From the NCBI GenBank assembly GCA_964036195.1, contig OZ038456.1:5270001-5334000 (forward strand): DNA of 64,000 nucleotides, in the 5' to 3' direction. The notes under the pieces are model-generated. The model worked only from the letters and a program-made list of their open reading frames with translations. It was not told the DNA's origin and made no database searches. This DNA comes from Sphaerolaimus hirsutus (Eukaryota > Nematoda > Chromadorea > Monhysterida > Sphaerolaimidae). The position numbers and the translations under genes were made by a program. This document shows, one piece after another, positions 1 to 64,000 of the stretch (positions are counted from its first letter, which is position 1; every line of letters starts with the position of its first letter).

Positions 1-349
1 CCGGAAAACGTAAATGTGGGTATTTTTGAGAAATTTTGCTCCAATTTTCACTCAAAATCACTAATTTTCAAACTTTTCCACCATCAAATTCACTAGTTAA
101 ATGTGTTTTTGCCTATTTTTATGCTATTTTATGTATGTTGTACCTATTTTTTAGCCTTTCTCTCCTTTTTTTCCTTTAAACCTTATAAAGAAGCCCGTTT
201 GAAATACGTTTTCTGTATTCGCGTACTTTCAACATGTACGCGAGTAAGTGAGTACCAGCATTTTTTTCCGGAGGAAACGTAAGCGTATTTACGCAGTACT
301 CGAGTATCCGTATTTATCGAGTAAACGTAAATACGTTTTAACAACTATG
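1..349. mobile_element. Right part of a CAGAGTTG-family hAT-like element (cut by window edge)
   Basis: The stretch is made of degenerate TACGTAAA / ACTCGAGTA motifs and ends in TTTTAACAACTATG, the same terminus seen at 14562, 17223 and 27177. The left end lies outside the window. It has no coding capacity. Family membership rests on the complete copies at 34267-35001 and 43862-44535, which have perfect 8 bp target duplications. Confidence 0.65.
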
Positions 350-1462
350 GCAGACTCCACACGTGAACGCATGCAAATGCATGTATCCTAGTGAGCACAC
401 GCACTTTTACTGCCACGTGCGGCAAATGTGCTCGAATTGAATCGTGGAGAGAAGGCCTAGTTTAGTCTGTTTGAGTGTGTCTGTGAGGCTTTTGCTATTT
501 GTCACTCTGTCTCTGAGGAATTGGGATTGGGTTGACACTTGTTTCAGATGGAATATGTTTGTGGCTGTGTTGTGTAATTTGCGTTTGTCATAGGGTCATG
601 GGTGTCGCCACCAAGCGACCAATTCTAAATTAAGTTTTCTGCATTTTGCATTTTTATTGTGGCTGTGTGCTTGATAGCGGTGGAATACATGCAGGAAGCA
701 TTTTTCATTTCGGCTTTATGTATTTTTCAGATAAATATATGTGACTGTGCGCATACTGGTTTATGCACATTCTTGTTGCACAATCTTTTTTTTGAAAAAC
801 TTTTTCATTGAAAATCATTCCTTTCATATTCATTTAATTGATTTCACATAATCCACTAATGTAAAATACCTCATTAAGCATTAGGCAGACTTTTTGAGTT
901 TCACATGTAAAAGTTGCATTGGCACTGAAACAATTTAACAAACTAATTATTTATGCCTTCAGTGAGTGATGATTAAGGATCACAATTTTCTATGGAAAAC
1001 CGCTGTTGAATACTTTTACAAAATGCACTTGAGCAACATGAATGAACAACCCAGTAAACATGTAAAATATGGAATATGCCCATAAATATAAAATCTCAAA
1101 AGGCTTCAATTTTCATGCTTCTTTGCCTGTGTAATTACACCGACAACAGCATCTGATATTTCATGTGAACTTTATGAGCAGTGATGAAAATGCACTGTGA
1201 TGTGATGTTTGGTGTTATTTTACCATGCCAGGCTTTTTGTAAATATCATGCCTCTCAAAAGCGCCATGGTTCTTTCAAAGAAATAATATGGGATTTGTTT
1301 TTTTTGTCGTTGAGAAAGTCTATTATGCATTGTTTTCATTGTACATTTGCAATTCTGTTGGTGAAATGTACTTGTGAATAGCGGCTAATGCGTTTTGGAA
1401 GTGAAGGTTTATGCATTTTCAGTCACGTTTGAGATCAGGGTGGATTATCAGAATAACATGTA
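350..1462. other. Gene-free AT-rich stretch
   Basis: No open frame of note, splice-supported exon, RNA gene or terminal inverted repeat was recognised here. The short open frame at 1181-1381 has no family resemblance and no neighbouring exon and is judged to be chance. Confidence 0.5.
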
Positions 1463-1754
1463 AACACCTTCCCGGTCACGTCCGGCAGCCATTTTTTGAT
1501 TTTACTTCTTATATCCTATCCCCAGTTCTAGGGCACCCCCGAGGCTGAAACTTCGGGGAGATATTGTCGCAACCCCCCTCTACTTCGCATGAATTGGGAG
1601 GGTCGCGGCGACCCCCCCAATTCATGCGAAGTAGAAGAGGGGGGTTGCGCCAATATGTCCCCCAAGTTTCAGCTCCGGGGTCGCCGTAGAAATGGGGATA
1701 GGACATAAGAAGTAAAATCAAAAAATGGCTGCCGGACGTGACCGGGAAGGTGTT
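1463..1754. mobile_element. TA-flanked palindromic MITE, AACACCTTCCCGG ends (292 bp)
   Basis: The element starts AACACCTTCCCGG and ends in its reverse complement CCGGGAAGGTGTT, flanked on both sides by TA (1461-1462 and 1755-1756). The two halves are nearly perfect inverted copies meeting near 1605, so it can fold into one long hairpin. TA duplication and size fit a Tc1/mariner-type non-autonomous element. The 1451 bp palindrome at 14954-16404 has the same ends. Confidence 0.85.
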
Positions 1755-1865
1755 TATTTACTTATGTTTTCATATATTACATAATCATACACAATAAAAT
1801 AACATTTTTTGTACTTTACGGTTGTCGGTTCCATTTTGTCTGGGTTATTTATGTACCCTCATAAC

Positions 1866-2193
1866 TAGTGATGGAAATGCAGCATGGCGCTAGCGCCAAA
1901 GCAAAAAGCGCCAAGGCGCTTTTGACGCTTGGTGCTATTATGCTGATGCGCCATTGGCGCTTGGCGCTGCACCCATGAAAAGCGCCATGGCGCTTTTGGC
2001 GTTTGGCGCTATTGTTCTGTGGCGCCAGGAACAAATTGCCTGGCGCTGGCGCCAAAGCAAAAAGCGCCATGGCGCTTCTGGCGCTTGGCGTCATTTTGCT
2101 CTGGCACCATTGGCGCTTTGTTCTGGGGTTTGGGAAAGCGCCATGGCGCTTTTGGCGCCTGGCACCAAAGTTCTGGCGCTTTTTCCATCACTA
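1866..2193. mobile_element. hAT-like TAGTGATG element with GCGCC arrays (328 bp)
   Basis: Begins TAGTGATGGAAA and ends TTTCCATCACTA. The flanks are ctcataac and cgcataac, an 8 bp target duplication with one mismatch, which is diagnostic of hAT-type insertion. The interior is almost wholly iterations of the palindrome-like motif GGCGCT/AGCGCCATGGCGCTTTTGGCGCT. Open frames through it on both strands are a by-product of this repeat and are not genes. Confidence 0.88.
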
Positions 2194-2834
2194 CGCATAA
2201 CCGAGGCTGCATAGAACAAATAGAATCGACACCTGCGGACGACAAGGGAAAATGTTACCGTATCTCATTGTATTTGATTACAACACGTCATTTTATGAAA
2301 AGTTATTAAATGGTGGTCGAAATCTAGGTGTCGGTCACAAAAAATATTCAATCATAATAACAAAGATTAAGTTGAAAGTCATTTTAAAAAATGGAAAAAT
2401 TTGTGTCACCTGTGGCAATATAAACGCAGCTTAAGATTCTATGCTGCGTTTTTCTCAAATTTGAACTTCATCAAAGATCGCATAGAAAATTGGGTCCCAA
2501 CCGAATCGTTGCTTTTTTCCATTGTGCCTAGAACAAAAATGTGTGGTTCTAGAACAATGCTAATGCCCACACTTTTGTCTAAAAAGCGTTGTGGTGTGGT
2601 CCTTTGAACCAAAATCTTGGCACTTTTTACATCACTTCTTTTTAGCCTAAACTAGTCTTCTATAGGAAACACAGTTCAAAGTAGCTTGGCGTGCTATTAT
2701 TTTTTATGTAAATATTAGGGTGTTTTAAACCTAATAATATAATATAATACAACCTATTTATATTCATCACATTTTTTAAAACTGACAAGAATCCTTCCAT
2801 TTTAGCAGGAACTACTACAAATTCCGACCCCACA
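2194..2834. other. CNRIP1 upstream region
   Basis: Unique-looking AT-rich sequence between a hAT-like element and the CNRIP1 start. A pyrimidine-rich run followed by TTTTAGCAG at 2800-2808 could be the acceptor of a 5' untranslated exon, because the reading frame stays open from 2809 to the ATG at 2835. No TATA box or other promoter signal could be assigned with confidence. Confidence 0.4.
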
Positions 2835-4385
2835 ATGTTCGAACAGCCAGTAGAATCAAAAGCATTCACACTCGAATTAACTTTCCATTTGAGCGACACG
2901 ACTTCAGATACAATCGCATTTAAAACTGATGGGGGCAGATTTGGCAAAGATAAAATTCACAAGAGAACCCTGAAATTCAAGGCGGGCTGCAGGTACAGGA
3001 TTGGGGTGACTACAAAACCGAATACCGAGTTTAGGTGGGTTGATTTGTAACTTTGTCCTCACATGACACGGGGTTCTACCCCTAGCCCTCAATACCACCG
3101 AATTTATTCTAATAGAATGGCATACCCACAATAGAATGGCACCTCCAATAGAATGGCAGATTTTGGCACATTTTTGACCCTTGAAAAATAGAACGCCTCT
3201 GATATTAAAAAAATGCTCAAACTTCATCAACAATAAGGCTATGTTCAAATGAGAAATGTGTGAACAAATTGCTGAAAAAACTAGAACGGCAGCCTCCGAT
3301 TCCAATAGAATGACACCTCCAATAAAATGGCAGGTAAAAAAAGTTGTTGAAAAAATGAAGCGGTGCTCTTCTATTAGAAAAAAATATGGTACACCCTTAA
3401 ACGGTGCATTGGCCCTAACACTGAACCTACCATACAGCAACATCAAAATTGGCGGTGATGAATTGCCTCTACACGGAATCGGGCCATCTTGCAGTGAGTA
3501 CACTGCTGAATGGGACACCCATGGTTTAGAAGTCAGTGAAAAAGGTACAAGGCATGACTTGGTGATTTCACTGCAGGTTGGTTCATATGCAGCTGAAAGT
3601 GTTGCAAATTATACATATAAGACAGCTAAATTGTGATAGATTAAGACAGTGTGTGTCATGTGAACCATTGTGGGGCATCATGTTTTGAATGAACTAGTCT
3701 TTTGAAAAACCCTTCAAATGAAACATGTTTTTCAAAATCTCCCAACAGGGGCAGGACATAAATATTGATCTTATAATTGTTGTTGAGTCATGATTGGAAT
3801 ATTAAGATACAATAATATTACTATAAGATACAATAATCATATATTACAAAGTATGTTTTCTTGTTGGCTAATCCCTTTCATCAAACATATTTACATGACT
3901 TACATGGAACTTTCATCTTAGACAGTAGTTCACTCAGCATAGAAAGGAACGTGCTCTTTTACATTGCACATGCTGTCTCACACCTCAAAGTTCGGAAGCA
4001 TGTTGAAGGTGGGGGCCACAATTTATGTAAGCATATACCACACTAATTGTATGAAACTTAGTTATTACATGCTATTACACAGAAAAGAGGCCTTAAAACT
4101 GATTACTTTTTTAGTCCCATTTGAGTTGAGACATCATAAATTTACTTCTGCAGCAGTCTCAACAGTATTAGCACACAACTCTAAAGCTTGCAAATCTTGA
4201 CTTGGATCAAATCATGGAATAATTTGCAGGGACCCAGCGGTTTAACTAGAGTTGTGTTGCAGACAAAGATTTATGATCAGAACCACAAGAATGCACTTTC
4301 TGGCTTCAAGTTGAAATGTATTGAACTTAAATGTCAGCCTGATGGACAAGGGACAGTTGTTGTTACAGATGAAATATATAAATGA
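2835..4385 (+). CDS. CNRIP1: CNRIP1 orthologue, CB1 cannabinoid receptor-interacting protein 1 (exons 2835-3034, 3438-3576, 4230-4385)
   Basis: Joining the three exons gives 164 residues plus stop, the length of vertebrate CNRIP1. Exon 1 (residues 1-66) holds FKTDGGRFGKDKIHKRTLKF and YRIGVTTKP, matching the family core YKVDGQRFG...YKVEVKIKP. Exon 2 (67-113) holds NIKIGGDELPL and YTAEWDTHGLEVSEKGTR, matching ENISIGG..VPL and YTGTYDTEGV.P.KSGER. Exon 3 (114-164) corresponds to the C-terminal strand region ending in a short tail. Introns obey GT-AG: donor AG|GTGGGT at 3035 (phase 2, codon AGC split) to CAG at 3437, and donor CAG|GTTGGT at 3577 (phase 0) to CAG at 4229. The start ATG is chosen because it gives the family length. 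In vertebrates this small cytosolic beta-barrel protein (RhoGDI-like fold) binds the CB1 receptor tail and dampens its signalling; invertebrates generally lack CB1, so the role here is probably an older one. Both sides of the gene and intron 1 are invaded by mobile elements, but the exons are uninterrupted. Confidence 0.88.
3095..3389. mobile_element. TA-flanked MITE in CNRIP1 intron 1 (TTCTAATAGAA ends)
   Basis: Left end CCACCGAATTTATTCTAATAG and right end CTATTAGAAAAAAATATGG are inverted versions of one terminus and are flanked by TA (3093-3094 and 3390-3391). The interior has repeated AATAGAATGGCACCTCC blocks. Related material lies at 12275, 24579, 46501 and 49913. Ends resemble the CCGTATTT family, so a Tc1/mariner-type element is likely. 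It fills most of the 403 bp intron. Confidence 0.7.
3577..4229. other. CNRIP1 intron 2
   Basis: GT-AG intron of 653 bp in phase 0. It looks unique and AT-rich; no terminal inverted repeats or known element ends were seen. Open frames inside it are short and without family resemblance. Confidence 0.75.
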
Positions 4386-4428
4386 GCATTTTTGTTTACT
4401 ATCAGATTTGATAGACTTATTTTATGTA

Positions 4429-4983
4429 CAGGGGTGGGCATCTTCAGTTACCGCTGGAAAAACGCGATAGCTTGAGCTACAGTTGAGCTATCAGCAATGA
4501 AATTTTAACACAATAGAGTAGACTCCATAGGACACCTATGCTGAAGTTTGCAACCCAAACGGCCACAGTTTGGAGGAGTTGTGGAACACACAGTTTTTAG
4601 TGTAATTTTGTGACTTCACCCCCCTTATCTCGGGACTGGGGGACTATTCGAGTAAAAAAAGAATTTGGTAGTAGGCGCGACCACAACATACTCAAAGGGC
4701 ATCAAAATCGGCCGATGTACGACAGAATGGGACGACACCAACGATCGATGCCCCCCCCCTCAAATGCCACCCTCGATTTATCTATGGGTGACGCCAAGTC
4801 ACAAAATTACACTAAAAACCGTGTGTTCCACGACTCACCCAAAATGTGGCCGTTTGGGTTGCCAAACTTCAGAATAGGTGTCCTATGGAGGTCTACTCAT
4901 TGTGTTAAAATTTCATTCTGATAGCTCAACCGTAGCTCAAGCTATCGCGTTTTCCCAGCGGTAACTGAAGATGCCCACCCCTG
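4429..4983. mobile_element. TA-flanked element with CAGGGGTGGGCATC ends, in CNRIP1 3' region (555 bp)
   Basis: The left end CAGGGGTGGGCATCTTCAGT and right end ACTGAAGATGCCCACCCCTG are exact inverted copies. The inverted repeat continues for more than 100 bp with few mismatches (GATAGCTTGAGCTAC and its complement). TA flanks both sides. It starts 43 bp after the CNRIP1 stop codon, so it probably lies in the 3' untranslated region. The related copy at 45629-46415 carries a mariner-like transposase remnant, which assigns the family. Confidence 0.85.
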
Positions 4984-5518
4984 TATTTATGTACAATTAT
5001 TTTACCCCTTTCGTATTTTGAGGTCCCACAAGGTACCTTTAGAGGTTCCAAGATGTAAATTTATGTCAGTTACTTTTATTTAAAGCCAATTTGTTAAGTA
5101 TTGGACTGCCATTATCTACTAAGCCAATTGCTGATCTGAATAATGTCAATTCATTATATATTTTTTCAATAATTTCATATTTATTCCCTTCCACTATTAT
5201 TATTTACCAATGTCTTTACACTTATTTGAACTGTTCCTTTTTAGTAATATTGCTATAAAAACAGGGTATCAGTCAGTGTAGCTTGATGTTATTGCCAATT
5301 TTCATGTGTCACCTGCCAAAATCCATATTCATGGACTTGTCTATTGAATCTCCAGAATTTCCTGCATTCTTCATGTTTAACTCACTGTGATAGTTGCCAC
5401 TGCTGTGTCAAGTATTTACAATTCTAAATAATGTTTGTGAAAAGTGACTTTGCTTGACTTAGATTGTGTAACGAGGGAATCACTGTTGATTGTGTCTGTA
5501 TTTATATATTTATGCATA
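4984..5518. other. CNRIP1 downstream region, no gene seen
   Basis: AT-rich unique sequence that may hold the rest of the CNRIP1 3' untranslated region. AATAAA hexamers occur further on, near 6005 and 6044, but none can be tied to this gene. No open frame or RNA gene was recognised. Confidence 0.35.
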
Positions 5519-5975
5519 CCGTATTTCCTCGAAATACCCCCCGGGGGGTGATTGTTTCATAGTGGTCCCGAGAGGGGGGGGGGGTTAAACGAGGGGGGGT
5601 ATTTCGAGGGGGGGGTTATTATTTCACAAGAAAATTTTTGAAAACCAAGTACGAAATTGTCGTCTGAAACGTACGCAGACGTCGAAAAAATGCAACAAAA
5701 ACTGCCATTTATAACGTTCTGTAGACTAATATTAGTACGTAGATGGTATAAACACTGTTCTAACGTGATTCCGACATTGTTTTAACGTGTGTTCTGCACT
5801 ACGCAGAACACAAACTGCCGTATTGTCATGTACGTTTTCTTTACACTCAATTTGGGGGGGGTATTTCGAGGGGGGGGGGGGTGATTGTTTCATAGTGGTC
5901 TCGAGAGGGGGGGGTCAAACGAGGGGGGGGGGTATTTCAAGGGGGGGGGGGGGGGGGTATTTCGAGGAAATACGG
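5519..5975. mobile_element. CCGTATTT-family TA-flanked MITE (457 bp)
   Basis: Starts CCGTATTTCCTCGAAATACC and ends GGTATTTCGAGGAAATACGG, flanked by TA on each side. Inside are further TATTTCGAGGGGG blocks and G runs of up to about 17, plus a conserved inner core (CGTACGCAGACGTCG, TAGTACGTAGATGGTATA) shared with copies at 8072, 11497, 17943 and 23938. Presence/absence between duplicates elsewhere in the window proves that this family inserts at TA. Confidence 0.88.
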
Positions 5976-6087
5976 TACATACATGCTTATATTTTAACAA
6001 TGTGAATAAAATTTTGATGTGTTGATGCTAAGTACTGTTTTTGAATAAAATGGAAAATGATAGACTGGGAAACTAATCAGTATAGAC

Positions 6088-7262
6088 TAGTGATGAAATG
6101 GCGCCATGGCGCCACCGTCATTGCGCTTGGCGCCCTTTTCTCTGGCGCCATTATTTCGAATGGCGCCATAAGCGCCCTTGGCGCTTGGCGCCATTTTCGC
6201 TGGCGCCGATTTGGCGCCCGGCGCCATTGTTTTGGATGGCGCCAGAAATGGCGCCAAAATTTCGTGATGAGTGTTCATGTTGTTCCGTATCCAAGTGCTT
6301 TATCTGCTGAATGATGTGATTGTGTAACATTTACCTAGTCTTTATTCTGTATGTAATTTTTTCCTAGCATTACAAGTTTGGGTTTATTCAGCATATAACA
6401 CAATAACAATTACTTCAAATAACAATATCATGACAAATGTTCAAATACGCCCCCACACAGAAATTGGCTCCAGGATGTTTTCATTTGGTGTGGCACCTAT
6501 TGACAGTATTGCATTTATCGTGTAAACACCCCCTGGGGGTTTATCAGATCGCAGTAAATCTTGAGGGGGTTGATTCGAGGCAGGGGCTTATTCGAGGGGC
6601 GTTATTTTTCGCCAGCAATTTTCACGACCAAAAACGGTTTGATATAACCAAAACTGGTTATAAATGTAACCAAATAGGACATTTTTAGACATTTTATCGT
6701 ATATTGTTACACAAAGCAGTCAATGTACCGTATTCCTCAAAATACCCCCTCGAATTAACCCCCCCCCACGAAATGCCCCTCCTAGAAATTTGCACTCTGG
6801 AAAATAACCCCCGGAAATTTCGAGGAAATACGGCAGCCATTTAAACATTATGTCACATTAAAATTTGCAGCCATTAAAACATCATGTTACTTGCAAACAT
6901 GATGTACCTTATTACAGATGGGGATGTGGAGTCGGGTTATTTTTCCCCAGCTCGCTCAGACCGGGGGGTATTTCGAAGGGGGGTTAATTCAAAGTGTATC
7001 TGGGGAAAATACGGTAACATATTGCTCTTCTAAAAAAGCTTCTGTTATGATTTCCGTACTAAAACTGTGATTTTATCGTTGGCGCCATTTTTTCTGGCGC
7101 CCTTTGGTGCCCGGCGCCATTTTTTTCAGATGGCGCCGTGGCGCCATTGGCGCCTGGCGCCATTTTCTCTGGCGACCTTTGGCGCCCGGCGCCATTTTTT
7201 TGAATGGCGCCATGGCGCCATTGGCGCTTGGCGCCATTTTTCCTGGCGCTTTTCCATCACTA
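6088..7262. mobile_element. Composite hAT-like TAGTGATG element (1175 bp)
   Basis: Two GCGCC-rich arms (6088-6265 and about 7080-7262), which look like separate elements, share one perfect 8 bp target duplication, gtatagac, at 6080-6087 and 7263-7270. The whole interval is therefore one insertion starting TAGTGATGAAATGG and ending CTTTTCCATCACTA. Between the arms is an AT-rich core that itself carries a nested CCGTATT element at 6728-7014. No transposase frame was found. Confidence 0.9.
6728..7014. mobile_element. CCGTATT-family MITE nested in the 6088-7262 element
   Basis: Left end CCGTATTCCTCAAAATACCC, right end GGGGAAAATACGG, flanked by TA at 6726-6727 and 7015-7016. Two further half-ends lie inside (near 6815 and 6960), so it may be an array or a rearranged copy. 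Confidence 0.75.
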
Positions 7263-8071
7263 GTATAGACTTGTTTGCTTCTTTGCTCCAAAACGGTAAT
7301 CTATGGTGCACAATTGGGGATTTTTAAAATGGTCAGTCTACCATCCAGCCATTTATTCTGTATGAATGACAAGGTGGGATTGAGGCTGGGAGTTTGAGTG
7401 TGTGATGTTATATTAAGCTTGTGGAATGTGCATAGGAGATTTCAGTGCATGGGGACAAAAATGCTTTGTGGAATGTGCATGGGGACAAAAATGTCTATTT
7501 TGATCTTTTTTGTCAGTTTTCACTTTATAAAGTGAAGATATTCCTTGAATTGAAGATATTCATAAATGAAGATAAATTCAAATGATGACAAAATATTTCT
7601 CATAATATACATGGTCTGCATGGCCGACGAGCAGAATTACATGGCCAGTGGGTTTACATATCCAGCGAGCATACGTCGATTTATACCCCCTTCTTGGTGC
7701 ACATACCTGGCTAGATTATTCACTCTACAGCCGCATGAGAGCATTTACATCCTGGTTCAAAGATGTGAGAATAACATCTGCCAATGTGGTGACAATTTCC
7801 ATGTTAAAATTTCACTAAGAATTTTGATGGATTAGTCCCATTTATATGATGCATCAACTATCAGCAAAGCAATTATACCATTCCTATATAAATACAGTGC
7901 GATGCATTCACTTGCAAACAGCAAGTGCTGATTTTTTCTCTTGAAGTATATTGCTGCAGAGTTTTTTTTTCTAACTTGTGAAACAAACTGAAAAAATCCC
8001 ATCTTGGTGTAGTTACAAACAAACTGATGAAAAACTATGTATTTTGAGAATTGTTTTTATTTACCTGCCTA
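7263..8071. other. Gene-free stretch with a partial TACATGGCC repeat
   Basis: Mostly AT-rich and unfeatured. Around 7605-7720 there are imperfect copies of a TACATGGCCAGCGGGTT motif, also found at 39210-39290 and 62937-63410, so a fragment of that inverted-repeat element is likely. Confidence 0.4.
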
Positions 8072-8624
8072 CCGTATAAATTCAAATAATTCCCCCTTGA
8101 ATATTTATCCTCCCTCTTAGACAAACGTGAAAAAACAATTCCTCGAATAATCCCCCTTTTGCCATATGATAAAGTTTTTGCATCCAATTTGAACAAAAAT
8201 TGATCGTTATTTCGGAANNNNNNNNNNNNNNNNNNNNNNNNNNNNNNNNNNNNNNNNNNNNNNNNNNNNNNNNNNNNNNNNNNNNNNNNNNNNNNNNNNN
8301 NNNNNNNNNNNNNNNNNNNNNNNNNNNNNNNNNNNNNNNNNNNNNNNNNNNNNNNNNNNNNNNNNNNNNNNNNNNNNNNNNNNNNNNNNNNNNNNNNNNN
8401 NNNNNNNNNNNNNNNNNAGTCTACATAACCTTATAAATGGCGGTTTTTGTTGTATTTTTTGACGTCTGCGTACGTTTCAGACGACAATATCGTACTGGGA
8501 TTTGAAAAATTTTCTTGTGAAAAAATAACCCCCCCCTCGAAATACCCCCCCTCGTTCTACCCCCCCCCCCTCTCGAGACCACTATGAAACAATCACCCCC
8601 GGGGGGTGTTTCGAGGAAATACGG
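8072..8624. mobile_element. CCGTAT-family MITE interrupted by an assembly gap
   Basis: Left end CCGTATAAATTCAAATAATT after TA at 8070-8071; right end TTTCGAGGAAATACGG before TA at 8625-8626. The inner core near 8440-8520 matches other family members. The two ends are of different subtypes (TTCAAATAATTCCCC versus TTCGAGGAAATAC), so the gap may join two elements. Confidence 0.7.
8218..8417. other. Assembly gap (200 N)
   Basis: Exactly 200 undetermined bases, the same size as the other two gaps, so this is a placeholder and not a measured length. Confidence 0.99.
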
Positions 8625-8626
8625 TA

Positions 8627-9113
8627 GTTGTTAATACGTAATTACTTTTACTCGATAAATACGTATACTCGAGTACAGAGTAAATACGTTTACGTTTCCT
8701 CTGAAAAAAGTTCTTGTACTCGCGTTTACGTATACTTTTTCAAAGTACTCGAGTACAGAAAACGTATTTCATATAGTCTTTTATGGTGATTTTTGAAGGT
8801 ATAGACGGGAAAAGGAAGCGAATATGCAAAAAATAGTGCAAAATAGTCGAAAATGCACATACATAGCCAAAGAGCGATTAAAATGGTCAAAAAGTTTTAA
8901 TAATGAGTGGTTTTGGGCGAAAATTTGGATGGAATTTCTCAAAAATACTCACATTTACGTTTTCTGGAGGGAAAAGTACGTTTACTCACGTTTACTCACG
9001 AGTAAAAGTATAAAAAACTTACTTTACGTTTTCTGTACTCAGGTGATGAGTAAAATATAAATACTTACGTTTAGGTATACTTTGAAAAAAGTTCGGTACT
9101 TTTAACAACTCTG
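8627..9113. mobile_element. CAGAGTTG-family hAT-like element, left tip disrupted
   Basis: GTTGTTAATACGTAATTACT directly follows the TA of the preceding MITE and the right end reads TTTTAACAACTCTG. The interior is the usual TACGTTTACTC / ACTCGAGTA array. The missing first bases of the left end suggest that the CCGTAT-type MITE inserted at a TA inside a CATAGTTG terminus. Confidence 0.6.
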
Positions 9114-9469
9114 CTTGGCAGACAACTGGACAACTGGTACATATGTACAAACTATTTACATTACGGAATTTTTAACAGCATTTTTGATTAGATTTCCCAT
9201 TTCATAATGTTTAATTTTATTTTTAACACTGTAATTATTCAACGTCAAAAAATTGAGACACAAACATTTACAAACTGCCTCAAATACTAAATACAATCTC
9301 GTTAAATGGTAATAAATTTTACCTAGTTCAGTCCGTCCATGACAATCAACTATATGCCAGCAAAAATTCATTAAATTAATGAATTGGCAGCTTTTGCAAT
9401 GAACAAACCGACCAATTTCTACATCGGACAACACATTCATATGCATTTATGTTCTTCAAAGTAATATAC

Positions 9470-9629
9470 TAGTATTGGAATGGCGCCATGGCGATGACGC
9501 CTTTTGTTGGCGACAAACGGCGCCAGCGCCATGGCGCCATTTTTTCAGATGACACCGTGGCGCCATTTTATTTGGCGCCCGGCGTAATTTTTTTCTGGCG
9601 CCATTTTTCCTGCTACTTTCTCACCACTA
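9470..9629. mobile_element. Degenerate hAT-like TAGTGATG/GCGCC element
   Basis: GGCGCCATGGCG-type repeats bounded by TAGTATTGGAATGGCGCC and a right end resembling TTCTCACCACTA. The target duplication is not recognisable, so this is an old or damaged copy. Confidence 0.6.
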
Positions 9630-9972
9630 CATGAGACATACATAAATATGTATATAGGTATAGGTAGATGAAAAACTCTCAGGGGCTTTCATTTCATTTT
9701 GTAGTTAGTACCAATGTAGGTAGTTGCGTTTGTATTTACATATTTTACTACCTATGTTCATATTTACATTATCAGGATTGAAATTGAAGCTTAATACTAG
9801 TTCTGTCTTTTTTCCATTGTTTTCTCCATATTTGATGTAGTGCGTGTGCTTCAAACGCACGAGATTTTAAATGCCATGAGTGGAAATTTGAATAGGCTTT
9901 TTCGAGTTATTGTTTTGAAAACAATTAAAAATGAGGTTGAAGGAAAGTGTGGGAACTGGGCTACAAAAGCCT
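9630..9972. other. Unfeatured stretch before duplication copy A
   Basis: AT-rich DNA with no open frame, inverted repeat or RNA gene recognised. Confidence 0.4.
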
Positions 9973-10421
9973 TACACACACTATTTTACTACTAAAATTT
10001 TGAAAACTTCTAAAACAGCTTTGAAGTTTGAACGCATCAGTTCACAGGAATGAGGTGGTCTTCAACTACAGTTGACCGAGACATAAAATGTCTCAAACTA
10101 GTCAACTCAAATGTGTTTCACTAGTGTTAAAATGCGTTTAACTAATGCATTCACTAAAAGGTGAATGCTTAGTCTTTGTTTGCGCCATATCTCTTAAAAA
10201 TACAATACGGCTAACTATTTAATTAGCGAATCAAACTTTATGTAAATGTGCAGTTGACAACCTCTCTTTCAGTAAATTTGCAAATAATTTTCACGCATTT
10301 ACTTGGATTGTGGAAGGGCGCACGTGGCATGGGTGCATAATTAAATTTCAGGTGCAATTTTTCAGGGTTTTTTTGCACTAGGTGGCATTGCAGCGCTTTG
10401 CTTGTAATAAAAGCTACTGGG

Positions 10422-10635
10422 GCCAGTTCCGCAAAATGAGAAGTGAGAAGTTAAATGGCAAAGGCGAGGTAAAAGCGCAAAGACGAAGTGAAATGGCAAG
10501 TGAATTGGCAAAAGTGAAGTAAAAAAATAAAAAGTAATTTCTCTTCGCTTTCGCTATTTCACTCGCCAATTCACTTGCCATTTCACTTCGCCTTTGCCAT
10601 TTTAAAGTTCTCACTTCTCATTTTGCGGAACTCGC
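10422..10635. mobile_element. Palindromic MITE, GCCAGTTCCGC ends (copy in A)
   Basis: GCCAGTTCCGCAAAATGAGA at the left is matched by TCTCATTTTGCGGAACT at the right, and the inner blocks (AAATGGCAAAGGCGA, CAAGTGAATTGGC) recur inverted, so the whole unit folds on itself. The orthologous copy is 22597-22807. The flanking duplication is unclear. Confidence 0.75.
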
Positions 10636-10947
10636 ACCTGGATATCCACTAATCCAATTACTAGTGGTGTTAGGGACGTTATGTTGTCGGAGAAGTGAGG
10701 TAGAGTTGACAATTCTTAAAAAAAAAACAGTTTAAAAAAATTCGAGACAGTAGAGTTTGAGAAAATTTGCCAATATTTTCTAGGTGGTTTGCAAATTTTA
10801 CACTGGAAATAATAATGCCATAATAATAGTGCTTTATTGTTACATCGAATAGGTAATTGTTTTATTAATATGTTGTCAAGTGGACGTGTTGTTTTTATTG
10901 TCATAGATTTTGCTAGAATTTTTCATTTGTCATACTAAAATAATAAC

Positions 10948-10953
10948 TACCTA
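10948..10953. other. TAccTA site: probable excision footprint of a CCGTATTT element
   Basis: Copy B has a 276 bp CCGTATTT element between two TAs at the matching place (23124-23403). Copy A reads TA-CC-TA there. A never-occupied site would have a single TA. Two element-terminal bases between duplicated TAs is what Tc1/mariner-type excision and end joining leaves behind. Confidence 0.65.
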
Positions 10954-11496
10954 GGTATAATATCCAACAAAATATTAAAAACGAAAATGTTGATCTGTCG
11001 TCAATAAATGACGTAATGGTTAATTCCGGCCCTAAATTTACATAAAAACCCAATATTGCTTAGGTTAAAGTTAAGAGGTACATTATAAATTTACATGAAC
11101 GGCCTGTATTTACATGAATTTTTATCTGGCGGAATGATGAACATTTGCCGAGCATAACACACCGCCTTACAAATATGTCAACTAAAAATGTCAACAAATT
11201 TGTCAACTCTTTTTAGAATCCTTCGAAAATGCCAGGCCAATTGAATTAAGCCCCAGCACTGCAATGGTTATTTTCAATACGCGAAACCAGTTGCCAACGT
11301 CAACTCTCTCTGTTTTTGCGCTAGTCCCATCCCCATGCCGCATTTTACCAGACATCGACATTCGATTTTAACTAGATTGCAGCATCAACAAATGTATGTT
11401 TTATCAAATCAACGCGTATACTCCCTGGCCCCTGCTTTTCCACTATCCCATATTTTTATGGCCACCGTGGATATGGCAATACACATATCTGGAATA

Positions 11497-11903
11497 CCGT
11501 ATCTCCTCGAAATACCCCCTCGAAATACCCCCCTCAAAATGGGCACTGTGAAAAAATACCCCCCTCCCCCCCCAAAAAAAAAATTGTATGTAAATAGAAC
11601 GTACATGAAAAAACGTCGGTTTGTGATCTAACAATGCATTACACACGTTAAAAAGAATGACTGTGTTACGTTAGAACATGGTTTATACCATCTACATACT
11701 TATATAAGGCTGTAGACTCTTTTTATTTAATACATGGTGGTTTTTGTTGCATTTTTTTACGTCTGCGTACGTTACAAACAAAAAATTAGGTAGTGCTGGG
11801 AGTTCAAAAACTTTCTGGCGAAATAATACCCCCCTCGAAATACCCCCCTCAAAATTCTCACTCTGAAACAATGAACCCCCGGGGGTATTTCGAGGAAATA
11901 CGG
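11497..11903. mobile_element. CCGTAT-family MITE (407 bp), shared with copy B
   Basis: CCGTATCTCCTCGAAATACC to GTATTTCGAGGAAATACGG with TA flanks. The matching copy in B (23938-24455) is about 110 bp longer because its AATACCCCCTCGAAA block is repeated more times. Confidence 0.85.
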
Positions 11904-12005
11904 TACACTATTTAATGGGTCGCATCCAAAATATGGTCAGACACAGCGGGCACAGGCTCCACCCACTTTATAACAGTATCTACTTGAATGTTTAAAACAT
12001 GAATA

Positions 12006-12255
12006 CCGTATTTCCTCGAAATACCCCCAGGGGGTTTATTTTTTCAGAGTGAAAATTTTGAGAGAAAAACGTGAAAAATGCAACAATAACCACCATTTAT
12101 AAGTTTTTACAGCCTTATAAAGGATGTAGATGGTATAAACGATGTTCTAACGTAACACAGTAAGTGTTTTGAATGTCTATTATGCATTTCCCGGACCACA
12201 AACCCATTTTGAGGGGGGGTATTTCGAGGGGGGGGGGTATTTCGAGGAAATACGG
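12006..12255. mobile_element. CCGTATTT MITE (250 bp), absent from copy B
   Basis: CCGTATTTCCTCGAAATACC to GTATTTCGAGGAAATACGG, TA on both sides. Copy B has a single TA at 24560-24561 within otherwise matching flank (AACAT...GTTTTATAATTG), i.e. an empty site. Confidence 0.88.
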
Positions 12256-12274
12256 TACGTTTTATAATTGAATA

Positions 12275-12480
12275 CCGTATTTTTTCTAATAGAGTGGCAT
12301 ACCTCATCCAATAGAAAGGCACCTCCAAATAGAACAGCAGGTTTTGTCCCTTTTGCCGTTTTAGTGCTATTCAACTGGAGTGCGTGGCACCATCTACTCA
12401 AAAATGGTGCAACTTTAATGGTGTGGTGCCAAAATTCCAAAATGAGTGCCATTTTAATGGAGTGGCACCAGTGACAATAA
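12275..12480. mobile_element. Partial TTCTAATAG-end MITE
   Basis: Left end CCGTATTTTTTCTAATAGAG after a TA, followed by AATAGAaaGGCACCTCC repeats like those in CNRIP1 intron 1. No right terminus was found; the equivalent in copy B starts near 24579. The end coordinate is approximate. Confidence 0.5.
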
Positions 12481-12554
12481 AACAGTTCATTTTTATGGAG
12501 CAGTGCAGCAGTCAATGGGACTCAGTGCAAAATTTTACATTTGCGTAATGGTAG

Positions 12555-13455
12555 TAGTGATGGAATGGCGCCATGGCGCTGGCGCCATTTGAGGGCGCCA
12601 AAGGGCGCCGCGCCATGGCGCCATTGGCGCTTGGCGCCCTTTTTCTGTGGCGCCCTTGGCGCCTGGCGCCCACATTCTGAAAGGCGCCATGGCGCCCTTG
12701 GCGCTTGGCGCCCTTTTTCCGTGGCGCCCTTGGCGCCTGGCGCCCTGCTTTTACAGGGCGCCAAAAAGGCGCCAGCAGGGTTTCAATTCGTGGATGATCT
12801 GAATTCGCCAGAAAAATGGACGAAGTGGTGTGAGCGGGTATAAATCTTTTGTGCAACGGTTCATCAGATGTGTCTGACAGATCAGAAGACGAGAATGATG
12901 GAACGTTGAACTTGCAAAATCATAAATCAACGGATTCAAATCGTTGCAATTCCGTTTTTTTGTACATTTCGAGGAAACATTGAATGGAAAAGTCAATTTG
13001 AACTGAATGGATTGTTGTCAAATGACAATATCCATTGTGTTTGAATTGTCATGTGAATTTTACTCGAATTTTTTTGTTGCTAGTGTTGTCTTTGTTCATT
13101 ACACCCTGGAGAACGCAAATTAAGTAGTGAATGCATGTACTAGGGTGCTGTAGAAACACTTTTAGCACACGCAGGGTGTTGTATGCACTTATTCATCCTG
13201 GCGCCCTTGGCGCCTGGCGCCCTTGGCGCCTGGTGCCCTATTTTTCAAATGGCGCCATGGCGCCCTTGGCGCTTGGCGCCCTTTTTCCGTGGCGCCCTTG
13301 GCGCCTGGCGCCCGCTTTCCGAATGGCGCCATGGCGCCCTTGGCGCCCGGCGCCCTTTTTCTGTGGCGCCCTTGGCGCTTGGCGCCCACTTTCTGAATGG
13401 CGCCATGGCGCCATTGGCGCCTGGCGCCCTTTTTTCTGGCGCTTTTCCATCACTA
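12555..13455. mobile_element. Composite hAT-like TAGTGATG element (901 bp), absent from copy B
   Basis: Perfect 8 bp target duplication aatggtag at 12547-12554 and 13456-13463. Ends are TAGTGATGGAATGGCGCC and GGCGCTTTTCCATCACTA. Two GCGCC arms (12555-12775 and 13197-13455) flank a non-repetitive core of about 420 bp with no recognisable transposase. Open frames rich in Ala, Pro, Trp and Arg on both strands of the arms come from the repeat. Confidence 0.9.
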
Positions 13456-13788
13456 AATGGTAGGCCCTTAGGATAGTTTTTATCGGGCCATGTGTGGCCC
13501 CCATATCCTGTAATAAAACAAAGTATTCCAAGTACAAAAAGAATAGGTAGGTATTTAAACTTTTACTGTGCCACGATAAAGTAGGGTGAAATTCTTTCTG
13601 TGTGCCTCAGTTTGACAAAATGTGGATACCTAGCTTAAGTTACTGTTATTTCTATACTGTGATATGTTTATTTTAGAGCTCAAACTTGATGCGGCACAGA
13701 AAATGATATACCTACTTATTCTCAGAGCTCAATCTCAATGTGGCACAGTAAATGAGATATTCTATTTTTACATTCAAAGGTGTACAGT

Positions 13789-13808
13789 ACACACACACAC
13801 ACACACAC
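13789..13808. repeat. AC microsatellite
   Basis: About ten AC units here but only about five at the matching site in copy B (near 25217), a further length difference between the duplicates. Confidence 0.9.
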
Positions 13809-14047
13809 GTCAGTAATTGTTGGGTGGAGCGTCTAGATTTATTGACATTGCTATTTTTTACAGGTGAACACAGTGTGCAGTGCAGATACCACCCCATATA
13901 AATAGAAGCTAGGCTTCTTACCGTTTATCACGCTATTCTCTATTTATTAGGTAGGTGATATTGCGAAATTGTGGTCACATCCGCAAATCGTTTTCACAAC
14001 TCGACACAACAGCAACATGCATTGCAGCCAGTAAATATACTACTGAT

Positions 14048-14562
14048 CAGAGTTGTTAAAACGTATTTATGTTTATTCGATAAATACGTATTCTCGCGTA
14101 CTGCGTAAATAAGTTTACGTTTCCTTCCGGAAAAAATACCGGCACTCACATACTCGCGTTCTTTTTGAAAGTACGCGAGTACAGAAAACGTATTTTAAGG
14201 GACAGAAAATGTCATTTTGCCAGACAGAAAGTGACAAACATAGGACATTTTCCCAAGAAATACTATCAGGAGATAAAAAACATCTTTGATGTATTTCAGA
14301 GTAACAATTACAAAACACACACAATTTTTTTTACATTAGTTTTGTGAGAAAAAACACACACTTACAATACCTGATTTTACGGTTTCCTGAAAAAATACTC
14401 ATGTTTACATTTTCTCTGGAAAAACATATTTTACGCGACTCTAAGGCAGTGTAAAAGTAAGAATAAAATACTTTACGTTTTCTGTACTCATGTGTGAGTA
14501 AAATAAAAATACTAAACATTTACATTTACTTTAAAAAACGTTCAGTACTTTTAACAACTATG
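14048..14562. mobile_element. CAGAGTTG-family hAT-like element (515 bp), copy A
   Basis: CAGAGTTGTTAAAACG to TTTTAACAACTATG; flanks ctactgat and ctactagt match at 6 of 8 positions. Interior is made of AATACGT / TTTACG / ACTCGCG motifs. Copy B equivalent is 25459-25971, so insertion preceded the duplication. Confidence 0.78.
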
Positions 14563-14814
14563 CTACTAGTCTGCCAGATTTGTCATTGTCACGTGAAGTT
14601 CAAACAGCGACTGACTAGGTGACACCACTTTGTAGCAATTGACATAGTTTCCACGGAGTGTGTTATCGACATTCCCTTCCCAAGAGACGACCGTAACCGG
14701 TCACTGTGCATGGAAGTGCATTCGATTTGCAACAGGCGACATGTTTCAATAGTGAATGAATACAGTATTGTCTCGAAATAAGCCCTAAGAATAATTCTTT
14801 ATTCTACTGCCAGC

Positions 14815-14885
14815 AAATTTGGAGGGGGCTTATTCGAGGGGGTGGGCTTATTCGAGGGGGTGGGCTCGTTTGAGAGGGGATTTTA
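14815..14885. repeat. GAGGGGGYGGGCTTATTC tandem repeat
   Basis: Several adjacent copies of GGGGGCTTATTCGAGG-type units follow ATACAGTATTGTCTCGAAAT at 14760. This looks like the left end and subterminal repeats of a CCGTATTT-like element; its partner end may be the GACGGAATACAGTA near 16520. Also present in copy B (26222-26292). Confidence 0.5.
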
Positions 14886-14953
14886 TTATATTGCCAGCAC
14901 TTTTTGCGAAGGAAAGTAAGGCTGTTACCAACAATGTATTTTCATTGCATATA

Positions 14954-16404
14954 AACACCTTCCCGGACAAGTTCACCACCCATTTTTTTATTTCAGTTCG
15001 AATGCAATATCTCCGTCCATGGGGGTGTTATAAAGCTGAAACTTTGTATATATAAAGTTGTAAGACCCCTCTACTCCCCAACAATGGGGGATGTGCGGCG
15101 ACTCACTACAGGGTGGGTCGCCCTTTATGCAACAATTTTTTTGCCGTTTTTGGTGTCCCAAACAAGTTCACCACCCACTTGATTGGCTACACTACGAGAG
15201 CCATATCTCCAGCTGTGATGGTGGTATAAAGCTGAAATTTGGGGGATGTCTTGCCAATAACCCCCCTCACAATACACCAGTGGGGCGGCTGCCAACGACC
15301 CACTAAAGCATGGGTAACTGCATATAAAGTTGACCATTTTATAAAAACAGCCCAAGTGTCCCAAAACAAGTTTATCACCCAACTGCATTGAAAATATGTT
15401 GCAACAACATACCTAATATAAAACTGAATCGGGTTGGAACACGTTTTTAGCCAAAAAAATTTTTTTTGGTAGGGCACCCACCCTGTCCCATAAACGGTAG
15501 TATGAAAATTTCACTTTAAACCATTTTTTTGTTTCACACTTACAAAGTTGGTTTACAAAGTTCACTAGAGAATGGTCTAAGGTTCAAAGTTATGTAAACA
15601 ACATAACCTCTAAAATGCCTCCATAAGGAAATTTACTTGGGGTGAATTCTATGATGTCAAAATGATGTCATTTCAGGAACAAAATTTGACAAAATTTTCA
15701 TTTTTTCATTCACCCCAAATAAATTTCCTTATGGAAGCATTTTAGAGGTTATGTTGTTTACATAACTTTGAACCTTAGACCCTCCCCTAGTGAACTTTGT
15801 AAACCAACTTTTTAAGTGTGATACAAAAAATTGGTTTAAAGTGAAATTTTCAGTCTGCTGTTTATGGGACAGGGTGGGTGCCCTACTGAAAAAAATTTTA
15901 TGAGCAGAACTAGGTTTCAAATCTGATTCAATTTTATATCAATTATGTTCTCACAACATTTTTTTGTAATGCAGTTTGGTGGCGAACTTGTTTCTGACAC
16001 TTGGGCTGTTCTTAAAAAAATTATGAACTTTATATGCAGTGACCCATGCTTTAGTGGGTCGTCGGCAGCTGCCCCACTGGTGTATTGTGAGGGGGGTTGT
16101 TGACAAGACATCCCCAAAATTTCAGCTTTCTACCGCCCTCACAGCTGGAGATATAGCCTTCAAAGTGTAGCTAATCAAGTGGGTGGTGAACTTGCTTGGG
16201 ACACCAAAAACGCCACAAAAATTGTTGCATATAGGGCGACCCACCCTGTAGTTAGTCGTTGAACTTCCCCCCATTGTTGGGGAGTAAGGAGGTCTTACAA
16301 CTTTATATATACAAAGTTTCAGCCTTATAACACCCCCATGGACGGAGATAATGCGTTCGAAGTGAAATAAAAAAATGGGTGGTGAACTTGTCCGGGAAGG
16401 TGTT
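14954..16404. mobile_element. 1451 bp TA-flanked long palindrome (AACACCTTCCCGG ends), absent from copy B
   Basis: Ends AACACCTTCCCGGACAAGTT and AACTTGTCCGGGAAGGTGTT. The two arms of about 700 bp are imperfect inverted copies with a centre near 15670. Blocks such as CACCACCCACTTGATTGGCT recur inverted. TA flanks (14952-14953, 16405-16406); copy B has the single TA empty site at 26361-26362. No coding frame survives on both sides, so it is a fold-back non-autonomous element. Confidence 0.93.
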
Positions 16405-16835
16405 TACATGATGTACTTGTACATTATCCCGGAGGCGTCTATTTTTTCATCAGCTCGCTCAGACCTGGGGGTATTTCGAGGGGGGTCGTCAATTCAAGGG
16501 GGGGGGTTAATTCGACGGAATACAGTAGCTATATGATATGCATGCAGTGGGCGTAATTACTTTGAGTGGAGCGTGAGCATTAAATTTCGTTTCTGACTTT
16601 TTCAAGCTGCACTGCAGCTACCCACAAACAATTCAGCCATTTTTAAATTCGAAATGAATTTTTTTGGAATGATTAAACTGATGATGGGTTATCATTGTGC
16701 ACGGAACTATGCGCTATTTAATGTGATGAATGCAACATTGAACTCTGTGATGAATGCAACATTTATATTGATATGTTGTCCTCTGTTACACGGAGTGCCA
16801 TTTTGTAGAAGCATTATTTTTGATTAATAGGAAAC

Positions 16836-17223
16836 TTTTGCTCATAGGTAAATGTGGGTAAATTAGTTTTGTTCCCGGAAAATGTAAGTGGGTACTTTTG
16901 AGAAATTTTGGCTTAAATTTCACTCAAAATCACAAATTCCCAAACTTTTTCACCCTCAAAATCACTACTTAATGTGTTTTTCCAATTTTAATGTATTTTG
17001 GATATTTTTACCCATTTTTAGCTTTTTCTACCTTGTTCCCTTTATGCCGGGAAGATGTTAGTAAGCCCTTCTGAAATAGGTTTTCTGTACTCGCGTACTT
17101 TCAAATAGTACGCGAGTAAGTGAGTATCAGTATTTTTTAGGGGGGATCATAAACATACCTATTTACACAGTACTCGAGTATATGTATTTTTTGAGTAAAC
17201 GTAAATACATTTTAACAACTATG
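16836..17223. mobile_element. CAGAGTTG-family element, left-truncated (copy A)
   Basis: CCCGGAAAATGTAAGTGGGT... to TTTTAACAACTATG, close in sequence to positions 1-349. Copy B equivalent ends at 27177. The left terminus is not recognisable, so the start coordinate is approximate. Confidence 0.6.
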
Positions 17224-17453
17224 GTACCTGCCTATTTTTCGTGTCCAAAATCAGGATGCAGTATTTCACATTACTTAGGTTGCGCTCGCGGTTCAGTTCA
17301 GCTATACTTTACCTAGGTTCCATTCAAAACGTACACATTGTCTGTGGGCAGGGGGTTCAGTAGGGGGTAGGGGGTTGGGTTGGGTTGGGGTAACCCCCTT
17401 CGATCAGTCCAGCGATTTACGTATCCCAGACGATCTAGCCATGTAATTAATTA

Positions 17454-17560
17454 CCGTATTTCCTCGAATTGGGTTTATTAGGGGGTTCATTATTTCAGAG
17501 TGCGAATATTGTGAGGGGGGGTTAATCGAGGGAGGGGGTATTTCGAGAGCGGGGTCTATT
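17454..17560. mobile_element. One-ended CCGTATTT-family remnant
   Basis: TACCGTATTTCCTCGAATTG followed by GGGGGTTTATTA and GGGGGTATTTCGAGAG blocks, with no closing terminus. Shared with copy B at about 27408-27530, where a poly-G run is longer. Confidence 0.6.
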
Positions 17561-17942
17561 ATTTCACCAGATTTTTTTTCGAACTCCCTGTACATATTGG
17601 CCCCTTCAACCCCTCAAACAACCTCTCCCCCAAAACTTTTTTCAGCTATCTGTCCCCTGGGAGAGCGAATGGCTATTTATCAAACCTCCCGCAACAGTTA
17701 AAATCTTCAAGACTCTCGCATGCGTGTAAATAGTACGCTTTCTCTTGATAATAGGCATTGGACATTGATATATACACAGCGATAAATACAGTAGTACACA
17801 GGTAGATGTAAACCGAGTTGATAAATGGATTGGTTTAAAAACTGAACTGACAAGTGACGGTTTACTTGCATGGCTAGACCAAGGAAGAGTGTAGTCCCCG
17901 AAATTTGATTATAATGTGAGTAGGTACGTTTAAGTGTACATA

Positions 17943-18281
17943 CCGTATTTCCTCGAAATACCCCCCGGGGGGGTGATCGTTTCATAGTGGTCCCGAGAGG
18001 GGGGGGGGGGTTAAACGAGGGGGGGGGTATTTCGAGGGGGGGGGGGTTATTATTTCACAAGACAATTTTTGAAAACCAAGTACGAAATTGTCGTCTGAAA
18101 CGTACGTGTAGACTAATATTAGTATGTAGACGGTATGTACACTGTTCTAACGTGACACCGACATTGTTTTAACGTGTGTTCTGCAGTACACAGAACACAA
18201 ACTACAGTTATTGTCATGTACGTTCCCTTTACACTCAATTTGGGGGGGTATTTCGAGGGGGTGTATTTCGAGGAAGTACGG
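17943..18281. mobile_element. CCGTATTT MITE (339 bp), absent from copy B
   Basis: CCGTATTTCCTCGAAATACC to TTTCGAGGAAGTACGG between TAs at 17941-17942 and 18282-18283. Copy B reads AAGTGTACATAGATAGAAG at the same place with one TA (27910-27911). This is the cleanest filled/empty pair for the family. Confidence 0.95.
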
Positions 18282-18609
18282 TAGGTAGAAGTATTCTGCC
18301 ACCAGGGACTCAAAGCTCAGAGTGAGTAATATAGCAATTTTTTATAAAGATTCAGTTTTTTAAAAATAAATAATCACTGTTGTTGGCAGCGTGCCATAAA
18401 AATGACGGCAAGTCCCAAGGTGTTCCTGACTGAAATAATGGCACGCCCCGTCGAATAACTCCCCCCTGTTAGGCAAGTGGGGAAACAAATAACTCTTCCC
18501 CTCGAATAACCCCCACGAAAAACTCCCCAGTCTGAAAAGTTTGATGAAAAACTCAGTCCCCCCGAACTTATTCAAGGATACACGATAAAAACAAAAGTCT
18601 TTCCACATA

Positions 18610-18935
18610 CTGTATCTGCTTGAATAATCCCCCTGCTCGATTATTATTTCGTCAGACTTTTGTGAGGTGGGAACTAATCGATGGGGGAGTTATTCGAGAG
18701 GGGAATTGTTTTTTCTTCAACATTTTCAACCATGTTTGTATCAACTCATTTGATGAAATATACTTTATTCACACAAAAACGTGTCATTTTTGTTAAAATT
18801 CCGCACAATAAATTGAGTAAATCTCTTTAGGGGGGATTATTCAGGGGGGATTATTATTTCCTCACTCGTCTTATATGGGGGAATTATTCGATAGGGAGAA
18901 TTATCCAAGGGGAGGAACTTTTCAAGCAAATGCGG
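18610..18935. mobile_element. CTGTATCTGCTTGAATAAT-end MITE, absent from copy B
   Basis: CTGTATCTGCTTGAATAATC to TTTCAAGCAAATGCGG, a variant subtype with TTGAATAATCCCCC subterminal repeats. Copy B lacks it near 28195, although the junction there is not a clean TA. Confidence 0.7.
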
Positions 18936-19590
18936 TTTATAGGGTCATGTTTGTTTCAAAGTAAGGTGTACTAAATACTCTACTATTATTACACTTTTGC
19001 AGGGTAGCCAGCCTAATATTTACAAGACTCCTTTTTTCACTAGAAAAAGATCCAGGACATAATAAACAAAAATCAAAGTAAATGCAAAAAAAATGGACGA
19101 AAAGTGCCATCAAATCAAATTTCAACCTATTCAAGAAAGTATCAGTGATATGGACGGGTCACAGTCCTGCACTAATGCTGCTAGTAGCTGTTCATCACTA
19201 CAGCAACATTTGATGTCAACTTCCTTTGTTATGCCAGGTGCTTTGTGATGGGGGGTTTTCAGTGTTTACTTTTCTAATGGGTGTAATTTGAATCAACCCA
19301 GTGTGGTCATTTTTTGTGGGTAAATAAATAGGCCCTAAATGGGATCCAGGGTCCTTAAAATGGTTGGCATTTTTCAGTTCCAATATTGTGATCTTATTCG
19401 CAAGAAATCAAATAGAAGATACAATTTATCTAGCTTGGAAAACTTTTTCTATTAAGCTATTTCATTTAAAAAAATCAATTGAAAAAATCATGTAACTGTC
19501 CTCCCCACCAGAACCATATAAAAATCTCAAAAGCTAATCCAGAATTATGATAAATGAAATCAATGCCAGTCACATACAATTTTGATCCTT

Positions 19591-20040
19591 CGTGGCCTGG
19601 GAGCACTCACATACCTGTAAAAGACCCTGTAAAGTGTAAAATACCCTGTAAAATGTCATGTGTTATGTAAAAGACACTGTAAAATGTCATGTCTCATGTA
19701 AAAGACACTGTAAAAAGTCATGTGTCATGGAAAAGACCCTGTAAAGTGCCAAATGTCATTTAAAAGACCCTGTAAAGTGTCATGTTAATTCAAATCTTAT
19801 TTTATTGTATCCAAATCTCATGTTTTTTTATATCCAAAGCTGATGTCAAAAAATAAGATTTGGATACAAAAACATAAGATTTCAATACGATAAAATAAGA
19901 TTTGGATACACATGACTCTTTAAAGTGTCTTTTACATGACATTTGACACTTTACAGGCTCTTTTACATGGCACATGGCATTTTACACCATCTTTTACACT
20001 TTACAGGGTCTTTAAAAGGTCTGGGTGTGCCCCCAGGCCC
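19591..20040. repeat. CCCTGTAAAA-family inverted repeat (copy A)
   Basis: GGCCTGGGAGCACTCACATA and the inverted GTGCCCCCAGGCC bound many copies of TGTAAAAGACCCTGTAAAGT on the left and their complements on the right, centred on an ATAAGATTTGGATAC palindrome. Copy B: 28868-29279. The superfamily is unresolved because no target duplication was found. Confidence 0.65.
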
Positions 20041-20278
20041 AAGGGTCCGCATTCCCACATCAGCACTGATGGAAAACGCGCCAAGACTTTGACGCCAAGC
20101 GCCAAAAACACCGAGGCGCTTTTCCGAACCCATGTGCCGAGCACCAATGGCGTCAGCGCCAGGCGTTTTGTTCCATGGCGCTTCTCCGCCACTACTCATC
20201 AACAATTCTCAATCACAGCGGCCGTGGTTGGCATTACTAACGCCAAGCCTCACCAGCACTCAAGTCCGCCCCCGTTCA
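20041..20278. other. GC-rich cargo segment with a degenerate TAGTGATG/GCGCC piece
   Basis: The segment sits between two CCCTGTAAAA inverted repeats and is clearly more GC-rich than its surroundings. ACTGATGGAAAACGCGCC to GGCGCTTCTCCGCCACTA resembles a decayed TAGTGATG element. Open frames on both strands differ little between copies A and B but have no recognisable domain. Confidence 0.4.
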
Positions 20279-20490
20279 TCAGGTGCCAGTCCCAAACCCT
20301 GTAAAATGCTCTGTAAAATGTCAAATGTCACGCAAAGTGTCAAAAGTCATGTAAAATGCCTTGCAAAATGGCAACCCACTTTGCAGGGCATTTTCCATGA
20401 CTTTTCACACTTTACAAGACACCTTACACTCCCCAGGGCACTTTACAAGGTCCTGGACTGCCCTCAGAGCGGGCACCTTCCACGGTCGGA
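20279..20490. repeat. CCCTGTAAAA-family inverted repeat, second unit (copy A)
   Basis: GGTGCCAGTCCCAAACCCTG with TGTAAAATGTCAAATGTCA blocks folds against ACTTTACAAGGTCCTGGACT. Copy B: about 29522-29722. Confidence 0.6.
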
Positions 20491-20529
20491 CGACCGCGGC
20501 CGGGCCCGCCGTGCATCAGTCGAAGTAGA

Positions 20530-20625
20530 CACCGTTGAAAACAAGCAACCGATGGTCAACTTGAACAGGAGGGTGTCCGCCTGGCCGGAGCTGATCGCCT
20601 CGTACAAGCCCAGGAATAGCGTGGG
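20530..20625 (-). pseudogene. Possible captured exon fragment, minus strand
   Basis: On the minus strand a pyrimidine-containing tract ends in CAG at 20628-20626, followed by an open frame including GLYEAISSGQADTLLFKL whose third codon positions are mostly G or C. In copy B one of the changes is synonymous (AAG to AAA). It sits next to a CCCTGTAAAA inverted repeat, as expected if an element picked up host coding DNA. I do not recognise the protein. It may instead be ordinary GC-rich repeat sequence. Confidence 0.3.
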
Positions 20626-20921
20626 CTGTTTGAAAACTGGTGGGTTTGGGTTTTTGGGAGGTTTTGGGTTGTTTTGGATGGAGAGAGTGGGTAGAAATGT
20701 ATTTGTGAGTATGAATGTAATCGACCTGGTACAAGTAAATACATTACTCTTGACTCTTAACGTCACTCTTGACTTTTATATTGATTTTCCACTTGTCATT
20801 TTGGTCTACTTTTGAGTTTTCTCTTGATTCCACTTTACTTTTAACTTGGCAGTTGTGATTTTACGTTACTCTTAACTTTTTGACTCTTTACTTGTCAACT
20901 TGTGGTACACTTGGTTTGGGT

Positions 20922-21036
20922 CAGTGACGAAAAATGTGGCGGTGACGCAGTGATTGTCACCGCCAGGTTTTTGGATGTCACCGCGAGAAAATCAAGTGTC
21001 ATCGCGGTGACAATCACCGCCACATTTATTGATCAG
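20922..21036. mobile_element. Small palindromic MITE, CAGTGACGAAAAATGTGGCGG end
   Basis: CAGTGACGAAAAATGTGGCG is complemented by CACCGCCACATTTATTGATC, with inner GTGACAATCACCGC blocks inverted. It lies exactly where homology between copies A and B stops. Confidence 0.55.
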
Positions 21037-21942
21037 CACGGTTTTTTGGGCATGTTCCCTTGTAAAAAAGTGTAAATTGAGCGAAATGTAGCTGGGGCGT
21101 TCAAATTAGCATTTGACACGCATAAAAATGTTCTCGCGCCCGCGGCTAGCCTGCCCTTGGCGCGCACCAGCAAGAAACGAATTCAAATCGTTTTGGCGTA
21201 CACAAAGCATTTTTAGATATTTTTTTGGATTTCCCTGTATTTTTGAAAATGACATTTTTGCAGTGTGCAGCGTTTTGTGATACTGATCAGCAATGCTTCT
21301 TTCCTTCATAGTTCATAAAACGTAGGTATTTACTTTTACAATAAATACGTGTACTCAAGTATTATACAGGGTAAATACATTTATTTATGTTTCCTCCAAA
21401 AAAGTTCCTGTACTCACATCGCATTTACGTAGGTATACTTTTTGAAAGTATAGAAAACAGAAACAGTAAGAGTACAGAAAACGTGATTTTGATAGGCTTT
21501 TCATAGGTTTTTTAAGGTATGGAAGATAGAGAATGGTAAAAAGGCTAAAAATAAAAAATTGCCAAAAATGCTAGTGTTCTGAACTTATTAAGTGTTGAAT
21601 TTTGCAATTTTAGCATTTTGGTGTGTTTGTCTGACCAAAGTTATTAAAAGCACTGAACTTTTTTCAAAGTTATGTGACAAAAAGTAATCCTTTTCTCACT
21701 TTTAAAGATTTAACCCTCCCCTAGAGCTAGAGGGCACCGTAAACCATGTTTTCAAGTGTCTAATAAAAAGTGATGTAAAGTCATCTTTCATTTATTTATC
21801 TGTCACCATTTGAGGGTGGAGTTTAGTTGGTTGAAATGGGGTCAAGTGGGGATCATTTCATGTTATGTATTGATGAACAGAAATATTTGCTGAATGGTAT
21901 TGTAGAGTTAACTTAGTCATTAACATTAGTCTGAATTAACCA
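21037..21942. other. Spacer between duplication copies A and B
   Basis: Contains a decayed CAGAGTTG-type array (about 21309-21660: ATAAATACGT, GTACTCACATCGC, TTATTAAAAGCACTGAAC). Otherwise nothing was recognised. Confidence 0.4.
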
Positions 21943-22142
21943 NNNNNNNNNNNNNNNNNNNNNNNNNNNNNNNNNNNNNNNNNNNNNNNNNNNNNNNNNN
22001 NNNNNNNNNNNNNNNNNNNNNNNNNNNNNNNNNNNNNNNNNNNNNNNNNNNNNNNNNNNNNNNNNNNNNNNNNNNNNNNNNNNNNNNNNNNNNNNNNNNN
22101 NNNNNNNNNNNNNNNNNNNNNNNNNNNNNNNNNNNNNNNNNN
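21943..22142. other. Assembly gap (200 N) directly before copy B
   Basis: A placeholder-size gap six bases upstream of where copy B homology starts, which makes the join between A and B an inference of the assembler. Confidence 0.99.
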
Positions 22143-22596
22143 AGGCGTACACACACTATTTTACTACTAAAATTTTGAAAACTTCTAAAACAGCTTTGAA
22201 GTTTGAACGCATCAGTTCACAGGAATGAGGTGCCCTTCAACTACAGTTGACCGAGACATAAAATAGCTCAAACTAGTCAACTCAAATGCGTTAACTAGTG
22301 TTTAACTGCGTTTAACTAATGCATTCACTAAAAGGTTAATCCCTCGTCTTTGTTTGCGCCATATCTCTCAAAAATACAATACGGTTAACTATTTTATTAG
22401 CGAATCAAACTTTAAGTAAATGTGTAGTTGACAACCTCTCTTCCAGTAAATTTGCTAATAATTTTCACGCATCTACTTGGATTGTGGAAGGGCGCACGTG
22501 GCATGGGTGCATAATTAAATTTCAGGTGCAATTTTTCAGGGTTTTTTTTGCACTAGGTGGCATTGCAGCGCTTTGCTTGTAATAAACGCTACTGGG

Positions 22597-22807
22597 GCCA
22601 GTTCCGCAAAATGAGAAGTGAGAAGTTAAATGGCAAAGGCGAAGTAAAAGCGCAAAGGCCAAGTGAAATGGCAAGTGAATTGGTCAAGCGAAGTAAAAAA
22701 ATTAAAAGTAATTTCTCTTCGCTTTCGCTATTTCACTTGCCAATTCACTTGCCATTTCACTTCGCCTTTGCCATTTAACTTCTCACTTCTCATTTTGCGG
22801 AACTGGC
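22597..22807. mobile_element. Palindromic MITE, GCCAGTTCCGC ends (copy in B)
   Basis: Same element as 10422-10635, with a better preserved right terminus (GCGGAACTGGC), which extends the terminal inverted repeat to GCCAGTTCCGC. Confidence 0.75.
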
Positions 22808-23125
22808 ACCTGGACCTCCACTACCCAATTACTCGTGGTGTTAGGGACGTTATGTTGTCGGAGAAGTGAGGTAGAGTTGACAATTCTTAAAAAAAACAGT
22901 TTAAAAAAATTCGACATAGAAGAGTTTGAGAAAATTTGCCAATATTTTCTAGGTGGTTTGCAAATTTTACACTGGAAATAATAATGCCATAATAATAGTG
23001 CTTTATTGTTACAGCGAATAATTGTTTTATTAATATGTTGTCAAGTGGTCGTGTTGTGATTATTGCCTAACAACGGCCATAGATTTTGCTAGCATTTTTC
23101 ATTTGCCATACTAAAATAATAACTA

Positions 23126-23401
23126 CCGTATTTGATTGAATATTCCCCCCCCCCCTTGAATAATTCCCCCACTCGAATAATCCCCCCCTTTAAAAATTAG
23201 ATTAATTTGTTATATCTAATTTGGCATGTTGCTGTGTTTATAAGACATATTTCGTGACATGAGTTGATGGAAACATGCTTGAAAATTTTGATGAAATAAT
23301 AATTACCCCCTTGAATAATCCCCCCCCCCTCGAATAGTTCCCCCCTCAAAAATGTCTGACGAAAAAATAATCCCCCAGGAGGATTATTCAAGCAAATACG
23401 G
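23126..23401. mobile_element. CCGTATTTGATTGAATA MITE (276 bp), absent from copy A
   Basis: CCGTATTTGATTGAATATTC to TATTCAAGCAAATACGG with TA at 23124-23125 and 23402-23403. Interior has TTGAATAATCCCCC repeats and a short AT-rich core. Copy A shows TA-CC-TA here. Confidence 0.9.
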
Positions 23402-23937
23402 TAGGTATCCAACAGAATATACAAAACGAAAATGTTGATCTGTCATCAATAAATGACGTAATGGTTTATTCCGGCCCTAAATTTACATAAAAATCCAATA
23501 TTGCTTAGGTTTAAGTTAAGAGGTACATTATAAATTTACATGAACGGCCTGTATTTACATGAATTTTTATCTGGCGGAATAATGAACATTTGCCGAGCAT
23601 AATTCACCGCCTTACAAATATGTCAACTATAAATGTCAACAAATTTGTCAACTCTTTTTAGAATCCTTCGAAAATTCCAGGCCACTTGAATTAAGCCCCA
23701 GCACTGCAATGGTTATTTTCAATGCGCGAAACCAGTTGCCAACGTCAACTCTCTCTGTTTTTGCGCTAGTCCCATCCCCATGCCGCATTTTACCAGACAT
23801 CGACATTCGATTTTAACTAGATTGCAGCATCAACAAATGTATGTTTTATCAAATCAACGCGTATACTCCCTGCTTTTCCACTATCCCATATTTTTATGGC
23901 CGCCACCGTGGATATGGCAATACACATATCTGGAATA

Positions 23938-24455
23938 CCGTATTTCCTCGAAATACCCCCCCTCGAAATACCCCCCTCAAAATGGGCACTGTGAATTAAT
24001 ACCCCCTCGAAATACCCCCCTCAAAATGGGCACGGTGAATAAATACCCCCCCCCCCTCGAAATACCCCTCTAAAAATGGGCACTGTGAATTAATACCTCC
24101 CCCCCTCGAAATACCCCCCCCCCCCCTAAAAAAAAATTGCATGTAAATAGAACGTACATGATAAAACGTCGGTTTGTGATCTAGCAATGCATTACACACG
24201 TTAAAAAGAATGACTGTGTTACGTTAGAACATGGTTTATACCATCTACATACTTATATAAGGCTGTAGACTCTTATATAATAAATGGTAGCTTTTGTTGC
24301 ATTTTTGTACGTCTGCGTACGTTACAAACAAAAAATGAGGTAGTACAGGGTGTTCAAAAAATTTCTGGCGAAATAATAGCCCCCCTCGAAATACCCCCCT
24401 CAAAATTCTCACTATGAAACAATGAACCCCCGGGGGGTATTTCGAGGAAATACGG
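23938..24455. mobile_element. CCGTATTT MITE (518 bp), copy B counterpart of 11497-11903
   Basis: Same position and core as in copy A but with about four copies of the CCTCGAAATACCCCCCTCAAAATGGGCACTGTGAAT block instead of two. This shows that subterminal blocks expand in tandem after insertion. Confidence 0.88.
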
Positions 24456-25458
24456 TACACTATTTAATGGGTCGCATCCAAAATATGTATGGTCAGACAC
24501 ACCGGGCACAGGCTCCACCGACTTTATAACAGTATCTACTTGAATGTTTAAAACATAATTAAGTTTTATAATTGAATACCATATTTCTCCTAATATAGTG
24601 GCATACCTTATCCAATAGAAGGGCACCTCCAAATAGAACAGCAGGTTTTGGCCCTTTTGCCGTTTTAGTGCTATATTGTATTCAGTGTTCATATTAGTGC
24701 ATCCAATTTCTGACCCAATTATAGTAATATCAACTGGAGTGGCACCATCAACTCAAAAATGGTGCAATTTTTATAGTGTGGTGCCAAAATTCCAAAATGA
24801 GTGCCATTTTAATGGAGTGGCACCGTTGACAATAAAACAGTTCATTTTTATGGAGCAGCCCAGCAGTCAATGGGAGTCAGTGCAAAATTTTACGATAGGA
24901 TAGTTTTTAGGGCCACGTGTGGCCCCCATATCCTGTAATAAAACAAAGTATTCCAAGTACAAAAAGAATAGGTAGGTATTAAAACTCTTACTGTGCCATG
25001 ATAAAGTAGGGTGAAATTCTTTCTGTGTGCCTCAGTTTGACAAAATGTGGATACCTAGCTTAAGATACTGTTATATTGCTATACTGTGATATGTTTATTT
25101 TAGAGCTCAAACTTGATGCGGCACAGAAAATAATATACCTACTTATTCTCAGAGCTCAATCTCAATGTGGCACAGTAAATGAGATATTCTATTTTTACAT
25201 TCGAAGGTGTACAGTACACACACACCTCAGTAATTGTTGGGTGGAGCGTCTAGATTTATTGACATTGCTTTTTTTTCAGGTGAACATAGTGTGAAAATAC
25301 CACCCCATATGAATAGAAGCTAGGCTTCTTACCGTTTATCACGCTATTCTCTATTTATTAGGTAGGTGATATTGCGAAATTGTGGTCACATCCGCAAATC
25401 GTTTTCACAACTCGACACAACAGCAACATGCATTGCAGCCAGTAAATATACTACTGAT

Positions 25459-25971
25459 CAGAGTTGTTAAAACGTATTTATGTTTATTCGATAAATACGT
25501 ATTCTCGCGTACTGCGTAAATAAGTTTACGTTTCCTTCCGGAAAAAATACCGGTACTCACATACTCGCGTTCTTTTTGAAAGTACGCGAGTACAGAAAAC
25601 GTATTTTAAGGGACAGAAAATGTCATTTTGCCAGACAGAAAGTGACAAACATAGGACATTTTCCCAAGAAATACTATCAGGAGATAAAAAACATCTTTGA
25701 TGTATTTCAGAGTAACAATTACAAAAAACACACAATTTTTTTACATTAGTTTTGTGAGAAAAAACACACACTTACAATACCTGATTTTACGGTTTCCTGA
25801 AAAAATACTCATGTTTACATTTTCTCTGGAAAAACGTATTTTACGCGACTCTAAGGCAGTGTAAAAGTAAGAATAAAATATTTTACGTTTTCTGTACTCA
25901 TGTGTGAGTAAAGTAAAAATACTTAACATTTACATTTACTTTTAAAAAGTTCAGTAGTTTTAACAACTATG
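25459..25971. mobile_element. CAGAGTTG-family hAT-like element, copy B
   Basis: Counterpart of 14048-14562, with the same flanks ctactgat and ctactagt. Confidence 0.78.
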
Positions 25972-28900
25972 CTACTAGTCTGCCAGATTTGTCATTGTCA
26001 CGTGAAGTTCAAACAGCGACTGACTAGGTGACACCACTTTGTAGCAATTGACATAGTTTCCACGGAGTGTGTTATCGACATTCCCTTCCCAAGAGACGAC
26101 CGTAACCGGTCACTGTGCATGGAAGTGCATTCGATTTGCAACAGGCGACATGTTTCAATAGTGAATGAATACAGTATTGTCTCGAAATAAGCCCTAAGAA
26201 TAATTCTTTATTCTACTGCCAGCAAATTTGGAGGGGGCTTATTCGAGGGGGTGGGCTTATTCGAGGGGGTGGGCTCATTCGAGAGGGGATTTTATTATAT
26301 TGCCCGCACTTTTTGCGAAGGAAAGTAAGGCTGTTACCCACAATGTATTTTCATTGCATATACATGATGTACTTGTACATTATCCCGGAGGCGTCTATTT
26401 TTTCATCAGCTCGCTCAGACCTGGGGGTATTTCGAGGGGGGTCGTCAATTCAAGGGGGGGTTAATTCGACGGAATACAGTAGCTATATGATATGCATGCA
26501 GTGGGCGTAATTACTTTGAGTGGAGCGTGAGCATTAAATTTCGTTTCTGACTTTTTCAAGCTGCACTGCAGCTACCCACAAACAATTCAGCCATTTTTAA
26601 ATTCAAAATGAATTTTTTTGGAATGATTAAACTGATGATGGGTTATCATTGTGCATGGAACTATGCGCTATTTAATGTGATGAATGCAACATTGAACTCT
26701 GTGATGAATGCAACATTTATATTGATATGTTGTCCTCTGTTACACGGAGTTCCATTCTGTAGAAGCATTATTTTTGATTAATAGGAAACTTTTACTCATA
26801 GGTAAACGTGGGTAAATTACTTTTGTTCCCGGAAAATGTAAGTGGGTACTTTTGAGAAATTTTGGCTTAAATTTCATTCAAAATCTCAAATTCCCAAACT
26901 TTTTCACCCTCAAAATCACTACTTAATGTGTTTTTCCAATTTTAATGTATTTTGGATATTTTTACCCATTTTTAGCTTTTTCTACCTTGTTCCCTTTATG
27001 CCGGGAAGATGTTAGTAAGCCCTTCTGAAATACGTTTTCTGTACTCGCGTACTTTCAAATAGTACGCGAGTAAGTGAGTATCAGTATTTTTTAGGGGGGA
27101 TCATAAACATACCTATTTACACAGTACTCGAGTATATGTATTTTTTGAGTAAACGTAAATACATTTTAACAACTATGGTACCTACCTATTTTTCGTGTCC
27201 AAAATCAGGATGCAGTATTTCACATTACTTAGGTTGCGCTCGCGGTTCAGTTCAGCTATACTTTACCTAGGTTCCATTCAAAACGTACACATTGTCTGTG
27301 GGCAGGGGGTTCAGTAGGGGGTAGGGTTAGGGGGTTGGGTTGGTGTAACCCCCTTCGATCACTCCAGCGATTTACGTATCCTAGACGTTCTAGCCATGTA
27401 ATTAATTACCGTATTTCCTCGAATTGGGTTTATTAGGGGGTTTATTATTTCAGAGTGCGAATATCGTGAGGGGGGGGGGGGGGGGGGTTAATCGAGGGAG
27501 GGGGTATTTCGAGAGCGGGATTTCTATTATTTCACCAGATTTTTTTTCGAACTCCCCGTACATATTTGCCCCTTCAACCCCTCAAACCAACCCCTCCCCC
27601 AAAACTTTTTTCAGCTATCTGTCCCCTGGGAGAGCGAATGGCTATTTATCAAACCTCCCGCAACAGTTAAAATCTTCAAGACTCTCGCATGCGTGTAAAT
27701 AGTACGCTTTCTCTTGATAATAGGCATTGGACATTGATATATACACAGCGATAAATACAGTAGTACATAGGTAGATGGAAACCGAGTTGATAAATGGATT
27801 GGTTTAAAAACTGAACTGACAAGTGACGGTTTACTTGCATGGCTAGACCAAGGAAGAGTGTAGTCCCCGAAATTTGATTATAATGTGAGTAGGTACGTTT
27901 AAGTGTACATAGATAGAAGTATTCTGCCACCAGGGACTCAAAGCTCAGAATGAGTAATATAGCAATTTTTAGAAAAGATTCAGTTTTTTAAAATAAATAT
28001 TAAATGGCAGCGTGCCATAAAAATGACGGCAAGTCCCAAGGTGTTCTCTGACTGAAATGATGGCACTCCCCTCGAATAACTCCCCCCGTTCGGCAAGTGG
28101 GGAAACAAAAAACTCTTCCCCTCGAATAACTCCCACACGAATAACTCCCCAGTCTGAAAGGTTTGATGGAAAAATCACTCCCCAGTCCTTCCACAGTTTT
28201 GTTTGTAAGTTCAATTTCACTAGGTTCAGTTTTGTTTAAAGTGAGGTCTAAAAAATACTCTACTATTACACTTTTGCAGGGTAGCCAGCCTAATATTTAC
28301 AAGATTCCCTTTTTCACCAGAAAAATTCCAGGACATAATAAAGACAAATCAAGGTAAATATTTACAGAAAAAATGGAAGAAAAGTGCCATCAAATCAAAT
28401 TTCAACCTATTCAAGAAACTAACAGTGATTTAGACGGGTCACAGTCCTGCACTAATGCTGCTAGTAGCTGTTCATCACTACAGCAACATTTGATGTCAAC
28501 TTCCTTTGTTATGCCAGGTGCTTTGTGATGGGGGGTTTTCAGTGTTTACTTTTCTGATGGGTGTAATTTGAATTAACCCAGTGTGGTCATTTTCTGTGGG
28601 TAATAAATAGGTCTAAATGGGATCCAGGGTCCTTAAAAGGTTGGGATCTTTCAGTTCCAATATTGTTATCTTTTTCACAATAAATAAAATAGAAGACACA
28701 ATTTATCTAGCTTGGAAAAATTTTCTATTAAGCTATTTCATAAAAAAATCAGTTGAACAAGTCATGTAACTGTCCTCCCCACCAGAACCATATAAAAATC
28801 TCAAAAGCTAATCCAGAATTATGATGAATGAATGCAATGAGAGTCACATACGATTTTGATCCTTCGTGGCCTGGGGGCACTCACATACCTGTAAAAGACC

Positions 28901-30002
28901 TTGTAAAGTGTAAAAGACCCTGTAAAATGTAATGTGTCATGTAAAAGACACTGTAACATGTTATGTGTCATGGATAAGACCCTGTAAAGTGCCAAATGTC
29001 ATTGAAAAGACCCTGTTAAGTGCCATGTTTATTCAAATATTATTTTATTGTATCCAAATCTCATTTTTTTGTATCCAAAGCTGATGTCAAAAATTAGATT
29101 TGGATACAAAAACATAAAATTTCAATACGATAAAATAAGATTTGGATATACATGACTCTTCAAAGTGTCTTTTACATGACATTTGACACTGTACAGGGTC
29201 TTTTACATGGCACATAACATTTTACACCATCTTTTACACTTTACAGGGTCTTTAAAAGGGTCTGGGTGTGCCCCCAGGCCCCAGGGTCCGCAGTCCCACA
29301 TCAGCACTGATGGAAAACGCGCCAAGACTTTGACGCCAAGCGCCAAAAACGCCGAGGCGCTTTGCCGAACCCATGTGCCGAGCACCAATGGCGTCAGCGC
29401 CAGGCGTTTTGTTCCATGGCGCTTCTCCGCCACTACTCATCAACAATTCTCAATCACAGCGGCCGTGGTTGGCATCACCAACGCCAAGCCTCACCAGCAC
29501 TCGAGTCCGCCCCCGTTCATCAGGTGCCAGTCCCGGACCCTGTAAAATGCTCTGTAAAATGTCAAATGTCACGCAAAGTGTCAAAAGTCATGTAAAATGC
29601 CTTGCAAAATGGCAACCGACTTTGCAGGCATTTTCCATGACTTTTCACACTTTACAAGACACCTTACACTCCCCAGGGCACTTTACAAGGTCCTGGACTG
29701 CCGTCAGAGCGGGCACCTTCCACGGTCGGACGACCGCGGCCGGGCCCGCCGTGCATCCAGTCGAAGTAGACACCGTTGACAACAAGCAACCGATGGTCAA
29801 TTTGAACAGGAGGGTGTCCGCCTGGCCGGAGCTGATCGCCTCGTACAAGCCCAGGAATAGCGTGGGCTGTTTGAAAACTGGTGGGTTTGGGTTTTTGGGA
29901 GGTTTTGGGTTGTTTTGGATGGAGAGAGTGGTTAGAAATGTATTTGTGAGTGTGAATGTAATCGACCTGGTACAAGTAAATACATTACTCTTGACTCTTA
30001 AC

Positions 30003-30811
30003 TAGGGTTCAAACGATATATCGTATTGAATATCGAATATCGGATATCGACCATTTTTTAATATCAAATATCAAATATCGATATCGAAAATTTTGAAAAA
30101 ATATCGAATATCGAATATCGATAGCGAAAATTTTTAAAAAATATCGAATATCGATATCGAATATCGACCATTTTTTCGATATATCGAACCTGTATTGTGT
30201 CCCCAAATTTACTTTTCATTTTCATTTTGAGATGTTTATGGTTGATCTGATGTGCTTATAGTATTGTATTTGATGAGTAAAAGTACAGTATTTATAATGT
30301 CATTGTTGTTGGAGTGCTAAATCTGAAGCCAGAAAACGCTGATATACTTTTTTTGCAACATGCCCTTAAGCAATTAGGTTAGGATGAACTGTAATATCTA
30401 CCAATTGTTATTTGTCTGATACACTTTGATTCATCATGTTTTTCTTCTATTTTCTACCATTGAGTGATGTAAAGCTTGTTAAAATCACTCGCACCATTCA
30501 AATTTCAGTAAAGAGATGATTAAACATGTGTGCAACCACATGAAAATACAATATGCCACTTGAAATATGCCTTGCTATACCAAAAGCATATTGCAATATT
30601 GAATATCGAAAATATCGAAATATCGAATATCGAATATCAACCATTTTTCAATATCGAATATCGAATATCGATATCGAGGTTCCATATCGTATCGATATCA
30701 AATATCGCGTTTCAGAAAAAAATATCGAATATCGAATATCGATATCGAAAATTTTGAAAAAATATCGAATATCGAATATCGATATCGAAAAGTCATATCG
30801 TTTGAACCCTA
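30003..30811. mobile_element. hAT-like TAGGGTTCAAACG element with ATATCGA interior (809 bp), absent from copy A
   Basis: TAGGGTTCAAACGATATATC to ATATCGTTTGAACCCTA with a perfect 8 bp target duplication ctcttaac (29995-30002, 30812-30819). Copy A has the single empty site at 20754-20761. Arms of ATATCGAATATCGA repeats flank an AT-rich core (30190-30590) with no recognisable transposase. Confidence 0.95.
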
Positions 30812-31181
30812 CTCTTAACGTCACTCTTGACTTTTATATTGATTTTCCACTTGTCATTTTGGTCTACTTTTGAGTTTGCTCTACACTCCACTTTACTTTT
30901 AACATGCCAGTGTGATTTTACGTTACTCTTAACTTTTGACTCTTTACTTGTCCATTTGTGGTATTTACTTGGGTTGGGTTCATTTTCATCCGTGTAGACA
31001 CTTCATATCAGCTGCTTTCGTAAGATTTTCAGAGCGTGCATACTACAGGATTAGCTAACGCACACTTCATGAAACATGCAGCATATTTATTTACCTGATT
31101 GTGAGGTTGTGTATTCGCAGAATATCTGTAGAATATCTGCACTACAGAGATGTTGCATGACAAGTGCACAATAAAGGTATA

Positions 31182-31460
31182 CCGAAATACCCCCAGGGGT
31201 GTATTATTGCACCATCAAATTTTGAATGGGGTTAATTCAAGGGGGCTTATTCGAATTTCGAGGGCAGGGTTTATTATTTCGCCAGAATGTATTATGAAAT
31301 TCCATTATTTGACATATATATATATATTCAGATTCAGAAAATCCGACAAAATCAGTCATAATAAGCATCTATAAGCATATACCTAAAGGAATAAGGTATA
31401 AGCCAGGGGTATATATTCAAAGGGGGGTCAATTCAAGGGGTGTAACTCGAGAAAATACGG
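31182..31460. mobile_element. Degenerate CCGTATTT-family MITE
   Basis: CCGAAATACCCCCAGGGG after TA; right end CTCGAGAAAATACGG. Contains GGGGTTAATTCAAGGGGG and a short AT-rich core. The right flank is AA, so the terminal TA is lost. Confidence 0.65.
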
Positions 31461-33194
31461 AACATAATTTTTTGTGTGTGTACGCTGTTCAACCAAATCG
31501 CCCTCAACTATCACTCACATGAAACCTAGGCCACCGTATTGGTAAAGCAATCAACTTTTAGCTATCTATGAAATAGCTTTTAACATTCACCATCACATGT
31601 ATTGAACTGATAGATAAAAAAAGAAGAAGTATATATCACTTTTACAGAAGTATATATCTCTTCAGAGAAAGTTAAAAAAATTTGAGAAATGAAATAATGC
31701 CATAAATATTTATGCCTGAAATTAACTGTGACTGTAATCTATAGCCATATTTCAAATAGGCAGAATGTATGGATGTCTTAAAGAAATTTGTAAAGAAATA
31801 ACTGCTTTCATTGTAATTTAAGTGTGCTCTGAGACCTGTCCATTTTCATCATTTTACCTTGTGCTAGTGACAACAAATTTTCAGTTATCGACAGGAACAG
31901 TATCACCCTATTTACTCATTTTCACACATTTCTGTTATCTCATTGACTATTCAACATTCAGCATTATAAAGTAATCTTTTCACATTCATGAGCTGAAATG
32001 AAAAGCCGGTCAAATGAGGAAGTATTTATGTATAACATACATATTCAGTTCATGTGCACTTCATATTCACATGCATTTAATTTTCTATTCATGATAAATT
32101 TCCACCCTTTTTCGGATAGAATTGATGGGAAACTATGATTATCATGAAACTATGGGAAACTATGATTGAAAAATGGCTGAGTTTGTGGAAATGTAATTAA
32201 AATTATATAAAAATATAAATTAAAATATTATTACCTAATCTCAGAAAATCTTAAGCAAATTTATTATCAAATCTCTGAGAAAATCTCTCACAGTTAAAAA
32301 CAAGCTCAGAAAATCTCTCAACTGAAATTTTTATTTGAATTGGTTGTTTCGTGGTCTTTGAACTATTTATTTAGAGGAATTAGTTATTATTTAATGCATT
32401 GCTCACTTTTCATTCGCAATTTCAAACAATAACAACAACATATATTTAGTATACTGATATGACAGCACACCATAGTTGCAAAAGTGTATTCACACTTACC
32501 AAAAATACCTGGGTATTTCATTTGGGTATTTATATTTACACTTACACTTTCATAAAACACCCTTACTTACGTTTTGTTACACTTTCCTAGCCAAAATACT
32601 CGGGTATTCACTGCGAATAGTCAATTCCCTTCTCAGCAAATGCACTATTCCCATCCCATCCAAAATCTCCCCGGCAAAATATTCTCTCCAGGGGAGTGCC
32701 GTTTGTATGGATAGCCACTCACTTAGTCAGCTGATGTAACAAGCCGAAAAATGTTTACAGACAGTGTTTTTTTATGCTCGCTCAAAATTAGATGGATCCA
32801 CAGTTCGCAAACACACAAACAGTAGTTGACATCGCAAATTCGTGTCAACTGGATGTCATGTGGGCCGAATATTGGGCTCACACCACGGGATCAAGTTTAA
32901 TTTATAAAAATGGCAAAATGCCATACATAACCATGTGGCGAAATGACATTTGAAATATCACAATTTCTTTTGCGAATTTATATTCGATTATTTTCAATCC
33001 CAACAAAAACCGCAATAGCATTTTTCCATGAGCAATAATACAGCGACCATTTGCTTAAACCAGTACACAAGGTGCGTAGTGCATAAATACATGCCTACTT
33101 TATCACGATCCATCAACAGTTGGATAAGCATTTACTAACGATGACAACCCCTCTGGAAAAAAAGTATTTAAATTTTTAAGTTTTTTTTCTTCTA

Positions 33195-33545
33195 AAATGA
33201 CTTTTCGAATTTAGCAGAATACTTTGAACCTATGGGGAGAGTGGTGTGCGCTACACTTGTTCCCAGTAAAGAAAAAAGTGGGTTATGGTAGAAATTTTTC
33301 CAGAAAATCTCTGTTTTTGTGAAACTGCGTCACTCAACCGTATCCTAATCTTACAGTAATACCGTAATATTATGACATCATTGGGACATAAGTATCAAAA
33401 TGGGACATAAGTTTCATGAAAACAGAGATTTTCCAGAAAAATTTCTACCGTAACCCACTTTTTTCTTTACTGGGAACGAGTGTAGCGCACACCACTCTCC
33501 CCATAGGTTCAAAGGCTCCAGTATTCTGCTGAATTTCATATTTTT
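33195..33545. mobile_element. Long inverted repeat (about 350 bp)
   Basis: Left arm blocks TTTGAACCTATGGGGAGAGT and AGTAAAGAAAAAAGTGGGTT recur inverted on the right (near 33510 and 33460), giving arms of over 130 bp with few mismatches around a short loop. It looks like a palindromic MITE; terminal bases and target duplication could not be fixed. Confidence 0.7.
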
Positions 33546-34266
33546 TTCCAAAGCAGTTTTTGAATTTTTGAATATAGTTTCCAGATTTTCAGAACTTTTT
33601 GATTACTTTTAGAATTTAGGAATCTAATTTTAGGACTTTCCGAATTTTATAAATCAAATTAGTCCATTCTTGATTTTCTCCGCCTAATTTTGAATATATC
33701 TTCATATTTTACAGCCTTCCGAGCTGTTACCGCAGATACATCTGCGGATGTTTTGTTCTCTTGCTACAAATAAATTCATGAAAAGTGATGATTTGAATTG
33801 CATTTCTTGGGGTGTTACACCCAATTTTCTGCCAAAAATGTTGAAAAAATTCGAAAATTCGAAAACGTTTTTGAATTATTGAATTTTTTTTGACTAAAAT
33901 TCAATTTTTATGTATTTTTTCACTGCGTGCTCAAAAATTCGAAAAGTCCAAAACAATTGAAAATTCGAAAAAGTTTTCGAATTTTCAAATTGTTTTTGCC
34001 ATCGTTAGCATTTACACAAGCGGTGCAAATGCGCCAGCGCTATGTAGTGCCTCTAAATGATAGGGTATTGACACCGTTTAGGTTCTATATAATTTATGTA
34101 TTTTAGGATCGCATGCTTTATTATAATATTTGCATGAAACCTTGCCAGATTGTGAAGAATGAATGTGTCACTTGTACAAAAGTATTTCAAATGTGCTAGT
34201 TTAAAATGCAAATGTTAGCCTACATCCAAGAAAATGGTATCAATCCATGATTTCCATCGTGTCCTG

Positions 34267-35001
34267 CAGAGTTGTTAGAATTACTGAACTTTTTTAAAAG
34301 TATATGTAAACGTATTGCTTGTGTCGGGGTAAGGCTGATCACCCTCAGCCACTCTCGGCCAAGATAGAAGGGAGAGGGGCGGAACCCAGCAATGGGTATG
34401 GCCCTAGATCTCATGTTTGCTATAATAATAATAAAAAACGTAAAGTATTTTTTTTACTCACCTCAAAGTATAGAAAACGTAAAATACTTTTTTTTTACTC
34501 GTAAATACGCGTAAATGTGGGTACTTTTTTGTGAGTGTAGAAACGACTACTTTTCTTCATAGAATGTGTGAAAGTGGGCACTTTTTCATACGTATACAGC
34601 ACAACGTATGTTTTTCTATAAGCAAATGACAGATTATATAGTTTTCAAGGTCTCTTTTTTCTAGGAGATAAAAATCATCGTTCTCCCGACTCGTTTACCA
34701 CGACCATTGTCTCCACAACCATTTCGATTTGGTTGCGAATTTTGAAATTTTTAAAGACACTACCCCCGAATATCTAAAATATTCAATGGAACCACTTCTG
34801 TAAATACATAGCAGTGTAGTTACTTTATAAATATGTCCCACATTGAATTTTCATAAATACATTTTCCGTACGCGTACGCTTTGAAAGTGTACGCGTACAA
34901 GTGCGCACGGTATTTTTTTGAAAAGTATATGTAAATGTATTTACCGAGTACTCGCGTACGCGTATTTTTCAAATAAACGTACGTACCTTTTAACAACTCT
35001 G
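34267..35001. mobile_element. CAGAGTTG-family hAT-like element with perfect 8 bp duplication (735 bp)
   Basis: CAGAGTTGTTAGAATTACTG to CCTTTTAACAACTCTG; target duplication gtgtcctg at 34259-34266 and 35002-35009. TACGT / ACGCGTAC-type arrays flank a non-repetitive core (34320-34430, 34620-34800). Confidence 0.93.
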
Positions 35002-35013
35002 GTGTCCTGGCCT

Positions 35014-35190
35014 GGTGCCAATCCCAGACCCTGTAAAATGTCAAATGTCATGCAAAGTGTCAAAGTCATGTAAAATGCCCTGCAAAATGGCAACTCGTTT
35101 GCCACCTTGCAGGGCATTTTACATGACTTTGACATTTTGCATGACATTTGACATTTTACAGGGCATTTTACAGGGTCTGGGACCGCCCCC
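35014..35190. repeat. CCCTGTAAAA-family hairpin (177 bp)
   Basis: GGTGCCAATCCCAGACCCTG to CAGGGTCTGGGACCGCCCCC; whole unit is one hairpin of TGTAAAATGTCAAATGTCA motifs. It is the simplest family member. Confidence 0.75.
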
Positions 35191-35381
35191 AGTACGGGGC
35201 ACAGTGGGCTGAAAATGTAAATGAAAGCATTAGAGCGTAAGATCCAATTTCACTAACTTGAAGATGCACTTACTCTATCTTCTATGGGTATTTTCTCATT
35301 CTGGATATCAAATTTAATCTGATTCGGACAACGTACTTTTGGGAAATTTTTTGATTTTTGCGATATTGGATACCTTAAAGA

Positions 35382-35624
35382 TAGGGTTCAAACAGGATTG
35401 ACTTGTAGGGATCGGGATCGGGATAAGTTTTCATAGATTTTGGGATCGGGATCGAGATCGAGATTGTTTTTTTTAGATTTCGGGATCGGGATTGGGGCCA
35501 CTAAGACCTGAAATTTTTCGAGATTCTGGATCGGAATGGGCTTTTTAGGTTTCGGGAGCGGGATCAGGATCACAAAATCCCGAAATTTTTCGGGTTTCGG
35601 GATCGGGATCCCGTCTGGACCCCA
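35382..35624. mobile_element. hAT-like TAGGGTTCAAAC element with GGGATC interior (243 bp)
   Basis: TAGGGTTCAAACAGGATTG to ATCCCGTCTGGACCCCA; flanks cttaaaga and cttaaaca (7 of 8). The interior is a degenerate array of TTTCGGGATCGGGATCGG. Confidence 0.85.
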
Positions 35625-35713
35625 CTTAAACACGAGCACATGAAAATATCGCATGAGGAATATAAGAGTGTTCTGCCCTTTGAATCACATGTCACATCTT
35701 TATTTTGTGTGCA

Positions 35714-35964
35714 CCGTATTTCCTCGAATTACCCCCCGAGGGGTTTATTTTTTCAGAGTGCAAATTTTGAGAGAAAAACGTAAAAAATGCAACAATAACC
35801 ACCATTTATAAGTTTTTACAGCCTTATAAAAGGATGTAGATGGTATAACGATGTTCTAATGTAACACAGTAAGTGTTTTGAACGTCTGTTATGCATTTCC
35901 CGGACCACAGATTCATAGTGCCCATTTTGAGGGGGGGGGGGGGAGGTATTTCGAGGAAATACGG
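35714..35964. mobile_element. CCGTATTT MITE (251 bp)
   Basis: CCGTATTTCCTCGAATTACC to GTATTTCGAGGAAATACGG; left flank CA, right flank TA. Its core closely resembles the 12006-12255 copy. Confidence 0.82.
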
Positions 35965-36626
35965 TAGATGCAACTGGAGTGTGTGCTTCTGGAGTGTTTT
36001 TGTCAGTTTAGAAGTTTTGTCAAATATGAATTTAAACTCGAATTTGGATATAAACTGAATGGTTTTTGAAAAAGTAAACAAATGATGTGCATTTTTCAAC
36101 CTTTTCCGAAAGTACTTTCCACTCAATTTTTAGAAATAATTTTTTTGCGGAAAAATTTCATACCCTGATTTCTCTGTTCTATGTATTGATAAATGATGGG
36201 TACCTACTCCCACAATGCTGACACCGAACACTATAGGCAAAATACCCACATTACTCATTCTTTTGCATGGTATTTCCAAACTTCCGTTTTCAATTTTCTT
36301 TATATGCATTTTTTAGATCAGCACTTTTGCATGCAGATCTCGATCATGTTTCTGAATCTCACTAAGGAGAGTCTACATTTGTCTAAAAATGGATAAAAGG
36401 AATTTCACCCCCAAACACTGTCACTTAAGTGTGAAGGAAATTATAAAAACCTTTGAATATACTTTTCTATCAAACATCTGAGGGAAGGATATATTTGATA
36501 CCTTACTTTACTATTCATACATACTATCTCAGGGTAAAGTATATCAGGTAAATATTTATGATCTTATTACTACTGTTAAATATTTAATTACTCGATACAT
36601 ATTAGGAGTGGTGTCAATGGCACAAC

Positions 36627-36877
36627 GCACACTGAAATTTTGCGTTCAGCGTTTGAACGTCTTTGGACGCTGAATTACAAACGTTGAAATCAAAATCTAA
36701 AGAATGCAATTTTTTCGAAGCGTAAATAATCGGCTCGCATGCAAATTTCACGAGATAAAATAAATTTCGAATTTTTTACGCTTAAAAAACGTTGTTTTCT
36801 CTAGTTTTTCATTTCAGCGTTTGTAGTTCAGGAGCGTTGAAAAACGTTCGAACGCTGAACGCTTAATTTCAGTGTGC
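36627..36877. mobile_element. Palindromic MITE, GCACACTGAAATT ends (251 bp)
   Basis: GCACACTGAAATTTTGCGTT to AACGCTTAATTTCAGTGTGC, with GTTCAGCGTTTGAACGT inverted inside. Copy D equivalent: 59020-59270. Target duplication not clear. Confidence 0.75.
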
Positions 36878-37550
36878 GGTGCGCGTGCGGCAATGTGCCT
36901 GCACACACAGTTTTCACCGTGACTTCGTGTGAAAACTGAAATTTTTTCAAATACAAATTAATGAACACGGTTGAATGATTTGATTTGATTCAAATTTGAA
37001 TTTAAATTAATGAAAGTTAAAATTTGTAAATTTAAAAACTAGAACACATAAAGCATACAATGAGAGTAGGCTGGATGTCGCCATGTGGCCATTTCAGTTT
37101 TCACATCAGTCACGGTGAAAACTAGTGTGTGTAGGGCCAATGGAACAAATTGCACTGCCGACTTTTATTTTCTGTTGGGTACATTTCTGTCATTTAATTA
37201 GAATGCACTTTCTTGAGAGTCTACTACGTAGCAATTACCGGTATTTGAACCTAATTACGTACTGCATATAAATACCGGTTTATTCAGGTATTTATTTATA
37301 TATTTAATTTTTGATTAAATATCATGGTAAATTTGATGTGTCTGTCGTTCCAGACTCCCTTTATCTGAAGCTTAATATCGGATTTATGTAAATTTATTAC
37401 TGTGACAGAATTCTGGCCGACCTTACTAACATCACCTAGCCAATTTCATTTTGGGATAATATCTTTACCACCGGCATCGCGGTTGCATCCATTAATTGTA
37501 ATGTCACATCACAGGTGCTATTTATACATTGGTTGTTGTCGCGCACGCAT

Positions 37551-37772
37551 GGGGGCAGTCCCAGACCCTGTAAAAGACCCTGTAAAATGTCATGTGTATC
37601 CAAATCTTATGTTTGTGATCTTATGTATCCCGATCATATGTTTTTGTATCCAAATCTTATGTACAAATGTAAAATCTGGATACGAAAACATGAGAGATAT
37701 ATAGTATAGAATAATATTTACATGACACATTGCATTTTACACGGTATTTTACAGGGTCTGGGACTGGCACCC
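37551..37772. repeat. CCCTGTAAAA-family inverted repeat, copy C
   Basis: GGGGGCAGTCCCAGACCCTG to CAGGGTCTGGGACTGGCACC. Inner CCAAATCTTATGTT palindromic core as in 19591-20040. Copy D equivalent 61078-62073 is split by a Mutator-like insertion. Confidence 0.75.
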
Positions 37773-37987
37773 GACAAGTGGTAATAGGTATGCATTTATA
37801 ATATCGTGAACGGAAAGAAATCAACCAAGTACAGATGCAAATTAATTCTGGCTCAATCCCGTAGGATGTCTTATTGCATATCAGCAGAATGACAATTGTG
37901 TTATTCCGGGCACATTCGGAATGACCTATCTGCATCTGCATACATACATATGCAAATGACCACATTGCACCCCCATGGAAGCAGGTA

Positions 37988-38762
37988 CCGTATTTACTCG
38001 AATAATTCCCCCTCTTGAATAATTCCCACCATTTGAATAATTTCCCCCTGTTAGACGAGTGAGGAAAAAATAATTCCTCTCCTCGAAAATTTTCCCCCCT
38101 TATGCTGCGATTACAGCTCGGGCGTAAAATTGATTTTTGGGTGTAAAATTAATTACAGGTGAATGGATAAAGATATGGCATTGTAATTTCAGTCAAAGAA
38201 AGCGCACATGCAGATGTTGCTTGTGTCCAAAGCTCATCAGTCTATTTTTATTGCACTAGAAGTTATGAATTTTGGTGCAAATTTTTTTTATTTTACACCC
38301 TAATTTTACGCCACTTACAGCGCATAATTGAAAAAAATTGTGCTAAAATTCATAACTCCCAGTACGATTAAAATAAACTCACGAGCTTTGGACACAAGAA
38401 ACATCTGCATCTAAGCTTTCTTTGACTGAAATAACAATGTCGTATAGTTATCCATTCATCTGTAATTAATTTTACGCCCAAAATCAATTTTACGCCTGGT
38501 CAATTTTACACCCGAGCTGTAATCGCAGCATTACGGCCACATCAAATTGTTTGGTCCAAATTTTTACAAAAACGTTGGTGTGCTTATAAGGCATATTTTG
38601 TGAAATGACTTGATAGAAACATGCTTGAAAATGTTGACGAAAAAACAATCTCCCTTTTGAAAATCCCCCCCCCCCCCTCGAATAGCCCCCCTCGAATAGC
38701 CCCCCATCGAAAAAGACTGCCAAAAAAATAATTCCCCGGGGAAATTATTCGAGTAAATACGG
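37988..38762. mobile_element. CCGTATTTACTCGAATAATT MITE containing a nested element
   Basis: CCGTATTTACTCGAATAATT to AATTATTCGAGTAAATACGG, TA flanks. Interior has TTGAATAATTCCCCC repeats and is split by the element at 38103-38530. Copy D (62282-62651) lacks the nested piece. Confidence 0.88.
38103..38530. mobile_element. PIF/Harbinger-like palindrome, TGCTGCGATTACAG ends (428 bp)
   Basis: TGCTGCGATTACAGCTCGGG to CCCGAGCTGTAATCGCAGCA between TTA and TTA (38100-38102, 38531-38533), the 3 bp duplication typical of PIF/Harbinger. The two halves are inverted copies throughout. Copy D lacks it near 62370-62390. Confidence 0.8.
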
Positions 38763-39057
38763 TATATACAGCAAATATGCATACATATTACATAAACATG
38801 TTTATAAGTGTCCATGCATCTCATTCTCGTGTGCACATGCCTTTCCCTTCTTCCAGTGATAGAGTAGGCTCGTGTAATGAAGTGTTTTGCACATAAAAAA
38901 TGCCAGTGTATGTAATATGTATACTTGCAGAACGGCGGCTGGCATAATTTACTGCCTGCATCATTGCTTCCTTTCCAGTGCGCTGCTAGGGTTCCTTGAG
39001 TTTGTTTTAGTTGCACATAACTAATGTAATAAAAACGTTAAAAATAGACATTGCTTT

Positions 39058-39204
39058 GACGTTTTTGTCACTTGTCACTTGATAAAGTGAAAGATATTCC
39101 TTGAATAAAGTCAAAATATGATGAGTGAGGACAGTTCTTGTCGTATTTTGACTTTATACAAGGAATATCTTCACTTTATCAAGTGACAAGTGACAAAAAA
39201 CGTC
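39058..39204. repeat. Near-perfect hairpin flanked by TACATGACC repeats
   Basis: GACGTTTTTGTCACTTGTCA and its complement bound a 147 bp hairpin around an ATGATGAGTGAGGACAG loop. Downstream (39210-39290) are imperfect copies of TACATGACCAGCGGGTAA. Copy D has the hairpin at 63172-63310 and inverted TACATGG arrays on both sides. Confidence 0.8.
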
Positions 39205-39691
39205 AACAAATAAGCGCCGCTACATGACCAGCGGGTAAAATTACATGGCGGCAGAGTCTACATGACCGGCGGGTTACATTACATGGCCGTCGTGCAAGTG
39301 AACATTGTTTGCTTGCTTTTGGGTATTTTTCAGGAAATTTTTCTGTTTGTCTTTTTCTTTTCAGTGCAGAGTTGTACAAATACTGGTATTTTTGGAAAAC
39401 GTAAACGTAAACGTAAATACCTTTTTCAAATCAAAAGTATAAATACTAAAACGTAAGGTATTTTTAAAATACTGGGGAAAACGTAAAAAAAACGTAAACG
39501 TAAAAATTATATTAAGTGCTTCCGCTATCAGAGAATACAAAAAAACACAATGTTTTTTTTACAACATTATGGATGTTCATGTGATCTCCATCGATATTTT
39601 CTGCTTACCTGCATTTTATATATATATATTTAGAATGATGGGATCGGGAGATTGAATTCGGATTGGAGTTGACATTTTGCGTCGTTGTCAA

Positions 39692-40345
39692 TAGGGTGTC
39701 AAATTTCCGTTTTCCGTTTTCCGTTTCCGTTTTCCGCAGGCAAATTTTTTCCGTTTTCCATTCCGTTTTCCGGCTGCTGAAATTTTTTTTCCGTTTTCCG
39801 TTCCGTTTTCCGGCAACTTTTTTTCCGTTTCCGTTTTTCCGGCTCATTTTCCGTTTTCCGGCTAAATTTTCAGTTTTTCCGCCTTTTTTCTGTTTTCCGC
39901 CTCAATTTCCAGTTTTTCTGCCTTTTTTCCATTTTCCGCCTCAATTTTCCATTTTTCCACCTCATTTTACCTTTTTCTGGCCCAACTTTCTGTTTTCTGA
40001 TCAGCCAAACTGGTAAAAATTCATGCAGATTGTCAATGACGTGAAAAATTTTCTGTTTGCAGCAAAATTACTGCAAATTTTTTCCACTTCCAGCAAAATT
40101 TCAGCAAATTTTATCCATTTTCCGGCAAAATTTCAGCAAGTTTTTCCATTTCCGTGCTAATTTGATTTTTCCGTTTCCGTTTTTCCGGCCTCTTTTTCCG
40201 TTTTCCGGCCGCTGAAAATTTGTTTCCGTTTCCGTTTCCGTTTTCCGCCAAGTGCAATTTTTTTTCCGTTTTCCGTTCCGTTTTCCGGCCGCTGAAAAAT
40301 TTTTTCCGTTTCCGTTTTCCGTAGAAAATTTTTTTTGACACCCTA
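39692..40345. mobile_element. hAT-like TAGGGTGTCAAA element with CCGTTTTCCG interior (654 bp)
   Basis: TAGGGTGTCAAATTTCCG to TTTTTTTGACACCCTA with perfect 8 bp duplication gttgtcaa (39684-39691, 40346-40353). The whole interior is TTTTCCGTTTTCCGGC-like repeats in both directions. Nested inside the 39367-42351 element. Confidence 0.93.
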
Positions 40346-40367
40346 GTTGTCAACTAGTGGGTGTAGG

Positions 40368-41392
40368 TAGTGATGTGAAAGCGCCATGGCGCTGGCGCCT
40401 GGCGCTAGCGCCAAAGCAAAAAGCGCCATGGCGCTTTTGGCGCTTGACGCTAAAATGCTGTGGCGCCATTGGCGCTTGGCGCCGTGTTTCCGAAAAGCGC
40501 CATGGCGCTTTTGGCGCTTGGCGCTACTTTCCAGTGGCGCTATTGGCGCTTGGCGCTGCCATTTTTTGAAAAAGCGCCAGAGAGTGATAATTGCGCCGCG
40601 GTGTTCCTGTGCCTTATTGCCTATTTTCAGCAATCTTTCGCCATGTAAAATTTATGTAATTATTTTACATAGGTAGGTATTTTACTCAGATATGTAATTG
40701 GTAGCTATTTTTACCCTGTTATCTCACAGTTTGCACTTTAAACCTTGAAATATCCAATAGATTGAAACACTGCAATGCAACCCCCAACCCCCAGACAATC
40801 TTTCAGCTTCCACCACTTCATAGAGGCAATTTGCTATCTATTTGAACCAGTCTTAGTTACACTTGTGTGTTGAGCAAGACAACTTATTGATTTCCATTAT
40901 TTGACCATTTTTGTGTTTTTGGAGGCAATACAAGTTATTGAAAGTGAATAAAATAGTATACTCCAGCGACATTACACCTTACAATGAAATCTACCATATC
41001 CCATCTGAATAAAAGAACTAACATAAACTTTTTTTCATCATATTTATCAAAGCAATTTGATAAATATGATGAAAAAATGTTATGGTAGTTCTTTTATTCA
41101 GATGGGATATGGTAGATTTCATTGTGAGGTGTAATGTCGCTGGAGTATAATACTTTGTCTCACCTGTATCATTAAAGGCAAAATCATTTTGGCGCTGGCG
41201 CTATTGACGCTTGGCGCCATGGCCCCCTGGCGCCTTTGGCGCTTGGCGCTAAGGTCCAGAAAAGCGCCATGGCGCTTTTGGCGCTTGGCGCCATTTTGCT
41301 GTGGCGCCATTGGCGCTTGGCGCTAGAACCGGAAAAACGCCATGGCGCTTTTGGCGCTTGGCGCCAAAAGTCTGGCGCTTTTTACATCACTA
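40368..41392. mobile_element. Composite hAT-like TAGTGATG element (1025 bp), nested
   Basis: Perfect 8 bp duplication ggtgtagg (40360-40367, 41393-41400). Left end TAGTGATGTGAAAGCGCC, right end GGCGCTTTTTACATCACTA. GCGCC arms (40368-40580 and 41190-41392) flank a core that contains a hairpin at 40958-41146. Confidence 0.92.
40958..41146. repeat. Near-perfect 189 bp hairpin in the core of a hAT-like element
   Basis: TACTCCAGCGACATTACACC is complemented by GGTGTAATGTCGCTGGAGTA, with GAAATCTACCATATCCCATC inverted inside. Half-copies of the ATTCAGATGGGATATGG block occur at 42786 and 63920, so it is a MITE family of its own. Confidence 0.85.
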
Positions 41393-41423
41393 GGTGTAGG
41401 GCCTTAAGGTGCTAATACCGTTA

Positions 41424-41871
41424 TGCTGCGATTACAGCTCTGGCGTAAAATTGTCTGGGCATAAAATTGATTCTGGGCATAAAATTAATTACAGATGAAT
41501 GGATAAAGATACGACATTGTTATTTCAGTCAAAGAAAGCTTAGATGCAGACGTTTCTTGTGTTCTAAACTCATGAGTTTTTTTCAATTGTACTGTGAGTT
41601 ATGAATTTTAGCAAAAATTTTTCAATTATGTGCATGCACTGTAGGTTGTGCAAAATTGGGGCATAAAATAAAAAAATTTGCTCCAAAATTCATAACTTCT
41701 AGTACAATTAAAATAAACTGATGAGCTTTGGACACAAGCAACATCTGCATGTGCGCTTTCTTTGACTGAAATTACAATGTCATATCTTTATCCATTCACC
41801 TGTAATTAATTTTACACCCAAAAATCAATTTTACGCCCCGTTAATTTTACGCCCGAGCTGTAATCGCAGCA
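41424..41871. mobile_element. PIF/Harbinger-like palindrome, second copy (448 bp)
   Basis: TGCTGCGATTACAGCTCTGG to CGAGCTGTAATCGCAGCA. Flanks TTA on the left, TAA on the right. Closely related to 38103-38530, with a matching inner region (GTCAAAGAAAGC, ACACAAGCAACATCTGCAT). Confidence 0.8.
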
Positions 41872-41875
41872 TAAC

Positions 41876-42123
41876 AGGAGAACTAAACAAAATTAATGAG
41901 TGAGAGTAGTAATGGCAGGTTGAAAGGCAATAAAAATTGAAAGAAAAGTAAATTTGTAAGTGAAATGGCAAGTTAAAAGACAAATGGCCAGTCATGAGAA
42001 AACACTCAAAATGACTTTTTATTTGCATTTCAGTTCTCCCTCACAAAAATAATTTACTTCAACTTTTCACTTTTCACTTACAAATTGGTGTTTCAGTTCT
42101 CCAATTGCGGAATTAGAACTCCT
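41876..42123. mobile_element. Palindromic MITE, AGGAGAACTAA ends
   Basis: AGGAGAACTAAACAAAATT on the left is loosely complemented by AATTAGAACTCCT on the right; inner AGTGAAATGGCAAGTTAAA blocks recall the GCCAGTTCCGC element at 10422. Old and diverged. Confidence 0.5.
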
Positions 42124-42870
42124 CAACATTAGAACATGTTGAACTAATCATATTACACTACATTTGTCAAACAATACGGTTCCTTGTAGCATATTTTTAC
42201 GTTTTCTCTGGTACCCGGGTAATTGTGCCAGGAAAACGGTAGTAACGGTAATGCGTAACGGTATTTTTGGAAAGCGTAAACGTAAACGTAAGTATAAATA
42301 CCCGAATAACTGGGTATTTCGGGTAAACGTAAATACGTTTTCGCAACTCTGTTTCAGTGTGCCCACAACAGAATGGGTTTGTGGTTCTATTCTCCCACCA
42401 TTTGATTTTAGAAAGGGTAAAATTTTTGTTTCTATTCAGCTTTTATGAAAAACATGTTTGACTATTGGGCCAGTTAGAAGCGACCAGTGAAAGGTTCTCA
42501 ATTGAAGGGGGCACTTTTTTAAGACTTAAAGTTTAAGTTCAATATACAGTGAAAGAATGTGCTTATGATATCAGTAATCAAACACATTTTCTACATGTTC
42601 TACCCAAAAATGGTTCAGGAAAAGTCAAGCTTTTTTACCCGATAAATATACTGATTGGACCTACGCTAAACAATGGGTTTTGGTATATTTTGAGGAATAA
42701 TGTCACTTGAAAAAGTATACACTTAATTCACCCATAGATGGAGCAATGTCAAGTGAATTCAGAAGAATAAAAACAGATTGCTTTTTATTCAGATGGGATA
42801 TGGTAGATTGAAATGTGAAGTGTTCGTTCAGTGCAGCATATGGCTGATGTGTGTAAGTTATGAATGAATG

Positions 42871-43307
42871 GAACATATATAGATATTTAGATTAACAAGT
42901 GCAATGAACTGTTTTGCATGGGTTCATTGCATCTGTTAATCCTAATATCCCCTTTTTGTATTTTTTAATGTGAGGGCATTTTTTTATTAATTTTTGCAAA
43001 TGTCAGGGTGCACAGAACTAGGGTTGGGAATTTCAAAATTTTCAGGTTTGTGTATTGGGTATCGGGTCCAAAAATATTCAGGGTTGGGTACCGGGTATCA
43101 GTTCCAAAAAATTCCAGTATAGGTTTCTGTGTATAATGTTTTACATAAAAAAATACCAGATACTTTAAAAGTAAATCAGAGCAGTTACTTTTTTGCCAGG
43201 AACCGTTAATGCATTGAGTGAGGTACTCTTAGTAAATATATAAGCATGTTTAATTGAAAGTAAATATTGATGTTTTGAAAACCATGAAAAACTCAGTGTC
43301 ACATGAC
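42871..43307. other. Unfeatured stretch after copy C
   Basis: AT-rich, with a short GGGTTGGGTACCGGGTATC repeat at 43020-43110. No gene seen. Confidence 0.4.
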
Positions 43308-43480
43308 CAACGATGGAAAAACACAGAAATTGAACACAGAAACTCAATGAGTTTCTGTGTTTTTGTTTTTCACAGAAACATGGAGGAGACTCAATTTTGA
43401 AAAAGTCAAAACTCAAATGAGTTTTTTATTGGAGAACACGGAAACACAGAAAAACGGAAACACAGAAAGGTTTTTTGAGT
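43308..43480. mobile_element. One-ended CAACGATGG hAT-like fragment
   Basis: CAACGATGGAAAAACACAGA followed by AAACTCAATGAGTTTCTGTG repeats, like the ends of the complete element 59311-60444. No right end was found; the end coordinate is approximate. Confidence 0.55.
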
Positions 43481-43637
43481 TTTTTCTTTGGATTTGAGGA
43501 ATACGTGCTGAGTTTGACTGAACAATATAAAGAAGGTAATGATCAGGGGTCTCCAGCATAGGGTTTTCTCTACCATACACACCACAACATTTTTGCAAAA
43601 GATAAATAGCTTCTGGCGCTGGTTTCCTTTCCAATAA

Positions 43638-43849
43638 CACACAAGCTAATTTTCATGGTTCCAATTTGAAAACTCAATCGCAATCTTGTCGATGTCCTTA
43701 AACAGTAGTTCATGGACTGATCATTTCTGTAAACTAATAATTGCATCCTAATATTAGTGCGCTGTGTCTAAGTGGTCATTCAGCGTTTGTGTCGCCATTC
43801 AGTTTTTGAACGAGTTTTCAAATTGGAACCATGAAAACTAGCTCGTGTG
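43638..43849. mobile_element. Palindromic MITE, CACACAAGCTAATTTTCATGG end (212 bp)
   Basis: The left arm continues GGTTCCAATTTGAAAACTC and is complemented by GAGTTTTCAAATTGGAACC...CTCGTGTG on the right. Confidence 0.7.
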
Positions 43850-43861
43850 GTCACAATGTTG

Positions 43862-44535
43862 CAGAGTTGCGAAAGCGTATTTATGCTTACCCGAAATACC
43901 CGGGTAAATGGGATTTATACTTACGCTTACGCTTACGCTTTCATAAAATACCCATACGCTTTATTACGCTTTCCCGGCCGAAATACCCGTGTACTCAAAG
44001 CGTAAAAAAGCTTTACACATGGTACGGTTTTACACTCTTGAAAAATTGTAAAACCACAAAAAAAGAAAGTGAACAAAACTGCGTACCTAAATAAAATGAC
44101 TGTGTGTGTGCACTGTGCAGTATTGCACTGGAAATACCGACACATGTACAAATTGTGTCGCAATATGAATGTCATGTTAACACTGTGTCGTGGCTTTAGA
44201 TTAGACATTTAGGGGACAAAAATGGATTCCGACGACGATGTTGTCGCCGTCAAGAATATGACAAGTTAGATAATGAATCTGATTTAAGTGATGAATGAAT
44301 TGCCATAAGCATCTAAGGGCAGACTACCACGTCTGAAAAATGTTGCTGAGAGCCTGATTTTGGAAGAATTCACTGAGAAAAACCATCTTCAAGTTTTTTA
44401 CGCTTACGCTTTTTTTACGCTTTCCTAGGTATTTTAAAAATACCTTACGGTTTCTGTATCCATACTCAAAATTTGGAAAGTGTATTTACGCTTACGCTTA
44501 CGATTTCCAAAAATACCGGTATTTTAACAACTCTG
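43862..44535. mobile_element. CAGAGTTG-family hAT-like element with perfect 8 bp duplication (674 bp)
   Basis: CAGAGTTGCGAAAGCGTATT to GGTATTTTAACAACTCTG; duplication caatgttg (43854-43861, 44536-44543). Arms are GCTTACGCTTACG and AATACCCGGGTA repeats; the core has a short frame starting ATGGATTCCGACGACGATG at 44222 that stops after 15 codons. Confidence 0.94.
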
Positions 44536-44604
44536 CAATGTTGATGCGCACGTTTGGCGCTCTCATTTCATACTGCACCATCTCTGGCATCATTTTATCA
44601 CTAC

Positions 44605-44909
44605 TAGTGATGTAACTTTGGTGCCAAGCGCTATGGCGCTTTACCGACCGCCAGCGCCAAGCGCTAGCTAAGCATGGCTCCCAGAAGCGCCATGGCGTTT
44701 TATGCTTTAGCGCTAGCGCCAAGCGCCAGCGCCATGCATTTTGTTCCCGCCGCGCGTCAAAAATAGCGCCAAGCACGAAAAGCGCCACGGCGCTTTTGAT
44801 GGGCATGTCGCCAAGCGCCAATGGCACCATAGCAAAACAGCGTCAAGCGCCAAAAGCGCCATGGCGCTTTTTGCTTTGGCGCTAGCGCCATGGAGCTTTT
44901 ACATCACTA
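44605..44909. mobile_element. hAT-like TAGTGATG element with perfect 8 bp duplication (305 bp)
   Basis: TAGTGATGTAACTTTGGTGC to GGAGCTTTTACATCACTA; duplication atcactac (44597-44604, 44910-44917). Nearly all interior is AGCGCCAAGCGCC-type repeat. The target itself resembles the element's own end (TCACTAC). Confidence 0.93.
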
Positions 44910-45273
44910 ATCACTACCATGCTAAAATTTTGAGAATTTTTTTCATCGGGCGTTCCGGAAGCGAGAGCAGTATCCATTAACGTAGAACATGCAGTATCCC
45001 CAGTATTTATCATCGTGTATACTGTGGGAGAAAAAACACATGTAAAAAGCAACTGCATTTTAGTGCTGCGCAGATGGTTTTTAGGAATTACTATTGAACA
45101 CGGGTTCAGTCATGCATGTCCAGGCATTAGGCTGTTTTCATATGACAATGTTTGCATGTGTTCAATATTTTGTTGATTATTAGGGATGTATTTGTTTAGT
45201 ACCTTGAACGCCTTCGGCCAGGGCTTAGAGACGGATCCATTATTGTTTATAGAAATGTTCAAGGAAAAATATA

Positions 45274-45561
45274 CCGTATTTGCTCGAATGATTCCCCTGG
45301 GGAATTTTTTTGTCAGGTTTTTCGGAGGGTGGAACTATTCGAGGAGGAATTATTCAAGGGATTCAAGGGATAAAGTCAGTCCACAAAATATTCTTTATAA
45401 ACAGAATAACATGCTATTTTTGTTCAAATTGGATCACACAAATTGATCATATGTCCAGGGGGGATTATTCAAGAGATAGTAATTTTTCCTCACTCGTCTT
45501 ACAATGGGGAATTATTCAAGAGAGGGTGTTATTCAAGGGGGAATTATTCAAGCAAATACGG
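45274..45561. mobile_element. CCGTATTTGCTCGAATGATT MITE (288 bp)
   Basis: CCGTATTTGCTCGAATGATT to ATTCAAGCAAATACGG, TA flanks; TTCAAGGGGGAATTATTC subterminal blocks and an AT-rich core. Confidence 0.88.
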
Positions 45562-45908
45562 TAATTTTGCACCAATTAGCGGAAAGTGCATAAATGTGCA
45601 CAATATTTGTAATCCCAAAACGTCTGTACAGGGGTGGGCATCTTCAGTTAACGCTGGAAAATTGCAATAGCTTGAGCTACGGTTGCGCTATCACAATGGA
45701 ATTTTAACACAATAGAGTAGACTCCATAGGACACCTATTCTGAAGTTTGCAGCCCAAACAGCCACATTTTGGGGTCAGTTGTGGAACACACAGTTTTTAG
45801 TGTAATTTTGTGACTTGGTGTCACCCATTGCTTGTTGTTCATTGAGTGGAAGTGTTTCAAAAAGTTGTTTTTTTAACTTCATATCACTCAACACAGTCAC
45901 TACAACTA

Positions 45909-46260
45909 TCACTCGATATATCCACCATCCTTCTCCAAAATCATATTCAAACGGTTCTCGAATGACATGAGAGCTTTCACCCTGATCTCAGTGCTCAACT
46001 CTTCGAATGACTCCTTAATCACCTCAATCAACATGTAGGGTTCAAACGGGATTGACTTTTCGGGATCGGGATTGGTTTTTTGAGATTTCGGGATCGGGAT
46101 CGGGATCCCGTTTGAACCCTTTCAACATGTCAACTGTGTCAAATGTTGTATTCTTGCTGTAGACAAGCTGCTTGACATGTCCCCATAGCCAGTGGTCACA
46201 GGCTCAGATCTGGTCACTGTGCCGGCTATGCTGGCCATGTTGCAATAAAAAGTCTGCATG
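45909..46260 (-). pseudogene. Mariner-like (IS630/Tc1 superfamily) transposase C-terminal fragment, broken
   Basis: Minus-strand frame from 46200 reads CDHWLWGHVKQLVYS and then NTTFDTVDML, matching the conserved PDL(S/T)PCDFFLWGHVK region after the last catalytic Asp of these transposases. Upstream to 46260, WPA and PDLS are seen in another frame with stops, so it is frameshifted and decayed. An 86 bp hAT-like insertion (46036-46121) interrupts it after DML; if it and one flank copy are skipped, the frame continues IEVIKESFEELSTEIRVK to a stop at 45909. The N-terminal and central catalytic parts are missing. Confidence 0.75.
46036..46121. mobile_element. 86 bp hAT-like TAGGGTTCAAACG miniature element inside the transposase remnant
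   Basis: TAGGGTTCAAACGGGATTG to CGGGATCCCGTTTGAACCCTT with perfect 8 bp duplication tcaacatg (46028-46035, 46122-46129). Interior is GGGATCGG repeats. One of the smallest complete-looking insertions in the window. Confidence 0.93.
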
Positions 46261-46840
46261 CCATAACTCACCCAAAATGTGGCCATTTAAGCTGCAAACT
46301 TCAGAATATGTGTTCTATGGAGTCCACTCTATTGTGTTAAAATTCCATTGTGATAGCTCAACCGTAGCTCAAGCTATTGCGATTTTCCAGCATTAACTGA
46401 AGATGCCCACCCCTGTATTATTCGAATCGGGTCAGGTTATTTCGGGTCGGGTCGGTTGGCGGTTCCCTTCCCAACCTATGATGATATAAATATTTTCATA
46501 CCGTGTTACCAGCTCCAATTGTAGTCATAGATCCAATAAAAGGCACCCTCAAATAAAAGGTGCTAATTTTGGCCTTTTTGAATGTGATGAGATAAATAAT
46601 AGGCATGCCTCTTATGGATGTTATACCTCCAATAAAAATCACTGCTGGCTGCGTGCCAAATCGTAGAAGGGGCAAAACATGGCGGCCAACAATGAAAATA
46701 GTGCAGATGCAGAACGGGCCCCAATTCAACCCTGTGTCAACTTGTGTTAGGATTAGCCTGGTTCACCATTTTGTTACATTCCTGTTTGATAAAATGAATT
46801 GCGTTGTTGTTCACTGTTGGTTCACTGAATGGGCCCACAC

Positions 46841-46983
46841 ACGCTAGTTGACATCGACACGAAATGTCAACTGGTGCCGATCCCAATTCAAAGCTTGCTG
46901 ACGAGTGGACGAACAACGTTCAAACGCAATCTTTGAATTAGGAACGGAACCAGTTGACATTTGGTCTCGATATCAACTAGCGT
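46841..46983. mobile_element. Small palindromic MITE, ACGCTAGTTGACATCG ends (143 bp)
   Basis: ACGCTAGTTGACATCGACAC is complemented by CTCGATATCAACTAGCGT with AAATGTCAACTGG inverted inside. A fragment with AGTTGACATCGCAAATTCGT lies at 32824. Confidence 0.65.
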
Positions 46984-47315
46984 ACCACGGTTTGTGAACT
47001 CCTTTGTCCCTGCAAAATATTTGTAGTCGGATGATCCTTTAATCTTGTATTTACACATAAATATGTAGAACATCTGACATAGCTGACGCAACAGTGCCAG
47101 ACATAATATTCACTATGAATTCTACCAGTAAAATGTCTAAAGTCTCCGGCTCCAGTACTTGCGGTAATTTCACGGATACGGTTCAAAGATTTACAGTGGC
47201 GCCGACATTGCAAATTAGTAGCCCTTCCGTCAGTTTAGTTCATATTTTTGTTCATGTAAATTAATATTGAGTGCACTGAAATGAATCGAATGGCTGTGCG
47301 CCGGGTGCGGTACAT

Positions 47316-47782
47316 CAGAGTTGTTAAAACGTATTTACGTTTACTCGAGAAAAACGTATACTTGAGTACTGAGTAAATACGTGTACGTTTCTTCCGAAAA
47401 AAAACGGTACTCACCTTGACGTGTACGTTTTAAAGGTATGCTAGATGCAAGCAGAAAAATGTATCTTAAGGGACATTTACAGACATTACCGTTAACTCGA
47501 AAATAAATAAACCTAGAAGAAATGCATAATATATTCCTTACAAATACTTATCAAGTCAAAAAAGTGTCTTAAAAACGTAGAGTTGGAAAAATACTCACTT
47601 TTACGTTTTTTTTGTAAGAAAATATAAACACGTTTACGTTTTCCCTGAAAAAAATATTTTACTCCCCTATTACGCAGTGTAAAAGTTTGACTTTACATTT
47701 TCTGTACACAGGGGTGAGTAAAAACAAAATACTCCACGGTTACTTTTACTTTCGAAAAACTTCAGTACTTTCAACAACTCTG
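47316..47782. mobile_element. CAGAGTTG-family hAT-like element (467 bp)
   Basis: CAGAGTTGTTAAAACGTATT to TACTTTCAACAACTCTG; flanks cggtacat and cagtacat (7 of 8). TTTACGTTT / ACTCGAGT arrays in both arms. Confidence 0.88.
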
Positions 47783-48010
47783 CAGTACATGTGCTAACCA
47801 ACATTAATTTCTAACAACGACATTTTTAACGATAATGAACGAACATCAATTCCAACATGCAAACTTCCCCAACCCCTCACAATCAAACCAGACGCACCAC
47901 CAGCCACCCACACCGACGCACCACAGCAAGCACCAGCAATATCACCGGCATTCCACATCGTCAGCCCATGGCAGCAGACTGGCGCTGACCTGTCAGCAAC
48001 AGGACACCAT

Positions 48011-49033
48011 GTGGCAGTCCCAAACCCTGTAGAAGAGCCTGTCGAGTGTGAAGGATCTGGCAAAATGTGAAAGGCCCTGCAAAATGTCATATGTTATGAA
48101 TGAGAACTGTAAAATTGCAGGTGTCATGTAAAAGACCATGTGAATTGTAAAGTGTCATGTGTATGGAAATCTGATTGTATCGTATCCAAATCCCTGGGTT
48201 TGGAGTAGGGTGTCAAAAAAAATTTTTAACGGAAAACGGAAACGGAAAAAAAATTCAGCGGCTGGAAAACGGAACGGAAAACGGAAAAAAATTTGCACTT
48301 GGCGGAAAACAGAAACGTAAACGGAAAAAATTTTTCAGCGGCCGGGAAACGGAAAAAGGGCCCGGAAAAACAGAAACGGAAAAATGTAATTTGCACAGAA
48401 CTGAAAAAATTTGCTGAAATTTTGCTGGAAAATGGAAAAAATTTGCTGAAATTTTGCTGCAAGTGGAAAAAATTTGCATAAATTTTGCTGGAAAGAGAAA
48501 AAATTCACATTATTGACAATCTGCATTAATGTTTACCAGTTTGGCTGTAACAGAAAACAGAAAGTTGAGCCAGAAAAAGGTAAAATGAGGTGGAAAAACG
48601 GAAAATTGAGGTGGAAAATAGGAAAAAAGTGGAAAAACTGGAAATTGAGCCGGAAAATGGAAAAAAGATGGAAAAACTAAAAATTTGGCCAGAAAACGGA
48701 AAATCAGCCAGGAAAACGGAAACGGAAAATTTAGTGGCCGGAAAACGGAACAAAAAACGGAAAAAAAATTTCAGCAGCCAGAAAACGGAACGGAAAAACA
48801 TTGCCTGCGGAAAACGGAAACGGAAAACGGAAAACGGAAATTTGACACCCTAGTTTGGGGTCGATACAGTGAGATGTGGAGTTGGAGGAGTCGATATAGT
48901 GAATACACATGACACTTTACAGGGTTTTTTTACATGACACTTGTCACTTTACAGGGTATTTTACATGACACCTGACATTTTACAGGGCTTTTTACACTTT
49001 ACAGGTTCTTTTACAGGGTCTGGGACTGCCCCC
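48011..49033. repeat. CCCTGTAAAA-family inverted repeat split by a hAT-like element
   Basis: GTGGCAGTCCCAAACCCTGT to CAGGGTCTGGGACTGCCCCC. The ATCCAAATC palindromic core is interrupted by 48206-48852. Followed by a GC-rich 260 bp segment and a second unit at 49300-49473. Confidence 0.65.
48206..48852. mobile_element. hAT-like TAGGGTGTCAAA element with CGGAAAACGG interior (647 bp)
   Basis: TAGGGTGTCAAAAAAAATT to GGAAATTTGACACCCTA; flanks gtttggag and gtttgggg (7 of 8). Same family as 39692-40345, in reverse orientation, sharing the inner AGTTTGGCTG...CAGAAAACAGAAAG centre. Open frames rich in Lys, Glu and Asn come from the repeat. Confidence 0.9.
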
Positions 49034-49299
49034 GTGTCTAGTCACCATCGCTACGCCAAGCGCCGGTCCATGGACCAGAGCAGATGTTCAGTTCCCGATT
49101 CACACGACCACAGCGCCGCACACCAATTGTTCTCCTTCGCTAGTCGCAGGGGGCTCGCTGGGCCCGATTCCAAATTGAGGAGTTCCAGTCTGTGGCTGGC
49201 CGGGTCGCGGGGGCAGAGCGGGACAAGGAGAGGTGCCGTTGCATTGGGAGATGAACTGCCGCAGGGGGCTAGGGTGCAGGTGCCAATCGCACATGTTGT
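49034..49299. other. GC-rich segment between two CCCTGTAAAA repeats
   Basis: Open on both strands (plus frame within 48941-49423) and much richer in G+C than its flanks. No recognisable domain. The layout parallels 20041-20278, so it may be cargo picked up by the CCCTGTAAAA element. Confidence 0.35.
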
Positions 49300-49473
49300 A
49301 TATTGCCCTGTAAAATGTCAGATGTCACGCAAAGTGTCTAAAGTCATGGAAAATACAATGCAAAATGGCAACCTAGTTGCCATTTTGCAGGGCATTTTAC
49401 AGAACTTTAGACACTTTGCATAGCATTTGACATTTTACAGGGCGTTTTACAAGGTCTGGGACTGCCCCCAGGG
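49300..49473. repeat. CCCTGTAAAA-family hairpin
   Basis: GCCCTGTAAAATGTCAGATG folds against CATTTGACATTTTACAGGGC; right end GTCTGGGACTGCCCCCAGGG. Closely similar to 35014-35190. Confidence 0.7.
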
Positions 49474-50112
49474 CAGAACTCGGTCCATTCACTCGATTAT
49501 GGATTTAGTTCAGGGTAAGTGTTTGATGTGTTTATTTTTATCTCTTTGTGAAGCACCGGTTTTTTATTTGTAGTGCATCAGTTTTTGAGCAAGAGATTTT
49601 AAAGCACAATTTGAATCTCTAATTATTATTTTGCTATGGAAATAAATAACTTTATTTTGATCATTTAATTTATCATGTTGTGTTTCTCCCAGCTTACGTT
49701 CTACTTAAAAATACTACATGGTATTTAAAACTTAACCAGTTATTATTGGCTCATCTGACTACGCAAGTTGCAAGGCATATTTGATTTTGGTTCACAACAT
49801 TACATTGTTACATTTTTCTATTTTATACTGTGTTGTAACATTTTTATATTTACCTAGCTTAACCCGTGTTCGTTTACATACACAAATGTATATGTATGAT
49901 GTCATTCAGGTACCGTATTTCTTCTAATAGAAGAGCGCCATTCTATTTTTTCGTCAACTTTTTACCTGTCATTCTATGAGAGTTGCCGTTCTATTTGTTT
50001 CACCAATATTTTTCAGACAATTTTCATCTAAACATAGTGTTTTTAATGAAACATTAGGTAATAACATTTTACTATCAGAGCGTCAATTCAAACAAAACCA
50101 AATGTGAAAATA
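49474..50112. other. AT-rich stretch with a partial TTCTAATAG MITE
   Basis: CCGTATTTCTTCTAATAGAA starts at 49913 with GCCATTCTATT blocks but no matching right end. Otherwise nothing was recognised. Confidence 0.45.
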
Positions 50113-50359
50113 CTGTATTTCCTCGAAATACCCCCCTCGAAATACCTCCCCGTCTCGAACTACCCCCCCCCCCCCCTCAAAATGGACACTATGAAATAAT
50201 TACCCACCCCCTCGAATTACCCCCCAAATTGAGTGTACAGAGAACGTACATAAGAAAACTGTGGTTTGTGATTCGGGCAATGCAAGGCACACGTTAATAC
50301 AATGAATTGTTTAAGTTAGAACATTCTTACACACTGAAATCAGTCAATAGACTTTTATA

Positions 50360-51748
50360 TAGGGTGTCAAATTTCCGTTTCCGCGTTTCCGCAGGAAAAT
50401 TTTTTACCTTTCCATTTTCCGGCAGCTGAAATTTTTTTACCTTTCCGTTTTCTGTTTTCCAGCAGCTGAAAATTTTTTACCTTTCCTTTTCCATTTTTCC
50501 AGGACGTTTTTCCATTTTCTGGCTCGATTTTCAGTTTTCTGGCATTTTTCCATTTTTTTCCAATCTGTATTTATCTTTTTCCACTATGGTGTTTTTTTCT
50601 ACCAGGTTCTTGTGTCATTCATAATTTTTATCTGTATCCAAATCTGTATCAGACATGCTCACAAAGACGTGAAGAGAGAGACATGCTCACAAAACTCAGA
50701 GTCAAGATGTTTGCTGCCAATGGCTCGATTCTGCTTGGAGATCCCAACTACCTGGCCAGTCTGCGCAACATCACCACGCAAACTGATTTGGCTCATTTGT
50801 CAAACTGCGACATCAAGTTACGACCACCTGCCTATTGATTTGGGAAGACTGCTGATTCTGCAAATGTTGCCGAATGGTCAAGCCCTCATGCAACACATCA
50901 AGAAGAGTGCAGCAGAAGTCCAAGTCGATGGATGTTGGATAAAAGACCTGCTGTCAATGCAAGACGTGAAATTTGTTCATTTGATTGAGGAAACTCTTTT
51001 GTGTATAAGTTTTTCTGTTTTACCATGCAAACATTGTTCAGATGGTTTTTGTAACTTCAGATATGTGAAACTTGTAAACTCTGTTGTATCTCTTACTTTT
51101 TTATGATTATCCAAGGTCATATAATCCTGTTACCTCCTGAGGAGTTGAGTAGTAGTGTAGATGGGGTTATTACCAAACCCACAATTGTTATGTTTCAAGT
51201 GCACACCATCTGTGACCTTTTGTGATGCATGTTCAGTTCAGCACTGTGCAATAAACTTGCTCTCCCAACTGTGTCTTGGGGTTGTGGGCCCCCGTGTCAA
51301 CCCACATCTACTCCAACTTTATTGTTGTTATAGTGTATTTTTGCTACCTTTTGATGATTTTTTGTTGGTTCAGTTAAGCTTGAACTACGAGTGAAGTTAC
51401 TGGCATGATCCATAGTTGCAGAATGTACAGCTACCACAATCAAAGCCAAACAGGCAAACCTGCATGCAAATTTGTCCATTTCCATGCAAATTTCACTTTA
51501 TTTTTTCCGTTTCCGTGAAAATTTTGCTTTCCGTTTTTCGTTTTCCGGCATTTCATTTTTCCATTTTCCGTTTTCCAGCTGATAATTTTTTACCTTTCCG
51601 TTTTCCTGTTTTCCGCTGAGTGAAATTTTTTTACCTTTCCGTTTTCCGTTTTCCGGCAGAATTTTTTTTTTACCTTTCCGTTTTCCGTTTTCCATAAAGT
51701 GAAATTTTTTTACCTTTCCGTTTCCGTAAAAAATTTTTTGACACCCTA
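50360..51748. mobile_element. hAT-like TAGGGTGTCAAA element carrying unidentified coding-like DNA (1389 bp)
   Basis: TAGGGTGTCAAATTTCCG to AATTTTTTGACACCCTA; flanks cttttata and ctcttata (7 of 8), and ctcttata is what other copies of the host MITE have at this point. CCGTTTTCCG arrays at both ends flank a non-repetitive core (50590-51480). Confidence 0.9.
50683..51106 (+). pseudogene. Unidentified gene fragment inside a hAT-like element (frameshifted)
   Basis: A frame from ATG at 50683 reads FAANGSILLGDPNYLASL and on to a stop at 50838; an overlapping frame then reads LILQMLPNGQALMQHIKK and AAEVQVDGCWIKDLLS before becoming AT-rich. Base composition and residue mix look like real protein, unlike the repeat-derived frames around it. 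It may be the element's own decayed transposase or a captured host exon; no motif decides. No splice sites were confirmed. Confidence 0.35.
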
Positions 51749-51823
51749 CTCTTATATATAGCGGTTATTGTTGCATTTTTCAACGTCTGCGTACGTTACA
51801 GATGACAATTTAGTACTGGAATT

Positions 51824-52023
51824 NNNNNNNNNNNNNNNNNNNNNNNNNNNNNNNNNNNNNNNNNNNNNNNNNNNNNNNNNNNNNNNNNNNNNNNNNNNNN
51901 NNNNNNNNNNNNNNNNNNNNNNNNNNNNNNNNNNNNNNNNNNNNNNNNNNNNNNNNNNNNNNNNNNNNNNNNNNNNNNNNNNNNNNNNNNNNNNNNNNNN
52001 NNNNNNNNNNNNNNNNNNNNNNN
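51824..52023. other. Assembly gap (200 N)
   Basis: Placeholder-size gap inside the right half of a CCGTATTT-family element, probably where its G/C-run repeats defeated assembly. Confidence 0.99.
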
Positions 52024-52108
52024 ATCGAAGTAAATAGTAGGCATTTGCGTATCCAAAACGGGTAATAAATGTGCCCAAACGGGATATATTTGGACATAAT
52101 CATCCTAA

Positions 52109-52500
52109 CTACCGCAAATCCTCGAATAAACCCCCCCTCGAATAACTCCCCCTTGAATAACTCCCTCCCTGTTTGCAGGGGAGTAAAAAATATCCCCCCT
52201 CGAATAACTCCCTCTCTTGAATAACGCCCCCCCATGGATGAAAATGATATCATACAAAAATACAAAAGAATTTTAACCTAAAGCAGTGATAACAGATATT
52301 TACATTATGTGCATGCAGTGTACACACATCTTTTTATTGTTGTTGGACAGTTAAATACCTGAATTACATGAGTTTACTGACTGCACCCATACAATGAATT
52401 AAGTTCACGTTTTATGAGGAAAAATTAACTCTCCCCTCGCAGAATGAGTTCCCCCTCAAAAACGTCTGAGGAAAAAACAACTCCCCTGGCCCCAGATTTA
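52109..52500. repeat. Degenerate TCGAATAACTCCCCC repeats
   Basis: ACCGCAAATCCTCGAATAAA at 52111 and TAACTCCCCC-type blocks to 52235, then again at 52425-52490 (CCCCTCAAAAACGTCTGAGG). Looks like a decayed CCGTATTT-family element with its right end lost. Confidence 0.5.
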
Positions 52501-52627
52501 ATTGGGCAGATTATCCCTGAGAGGGAGGACATGACGGGCGTGTCTGGCAAGTCGAGATTTAATTGGACAGGCATGCCCGCGTCCGCCCGCCCGTCCCTTT
52601 TTTCCTCAAAACCGTTCAAATTTGGCG

Positions 52628-53036
52628 CCTTAACAAACTTTCACTTACAAAATCGCCATTTTCATCTACGTAAATGGATATTTACCTATTTAAATTGTAT
52701 TCATGGCGATTTCGAAATTTTGGCAGGCTGCCAAATTCACATCTTCCATTTTTCTTTTTCTTTTCGGGAGTAAAATCCCTCCCTACCCGCCCACGCGCCA
52801 GGCACCTGACAGCCGCCGCCCGACTGCCAGGCAGACCGAGATTCAATTGCGTGTCGGGCGGCAGCTGTCAGGCGCGAGTCTGGCGGGATTTTACTCCCGA
52901 AAAGAAAAAGGAAAATGGAAGAAGTGAATTTGGCAGCTGGCCAAAATTTCGAAATCGCTACTAATACAAGTTAAATAGGTAAATAACAATTTATGTAGCT
53001 GAAAATGGCGAATTTGAAGGTGAAAGTTTGTTAAGG
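52628..53036. mobile_element. 409 bp palindrome with GC-rich centre
   Basis: CCTTAACAAACTTTCACTTA and its near complement GGTGAAAGTTTGTTAAGG bound two inverted arms (AATCGCCATTTTCATCTACG, CGATTTCGAAATTTTGGC) around a GC-rich centre (52775-52880). Short open frames here are accidental. Confidence 0.75.
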
Positions 53037-53161
53037 ATGCAAATTTTCACCGTCAACATCGCTATTTTCGTTTATATACATAGATAGAGCTTAAACATGA
53101 ATCTTTTTTTGAAAAAATCGCTGTGCACGCGAGGTTTGGCACCCCGTGTTTGTTTAATACT

Positions 53162-53613
53162 AGCAGGATTCTCTCCGACCTTCGGTCGGGTTTTGTGGTT
53201 CTCTACAATTAATACCATTGGAGAAAATATGATACTTTAGTTAAGTTTGCCCACATGCTAGGCATGTGTTTTGAAATGCGGTATGTAATCTACCAACAAT
53301 AACAAGACCAATACCAAAGATGCAATGTTTTGGAATGGATTTTTGTAAACTTCTGTAAAATGGTTGGGCATGAAACTCGGTAGTAAAATGTAGACAGTTT
53401 GCGATTTGGTATGATGGTGTGCAGTGTGCATTCTGTGTGGTATAGGTTTTGTGATATGATAGTGTGGTTTTTGCAAGGTGTCAAACTTTGTTGTAATCTT
53501 CAATTGGTTACATTTGTGCTTTGCTGTTCTTTTTGTGTTTGTAAATCCTTGTGGTATAAATTGTAGAGAACCACAAAACCCAACTGAAGGTTGGACAGAA
53601 TCCTGCTATAGGT
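53162..53613. repeat. Inverted repeat at the start of the satellite block
   Basis: AGCAGGATTCTCTCCGACCT...TTTTGTGGTTCTCTACAATT at 53162-53210 is the inverse of AATTGTAGAGAACCACAAAA...GGACAGAATCCTGCT at 53560-53613. The right arm recurs in every 537 bp unit downstream. Confidence 0.8.
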
Positions 53614-55610
53614 ACCCACTACTCAGAGGCTTGCAAAAACTGACACCCCAATGGGGACCCCCCTCCAAATGGCACCCCCTGGGGAACCTCCCAAAAGTGG
53701 CACCCCCTGGGAACCGCCCAAAAATGGGACCTCCTAGGGCCCCACAAATATGGCACCCCCTGAGGACCACCAGAAAATGGCACCCCTTAGGGACCCCCCA
53801 AAAATGGCACCCCCTTGGGACCCCATAAAAATAGCACCCCCTGGGGACCCCCCAAACATGGCACCCCCTAGGAACCCCCACAAAAATGGCACCCCCTGGG
53901 GACCCACCCAAAGTTGGCTCCCCCTGGGGACTCTCCAAAAATGGCACCCCCCTGGGGACCCTGTGCATTCTGTGTGGTATAGGTTTTGTGATATGATAGT
54001 GTGGTTTTTGCAAGGTGTCAAACTTTGTTGTAATCTTCAATTGGTTACATTTGTGCTTTGCTGTTCTTTTTGTGTTTGTAAATCCTTGTGGTATAAATTG
54101 TAGAGAACCACAAAACCCAACTGAAGGTTGGAGAGAATCCTGCTATAGGTACCCACTACTCAGAGGCTTGCAAAAACTGACACCCCAGTGGGGACCCCCC
54201 TCCAAATGGCACCCCCTGGGGAACCTCCCAAAGTGGCACCCCCTGGGAACCGCCCAAAAATGGGACCCCCTAGGGCCCCACAAATATGGCACCCCCTGAG
54301 GACCACCAGAAAATGGCACCCCTTAGGGCCCCCCCCAAAAATGGCACCCCCTTGGGACCCCATAAAAATAGCACCCCCTGGGGACCCCCCAAACATGGCA
54401 CCCCCTAGGAACCCCCACAAAAATGGCACCCCCTGGGGACCCACCCAAAGTTGGCTCCCCCTGGGGACTCTCCAAAAATGGCACCCCCCTGGGGACCCTG
54501 TGCATTCTGTGTGGTATAGGTTTTGTGATATGATAGTGTGGTTTTTGTAAGGTGTCAAACTTTGTTGTAATCTTCAATTGGTTACATTTGTGCTTTGCTG
54601 TTCTTTTTGTGTTTGTAAATCCTTGTGGTATAAATTGTAGAGAACCACAAAACCCAACTGAAGGTTGGAGAGAATCCTGCTATAGGTACCCACTACTCAG
54701 AGGCTTGCAAAAACTGACACCCCAATGGGGACCCCCCTCCAAATGGCACCCCCTGGGGAACCTCCCAAAAGTGGCATCCCCTGGGAACCGCCCAAAAATG
54801 GGACCCCCTAGGGCCCCACAAATATGGCACCCCCCTGAGGACCAGCAAAAAATGGCACCCCTTAGGGACCCCCCAAAAAGGGCACCCCTTAGGGACCCCC
54901 CAAAAATAGCATTCCTGGGGACCCCCCAAACATGGCACCCCCTAGGAACCCCCACAAAAATGGCACCCCCTGGGGACCCACCCAAGTTGGCTCCCCCTGG
55001 TGACTCTACAAAACCCAACTGAAGGTTGGAGAGAATCCTGCTTTAGGTACCCACTTCTCAGAGGCTTGCAAAAACTGACACCCCAATGGGGACCCCCCTC
55101 CAAATGGCACCCCCTGGGGAACCCCCCAAAAGTGGCACCCCCTGGGAACCGCCCAAAAATGGGACCCCCTAGGGCCCCACAAATATGGCACCCCCTGAGG
55201 ACCACCAGAAAATGGCACCCCTTAGGGACCCCCTAAAAATGGCACCCCCTTGGGACCCCCCAAAAATAGCACCCCCTGGGGACCCCCCAAACATGGCACC
55301 CCCTAGGAACCCCCACAAAAATGGCACCCCTTGGGGACCCACCCAAAGTTGGCTCCCCCTGGGGACTCTCCAAAAATGTCACCCCCCTGGGGACCCCCCC
55401 CTCAAAATGGCACCCCATATGGACCCCCCCCGCAAAAAAAAATATAGCACCCCCCTGAGGACCACCAAAAAATGGCACCCCTGGGGACCACCCAAAAAAT
55501 GGCATCCCATGTGGACCCCCTTGAAATGGCACCCCCATATGTACCTCCAGAAAATGGCACCCCCTGGAGACCCCCCAAAAATGGCACCCCATGGGGACCC
55601 CCTCTAAATC
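53427..55610. repeat. Satellite with exact 537 bp higher-order period built from 27 bp units
   Basis: TGCATTCTGTGTGGTATAGG occurs at 53427, 53964 and 54501, exactly 537 bp apart twice; a fourth, shortened unit begins about 55008. Each unit has a unique half (signal-like frame MSNFVVIFNWLHLCFAVLFV) and a half of roughly 27 bp units, consensus ATGGCACCCCCTGGGGACCC. Because 27 and 537 are multiples of three, frames stay open on both strands; these are not accepted as genes. Confidence 0.92.
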
Positions 55611-55670
55611 CTGTAAACACAGCCCCTAGTTTGGAAACTCCTGTAAACTCAGCCCCTAATTTGGAAAATG
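55611..55670. repeat. AACTCCTGTAAACTCAGCCCC short repeat, left flank of second satellite
   Basis: Two to three copies of a roughly 30 bp unit ending CAGCCCCTAATTTGGAAA. The same unit reappears beyond the next array at 58366-58560. Confidence 0.75.
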
Positions 55671-58365
55671 GTATGAATATTTCAAAAAATCACTATCATC
55701 AATCCACAAATGCATCAATTCACAATTTTCAATTTTTTAGCCCCAGGGGTTAGACTTAAAAAGTTATGGTAATGTAGAGTAGAAATGGAGTGCACATCTC
55801 AAATCAGTGCAATAAAAAACCCACAAATGCATCATTTCACAAATTGAAAGTTTTTGTGCCCAGGGGTTCATTATCAGGGTTTTAGTAATGTGGTGTCAAA
55901 ATGGAGTGCATATTTGAAATCGCTACAATCAGAAACCCACAAACACATCATTTTATGATTTGAAAATTTTTGGCCCTGGGGGTTCATTTTCAGGGTTATG
56001 GTAATGTAGTGTCAAAATGAAGTGCATATTTCAAATCAAGGCAATCAAAAAGCCACAAATGCATCATTTCACAATTTCTAATTTATTAGCCCCATGGGTT
56101 CAATTAAAGGCTTACAGTAATGTAGAGTTGAAATTGAGTCATTTCAAATCAGTGCAATTAGAAACCTGCAAAATGCATCATTTCACAATAAGACATTTTT
56201 GGGTCTAGGGGTTCAATTTCAGGGTTTTAGTAATAGTGTCAAAATGGAGTGCATATTTGAAATCGCTACAATCAGAAACCCACAAATGCATCATTTTATG
56301 ATTTGAAAGTTTTTGGCTTAGGGGGTTCATTTTTATGGTTATGGTAATGTAGTGTGAAAATGAAGTGCATATTTCAAATGAGTGAAATCAGAAACCTGAA
56401 AATTTATGATTTCACAAATTGAAAGTTTTTGGCTCCAGAGGTTCATTTTCAGGGTTATGGTTATGTAGTTTTCAGGGTTTTGTAGTGTCAAAATGGATTG
56501 CATATTTCAAATCAGTGCAATTAGAAACCCACATCAAATCATTTCACAATTTCTAATTTTTTAAGCCCTGGGCATATTTGAAATTGCTACACTCAGAAAC
56601 CCACAAATCCATCATTTTATGGTTTGAAAGTTTTTGGCCCAGGGGGTTCATTTTTAGGGTTATGGTAATGTAGTGTCAAAATGAAGTGCATATTTCAAAT
56701 GAGTGCTTTCAGAAACCCGAAAATGCATCATTTCTCAAATTGAAAGTATTTGGCCCCATGGGTTTATTTTTAGGGTTATGGTAATGTAGTGTCAAAATGG
56801 AGTGCATATATCAAATTGGTGCAATCAGAGACCCAAATTTGAAATCAGTGCAATCAGAAACCCAAAAATGAATGATTTCACAAATTGAAAGTTTTTGGCT
56901 CCAGAGCTTCATTTTCAGGGTTATGGTTATGTAGTTTTCAGGGTTATGTAGTGTCAAAACAGAGTGCATATTTCAAATCAGTGCAATTAGAAACCCACAT
57001 TGAATCATTTCACAATTTCTAATTTTTTAAGCCCTGGGCATATTTGAAATCGCTACACTCAGTAACCCACAAATCCATCATTTTATGGTTTGAAAGTTTT
57101 TGGCCCAGGGGGTTCATTTTAGGGTTATGGTAATGTAGTGTCAAAATGAAGTGCATATTTCAAATGAGTGCTATCAGAAACCCAAAAATGCATCATTTCT
57201 CAAATTGAAAGTATTTGGCCCCATGGGTTCATTTTTAGGGTTATGGTAATGTAGTGTCAAAATGGAGTGCATATATCAAATTGGTGCAATCAGAGACCCA
57301 AATTTGAAATCAGTGCAATCAGAAACCCAAAAATGAATGATTTCACAAATTGAAAGTTTTTGGCTCCAGAGGTTCATTTTCAGGGTTATGGTTATGTAGT
57401 TTTCAGGGTTATGTAGTGTCAAAACAGAGTGCATATTTCAAATCAGTGCAATTAGAAACCCACATTGAATCATTTCACAATTTCTAATTTTTTAAGCCCT
57501 GGGCATATTTGAAATCGCTACACTCAGAAACCCACAAATCCATCATTTTATGGTTTGAAAGTTTTTGGCCCAGGGGGTTCATTTTAGGGTTATGGTTATG
57601 TAGTGTCAAAATGAAGTGCATATTTCAAATGAGTGCAATCAGAAACCCGAAAATGCATCATTTCTCAAATTGAAAGTATTTAACCCCATGGGTCCATTTT
57701 GAGGGTTATGGTAATGTAGTGTCAAAATGGAGTGCATGTATCAAATCAGTGCAATCAGAAACCCAAATTTGAAATCAGTGCAATCAGAAACCCAAAAATG
57801 CATCATTTCACAAATTGAAAGTTTTTGGCCCCAGTGGTTCATTTTCAGGGTTATGGTAATGTAGTGTCAAAATGAAGTGCATATTTCAAATGAGTGCAAT
57901 CAGAAACCCAAAAATGCATCATTTCTCAAATTGAAAGTATTTGGCCCCATGGGTTCATTAACAGGTTATGGTAATGTAGTGTCAATGGAGTGCATATATC
58001 AAATCAGTGCAATCAGAAACCTAAATTTGAAATCAGTGCAATCAGAAACCCAAAATTGCATCATTTCACAAATTGAAAGTTTTTGGCCCCAGTGGTTCAT
58101 TTTCAGGGTTATGGTAATGTAGTGTCAAAATGGAGTGCATTATATATCAAATCAGTGCAATTAGAAACCCACAATGCATCATTTCACAATTTGAAAGTTT
58201 TGGCCCCATTTTGGGTTCAATTTCAGGGTTATTGTAATGTACTGTCAGAATGGAGTGCATATTTCAAATCATTGTAATCAGTAACCCACAAATGCATTAT
58301 ATCACAATTTATATTTTTTAGCCCCGGGGGCCTCACTTAAGGATTATGGTAATGTTATTGTTAAC
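55671..58365. repeat. Satellite array, about 115-145 bp monomer with higher-order structure
   Basis: Monomer consensus includes GGTTATGGTAATGTAGTGTC, AAATGGAGTGCATATTTCAA, TCAGTGCAATCAGAAACCCA and GCATCATTTCACAAATTGAA. Roughly two dozen diverged copies occur. A higher-order unit of about 465 bp, marked by TTGGCTCCAGAGGTTCATTT at 56430, 56899 and 57361, repeats three times. No coding frame of note. Confidence 0.9.
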
Positions 58366-58560
58366 TCCCATAAACTCAGCCCCTAATTTGGCAAACACCC
58401 ATCAACTCAACTCCCATAAACTCGGCCTCTAATTTGTGAACTTGTGTCAACAGCCCCTTATTTTTAAACTTCTGTCAACTCAACCCTAATTTATAAACAC
58501 CCATCAACTCAACCCTGAATTGTAAACTCAGCCCCTAAAAACTCAAGTCAACCCCCTATA
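58366..58560. repeat. AACTC...CAGCCCCTAATTT short repeat, right flank of second satellite
   Basis: Several imperfect copies of AACTCCCATAAACTCAGCCC(C)TAATTTG, matching 55611-55670 in the same orientation. Confidence 0.75.
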
Positions 58561-59019
58561 CATGTGCAATTGCATTCTTGGGAAGCAACTTTGCCATCTA
58601 CTAACCCTGTTTGTCAAGATTGTGGATCGTGTTTGTAAAGGGCATTTGTACTAATAAATAGTGACTGCATTGTGTGCAAAAACACACACGAATTGGGCAC
58701 AATGAGGCCTGTGATTGTGCGTCCTATCTTTTACATTAGGCATACCTAGCACGCAATTCTTTCACAATTGTATATGTTTTGATGGATAAAAGGAATTTCA
58801 CCCCCAAACACTGTCACTTAAGTGTGAAGGAAATTATAAAAACCTTTGAATATACTTTTCTATCAAACATCTGAGGGAAGGATATATTTTATACCTTACT
58901 TTACTATTCATACATACTATTTCAGGGTAAAGTATATCAGGTAAATATTTATGATCTTATTACTACTGTTAAATATTTAATTACTCGATACATATTAGGA
59001 GTGGTGTCAATGGCACAAC

Positions 59020-59270
59020 GCACACTGAAATTTTGCGTTCAGCGTTTGAACGTTTTTGGACGCTGAATTACAAACGCTGAAATCAAAATCTAAAGAATGC
59101 AATTTTTTCGAAGCGTAAATAATCGGCTCGCATGCAAATTTCACAAGATAACTTAAATTTCGAATTTTTTACGCTTAAAAAACGTTGTTTTCTCTAGTTT
59201 TTCATTTCAGCGTTTGTAGTTCAGGAGCGTTGAAAAACGTTCGAACGCTGAACGCTTAATTTCAGTGTGC
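59020..59270. mobile_element. Palindromic MITE, GCACACTGAAATT ends, copy D
   Basis: Counterpart of 36627-36877 with few substitutions. Confidence 0.75.
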
Positions 59271-59310
59271 GGTGCGCGTGCGGCAATGTGCCTGCACACA
59301 GAGTTGTCAC

Positions 59311-60444
59311 CAACGATGGGTAAGTTCTCAAATAAAAAACACTTTCTGTGTTTTGAGTTTTTCAAAAATGAATACCTGTGTTTTGAGTTTTTTTCATGAA
59401 AAAAACTTGAGTTTTATTTCAGTGTTTTTTGAAAAAACTCAAGTTTTCCTGTAAGAACTCAAGTTTTTTGGTAAAAACTCAAGTTTTTTTTGGTAAAAAC
59501 TCAAGTTTTTTAGTAAAGACTCAAGTTTTTTGGTAAAAACTCAAGTTTTCTTACAAAAAGTTGCATTTTACAGCATTTTGATGTGAAAACAGGGGTTTTC
59601 TTATCATATATAGGTTTTGCTATAGGTTTTGCTGATATAGATGTTCCACATATTGAGGATCTGCATATTTGTTCACGTGTCAAAAAGTCCACAAAAATGT
59701 CCACAAAATCAAAAAAATTAGCATGTCCACTCCACAGCATAAGCATAAACAAAATGTCAAAAAAAACGACAATTCTAACTGTACAATAAAATACTTCAAT
59801 GGATGTGCACTGCATGTTGTACTGTGTGATTAAACTGCAACTATACTTGAACATGCACATCCGTTGAAGCCTTCAACATATCTGAACTACTTACCCGTCC
59901 CAAAACACCTCATATTAAATTTCAACAAAAAATCACGTTCAAGAGAAAATGGGTTCATATGGAGATGCCTAGCGCCCAATATCCTGGGCACTGGCTTAAG
60001 GGACCCTCCACACTGTCAGTGGACACTGGCATGCTAAGTACACTGCCTTGTCTCCAAAACCACACCAAAACTTGACAGCAGCTAAATCTTTTTTCTTCAT
60101 CAAATCATCACATTTTTTTTGCAAAAACCATGTCAGCTCATCAGAAACATGTTTATTGAGAGCCTGATTAACTGACTCATGTAAATACATATAAAAATAC
60201 TATACACACATACATTATGTATGTTCATACTCACATTGTTCAGTTAAAATCATGTGCCTGAAAAAAAAAACTCAAAAAACATTTCCGTATTTTCTGTGTT
60301 TCCGTGTTTCCGTGTTCTCTGAAAAAAACTCATTTGAGTTTCCGTGTTTTTCAAAATTGCTGAGTTTCCGTGTTTCCGTGTTAAACAAAAACACGGAAAC
60401 TCATTGAGTTTCCGTATTTAATATGTGTGTTTTTGCCATCGTTG
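59311..60444. mobile_element. hAT-like CAACGATGG element (1134 bp), absent from copy C
   Basis: CAACGATGGGTAAGTTCTCA to TGTGTTTTTGCCATCGTTG with perfect 8 bp duplication gttgtcac (59303-59310, 60445-60452). Copy C has the unoccupied gttttcac at 36910-36917. Arms are AAACTCAAGTTTTTT and TTTCCGTGTTTCCGTG repeats; the core (59570-60250) has open frames on both strands (e.g. minus 60190-59996) without a recognisable transposase motif. Confidence 0.94.
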
Positions 60445-61077
60445 GTTGTCACCGTGACTTCGTGTGAAAACTGAAATTTTTTCAAATACAAATTAATGAA
60501 CACGGTTGAATGATTTGATTTGATTCAAATTTGAATTTAAATTAAGGAAAGTTAAAATTTGTAAATTTGAAAACTAGAACACATAAAGCATACAAAAAGA
60601 GTAGGCTAGATGTGGCCATGTGGCCATTTCAGTTTTCACATCGGTCACGGTGAAAACTAGTGTGTGTAGGGCCAATGGAACAAATTGCACTGCCGACTTT
60701 TATTTTCTGTTGGGTACATTTCTGTCATTTAATTAGAATGCACTTTCTTGAGAGTCTAATAGCAATTACCGGTATTTGAACCTAATTACATACTGCATAT
60801 AAATACCGGTTTATTTATTTATTTATATATTTAATTTTTGATTAAATATCATGGTAAATTTGATGTGTCCCTCGTTCCAGACTCCCTTTATCTGAAGCTT
60901 AATATCGGATTTATGTAAATTTATTACTGTGACAGAATTCTGGCCGACCTTACTAACATCACCTAGCTAATTTCATTTTGGGATAATATCTTTACCACCG
61001 GCACCGCGGTTGCATCCATTAATTGTAATGTCACATCACAGGTGCTATTTATACCTTGGTTGTTGTCGCGCACGCAT

Positions 61078-62073
61078 GGGGGCAGTCCCAGACCCTGTAA
61101 AAGACCCTGTAAAATGTCATATGTATCCAAATCTTGTGTTTGTGATCTTTTGTAGGCTATTTACACAGGCCCTGGCCGGGGACCGGTCCCCAGCAAAAAA
61201 AATTAAAATTGTCAAATGTCAGTAATTGGTGTGTATGGGTTGATTGCATCTAAATTAGGTTAATTAACACCAAATTTTGCATGCACAAAATTTCTGCAAC
61301 ACGGTTACACACACCCATGCATATTTTTTGGGGTGTGTGTAAATTTATTTTGATTTGTCTCAAATTTGGCATGCGTGTACTCCTTCGCTTAGTGAGTTCA
61401 CATGCCAAATTTCAGCTCAGGGCGATTAGTGAATCCTATTTTAGTTGAGTATCCTATTGAGTTCCCTGCTGGGGACAAACATACCCAGTAGGGGACCAAA
61501 ATCCTTTGTTTACTGAAAAAAAAATTTCTCAAGTTTGACCCAGGCTGGGGCCATTTTGACATTGCCGGACCGGTCCCCTTGAGGATTTTGATCACTATAC
61601 AAAAATACAGTGATCGACAAAAATTAAAGTATCAATAAAAAAAGAACTGGTAACCACGCTGAGGTGAAATTTGGCATGCGTACCCACTAAACGAAGGAGT
61701 ACACACATGCCAAAATTCAGACAAATCCAAAAAATTATACACTCCCCCAAAGAAAATGCATCAGCACGTGTAAGTGTCTTGCAAAAATTTTGTGCCTGCT
61801 AATTTGGTGATAATTCACCTAATTAACATGCAAACGACCCATACATGCCAATTACAGACTTTTGACAATATTAATTTTTTGCTGGGGACCGGTCCCCCGC
61901 CGGGGCCTGTGTAAATAGCCTCTTTTGTATCCCGATCATATGTTTTTGTATCAAAACCTTATGTACAAATGCAAGATCTGTATACGAAAAAATGAGATAT
62001 GAATACTATAAAATAAGATTTACATGACGCATGACATTTTACAGGGTCTTTTACAGGGTCTGGGACTGGCACC
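61078..62073. repeat. CCCTGTAAAA-family inverted repeat, copy D, split by a Mutator-like element
   Basis: Same ends as 37551-37772; enlarged by the 766 bp insertion at 61155-61920. Confidence 0.75.
61155..61920. mobile_element. Mutator-like element with 9 bp duplication, absent from copy C (766 bp)
   Basis: GGCTATTTACACAGGCCCTG to CGGGGCCTGTGTAAATAGCC with perfect 9 bp duplication tcttttgta (61146-61154, 61921-61929). Copy C has tcttatgta once (37619-37627). Subterminal GGGGACCGGTCCCC is itself palindromic. The halves are partly inverted copies (AATTTTGCATGCACAAAATT and its counterpart near 61790). A 9 bp duplication points to the MULE superfamily. Confidence 0.9.
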
Positions 62074-62281
62074 CGACAAGTGGTAATAGCATTTATAATA
62101 TCGTGAACGGAAAGAAATTAACCAAGTACAGATGCAAATTAATTCTGGCTCAATCCCCTATTTAGGATGTCTGATTGCATATCGCTAGAATGACATTTCT
62201 GTTATTCCGGGCACATTCGGAATGACCTATCTGCATCTGAATACATACATATGCAAATGACCACATTGCACCCCCATGGTA

Positions 62282-62651
62282 CCGTATAATTTCCACCATT
62301 TGAATAGTTCCCCCTTTGTTAGACGAGTGAGGAAAAAAAAAATTCCTCCCCTCGCAAAAATTCCCCCTTATTTATTTACGGTACGGCCATACGATCAATT
62401 TGTTTTGTCCAATTTGAACCAAAATGTTAGTGTGTTTATAAAGCATATTTTCTGGAATGACTTGATAGAAACATGCTTTTGAATTGAAAATTTTGACGAA
62501 AAAATAATACTCCTTTTGAATAATTCCTCCCCCCTCGAATAGCCCCCCTCGAATAGCGCCCCCCCCCTCGAATAGCGCCCCCCTCGAATAGCCCCCCCAA
62601 AAAGTATGCCAAAAAATAATTACCCCGGGGGAATTATTCGAGTAAAAACGG
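62282..62651. mobile_element. CCGTATAATTTCC MITE, copy D
   Basis: Counterpart of 37988-38762 without the nested Harbinger-like element; right end AATTATTCGAGTAAAAACGG. TCGAATAGCCCCCC block is repeated more times than in C. Confidence 0.82.
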
Positions 62652-62912
62652 TAAATACAGCAAATATGCATTACATATTACATAAACATGTTTATAAGTG
62701 TCCATGCATCTCATTCTCGTGTGCACATGCATTTCCCTTCTTCCAGTGATAGAGTAGGCTCGTGTAATGAAGTGTTTTGCACATAAAAAATGCCAGTGTA
62801 TGTATTCATACTTGCCGAACGGCGGCTGGCATAATTTACTGCCTGCATCATTGCTTCCTTTCCAGCGCGCTGCTGGGGTTCCCTAAGTTTGTTTTTGTTG
62901 CACATAACTAAG

Positions 62913-63412
62913 TGTGCAATTGGCCCTGTGCCGACGGCCATGTAAACCCGCTGGTCATGTAGACCCGGCTGCCATGTAATTCTAACCGCTGACCCTGTAG
63001 CCATGACGTTTTTTTTGTGTCCCTTTTCACTTTTTGAAGTGTTGAACACATTTGAAAAAAGTCAAATATGGTCAAGTAATGTCATTTCTTAACACATTTG
63101 ACTTTACTCAGATGTGTTCAGCACTTTATAAAGTGAAAAGTCATAAAAACGTTAAAAAGAGACATTGCTTTGACGTTTTTTGTCACTTGTCACTTGATAA
63201 AGTGAAAAATGTTCCTTGAATAAAGTCAAAATATGATGAGTGAGGACATTTCTTATCGTATTTTGACTTTATTCAAGGAATATGATCACTTTATCAAGTG
63301 ACAAAAAACGCCAACAAAGAAGCGCCGCTACATGACCAGCGGGTAAAATTAAATGGCGGCCGAGTCTACATGGCCGGCCGGTTACATGGCCAGGGAGCCT
63401 ACGTCGTGCAAT
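62913..63412. mobile_element. Inverted-repeat element with TACATGGCC arrays (copy D)
   Basis: GTGCAATTGGCCCTGTGCCG...GGCCATGTAAACCCGCTGGT at the left is complemented by ACCAGCGGGTAAAATTAAAT...ACGTCGTGCAATTTAAC at the right; between them are two hairpins (63018-63145 and 63172-63310). Copy C has only the right half. Confidence 0.65.
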
Positions 63413-64000
63413 TTAACAGTGTTTGCTTGCTTTTGGGTATTTTTCAGGGAATTTTTTTCATTTGCCTGTTTTTCTCGAAACAGTGTGCCCACAACAGAAT
63501 GGATTCGTGGTTGTTTTCTCCCCCCATTTGATTTTAGAAAGGGTAAAATTCTTGTTTTTATTCAGCTTTGATGAAAAACATGTTTGACTATTGGCCAGTT
63601 AGAAGTGACCAGTGAAGGGTTCTCAATTCAAGAGGGCACCTTTTTAAGACTTAAAGTTAAAGTTAAATATTTATATAGGGAATGAATGTGCTTATGATAT
63701 CAGTAATCAAACACACATTCTACATGCTATACCCCAAAAATGTTTAGGAAAAGTCGAGTTCTTTCACCTGATAAATACATTTACTGATGGGACTTACGCT
63801 AAACAGTGGGTGTTGCTATATTTTGAGGAATAATGTCACTTGAAAAAGTATACACTTAATTCACCCATAGATGGAGCAATGTCAAGTGAATTTAGAAGAA
63901 TAAAAACAAATTGCTATTTATTCGGATGGGATATGGTAGATTGGAATGTCAAGTGTTCGTTCAGCGCAGCATATGGCTGATGTGTGGAAGTTATGAATGA

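Follow-up and report, generated by a model that had tools for sequence, protein, structure and literature searches.

hAT transposons have short terminal inverted tips with the consensus start YARNG. Repeat-bearing ends are common among them, and the required ends measure 200/150 bp in Tol2, ~100 bp in Tag1, at least 200 bp in Ac and ~220 bp in Hermes (excerpts of PMC10368747). The transposase of maize Ac/Ds binds AAACGG repeats in the terminal 200 bp (excerpts of PMC3260210), and in Herves of Anopheles gambiae a direct repeat of CG/AATTCAT suffices for transposase binding, with 100-bp tandem repeats in one end (excerpts of PMC3143072). Hermes with left-end repeats mutated past the initial 50 bp retained ~70% of its activity, and the authors of that work dispute binding at distal sites (excerpts of PMC10368747). 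TATCGATA is the site recognized by the DREF BED finger (excerpts of PMC6179265), CGG or CGC is the usual preference of fingers derived from hATs (excerpts of PMC8097297), and motifs of four hAT proteins match the subterminal regions of their own elements (excerpts of both papers).

The elements described here can be compared with several known systems. With Ac/Ds (i.e. Ds1 and Ds2) they have in common 8-bp duplications, 11-bp tips and short as well as filler-bearing derivatives, but their repeats are denser (median 19–41 exact units per element across families A–C, 19–35 within A) and three motif types occur on one tip, which differs from the excerpted account of Ac/Ds (PMC3260210). Hermes of Musca domestica is similar in its C-terminal transposase homology, ~220-bp ends and quasi-palindromic left-end pair; its left-end repeats are mostly antisense and its right-end repeats mostly sense, and the one-way polarity found here resembles that description as we read it. 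By contrast, the Hermes repeats are AAG(T/C), in 17 + 14 copies, and the excerpts describe no motif-switched sister families (PMC10368747). Tol2, likened by its description in the same excerpts and not by sequence, has repeats in its ~200/150-bp required ends and a perfect palindrome right after the left tip, but one motif. Herves is a hAT with its CG/AATTCAT motif repeated at both ends, but it is a single family, and shared-tip motif variants do not appear in the excerpts (PMC3143072). The hAT-derived CGGBPs and ZBED1/DREF show that hAT fingers of the BED type take up new specificities with ease (CGG/CGC or AT-rich), although these are mostly host proteins and the motif change is inferred from proteins, not from replaced DNA sites (excerpts of PMC8097297 and PMC6179265). 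In Galileo/Foldback-like elements the repeat-bearing ends hold several transposase (THAP) sites, but these elements belong to the P superfamily and have long inverted ends (excerpts of PMC3688188), whereas the arrays here, where not palindromic, keep a single direction across the element.

The window (i.e. the whole 64-kb stretch of DNA analysed) contains the following elements; the preliminary description concerned 30003-51748.

1866-2193, no strand assigned: family C element, outside 30003-51748; duplication CTCATAAC / CGCATAAC
6088-7262, no strand assigned: family C element, outside 30003-51748; duplication GTATAGAC, exact
12555-13455, no strand assigned: family C element, outside 30003-51748; duplication AATGGTAG, exact
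30003-30811, plus strand: family A element of type A1 (ATATCG), palindrome end (LE) at 30003, arrays at ~30024-30185 and ~30588-30800; duplication CTCTTAAC, exact
30296-30376, plus strand: decayed hAT C-terminal (dimerization) exon within that A1 element, 64% identical over 28 aa to the A1 exon of L017
33136-34007, minus strand: family E (TAACGATGG) element with TTCGAA-type end, long palindrome near the 34007 tip; duplication GCATTTAC, exact
34267-35001, no strand assigned: family D (CAGAGTTG) element, weak CGCGTA array; duplication GTGTCCTG, exact
35382-35624, no strand assigned: family A element of type A2 (CGGGAT), 243 bp, all array, one decayed tip; duplication CTTAAAGA / CTTAAACA
39367-42351, no strand assigned: family D element hosting nested B and C elements; duplication TTTCAGTG, exact
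39692-40345, plus strand: family B (TAGGGTGTCAAA) element, single-strand TTTCCG array; duplication GTTGTCAA, exact
40368-41392, plus strand: family C (TAGTGATG) element, GCGCCA arrays at both ends; duplication GGTGTAGG, exact
43862-44535, no strand assigned: family D element; duplication CAATGTTG, exact
44605-44909, no strand assigned: family C element, 305 bp, all array; duplication ATCACTAC, exact
46036-46121, plus strand: family A element of type A2, 86 bp, all array; duplication TCAACATG, exact
47316-47782, no strand assigned: family D element; duplication CGGTACAT / CAGTACAT
48206-48852, minus strand: family B element, single-strand array; duplication GTTTGGAG / GTTTGGGG
50360-51748, plus strand: family B element, array ends and non-array interior; duplication CTTTTATA / CTCTTATA
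59311-60444, no strand assigned: family E (CAACGATGG) element with AAACTCA / GTTTCCGTG ends, outside 30003-51748; duplication GTTGTCAC, exact

A scan for 8-bp duplications (mismatch 0–1) with an inverted 11-bp tip returned 30003-30811, 33136-34007, 34267-35001, 39692-40345, 47316-47782, 48206-48852 and 50360-51748. Alone it is noisy (25 matches against 10, 14, 3 and 11 at four shifted duplication offsets); support comes from genome recurrence of the tips: the family A tip TAGGGTTCAAAC has 16,617 occurrences in the genome against 37 for the reversed word, the TAGGGTGTCAAM tip 12,164 against 55 in the same control, and the family C tip TAGTGATG with GCGCCA 3–25 bp further on 26,002 matches (a single tip can score more than one) against 48. 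The genome-wide counts cover these three tips. Small 'cut-and-paste' mobile elements with a short motif densely repeated at either end number in the thousands in this genome. Of the elements compared, 64 were chosen by a duplication mismatch of ≤1; 14 of the 18 added via tips alone also have a mismatch of ≤1 (13 exact), and one fetched copy (L087) was left out because its end was clipped by the coordinates used. Satellite DNA was ruled out, as transposon tips and duplications bound the arrays.

The elements carry the 8-bp target-site duplications of hATs and YARNG-type tips (starting TAGGG, TAGTG, CAGAG and CAACG/TAACG). A complete transposase gene is present in 0/82 (no open frame of 300 aa, frames read without introns), as for MITEs and other non-autonomous elements; the longest frame (290–291 aa) is reverse-transcriptase-like cargo. 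Dimer_Tnp_hAT exons lie inside elements of families A, B, D and E. Four kinds of exon were found, all hAT: the B exon matches the Hermes transposase (E 2.5e-8), identity between the A and B exons is 53% over 60 aa, and the exon of a D element (L012) shares 37–38% identity with that of E as well as with that of B. The exons cover the C-terminal part only, and in the alignment with Hermes the exon retains a Glu, presumably the catalytic one. These exons indicate that the elements are non-autonomous hATs of related families. The hAT-like identity given in the preliminary description is thereby borne out, while its notion of 'unrelated' families with 'independent' arrays finds no support in these exon identities or in the frequency of repeat-bearing ends among hATs. 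The A2 and C elements examined contain no transposase exon, so their hAT assignment follows from tip and layout. The exon points away from the left-end signature in 24/24 element–exon pairs, which, given shared descent within families, are not 24 independent events; the signatures for B and E were picked after viewing the data, and the 25th exon match comes from a B element that lies within a C element. The PF14372 and PF10683 profiles gave no matches here and likewise none in control genomes, so these negatives are uninformative.

The TAGGGTTCAAAC tip fronts three array types, i.e. A1 (ATATCG), A2 (CGGGAT) and A3 (CGGGAC), where the preliminary description had seen two. Counts of A1:A2:A3 units are 229:0:0 in A1 ends, 0:165:5 in A2 ends and 1:2:194 in A3 ends, and the same type occurs at both ends in 23/24 A elements. 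Among the matches listed from the start of C1, the 29 end pairs comprise 14 A2/A2, 6 A3/A3 and 5 A1/A1; in the other four one end falls outside all three exact words, and mixed pairs of A1, A2 and A3 number zero. A2 and A3 units differ by a single base, and one A3 element (L085) retains the remnant of an exon resembling that of A1 (50% over 30 aa). A T-rich spacer (GACTTTT-like) is found at exactly one end in 7/7 A1, 7/7 A2 and 9/10 A3 elements, and consensus ends run from a single unit through the T-rich spacer to a cluster of units, an order that is constant while the units differ. ATATCG arrays also occur behind the variant tips TAGGGTTGGAAC (L095), TAGGGTTGGGAC (L096, by visual reading) and TAGGGTTCGGAC (L102); tip and array thus each vary on their own. 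The preliminary idea of quicker turnover in arrays than in tips fits the several arrays per tip, but not the several tips per array. Among the papers listed by searches of an open-access library, we recognized none that describes wholly different arrays behind a single hAT tip.

The top 6-mer exceeds all 40 dinucleotide shuffles in most of the 82 elements (A 24/24, B 27/27, C 10/11, D 9/11, E 9/9). Since 17/26 control segments of the window also exceed 20 shuffles, the telling figure is the ratio to the shuffled count, with medians of 5.1 (A), 4.4 (B), 4.9 (C), 2.1 (D) and 2.0 (E) against 1.5 in controls; D and E arrays are weak. Autocorrelation peaks lie at 38–40 bp (A1), 40 (B), 28–29 (A2/A3), 74 (C), 48 (D) and 20 (E), with no spacing common to all array types. 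The tips and motifs named in the preliminary description are present in the window, but TACGTAAA shows almost no repetition (1 forward match and 4 reverse matches in 64 kb), and the CAACGATGG element that it placed within 30003-51748 is the one at 59311-60444. AAACGG ranks among the commonest 6-mers of B ends, and AAACGT/AACGTA is the top 6-mer in several CAGAGTTG elements; the E motif as defined here fitted neither of the two CAACGATGG elements.

Units read inward from the tip are sense at one end and antisense at the other (A2 81:2 and 13:71; A3 103:3 and 12:77; B 348:9 and 0:319). Within element halves, the strand bias is 397:1 and 384:0 in B, 111:1 and 94:15 in A2, and 111:3 and 85:14 in A3; in A1, C and D the orientation is unreadable, because the unit itself is wholly or nearly palindromic. 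A Foldback or long-inverted-end element was rejected, because the arrays are not mirrored and B, A2 and A3 units keep one strand in both halves. A palindrome of the own unit lies directly at one tip only in 7/7 A1, 6/7 A2, 5/10 A3 and 5/8 C elements, against 2.4–4.9% in shuffles of the same families; in D it occurs at one end in 5/10 and at both in 2/10. Tip-adjacent palindromes of the own unit are absent in B (0/27, with an unrelated palindrome in nine), and E has no tip-adjacent palindrome (0/9), with longer ones further in for most elements. A2 combines the three Hermes/Tol2-type end traits (extent of ~200 bp, one-way orientation and a pair at one tip), A3 does so with some copies lacking the pair, and B has the extent and orientation without a tip-adjacent own-unit pair.

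In elements ≥700 bp, median array extents per end are 164 (A1, n=6), 198 (A2, n=2), 189 (A3, n=5), 204 (B, n=16), 212 (C, n=5), 115 (D, n=5) and 114 bp (E, n=9), figures that depend on a 70-bp gap limit and cover copies from 0 to 284 bp. The motif is near zero 250–300 bp in from the end in A, B and C elements of this size, except in A2, where internal array remains (only two are so long). Interiors made largely or wholly of array, as first proposed, were not confirmed at this length; the elements that are all array are short, at 86, 243 and 305 bp in the window. The array-only B copies compared correspond to the two termini of longer copies that bear an exon, their own interior having been lost or replaced. 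The ends of 39692-40345 match those of the exon-bearing L009 at 95% and 88.5%. Those of 50360-51748, an element with a non-array interior, match the ends of a 1,971-bp B element (L064+L065).

We consider it probable that these are non-autonomous hATs whose arrays are BED-bound sites, that specificity switched under the TAGGGTTCAAAC tip and that array-only copies arose mainly by interior loss, like Ds from Ac. The short tip would be the part cut by the transposase core, while up to ~200 bp of subterminal repeats per end would be bound cooperatively by N-terminal BED zinc fingers of a multimeric transposase, the element interior being dispensable. Each array type would be paired with a transposase of its own BED-finger specificity, which would have changed at least twice in the TAGGGTTCAAAC-tip lineage (CGATAT, CGGGAT and CGGGAC, in some order); later-spreading copies would have borne the new motif at many sites at both ends and retained the spacing scaffold. 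The DREF site TATCGATA matches the A1 unit, and CGG/CGC occur in A2, A3, B and C units. The preliminary reading of the arrays as probable transposase sites is supported. The zf-BED profile gave eight matches, none placed in these elements, and an autonomous copy was not found, so binding by the transposase is what we infer. The ~70% activity of mutated Hermes counts against binding of distal arrays. Weighing against this explanation, too, are the weak D and E arrays, the lack of tip-adjacent own-unit palindromes in B and E, the exon-free A2 and C elements and the differing spacings.

Neutral tandem expansion, in which slippage or unequal exchange multiplied functionless tip-adjacent sequence, appears very improbable. 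TRF does show local periodicity, and limited real expansion is seen in an A2 element (L089), where a ~400-bp stretch is present three times, and 39692-40345 has additional degenerate array at its centre; yet median extents per end are alike across A1, A2, A3, B and C (164–212 bp), array types agree between ends, and polarity, one-end palindrome and spacer are all retained. To independent expansion in unrelated families until the elements were filled, as the preliminary description had it, we give scarcely any credence: the all-array window elements fit it, but array ends are of similar size, the short B copies compared are the two ends of longer ones and the exons are related.

Homogenization without protein change, whereby a variant unit was carried through an element by end-to-end gene conversion or template switching and chance then amplified that element, is unlikely. 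The units behave like a homogenized repeat and A2 and A3 are one base apart, but block conversion should have moved the spacers too, whereas their order is constant, and the tip-adjacent palindrome changes along with the unit type. Little weight can be given to arrays that serve host factors, or act as decoys titrating transposase; CpG-rich ends would suit methylation-sensitive factors, but the arrays lie where known hATs have their required ends, and a layout like the Hermes/Tol2 left end points to the element's own transposase.

Beyond the switch in specificity favoured above, it is conceivable, though we lean slightly to doubting it, that one lineage re-coded its own recognition at least twice with the tip fixed: the BED target changed and the sites at both ends, with the inverted pair, followed, which yielded three mutually insulated systems that coexist in thousands of copies. 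If so, tip and array would be separate address labels that evolve separately, and a shared tip with different motifs would document a change of target that an enzyme underwent in nature. Lineages with dense repeats, a swapped motif and a kept layout provide ready variants to ask what distal repeats do; further questions are the joint change of zinc-finger specificity and dozens of sites, and orthogonal hAT vectors made by swapping finger and array. As a bolder extension, recognition may read CpG methylation, hence the CpG in nearly all array types: it occurs in the units of 7/8, and its frequency in the ends is 0.043–0.106 against a background of 0.025, except in E_CAAC (0.018).

The elements in the window have the ordinary end structure of hAT transposons in an extraordinary state: their dense terminal arrays are very abundant and, under one tip, motif-switched. 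Between positions 30003 and 51748, 11 top-level elements occupy 9,212 of 21,746 bp, and in the whole window 15 such elements occupy 12,750 of 64,000 bp. Five kinds of tip occur among them, defining families A–E, and all are consistent with the hAT tip rule YARNG.

Family tips and nested elements in the window
Family A tip: TAGGGTTCAAAC
Family B tip: TAGGGTGTCAAA/C
Family C tip: TAGTGATG
Family D tip: CAGAGTTG
Family E tip: C/TAACGATGG
39367–42351: D element, host to a B element (39692–40345) and a C element (40368–41392) side by side
40963–41143: hairpin-like insertion of 181 bp inside the C element 40368–41392, itself in the D element

The 181-bp insertion has CCAGCGACATT tips and the duplication AGTATACT / AGTATAAT.

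We counted tips as exact words on both strands of the genome (348 Mb, 762 contigs), with the reversed word as control; since an element usually has two ends, each count corresponds to roughly half as many copies at most. The A tip TAGGGTTCAAAC occurs 16,617 times (control 37) and is followed by RGGATH (type A2) 8,784 times, by GATAT (A1) 3,241 times and by GGGACC (A3) 2,335 times (control 0 in each case), while the remaining 2,257 match none of these words. The B tip occurs 12,164 times (control 55), and the C tip followed by GCGCCA within 3–25 bp gives 26,002 matches (control 48), where a single tip may match repeatedly. The mitochondrial COX1 of this genome follows the invertebrate code (AGR at serine, TGA as Trp, ATA at Met sites), at serine and Met positions that we take to be conserved; a tunicate origin was rejected on this basis.

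The 82 elements analysed comprise 64 chosen by target duplication (≤1 mismatch) from the window and loci L001–L076, 14 A elements for which a tip pair was the sole criterion, and four merged B elements; 14 of the 18 picked without the duplication criterion also have a duplication with ≤1 mismatch, 13 of them exact. Loci L001–L008 and L047–L091 were taken at the beginning of contig C1, where the TAGGGTGTCAAM tip served to select L047–L076 and the A tip the rest; L009–L036, L045–L046 and L093–L102 were chosen for an exon match. Given this choice by tip, contig start or exon, the sample does not reflect genome-wide subfamily proportions. Four elements that passed the tip mismatch limit (two at L035, one at L037 and 39367–42351) were excluded from the array-extent profile as belonging to other families, matching by chance or hosting nested insertions, and 39367–42351 was nonetheless included under D in the palindrome counts. 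The C-tip element L030:322–2361 was set apart from family C, L087 was excluded for a clipped end, and the A-end consensus omits L078 and elements <200 bp.

The preliminary description of hAT-like elements with arrays is borne out by tips, duplications and 6-mer enrichment over shuffled sequence. The commonest 6-mer exceeds all 40 dinucleotide shuffles in 24/24 A, 27/27 B, 10/11 C, 9/11 D and 9/9 E elements, with median ratios to shuffled sequence of 5.1, 4.4, 4.9, 2.1 and 2.0, respectively; non-element window segments have a ratio of 1.5, and 17/26 exceed their 20 shuffles. By these ratios, A, B and C have unmistakable arrays and those of D and E are modest. A single repeat period common to all families was rejected by spacing autocorrelation.

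That the arrays had expanded to fill the elements does not hold in general; they are structures of the ends. Among A1, A3, B and C elements of at least 700 bp, motif coverage is 0.27–0.52 within the outer 150 bp and ≤0.04 past 250 bp; the sample has only two A2 elements of this length, and these retain internal array. Median array extents per end are 164 (A1), 198 (A2), 189 (A3), 204 (B), 212 (C), 115 (D) and 114 bp (E), the E motif used not fitting the two CAACGATGG elements; individual ends span 0–284 bp, with some zeros reflecting ends interrupted by other insertions or motif variants. Short B elements of 522–567 bp (L051, L053, L074 and L075) align with the initial ∼210 bp and the final 258–296 bp of L029, a 1,126-bp exon-bearing B element, at 81.5–92.9% identity, and by this alignment array-only B elements appear to be both ends of a longer copy joined together. 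Likewise, 39692–40345 matches L009 at its left (95%) and right (88.5%) ends, with a residual degenerate stretch in the middle. Genuine expansion is found in the A2 element L089, where a ∼400-bp stretch is present in three repeats.

In longer copies the interior contains hAT exons, a reverse-transcriptase-like fragment or other filler. The reverse-transcriptase-like cargo (RVT_1 E 2.1e-4, under the Pfam cut-off; BEL/Pao-like by eye) recurs in 1.84–1.98-kb B elements (L064+L065, L066+L067 and L049+L050). Maize Ds1 and Ds2, as described in PMC3260210, parallel these end-only and filler-bearing derivatives. No open frame reaches 300 aa in any of the 82 elements, and a 164-aa ORF at 50612–51106 was ruled out as a transposase, having no Pfam match at E 0.1.

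Three array types occur under the A tip. Within 200 bp of the tips, A1 elements contain 229 ATATCG, 0 CGGGAT and 0 CGGGAC units, A2 elements 0, 165 and 5, and A3 elements 1, 2 and 194; types were assigned by commonest 6-mer, so that part of this purity is built in, but the near absence of the other units is not. The third type (GGGACC) is present, for example, at L005:1501–2357 and L028:2878–3016. Array type is identical at both ends in 23/24 A elements, the exception being L078, whose second end has been swapped for other sequence directly inside the tip. Among 29 tip pairs listed from the start of C1, 25 are matched, four have one end fitting no word and none mixes A1, A2 and A3 ends. Elsewhere, L030:322–2361 has the C tip with GGCACC/GGTGCC units in place of GCGCCA and hosts a complete B element; it may represent another motif type for the TAGTGATG tip. 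The A1 element L019:1086–2474 contains a nested insertion with CAGGGACGTAGCCAGG / CCTGGCTACGTCC ends and GGCGCC units.

Non-palindromic units were read from each tip inward. Sense:antisense counts at the two ends are 81:2 and 13:71 (A2), 103:3 and 12:77 (A3) and 348:9 and 0:319 (B), so these arrays keep a single direction from one end of the element to the other, with no mirroring. In A elements, an inverted pair of the element's own unit abuts the tip at one end only: CGATATATCG in 7/7 A1, CGGGATCCCG, at times longer or with one base changed, in 6/7 A2 and CGGGACCGCGGTCCCG or similar in 5/10 A3. Pairs like AGCGCCATGGCGCT occur in 5/8 C elements, and D tip palindromes are one-ended in 5/10 and two-ended in two; shuffles give a one-ended palindrome in 2.4–5.9% (A, C and D). 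In B no tip-adjacent pair of the own unit was found, and an unrelated CAAAAACTTTTTG occurs in 9/27; E has no tip-adjacent palindrome (0/9) and more internal ones with 11–18 bp arms in 7/9. The right-hand A consensus runs from tip to one unit, a T-rich spacer (TGACTTTTC in A1 and A2, AGTTTTTC in A3) and a unit cluster, the spacer lying at exactly one end in 7/7 A1, 7/7 A2 and 9/10 A3; 4/8 C elements have a similar spacer. Across A1–A3, then, different units sit on a common scaffold of tip, spacer, inverted pair and polarity. The exon (the C-terminal dimerisation piece of the transposase) points away from the left-end signature in 24/24 element–exon pairs plus one nested case, the B, D and E signatures having been defined after reading the sequences and those of B and E picked post hoc.

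PMC10368747 describes the Hermes left end as having repeat 1 in sense and repeats 2–7 in antisense, with right-end repeats in sense (taken here as inward from each tip); left repeats 1 and 2 form a quasi-palindrome bound cooperatively by two BED domains. It gives ∼220 bp of each end as required in cells, and ∼100–200 bp or more for Tol2, Ac and Tag1. The elements here resemble the Hermes and Tol2 layout, as described there, in repeats, polarity, one-end pair and extent, to a degree that varies by family.

Sequence comparison identifies the elements as hATs and the families as related, contrary to the proposal that they were unrelated. Dimer_Tnp_hAT has 28 matches in the genome, many within complete A1, B, D and E elements, and the B exon matches the C-terminal region of Hermes transposase structures (E 2.5e-8). 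A1 and B exons share 53% identity over 60 aa; the D element L012 shares 37% with the E exon, 38% with the B exon and 60% with L011, which shares 45% with the E exon. A decayed A1 exon lies inside 30003–30811 (64% over 28 aa, E 2e-4), and a relic in the A3 element L085 shares 50% identity over 30 aa with the A1 exon. In the A2 and C elements examined, no exon was detected.

Searching the genome with the A1 exon (E up to 10) gave at least 150 matches, with 150 of 407 candidates scored and the weakest match at E 0.08. Ten sites were fetched for context: three are complete A1 elements (L093, L094 and L099) and L098 is a complete B element. At L102, ATATCG arrays are flanked by tips differing from A in two letters; ATATCG units also adjoin the matches at L095 and L096, with variant tips TAGGGTTGGAAC and TAGGGTTGGGAC, and at L097, which has no recognised tip. 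L100 and L101 have no array. The suggestion that arrays turn over faster than tips thus stands for the three arrays under one tip and fails in that the tip also varies under ATATCG; tip and array vary separately.

The most likely mechanism is that a multimeric transposase holds many repeats through BED fingers while its core cuts at the tip. As finger and core would read separate parts of the end, altered finger specificity would need a new set of sites while the tip could remain. Copies acquiring the new unit at many sites could then be mobilised and multiply, with matching of both ends required. The anatomy is observed; binding and specificity change we infer. Protein motifs lend independent support for finger specificity: the DREF BED finger binds TATCGATA (PMC6179265), which matches the A1 unit, and hAT-derived proteins usually prefer CGG or CGC, with motifs that differ readily and, in four hAT proteins, matched their own elements' subterminal regions (PMC8097297). 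CGG lies within the A2, A3 and B units and CGC within the C unit. Three points count against the mechanism: Hermes with mutated distal left-end repeats retained ∼70% activity (PMC10368747), no BED domain was linked to the elements, the zf-BED profile giving no route to an autonomous partner, and no autonomous copy was seen among the examined elements. Profiles PF10683 and PF14372 had no match in this genome, nor in control genomes.

Units contain CpG in 7/8 array types. CpG frequency is 0.043–0.106 in the ends and 0.025 elsewhere in the window (observed/expected 1.0–4.6 versus 0.66), the exception being the CAACGATGG type (0.018 and 0.87). This enrichment may reflect finger preference alone or putative methylation-sensitive recognition.

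An Rfam search gave no matches. At 53634–58528, large tandem arrays with units of 27 bp (CAAAAATGGCACCCCCTGGGGACCCCC), 116 bp and 465 bp adjoin one another. A dispersed repeat occurs at 19616–20815, 28890–30002 and 48047–49423, with a 31-bp TGTAAAAGACCCTGTAAAATGTCATGTGTCA-like array nearby and an ORF (MCRAPMASAPGVLFHG...) common to two of the three places; it possibly represents a further element whose ends bear arrays. Short dispersed CCCCCCTCGAAATA / CCCCCTCGAATAA runs occur throughout the window (e.g. 11505–12247, 23946–24119 and 62529–62598).
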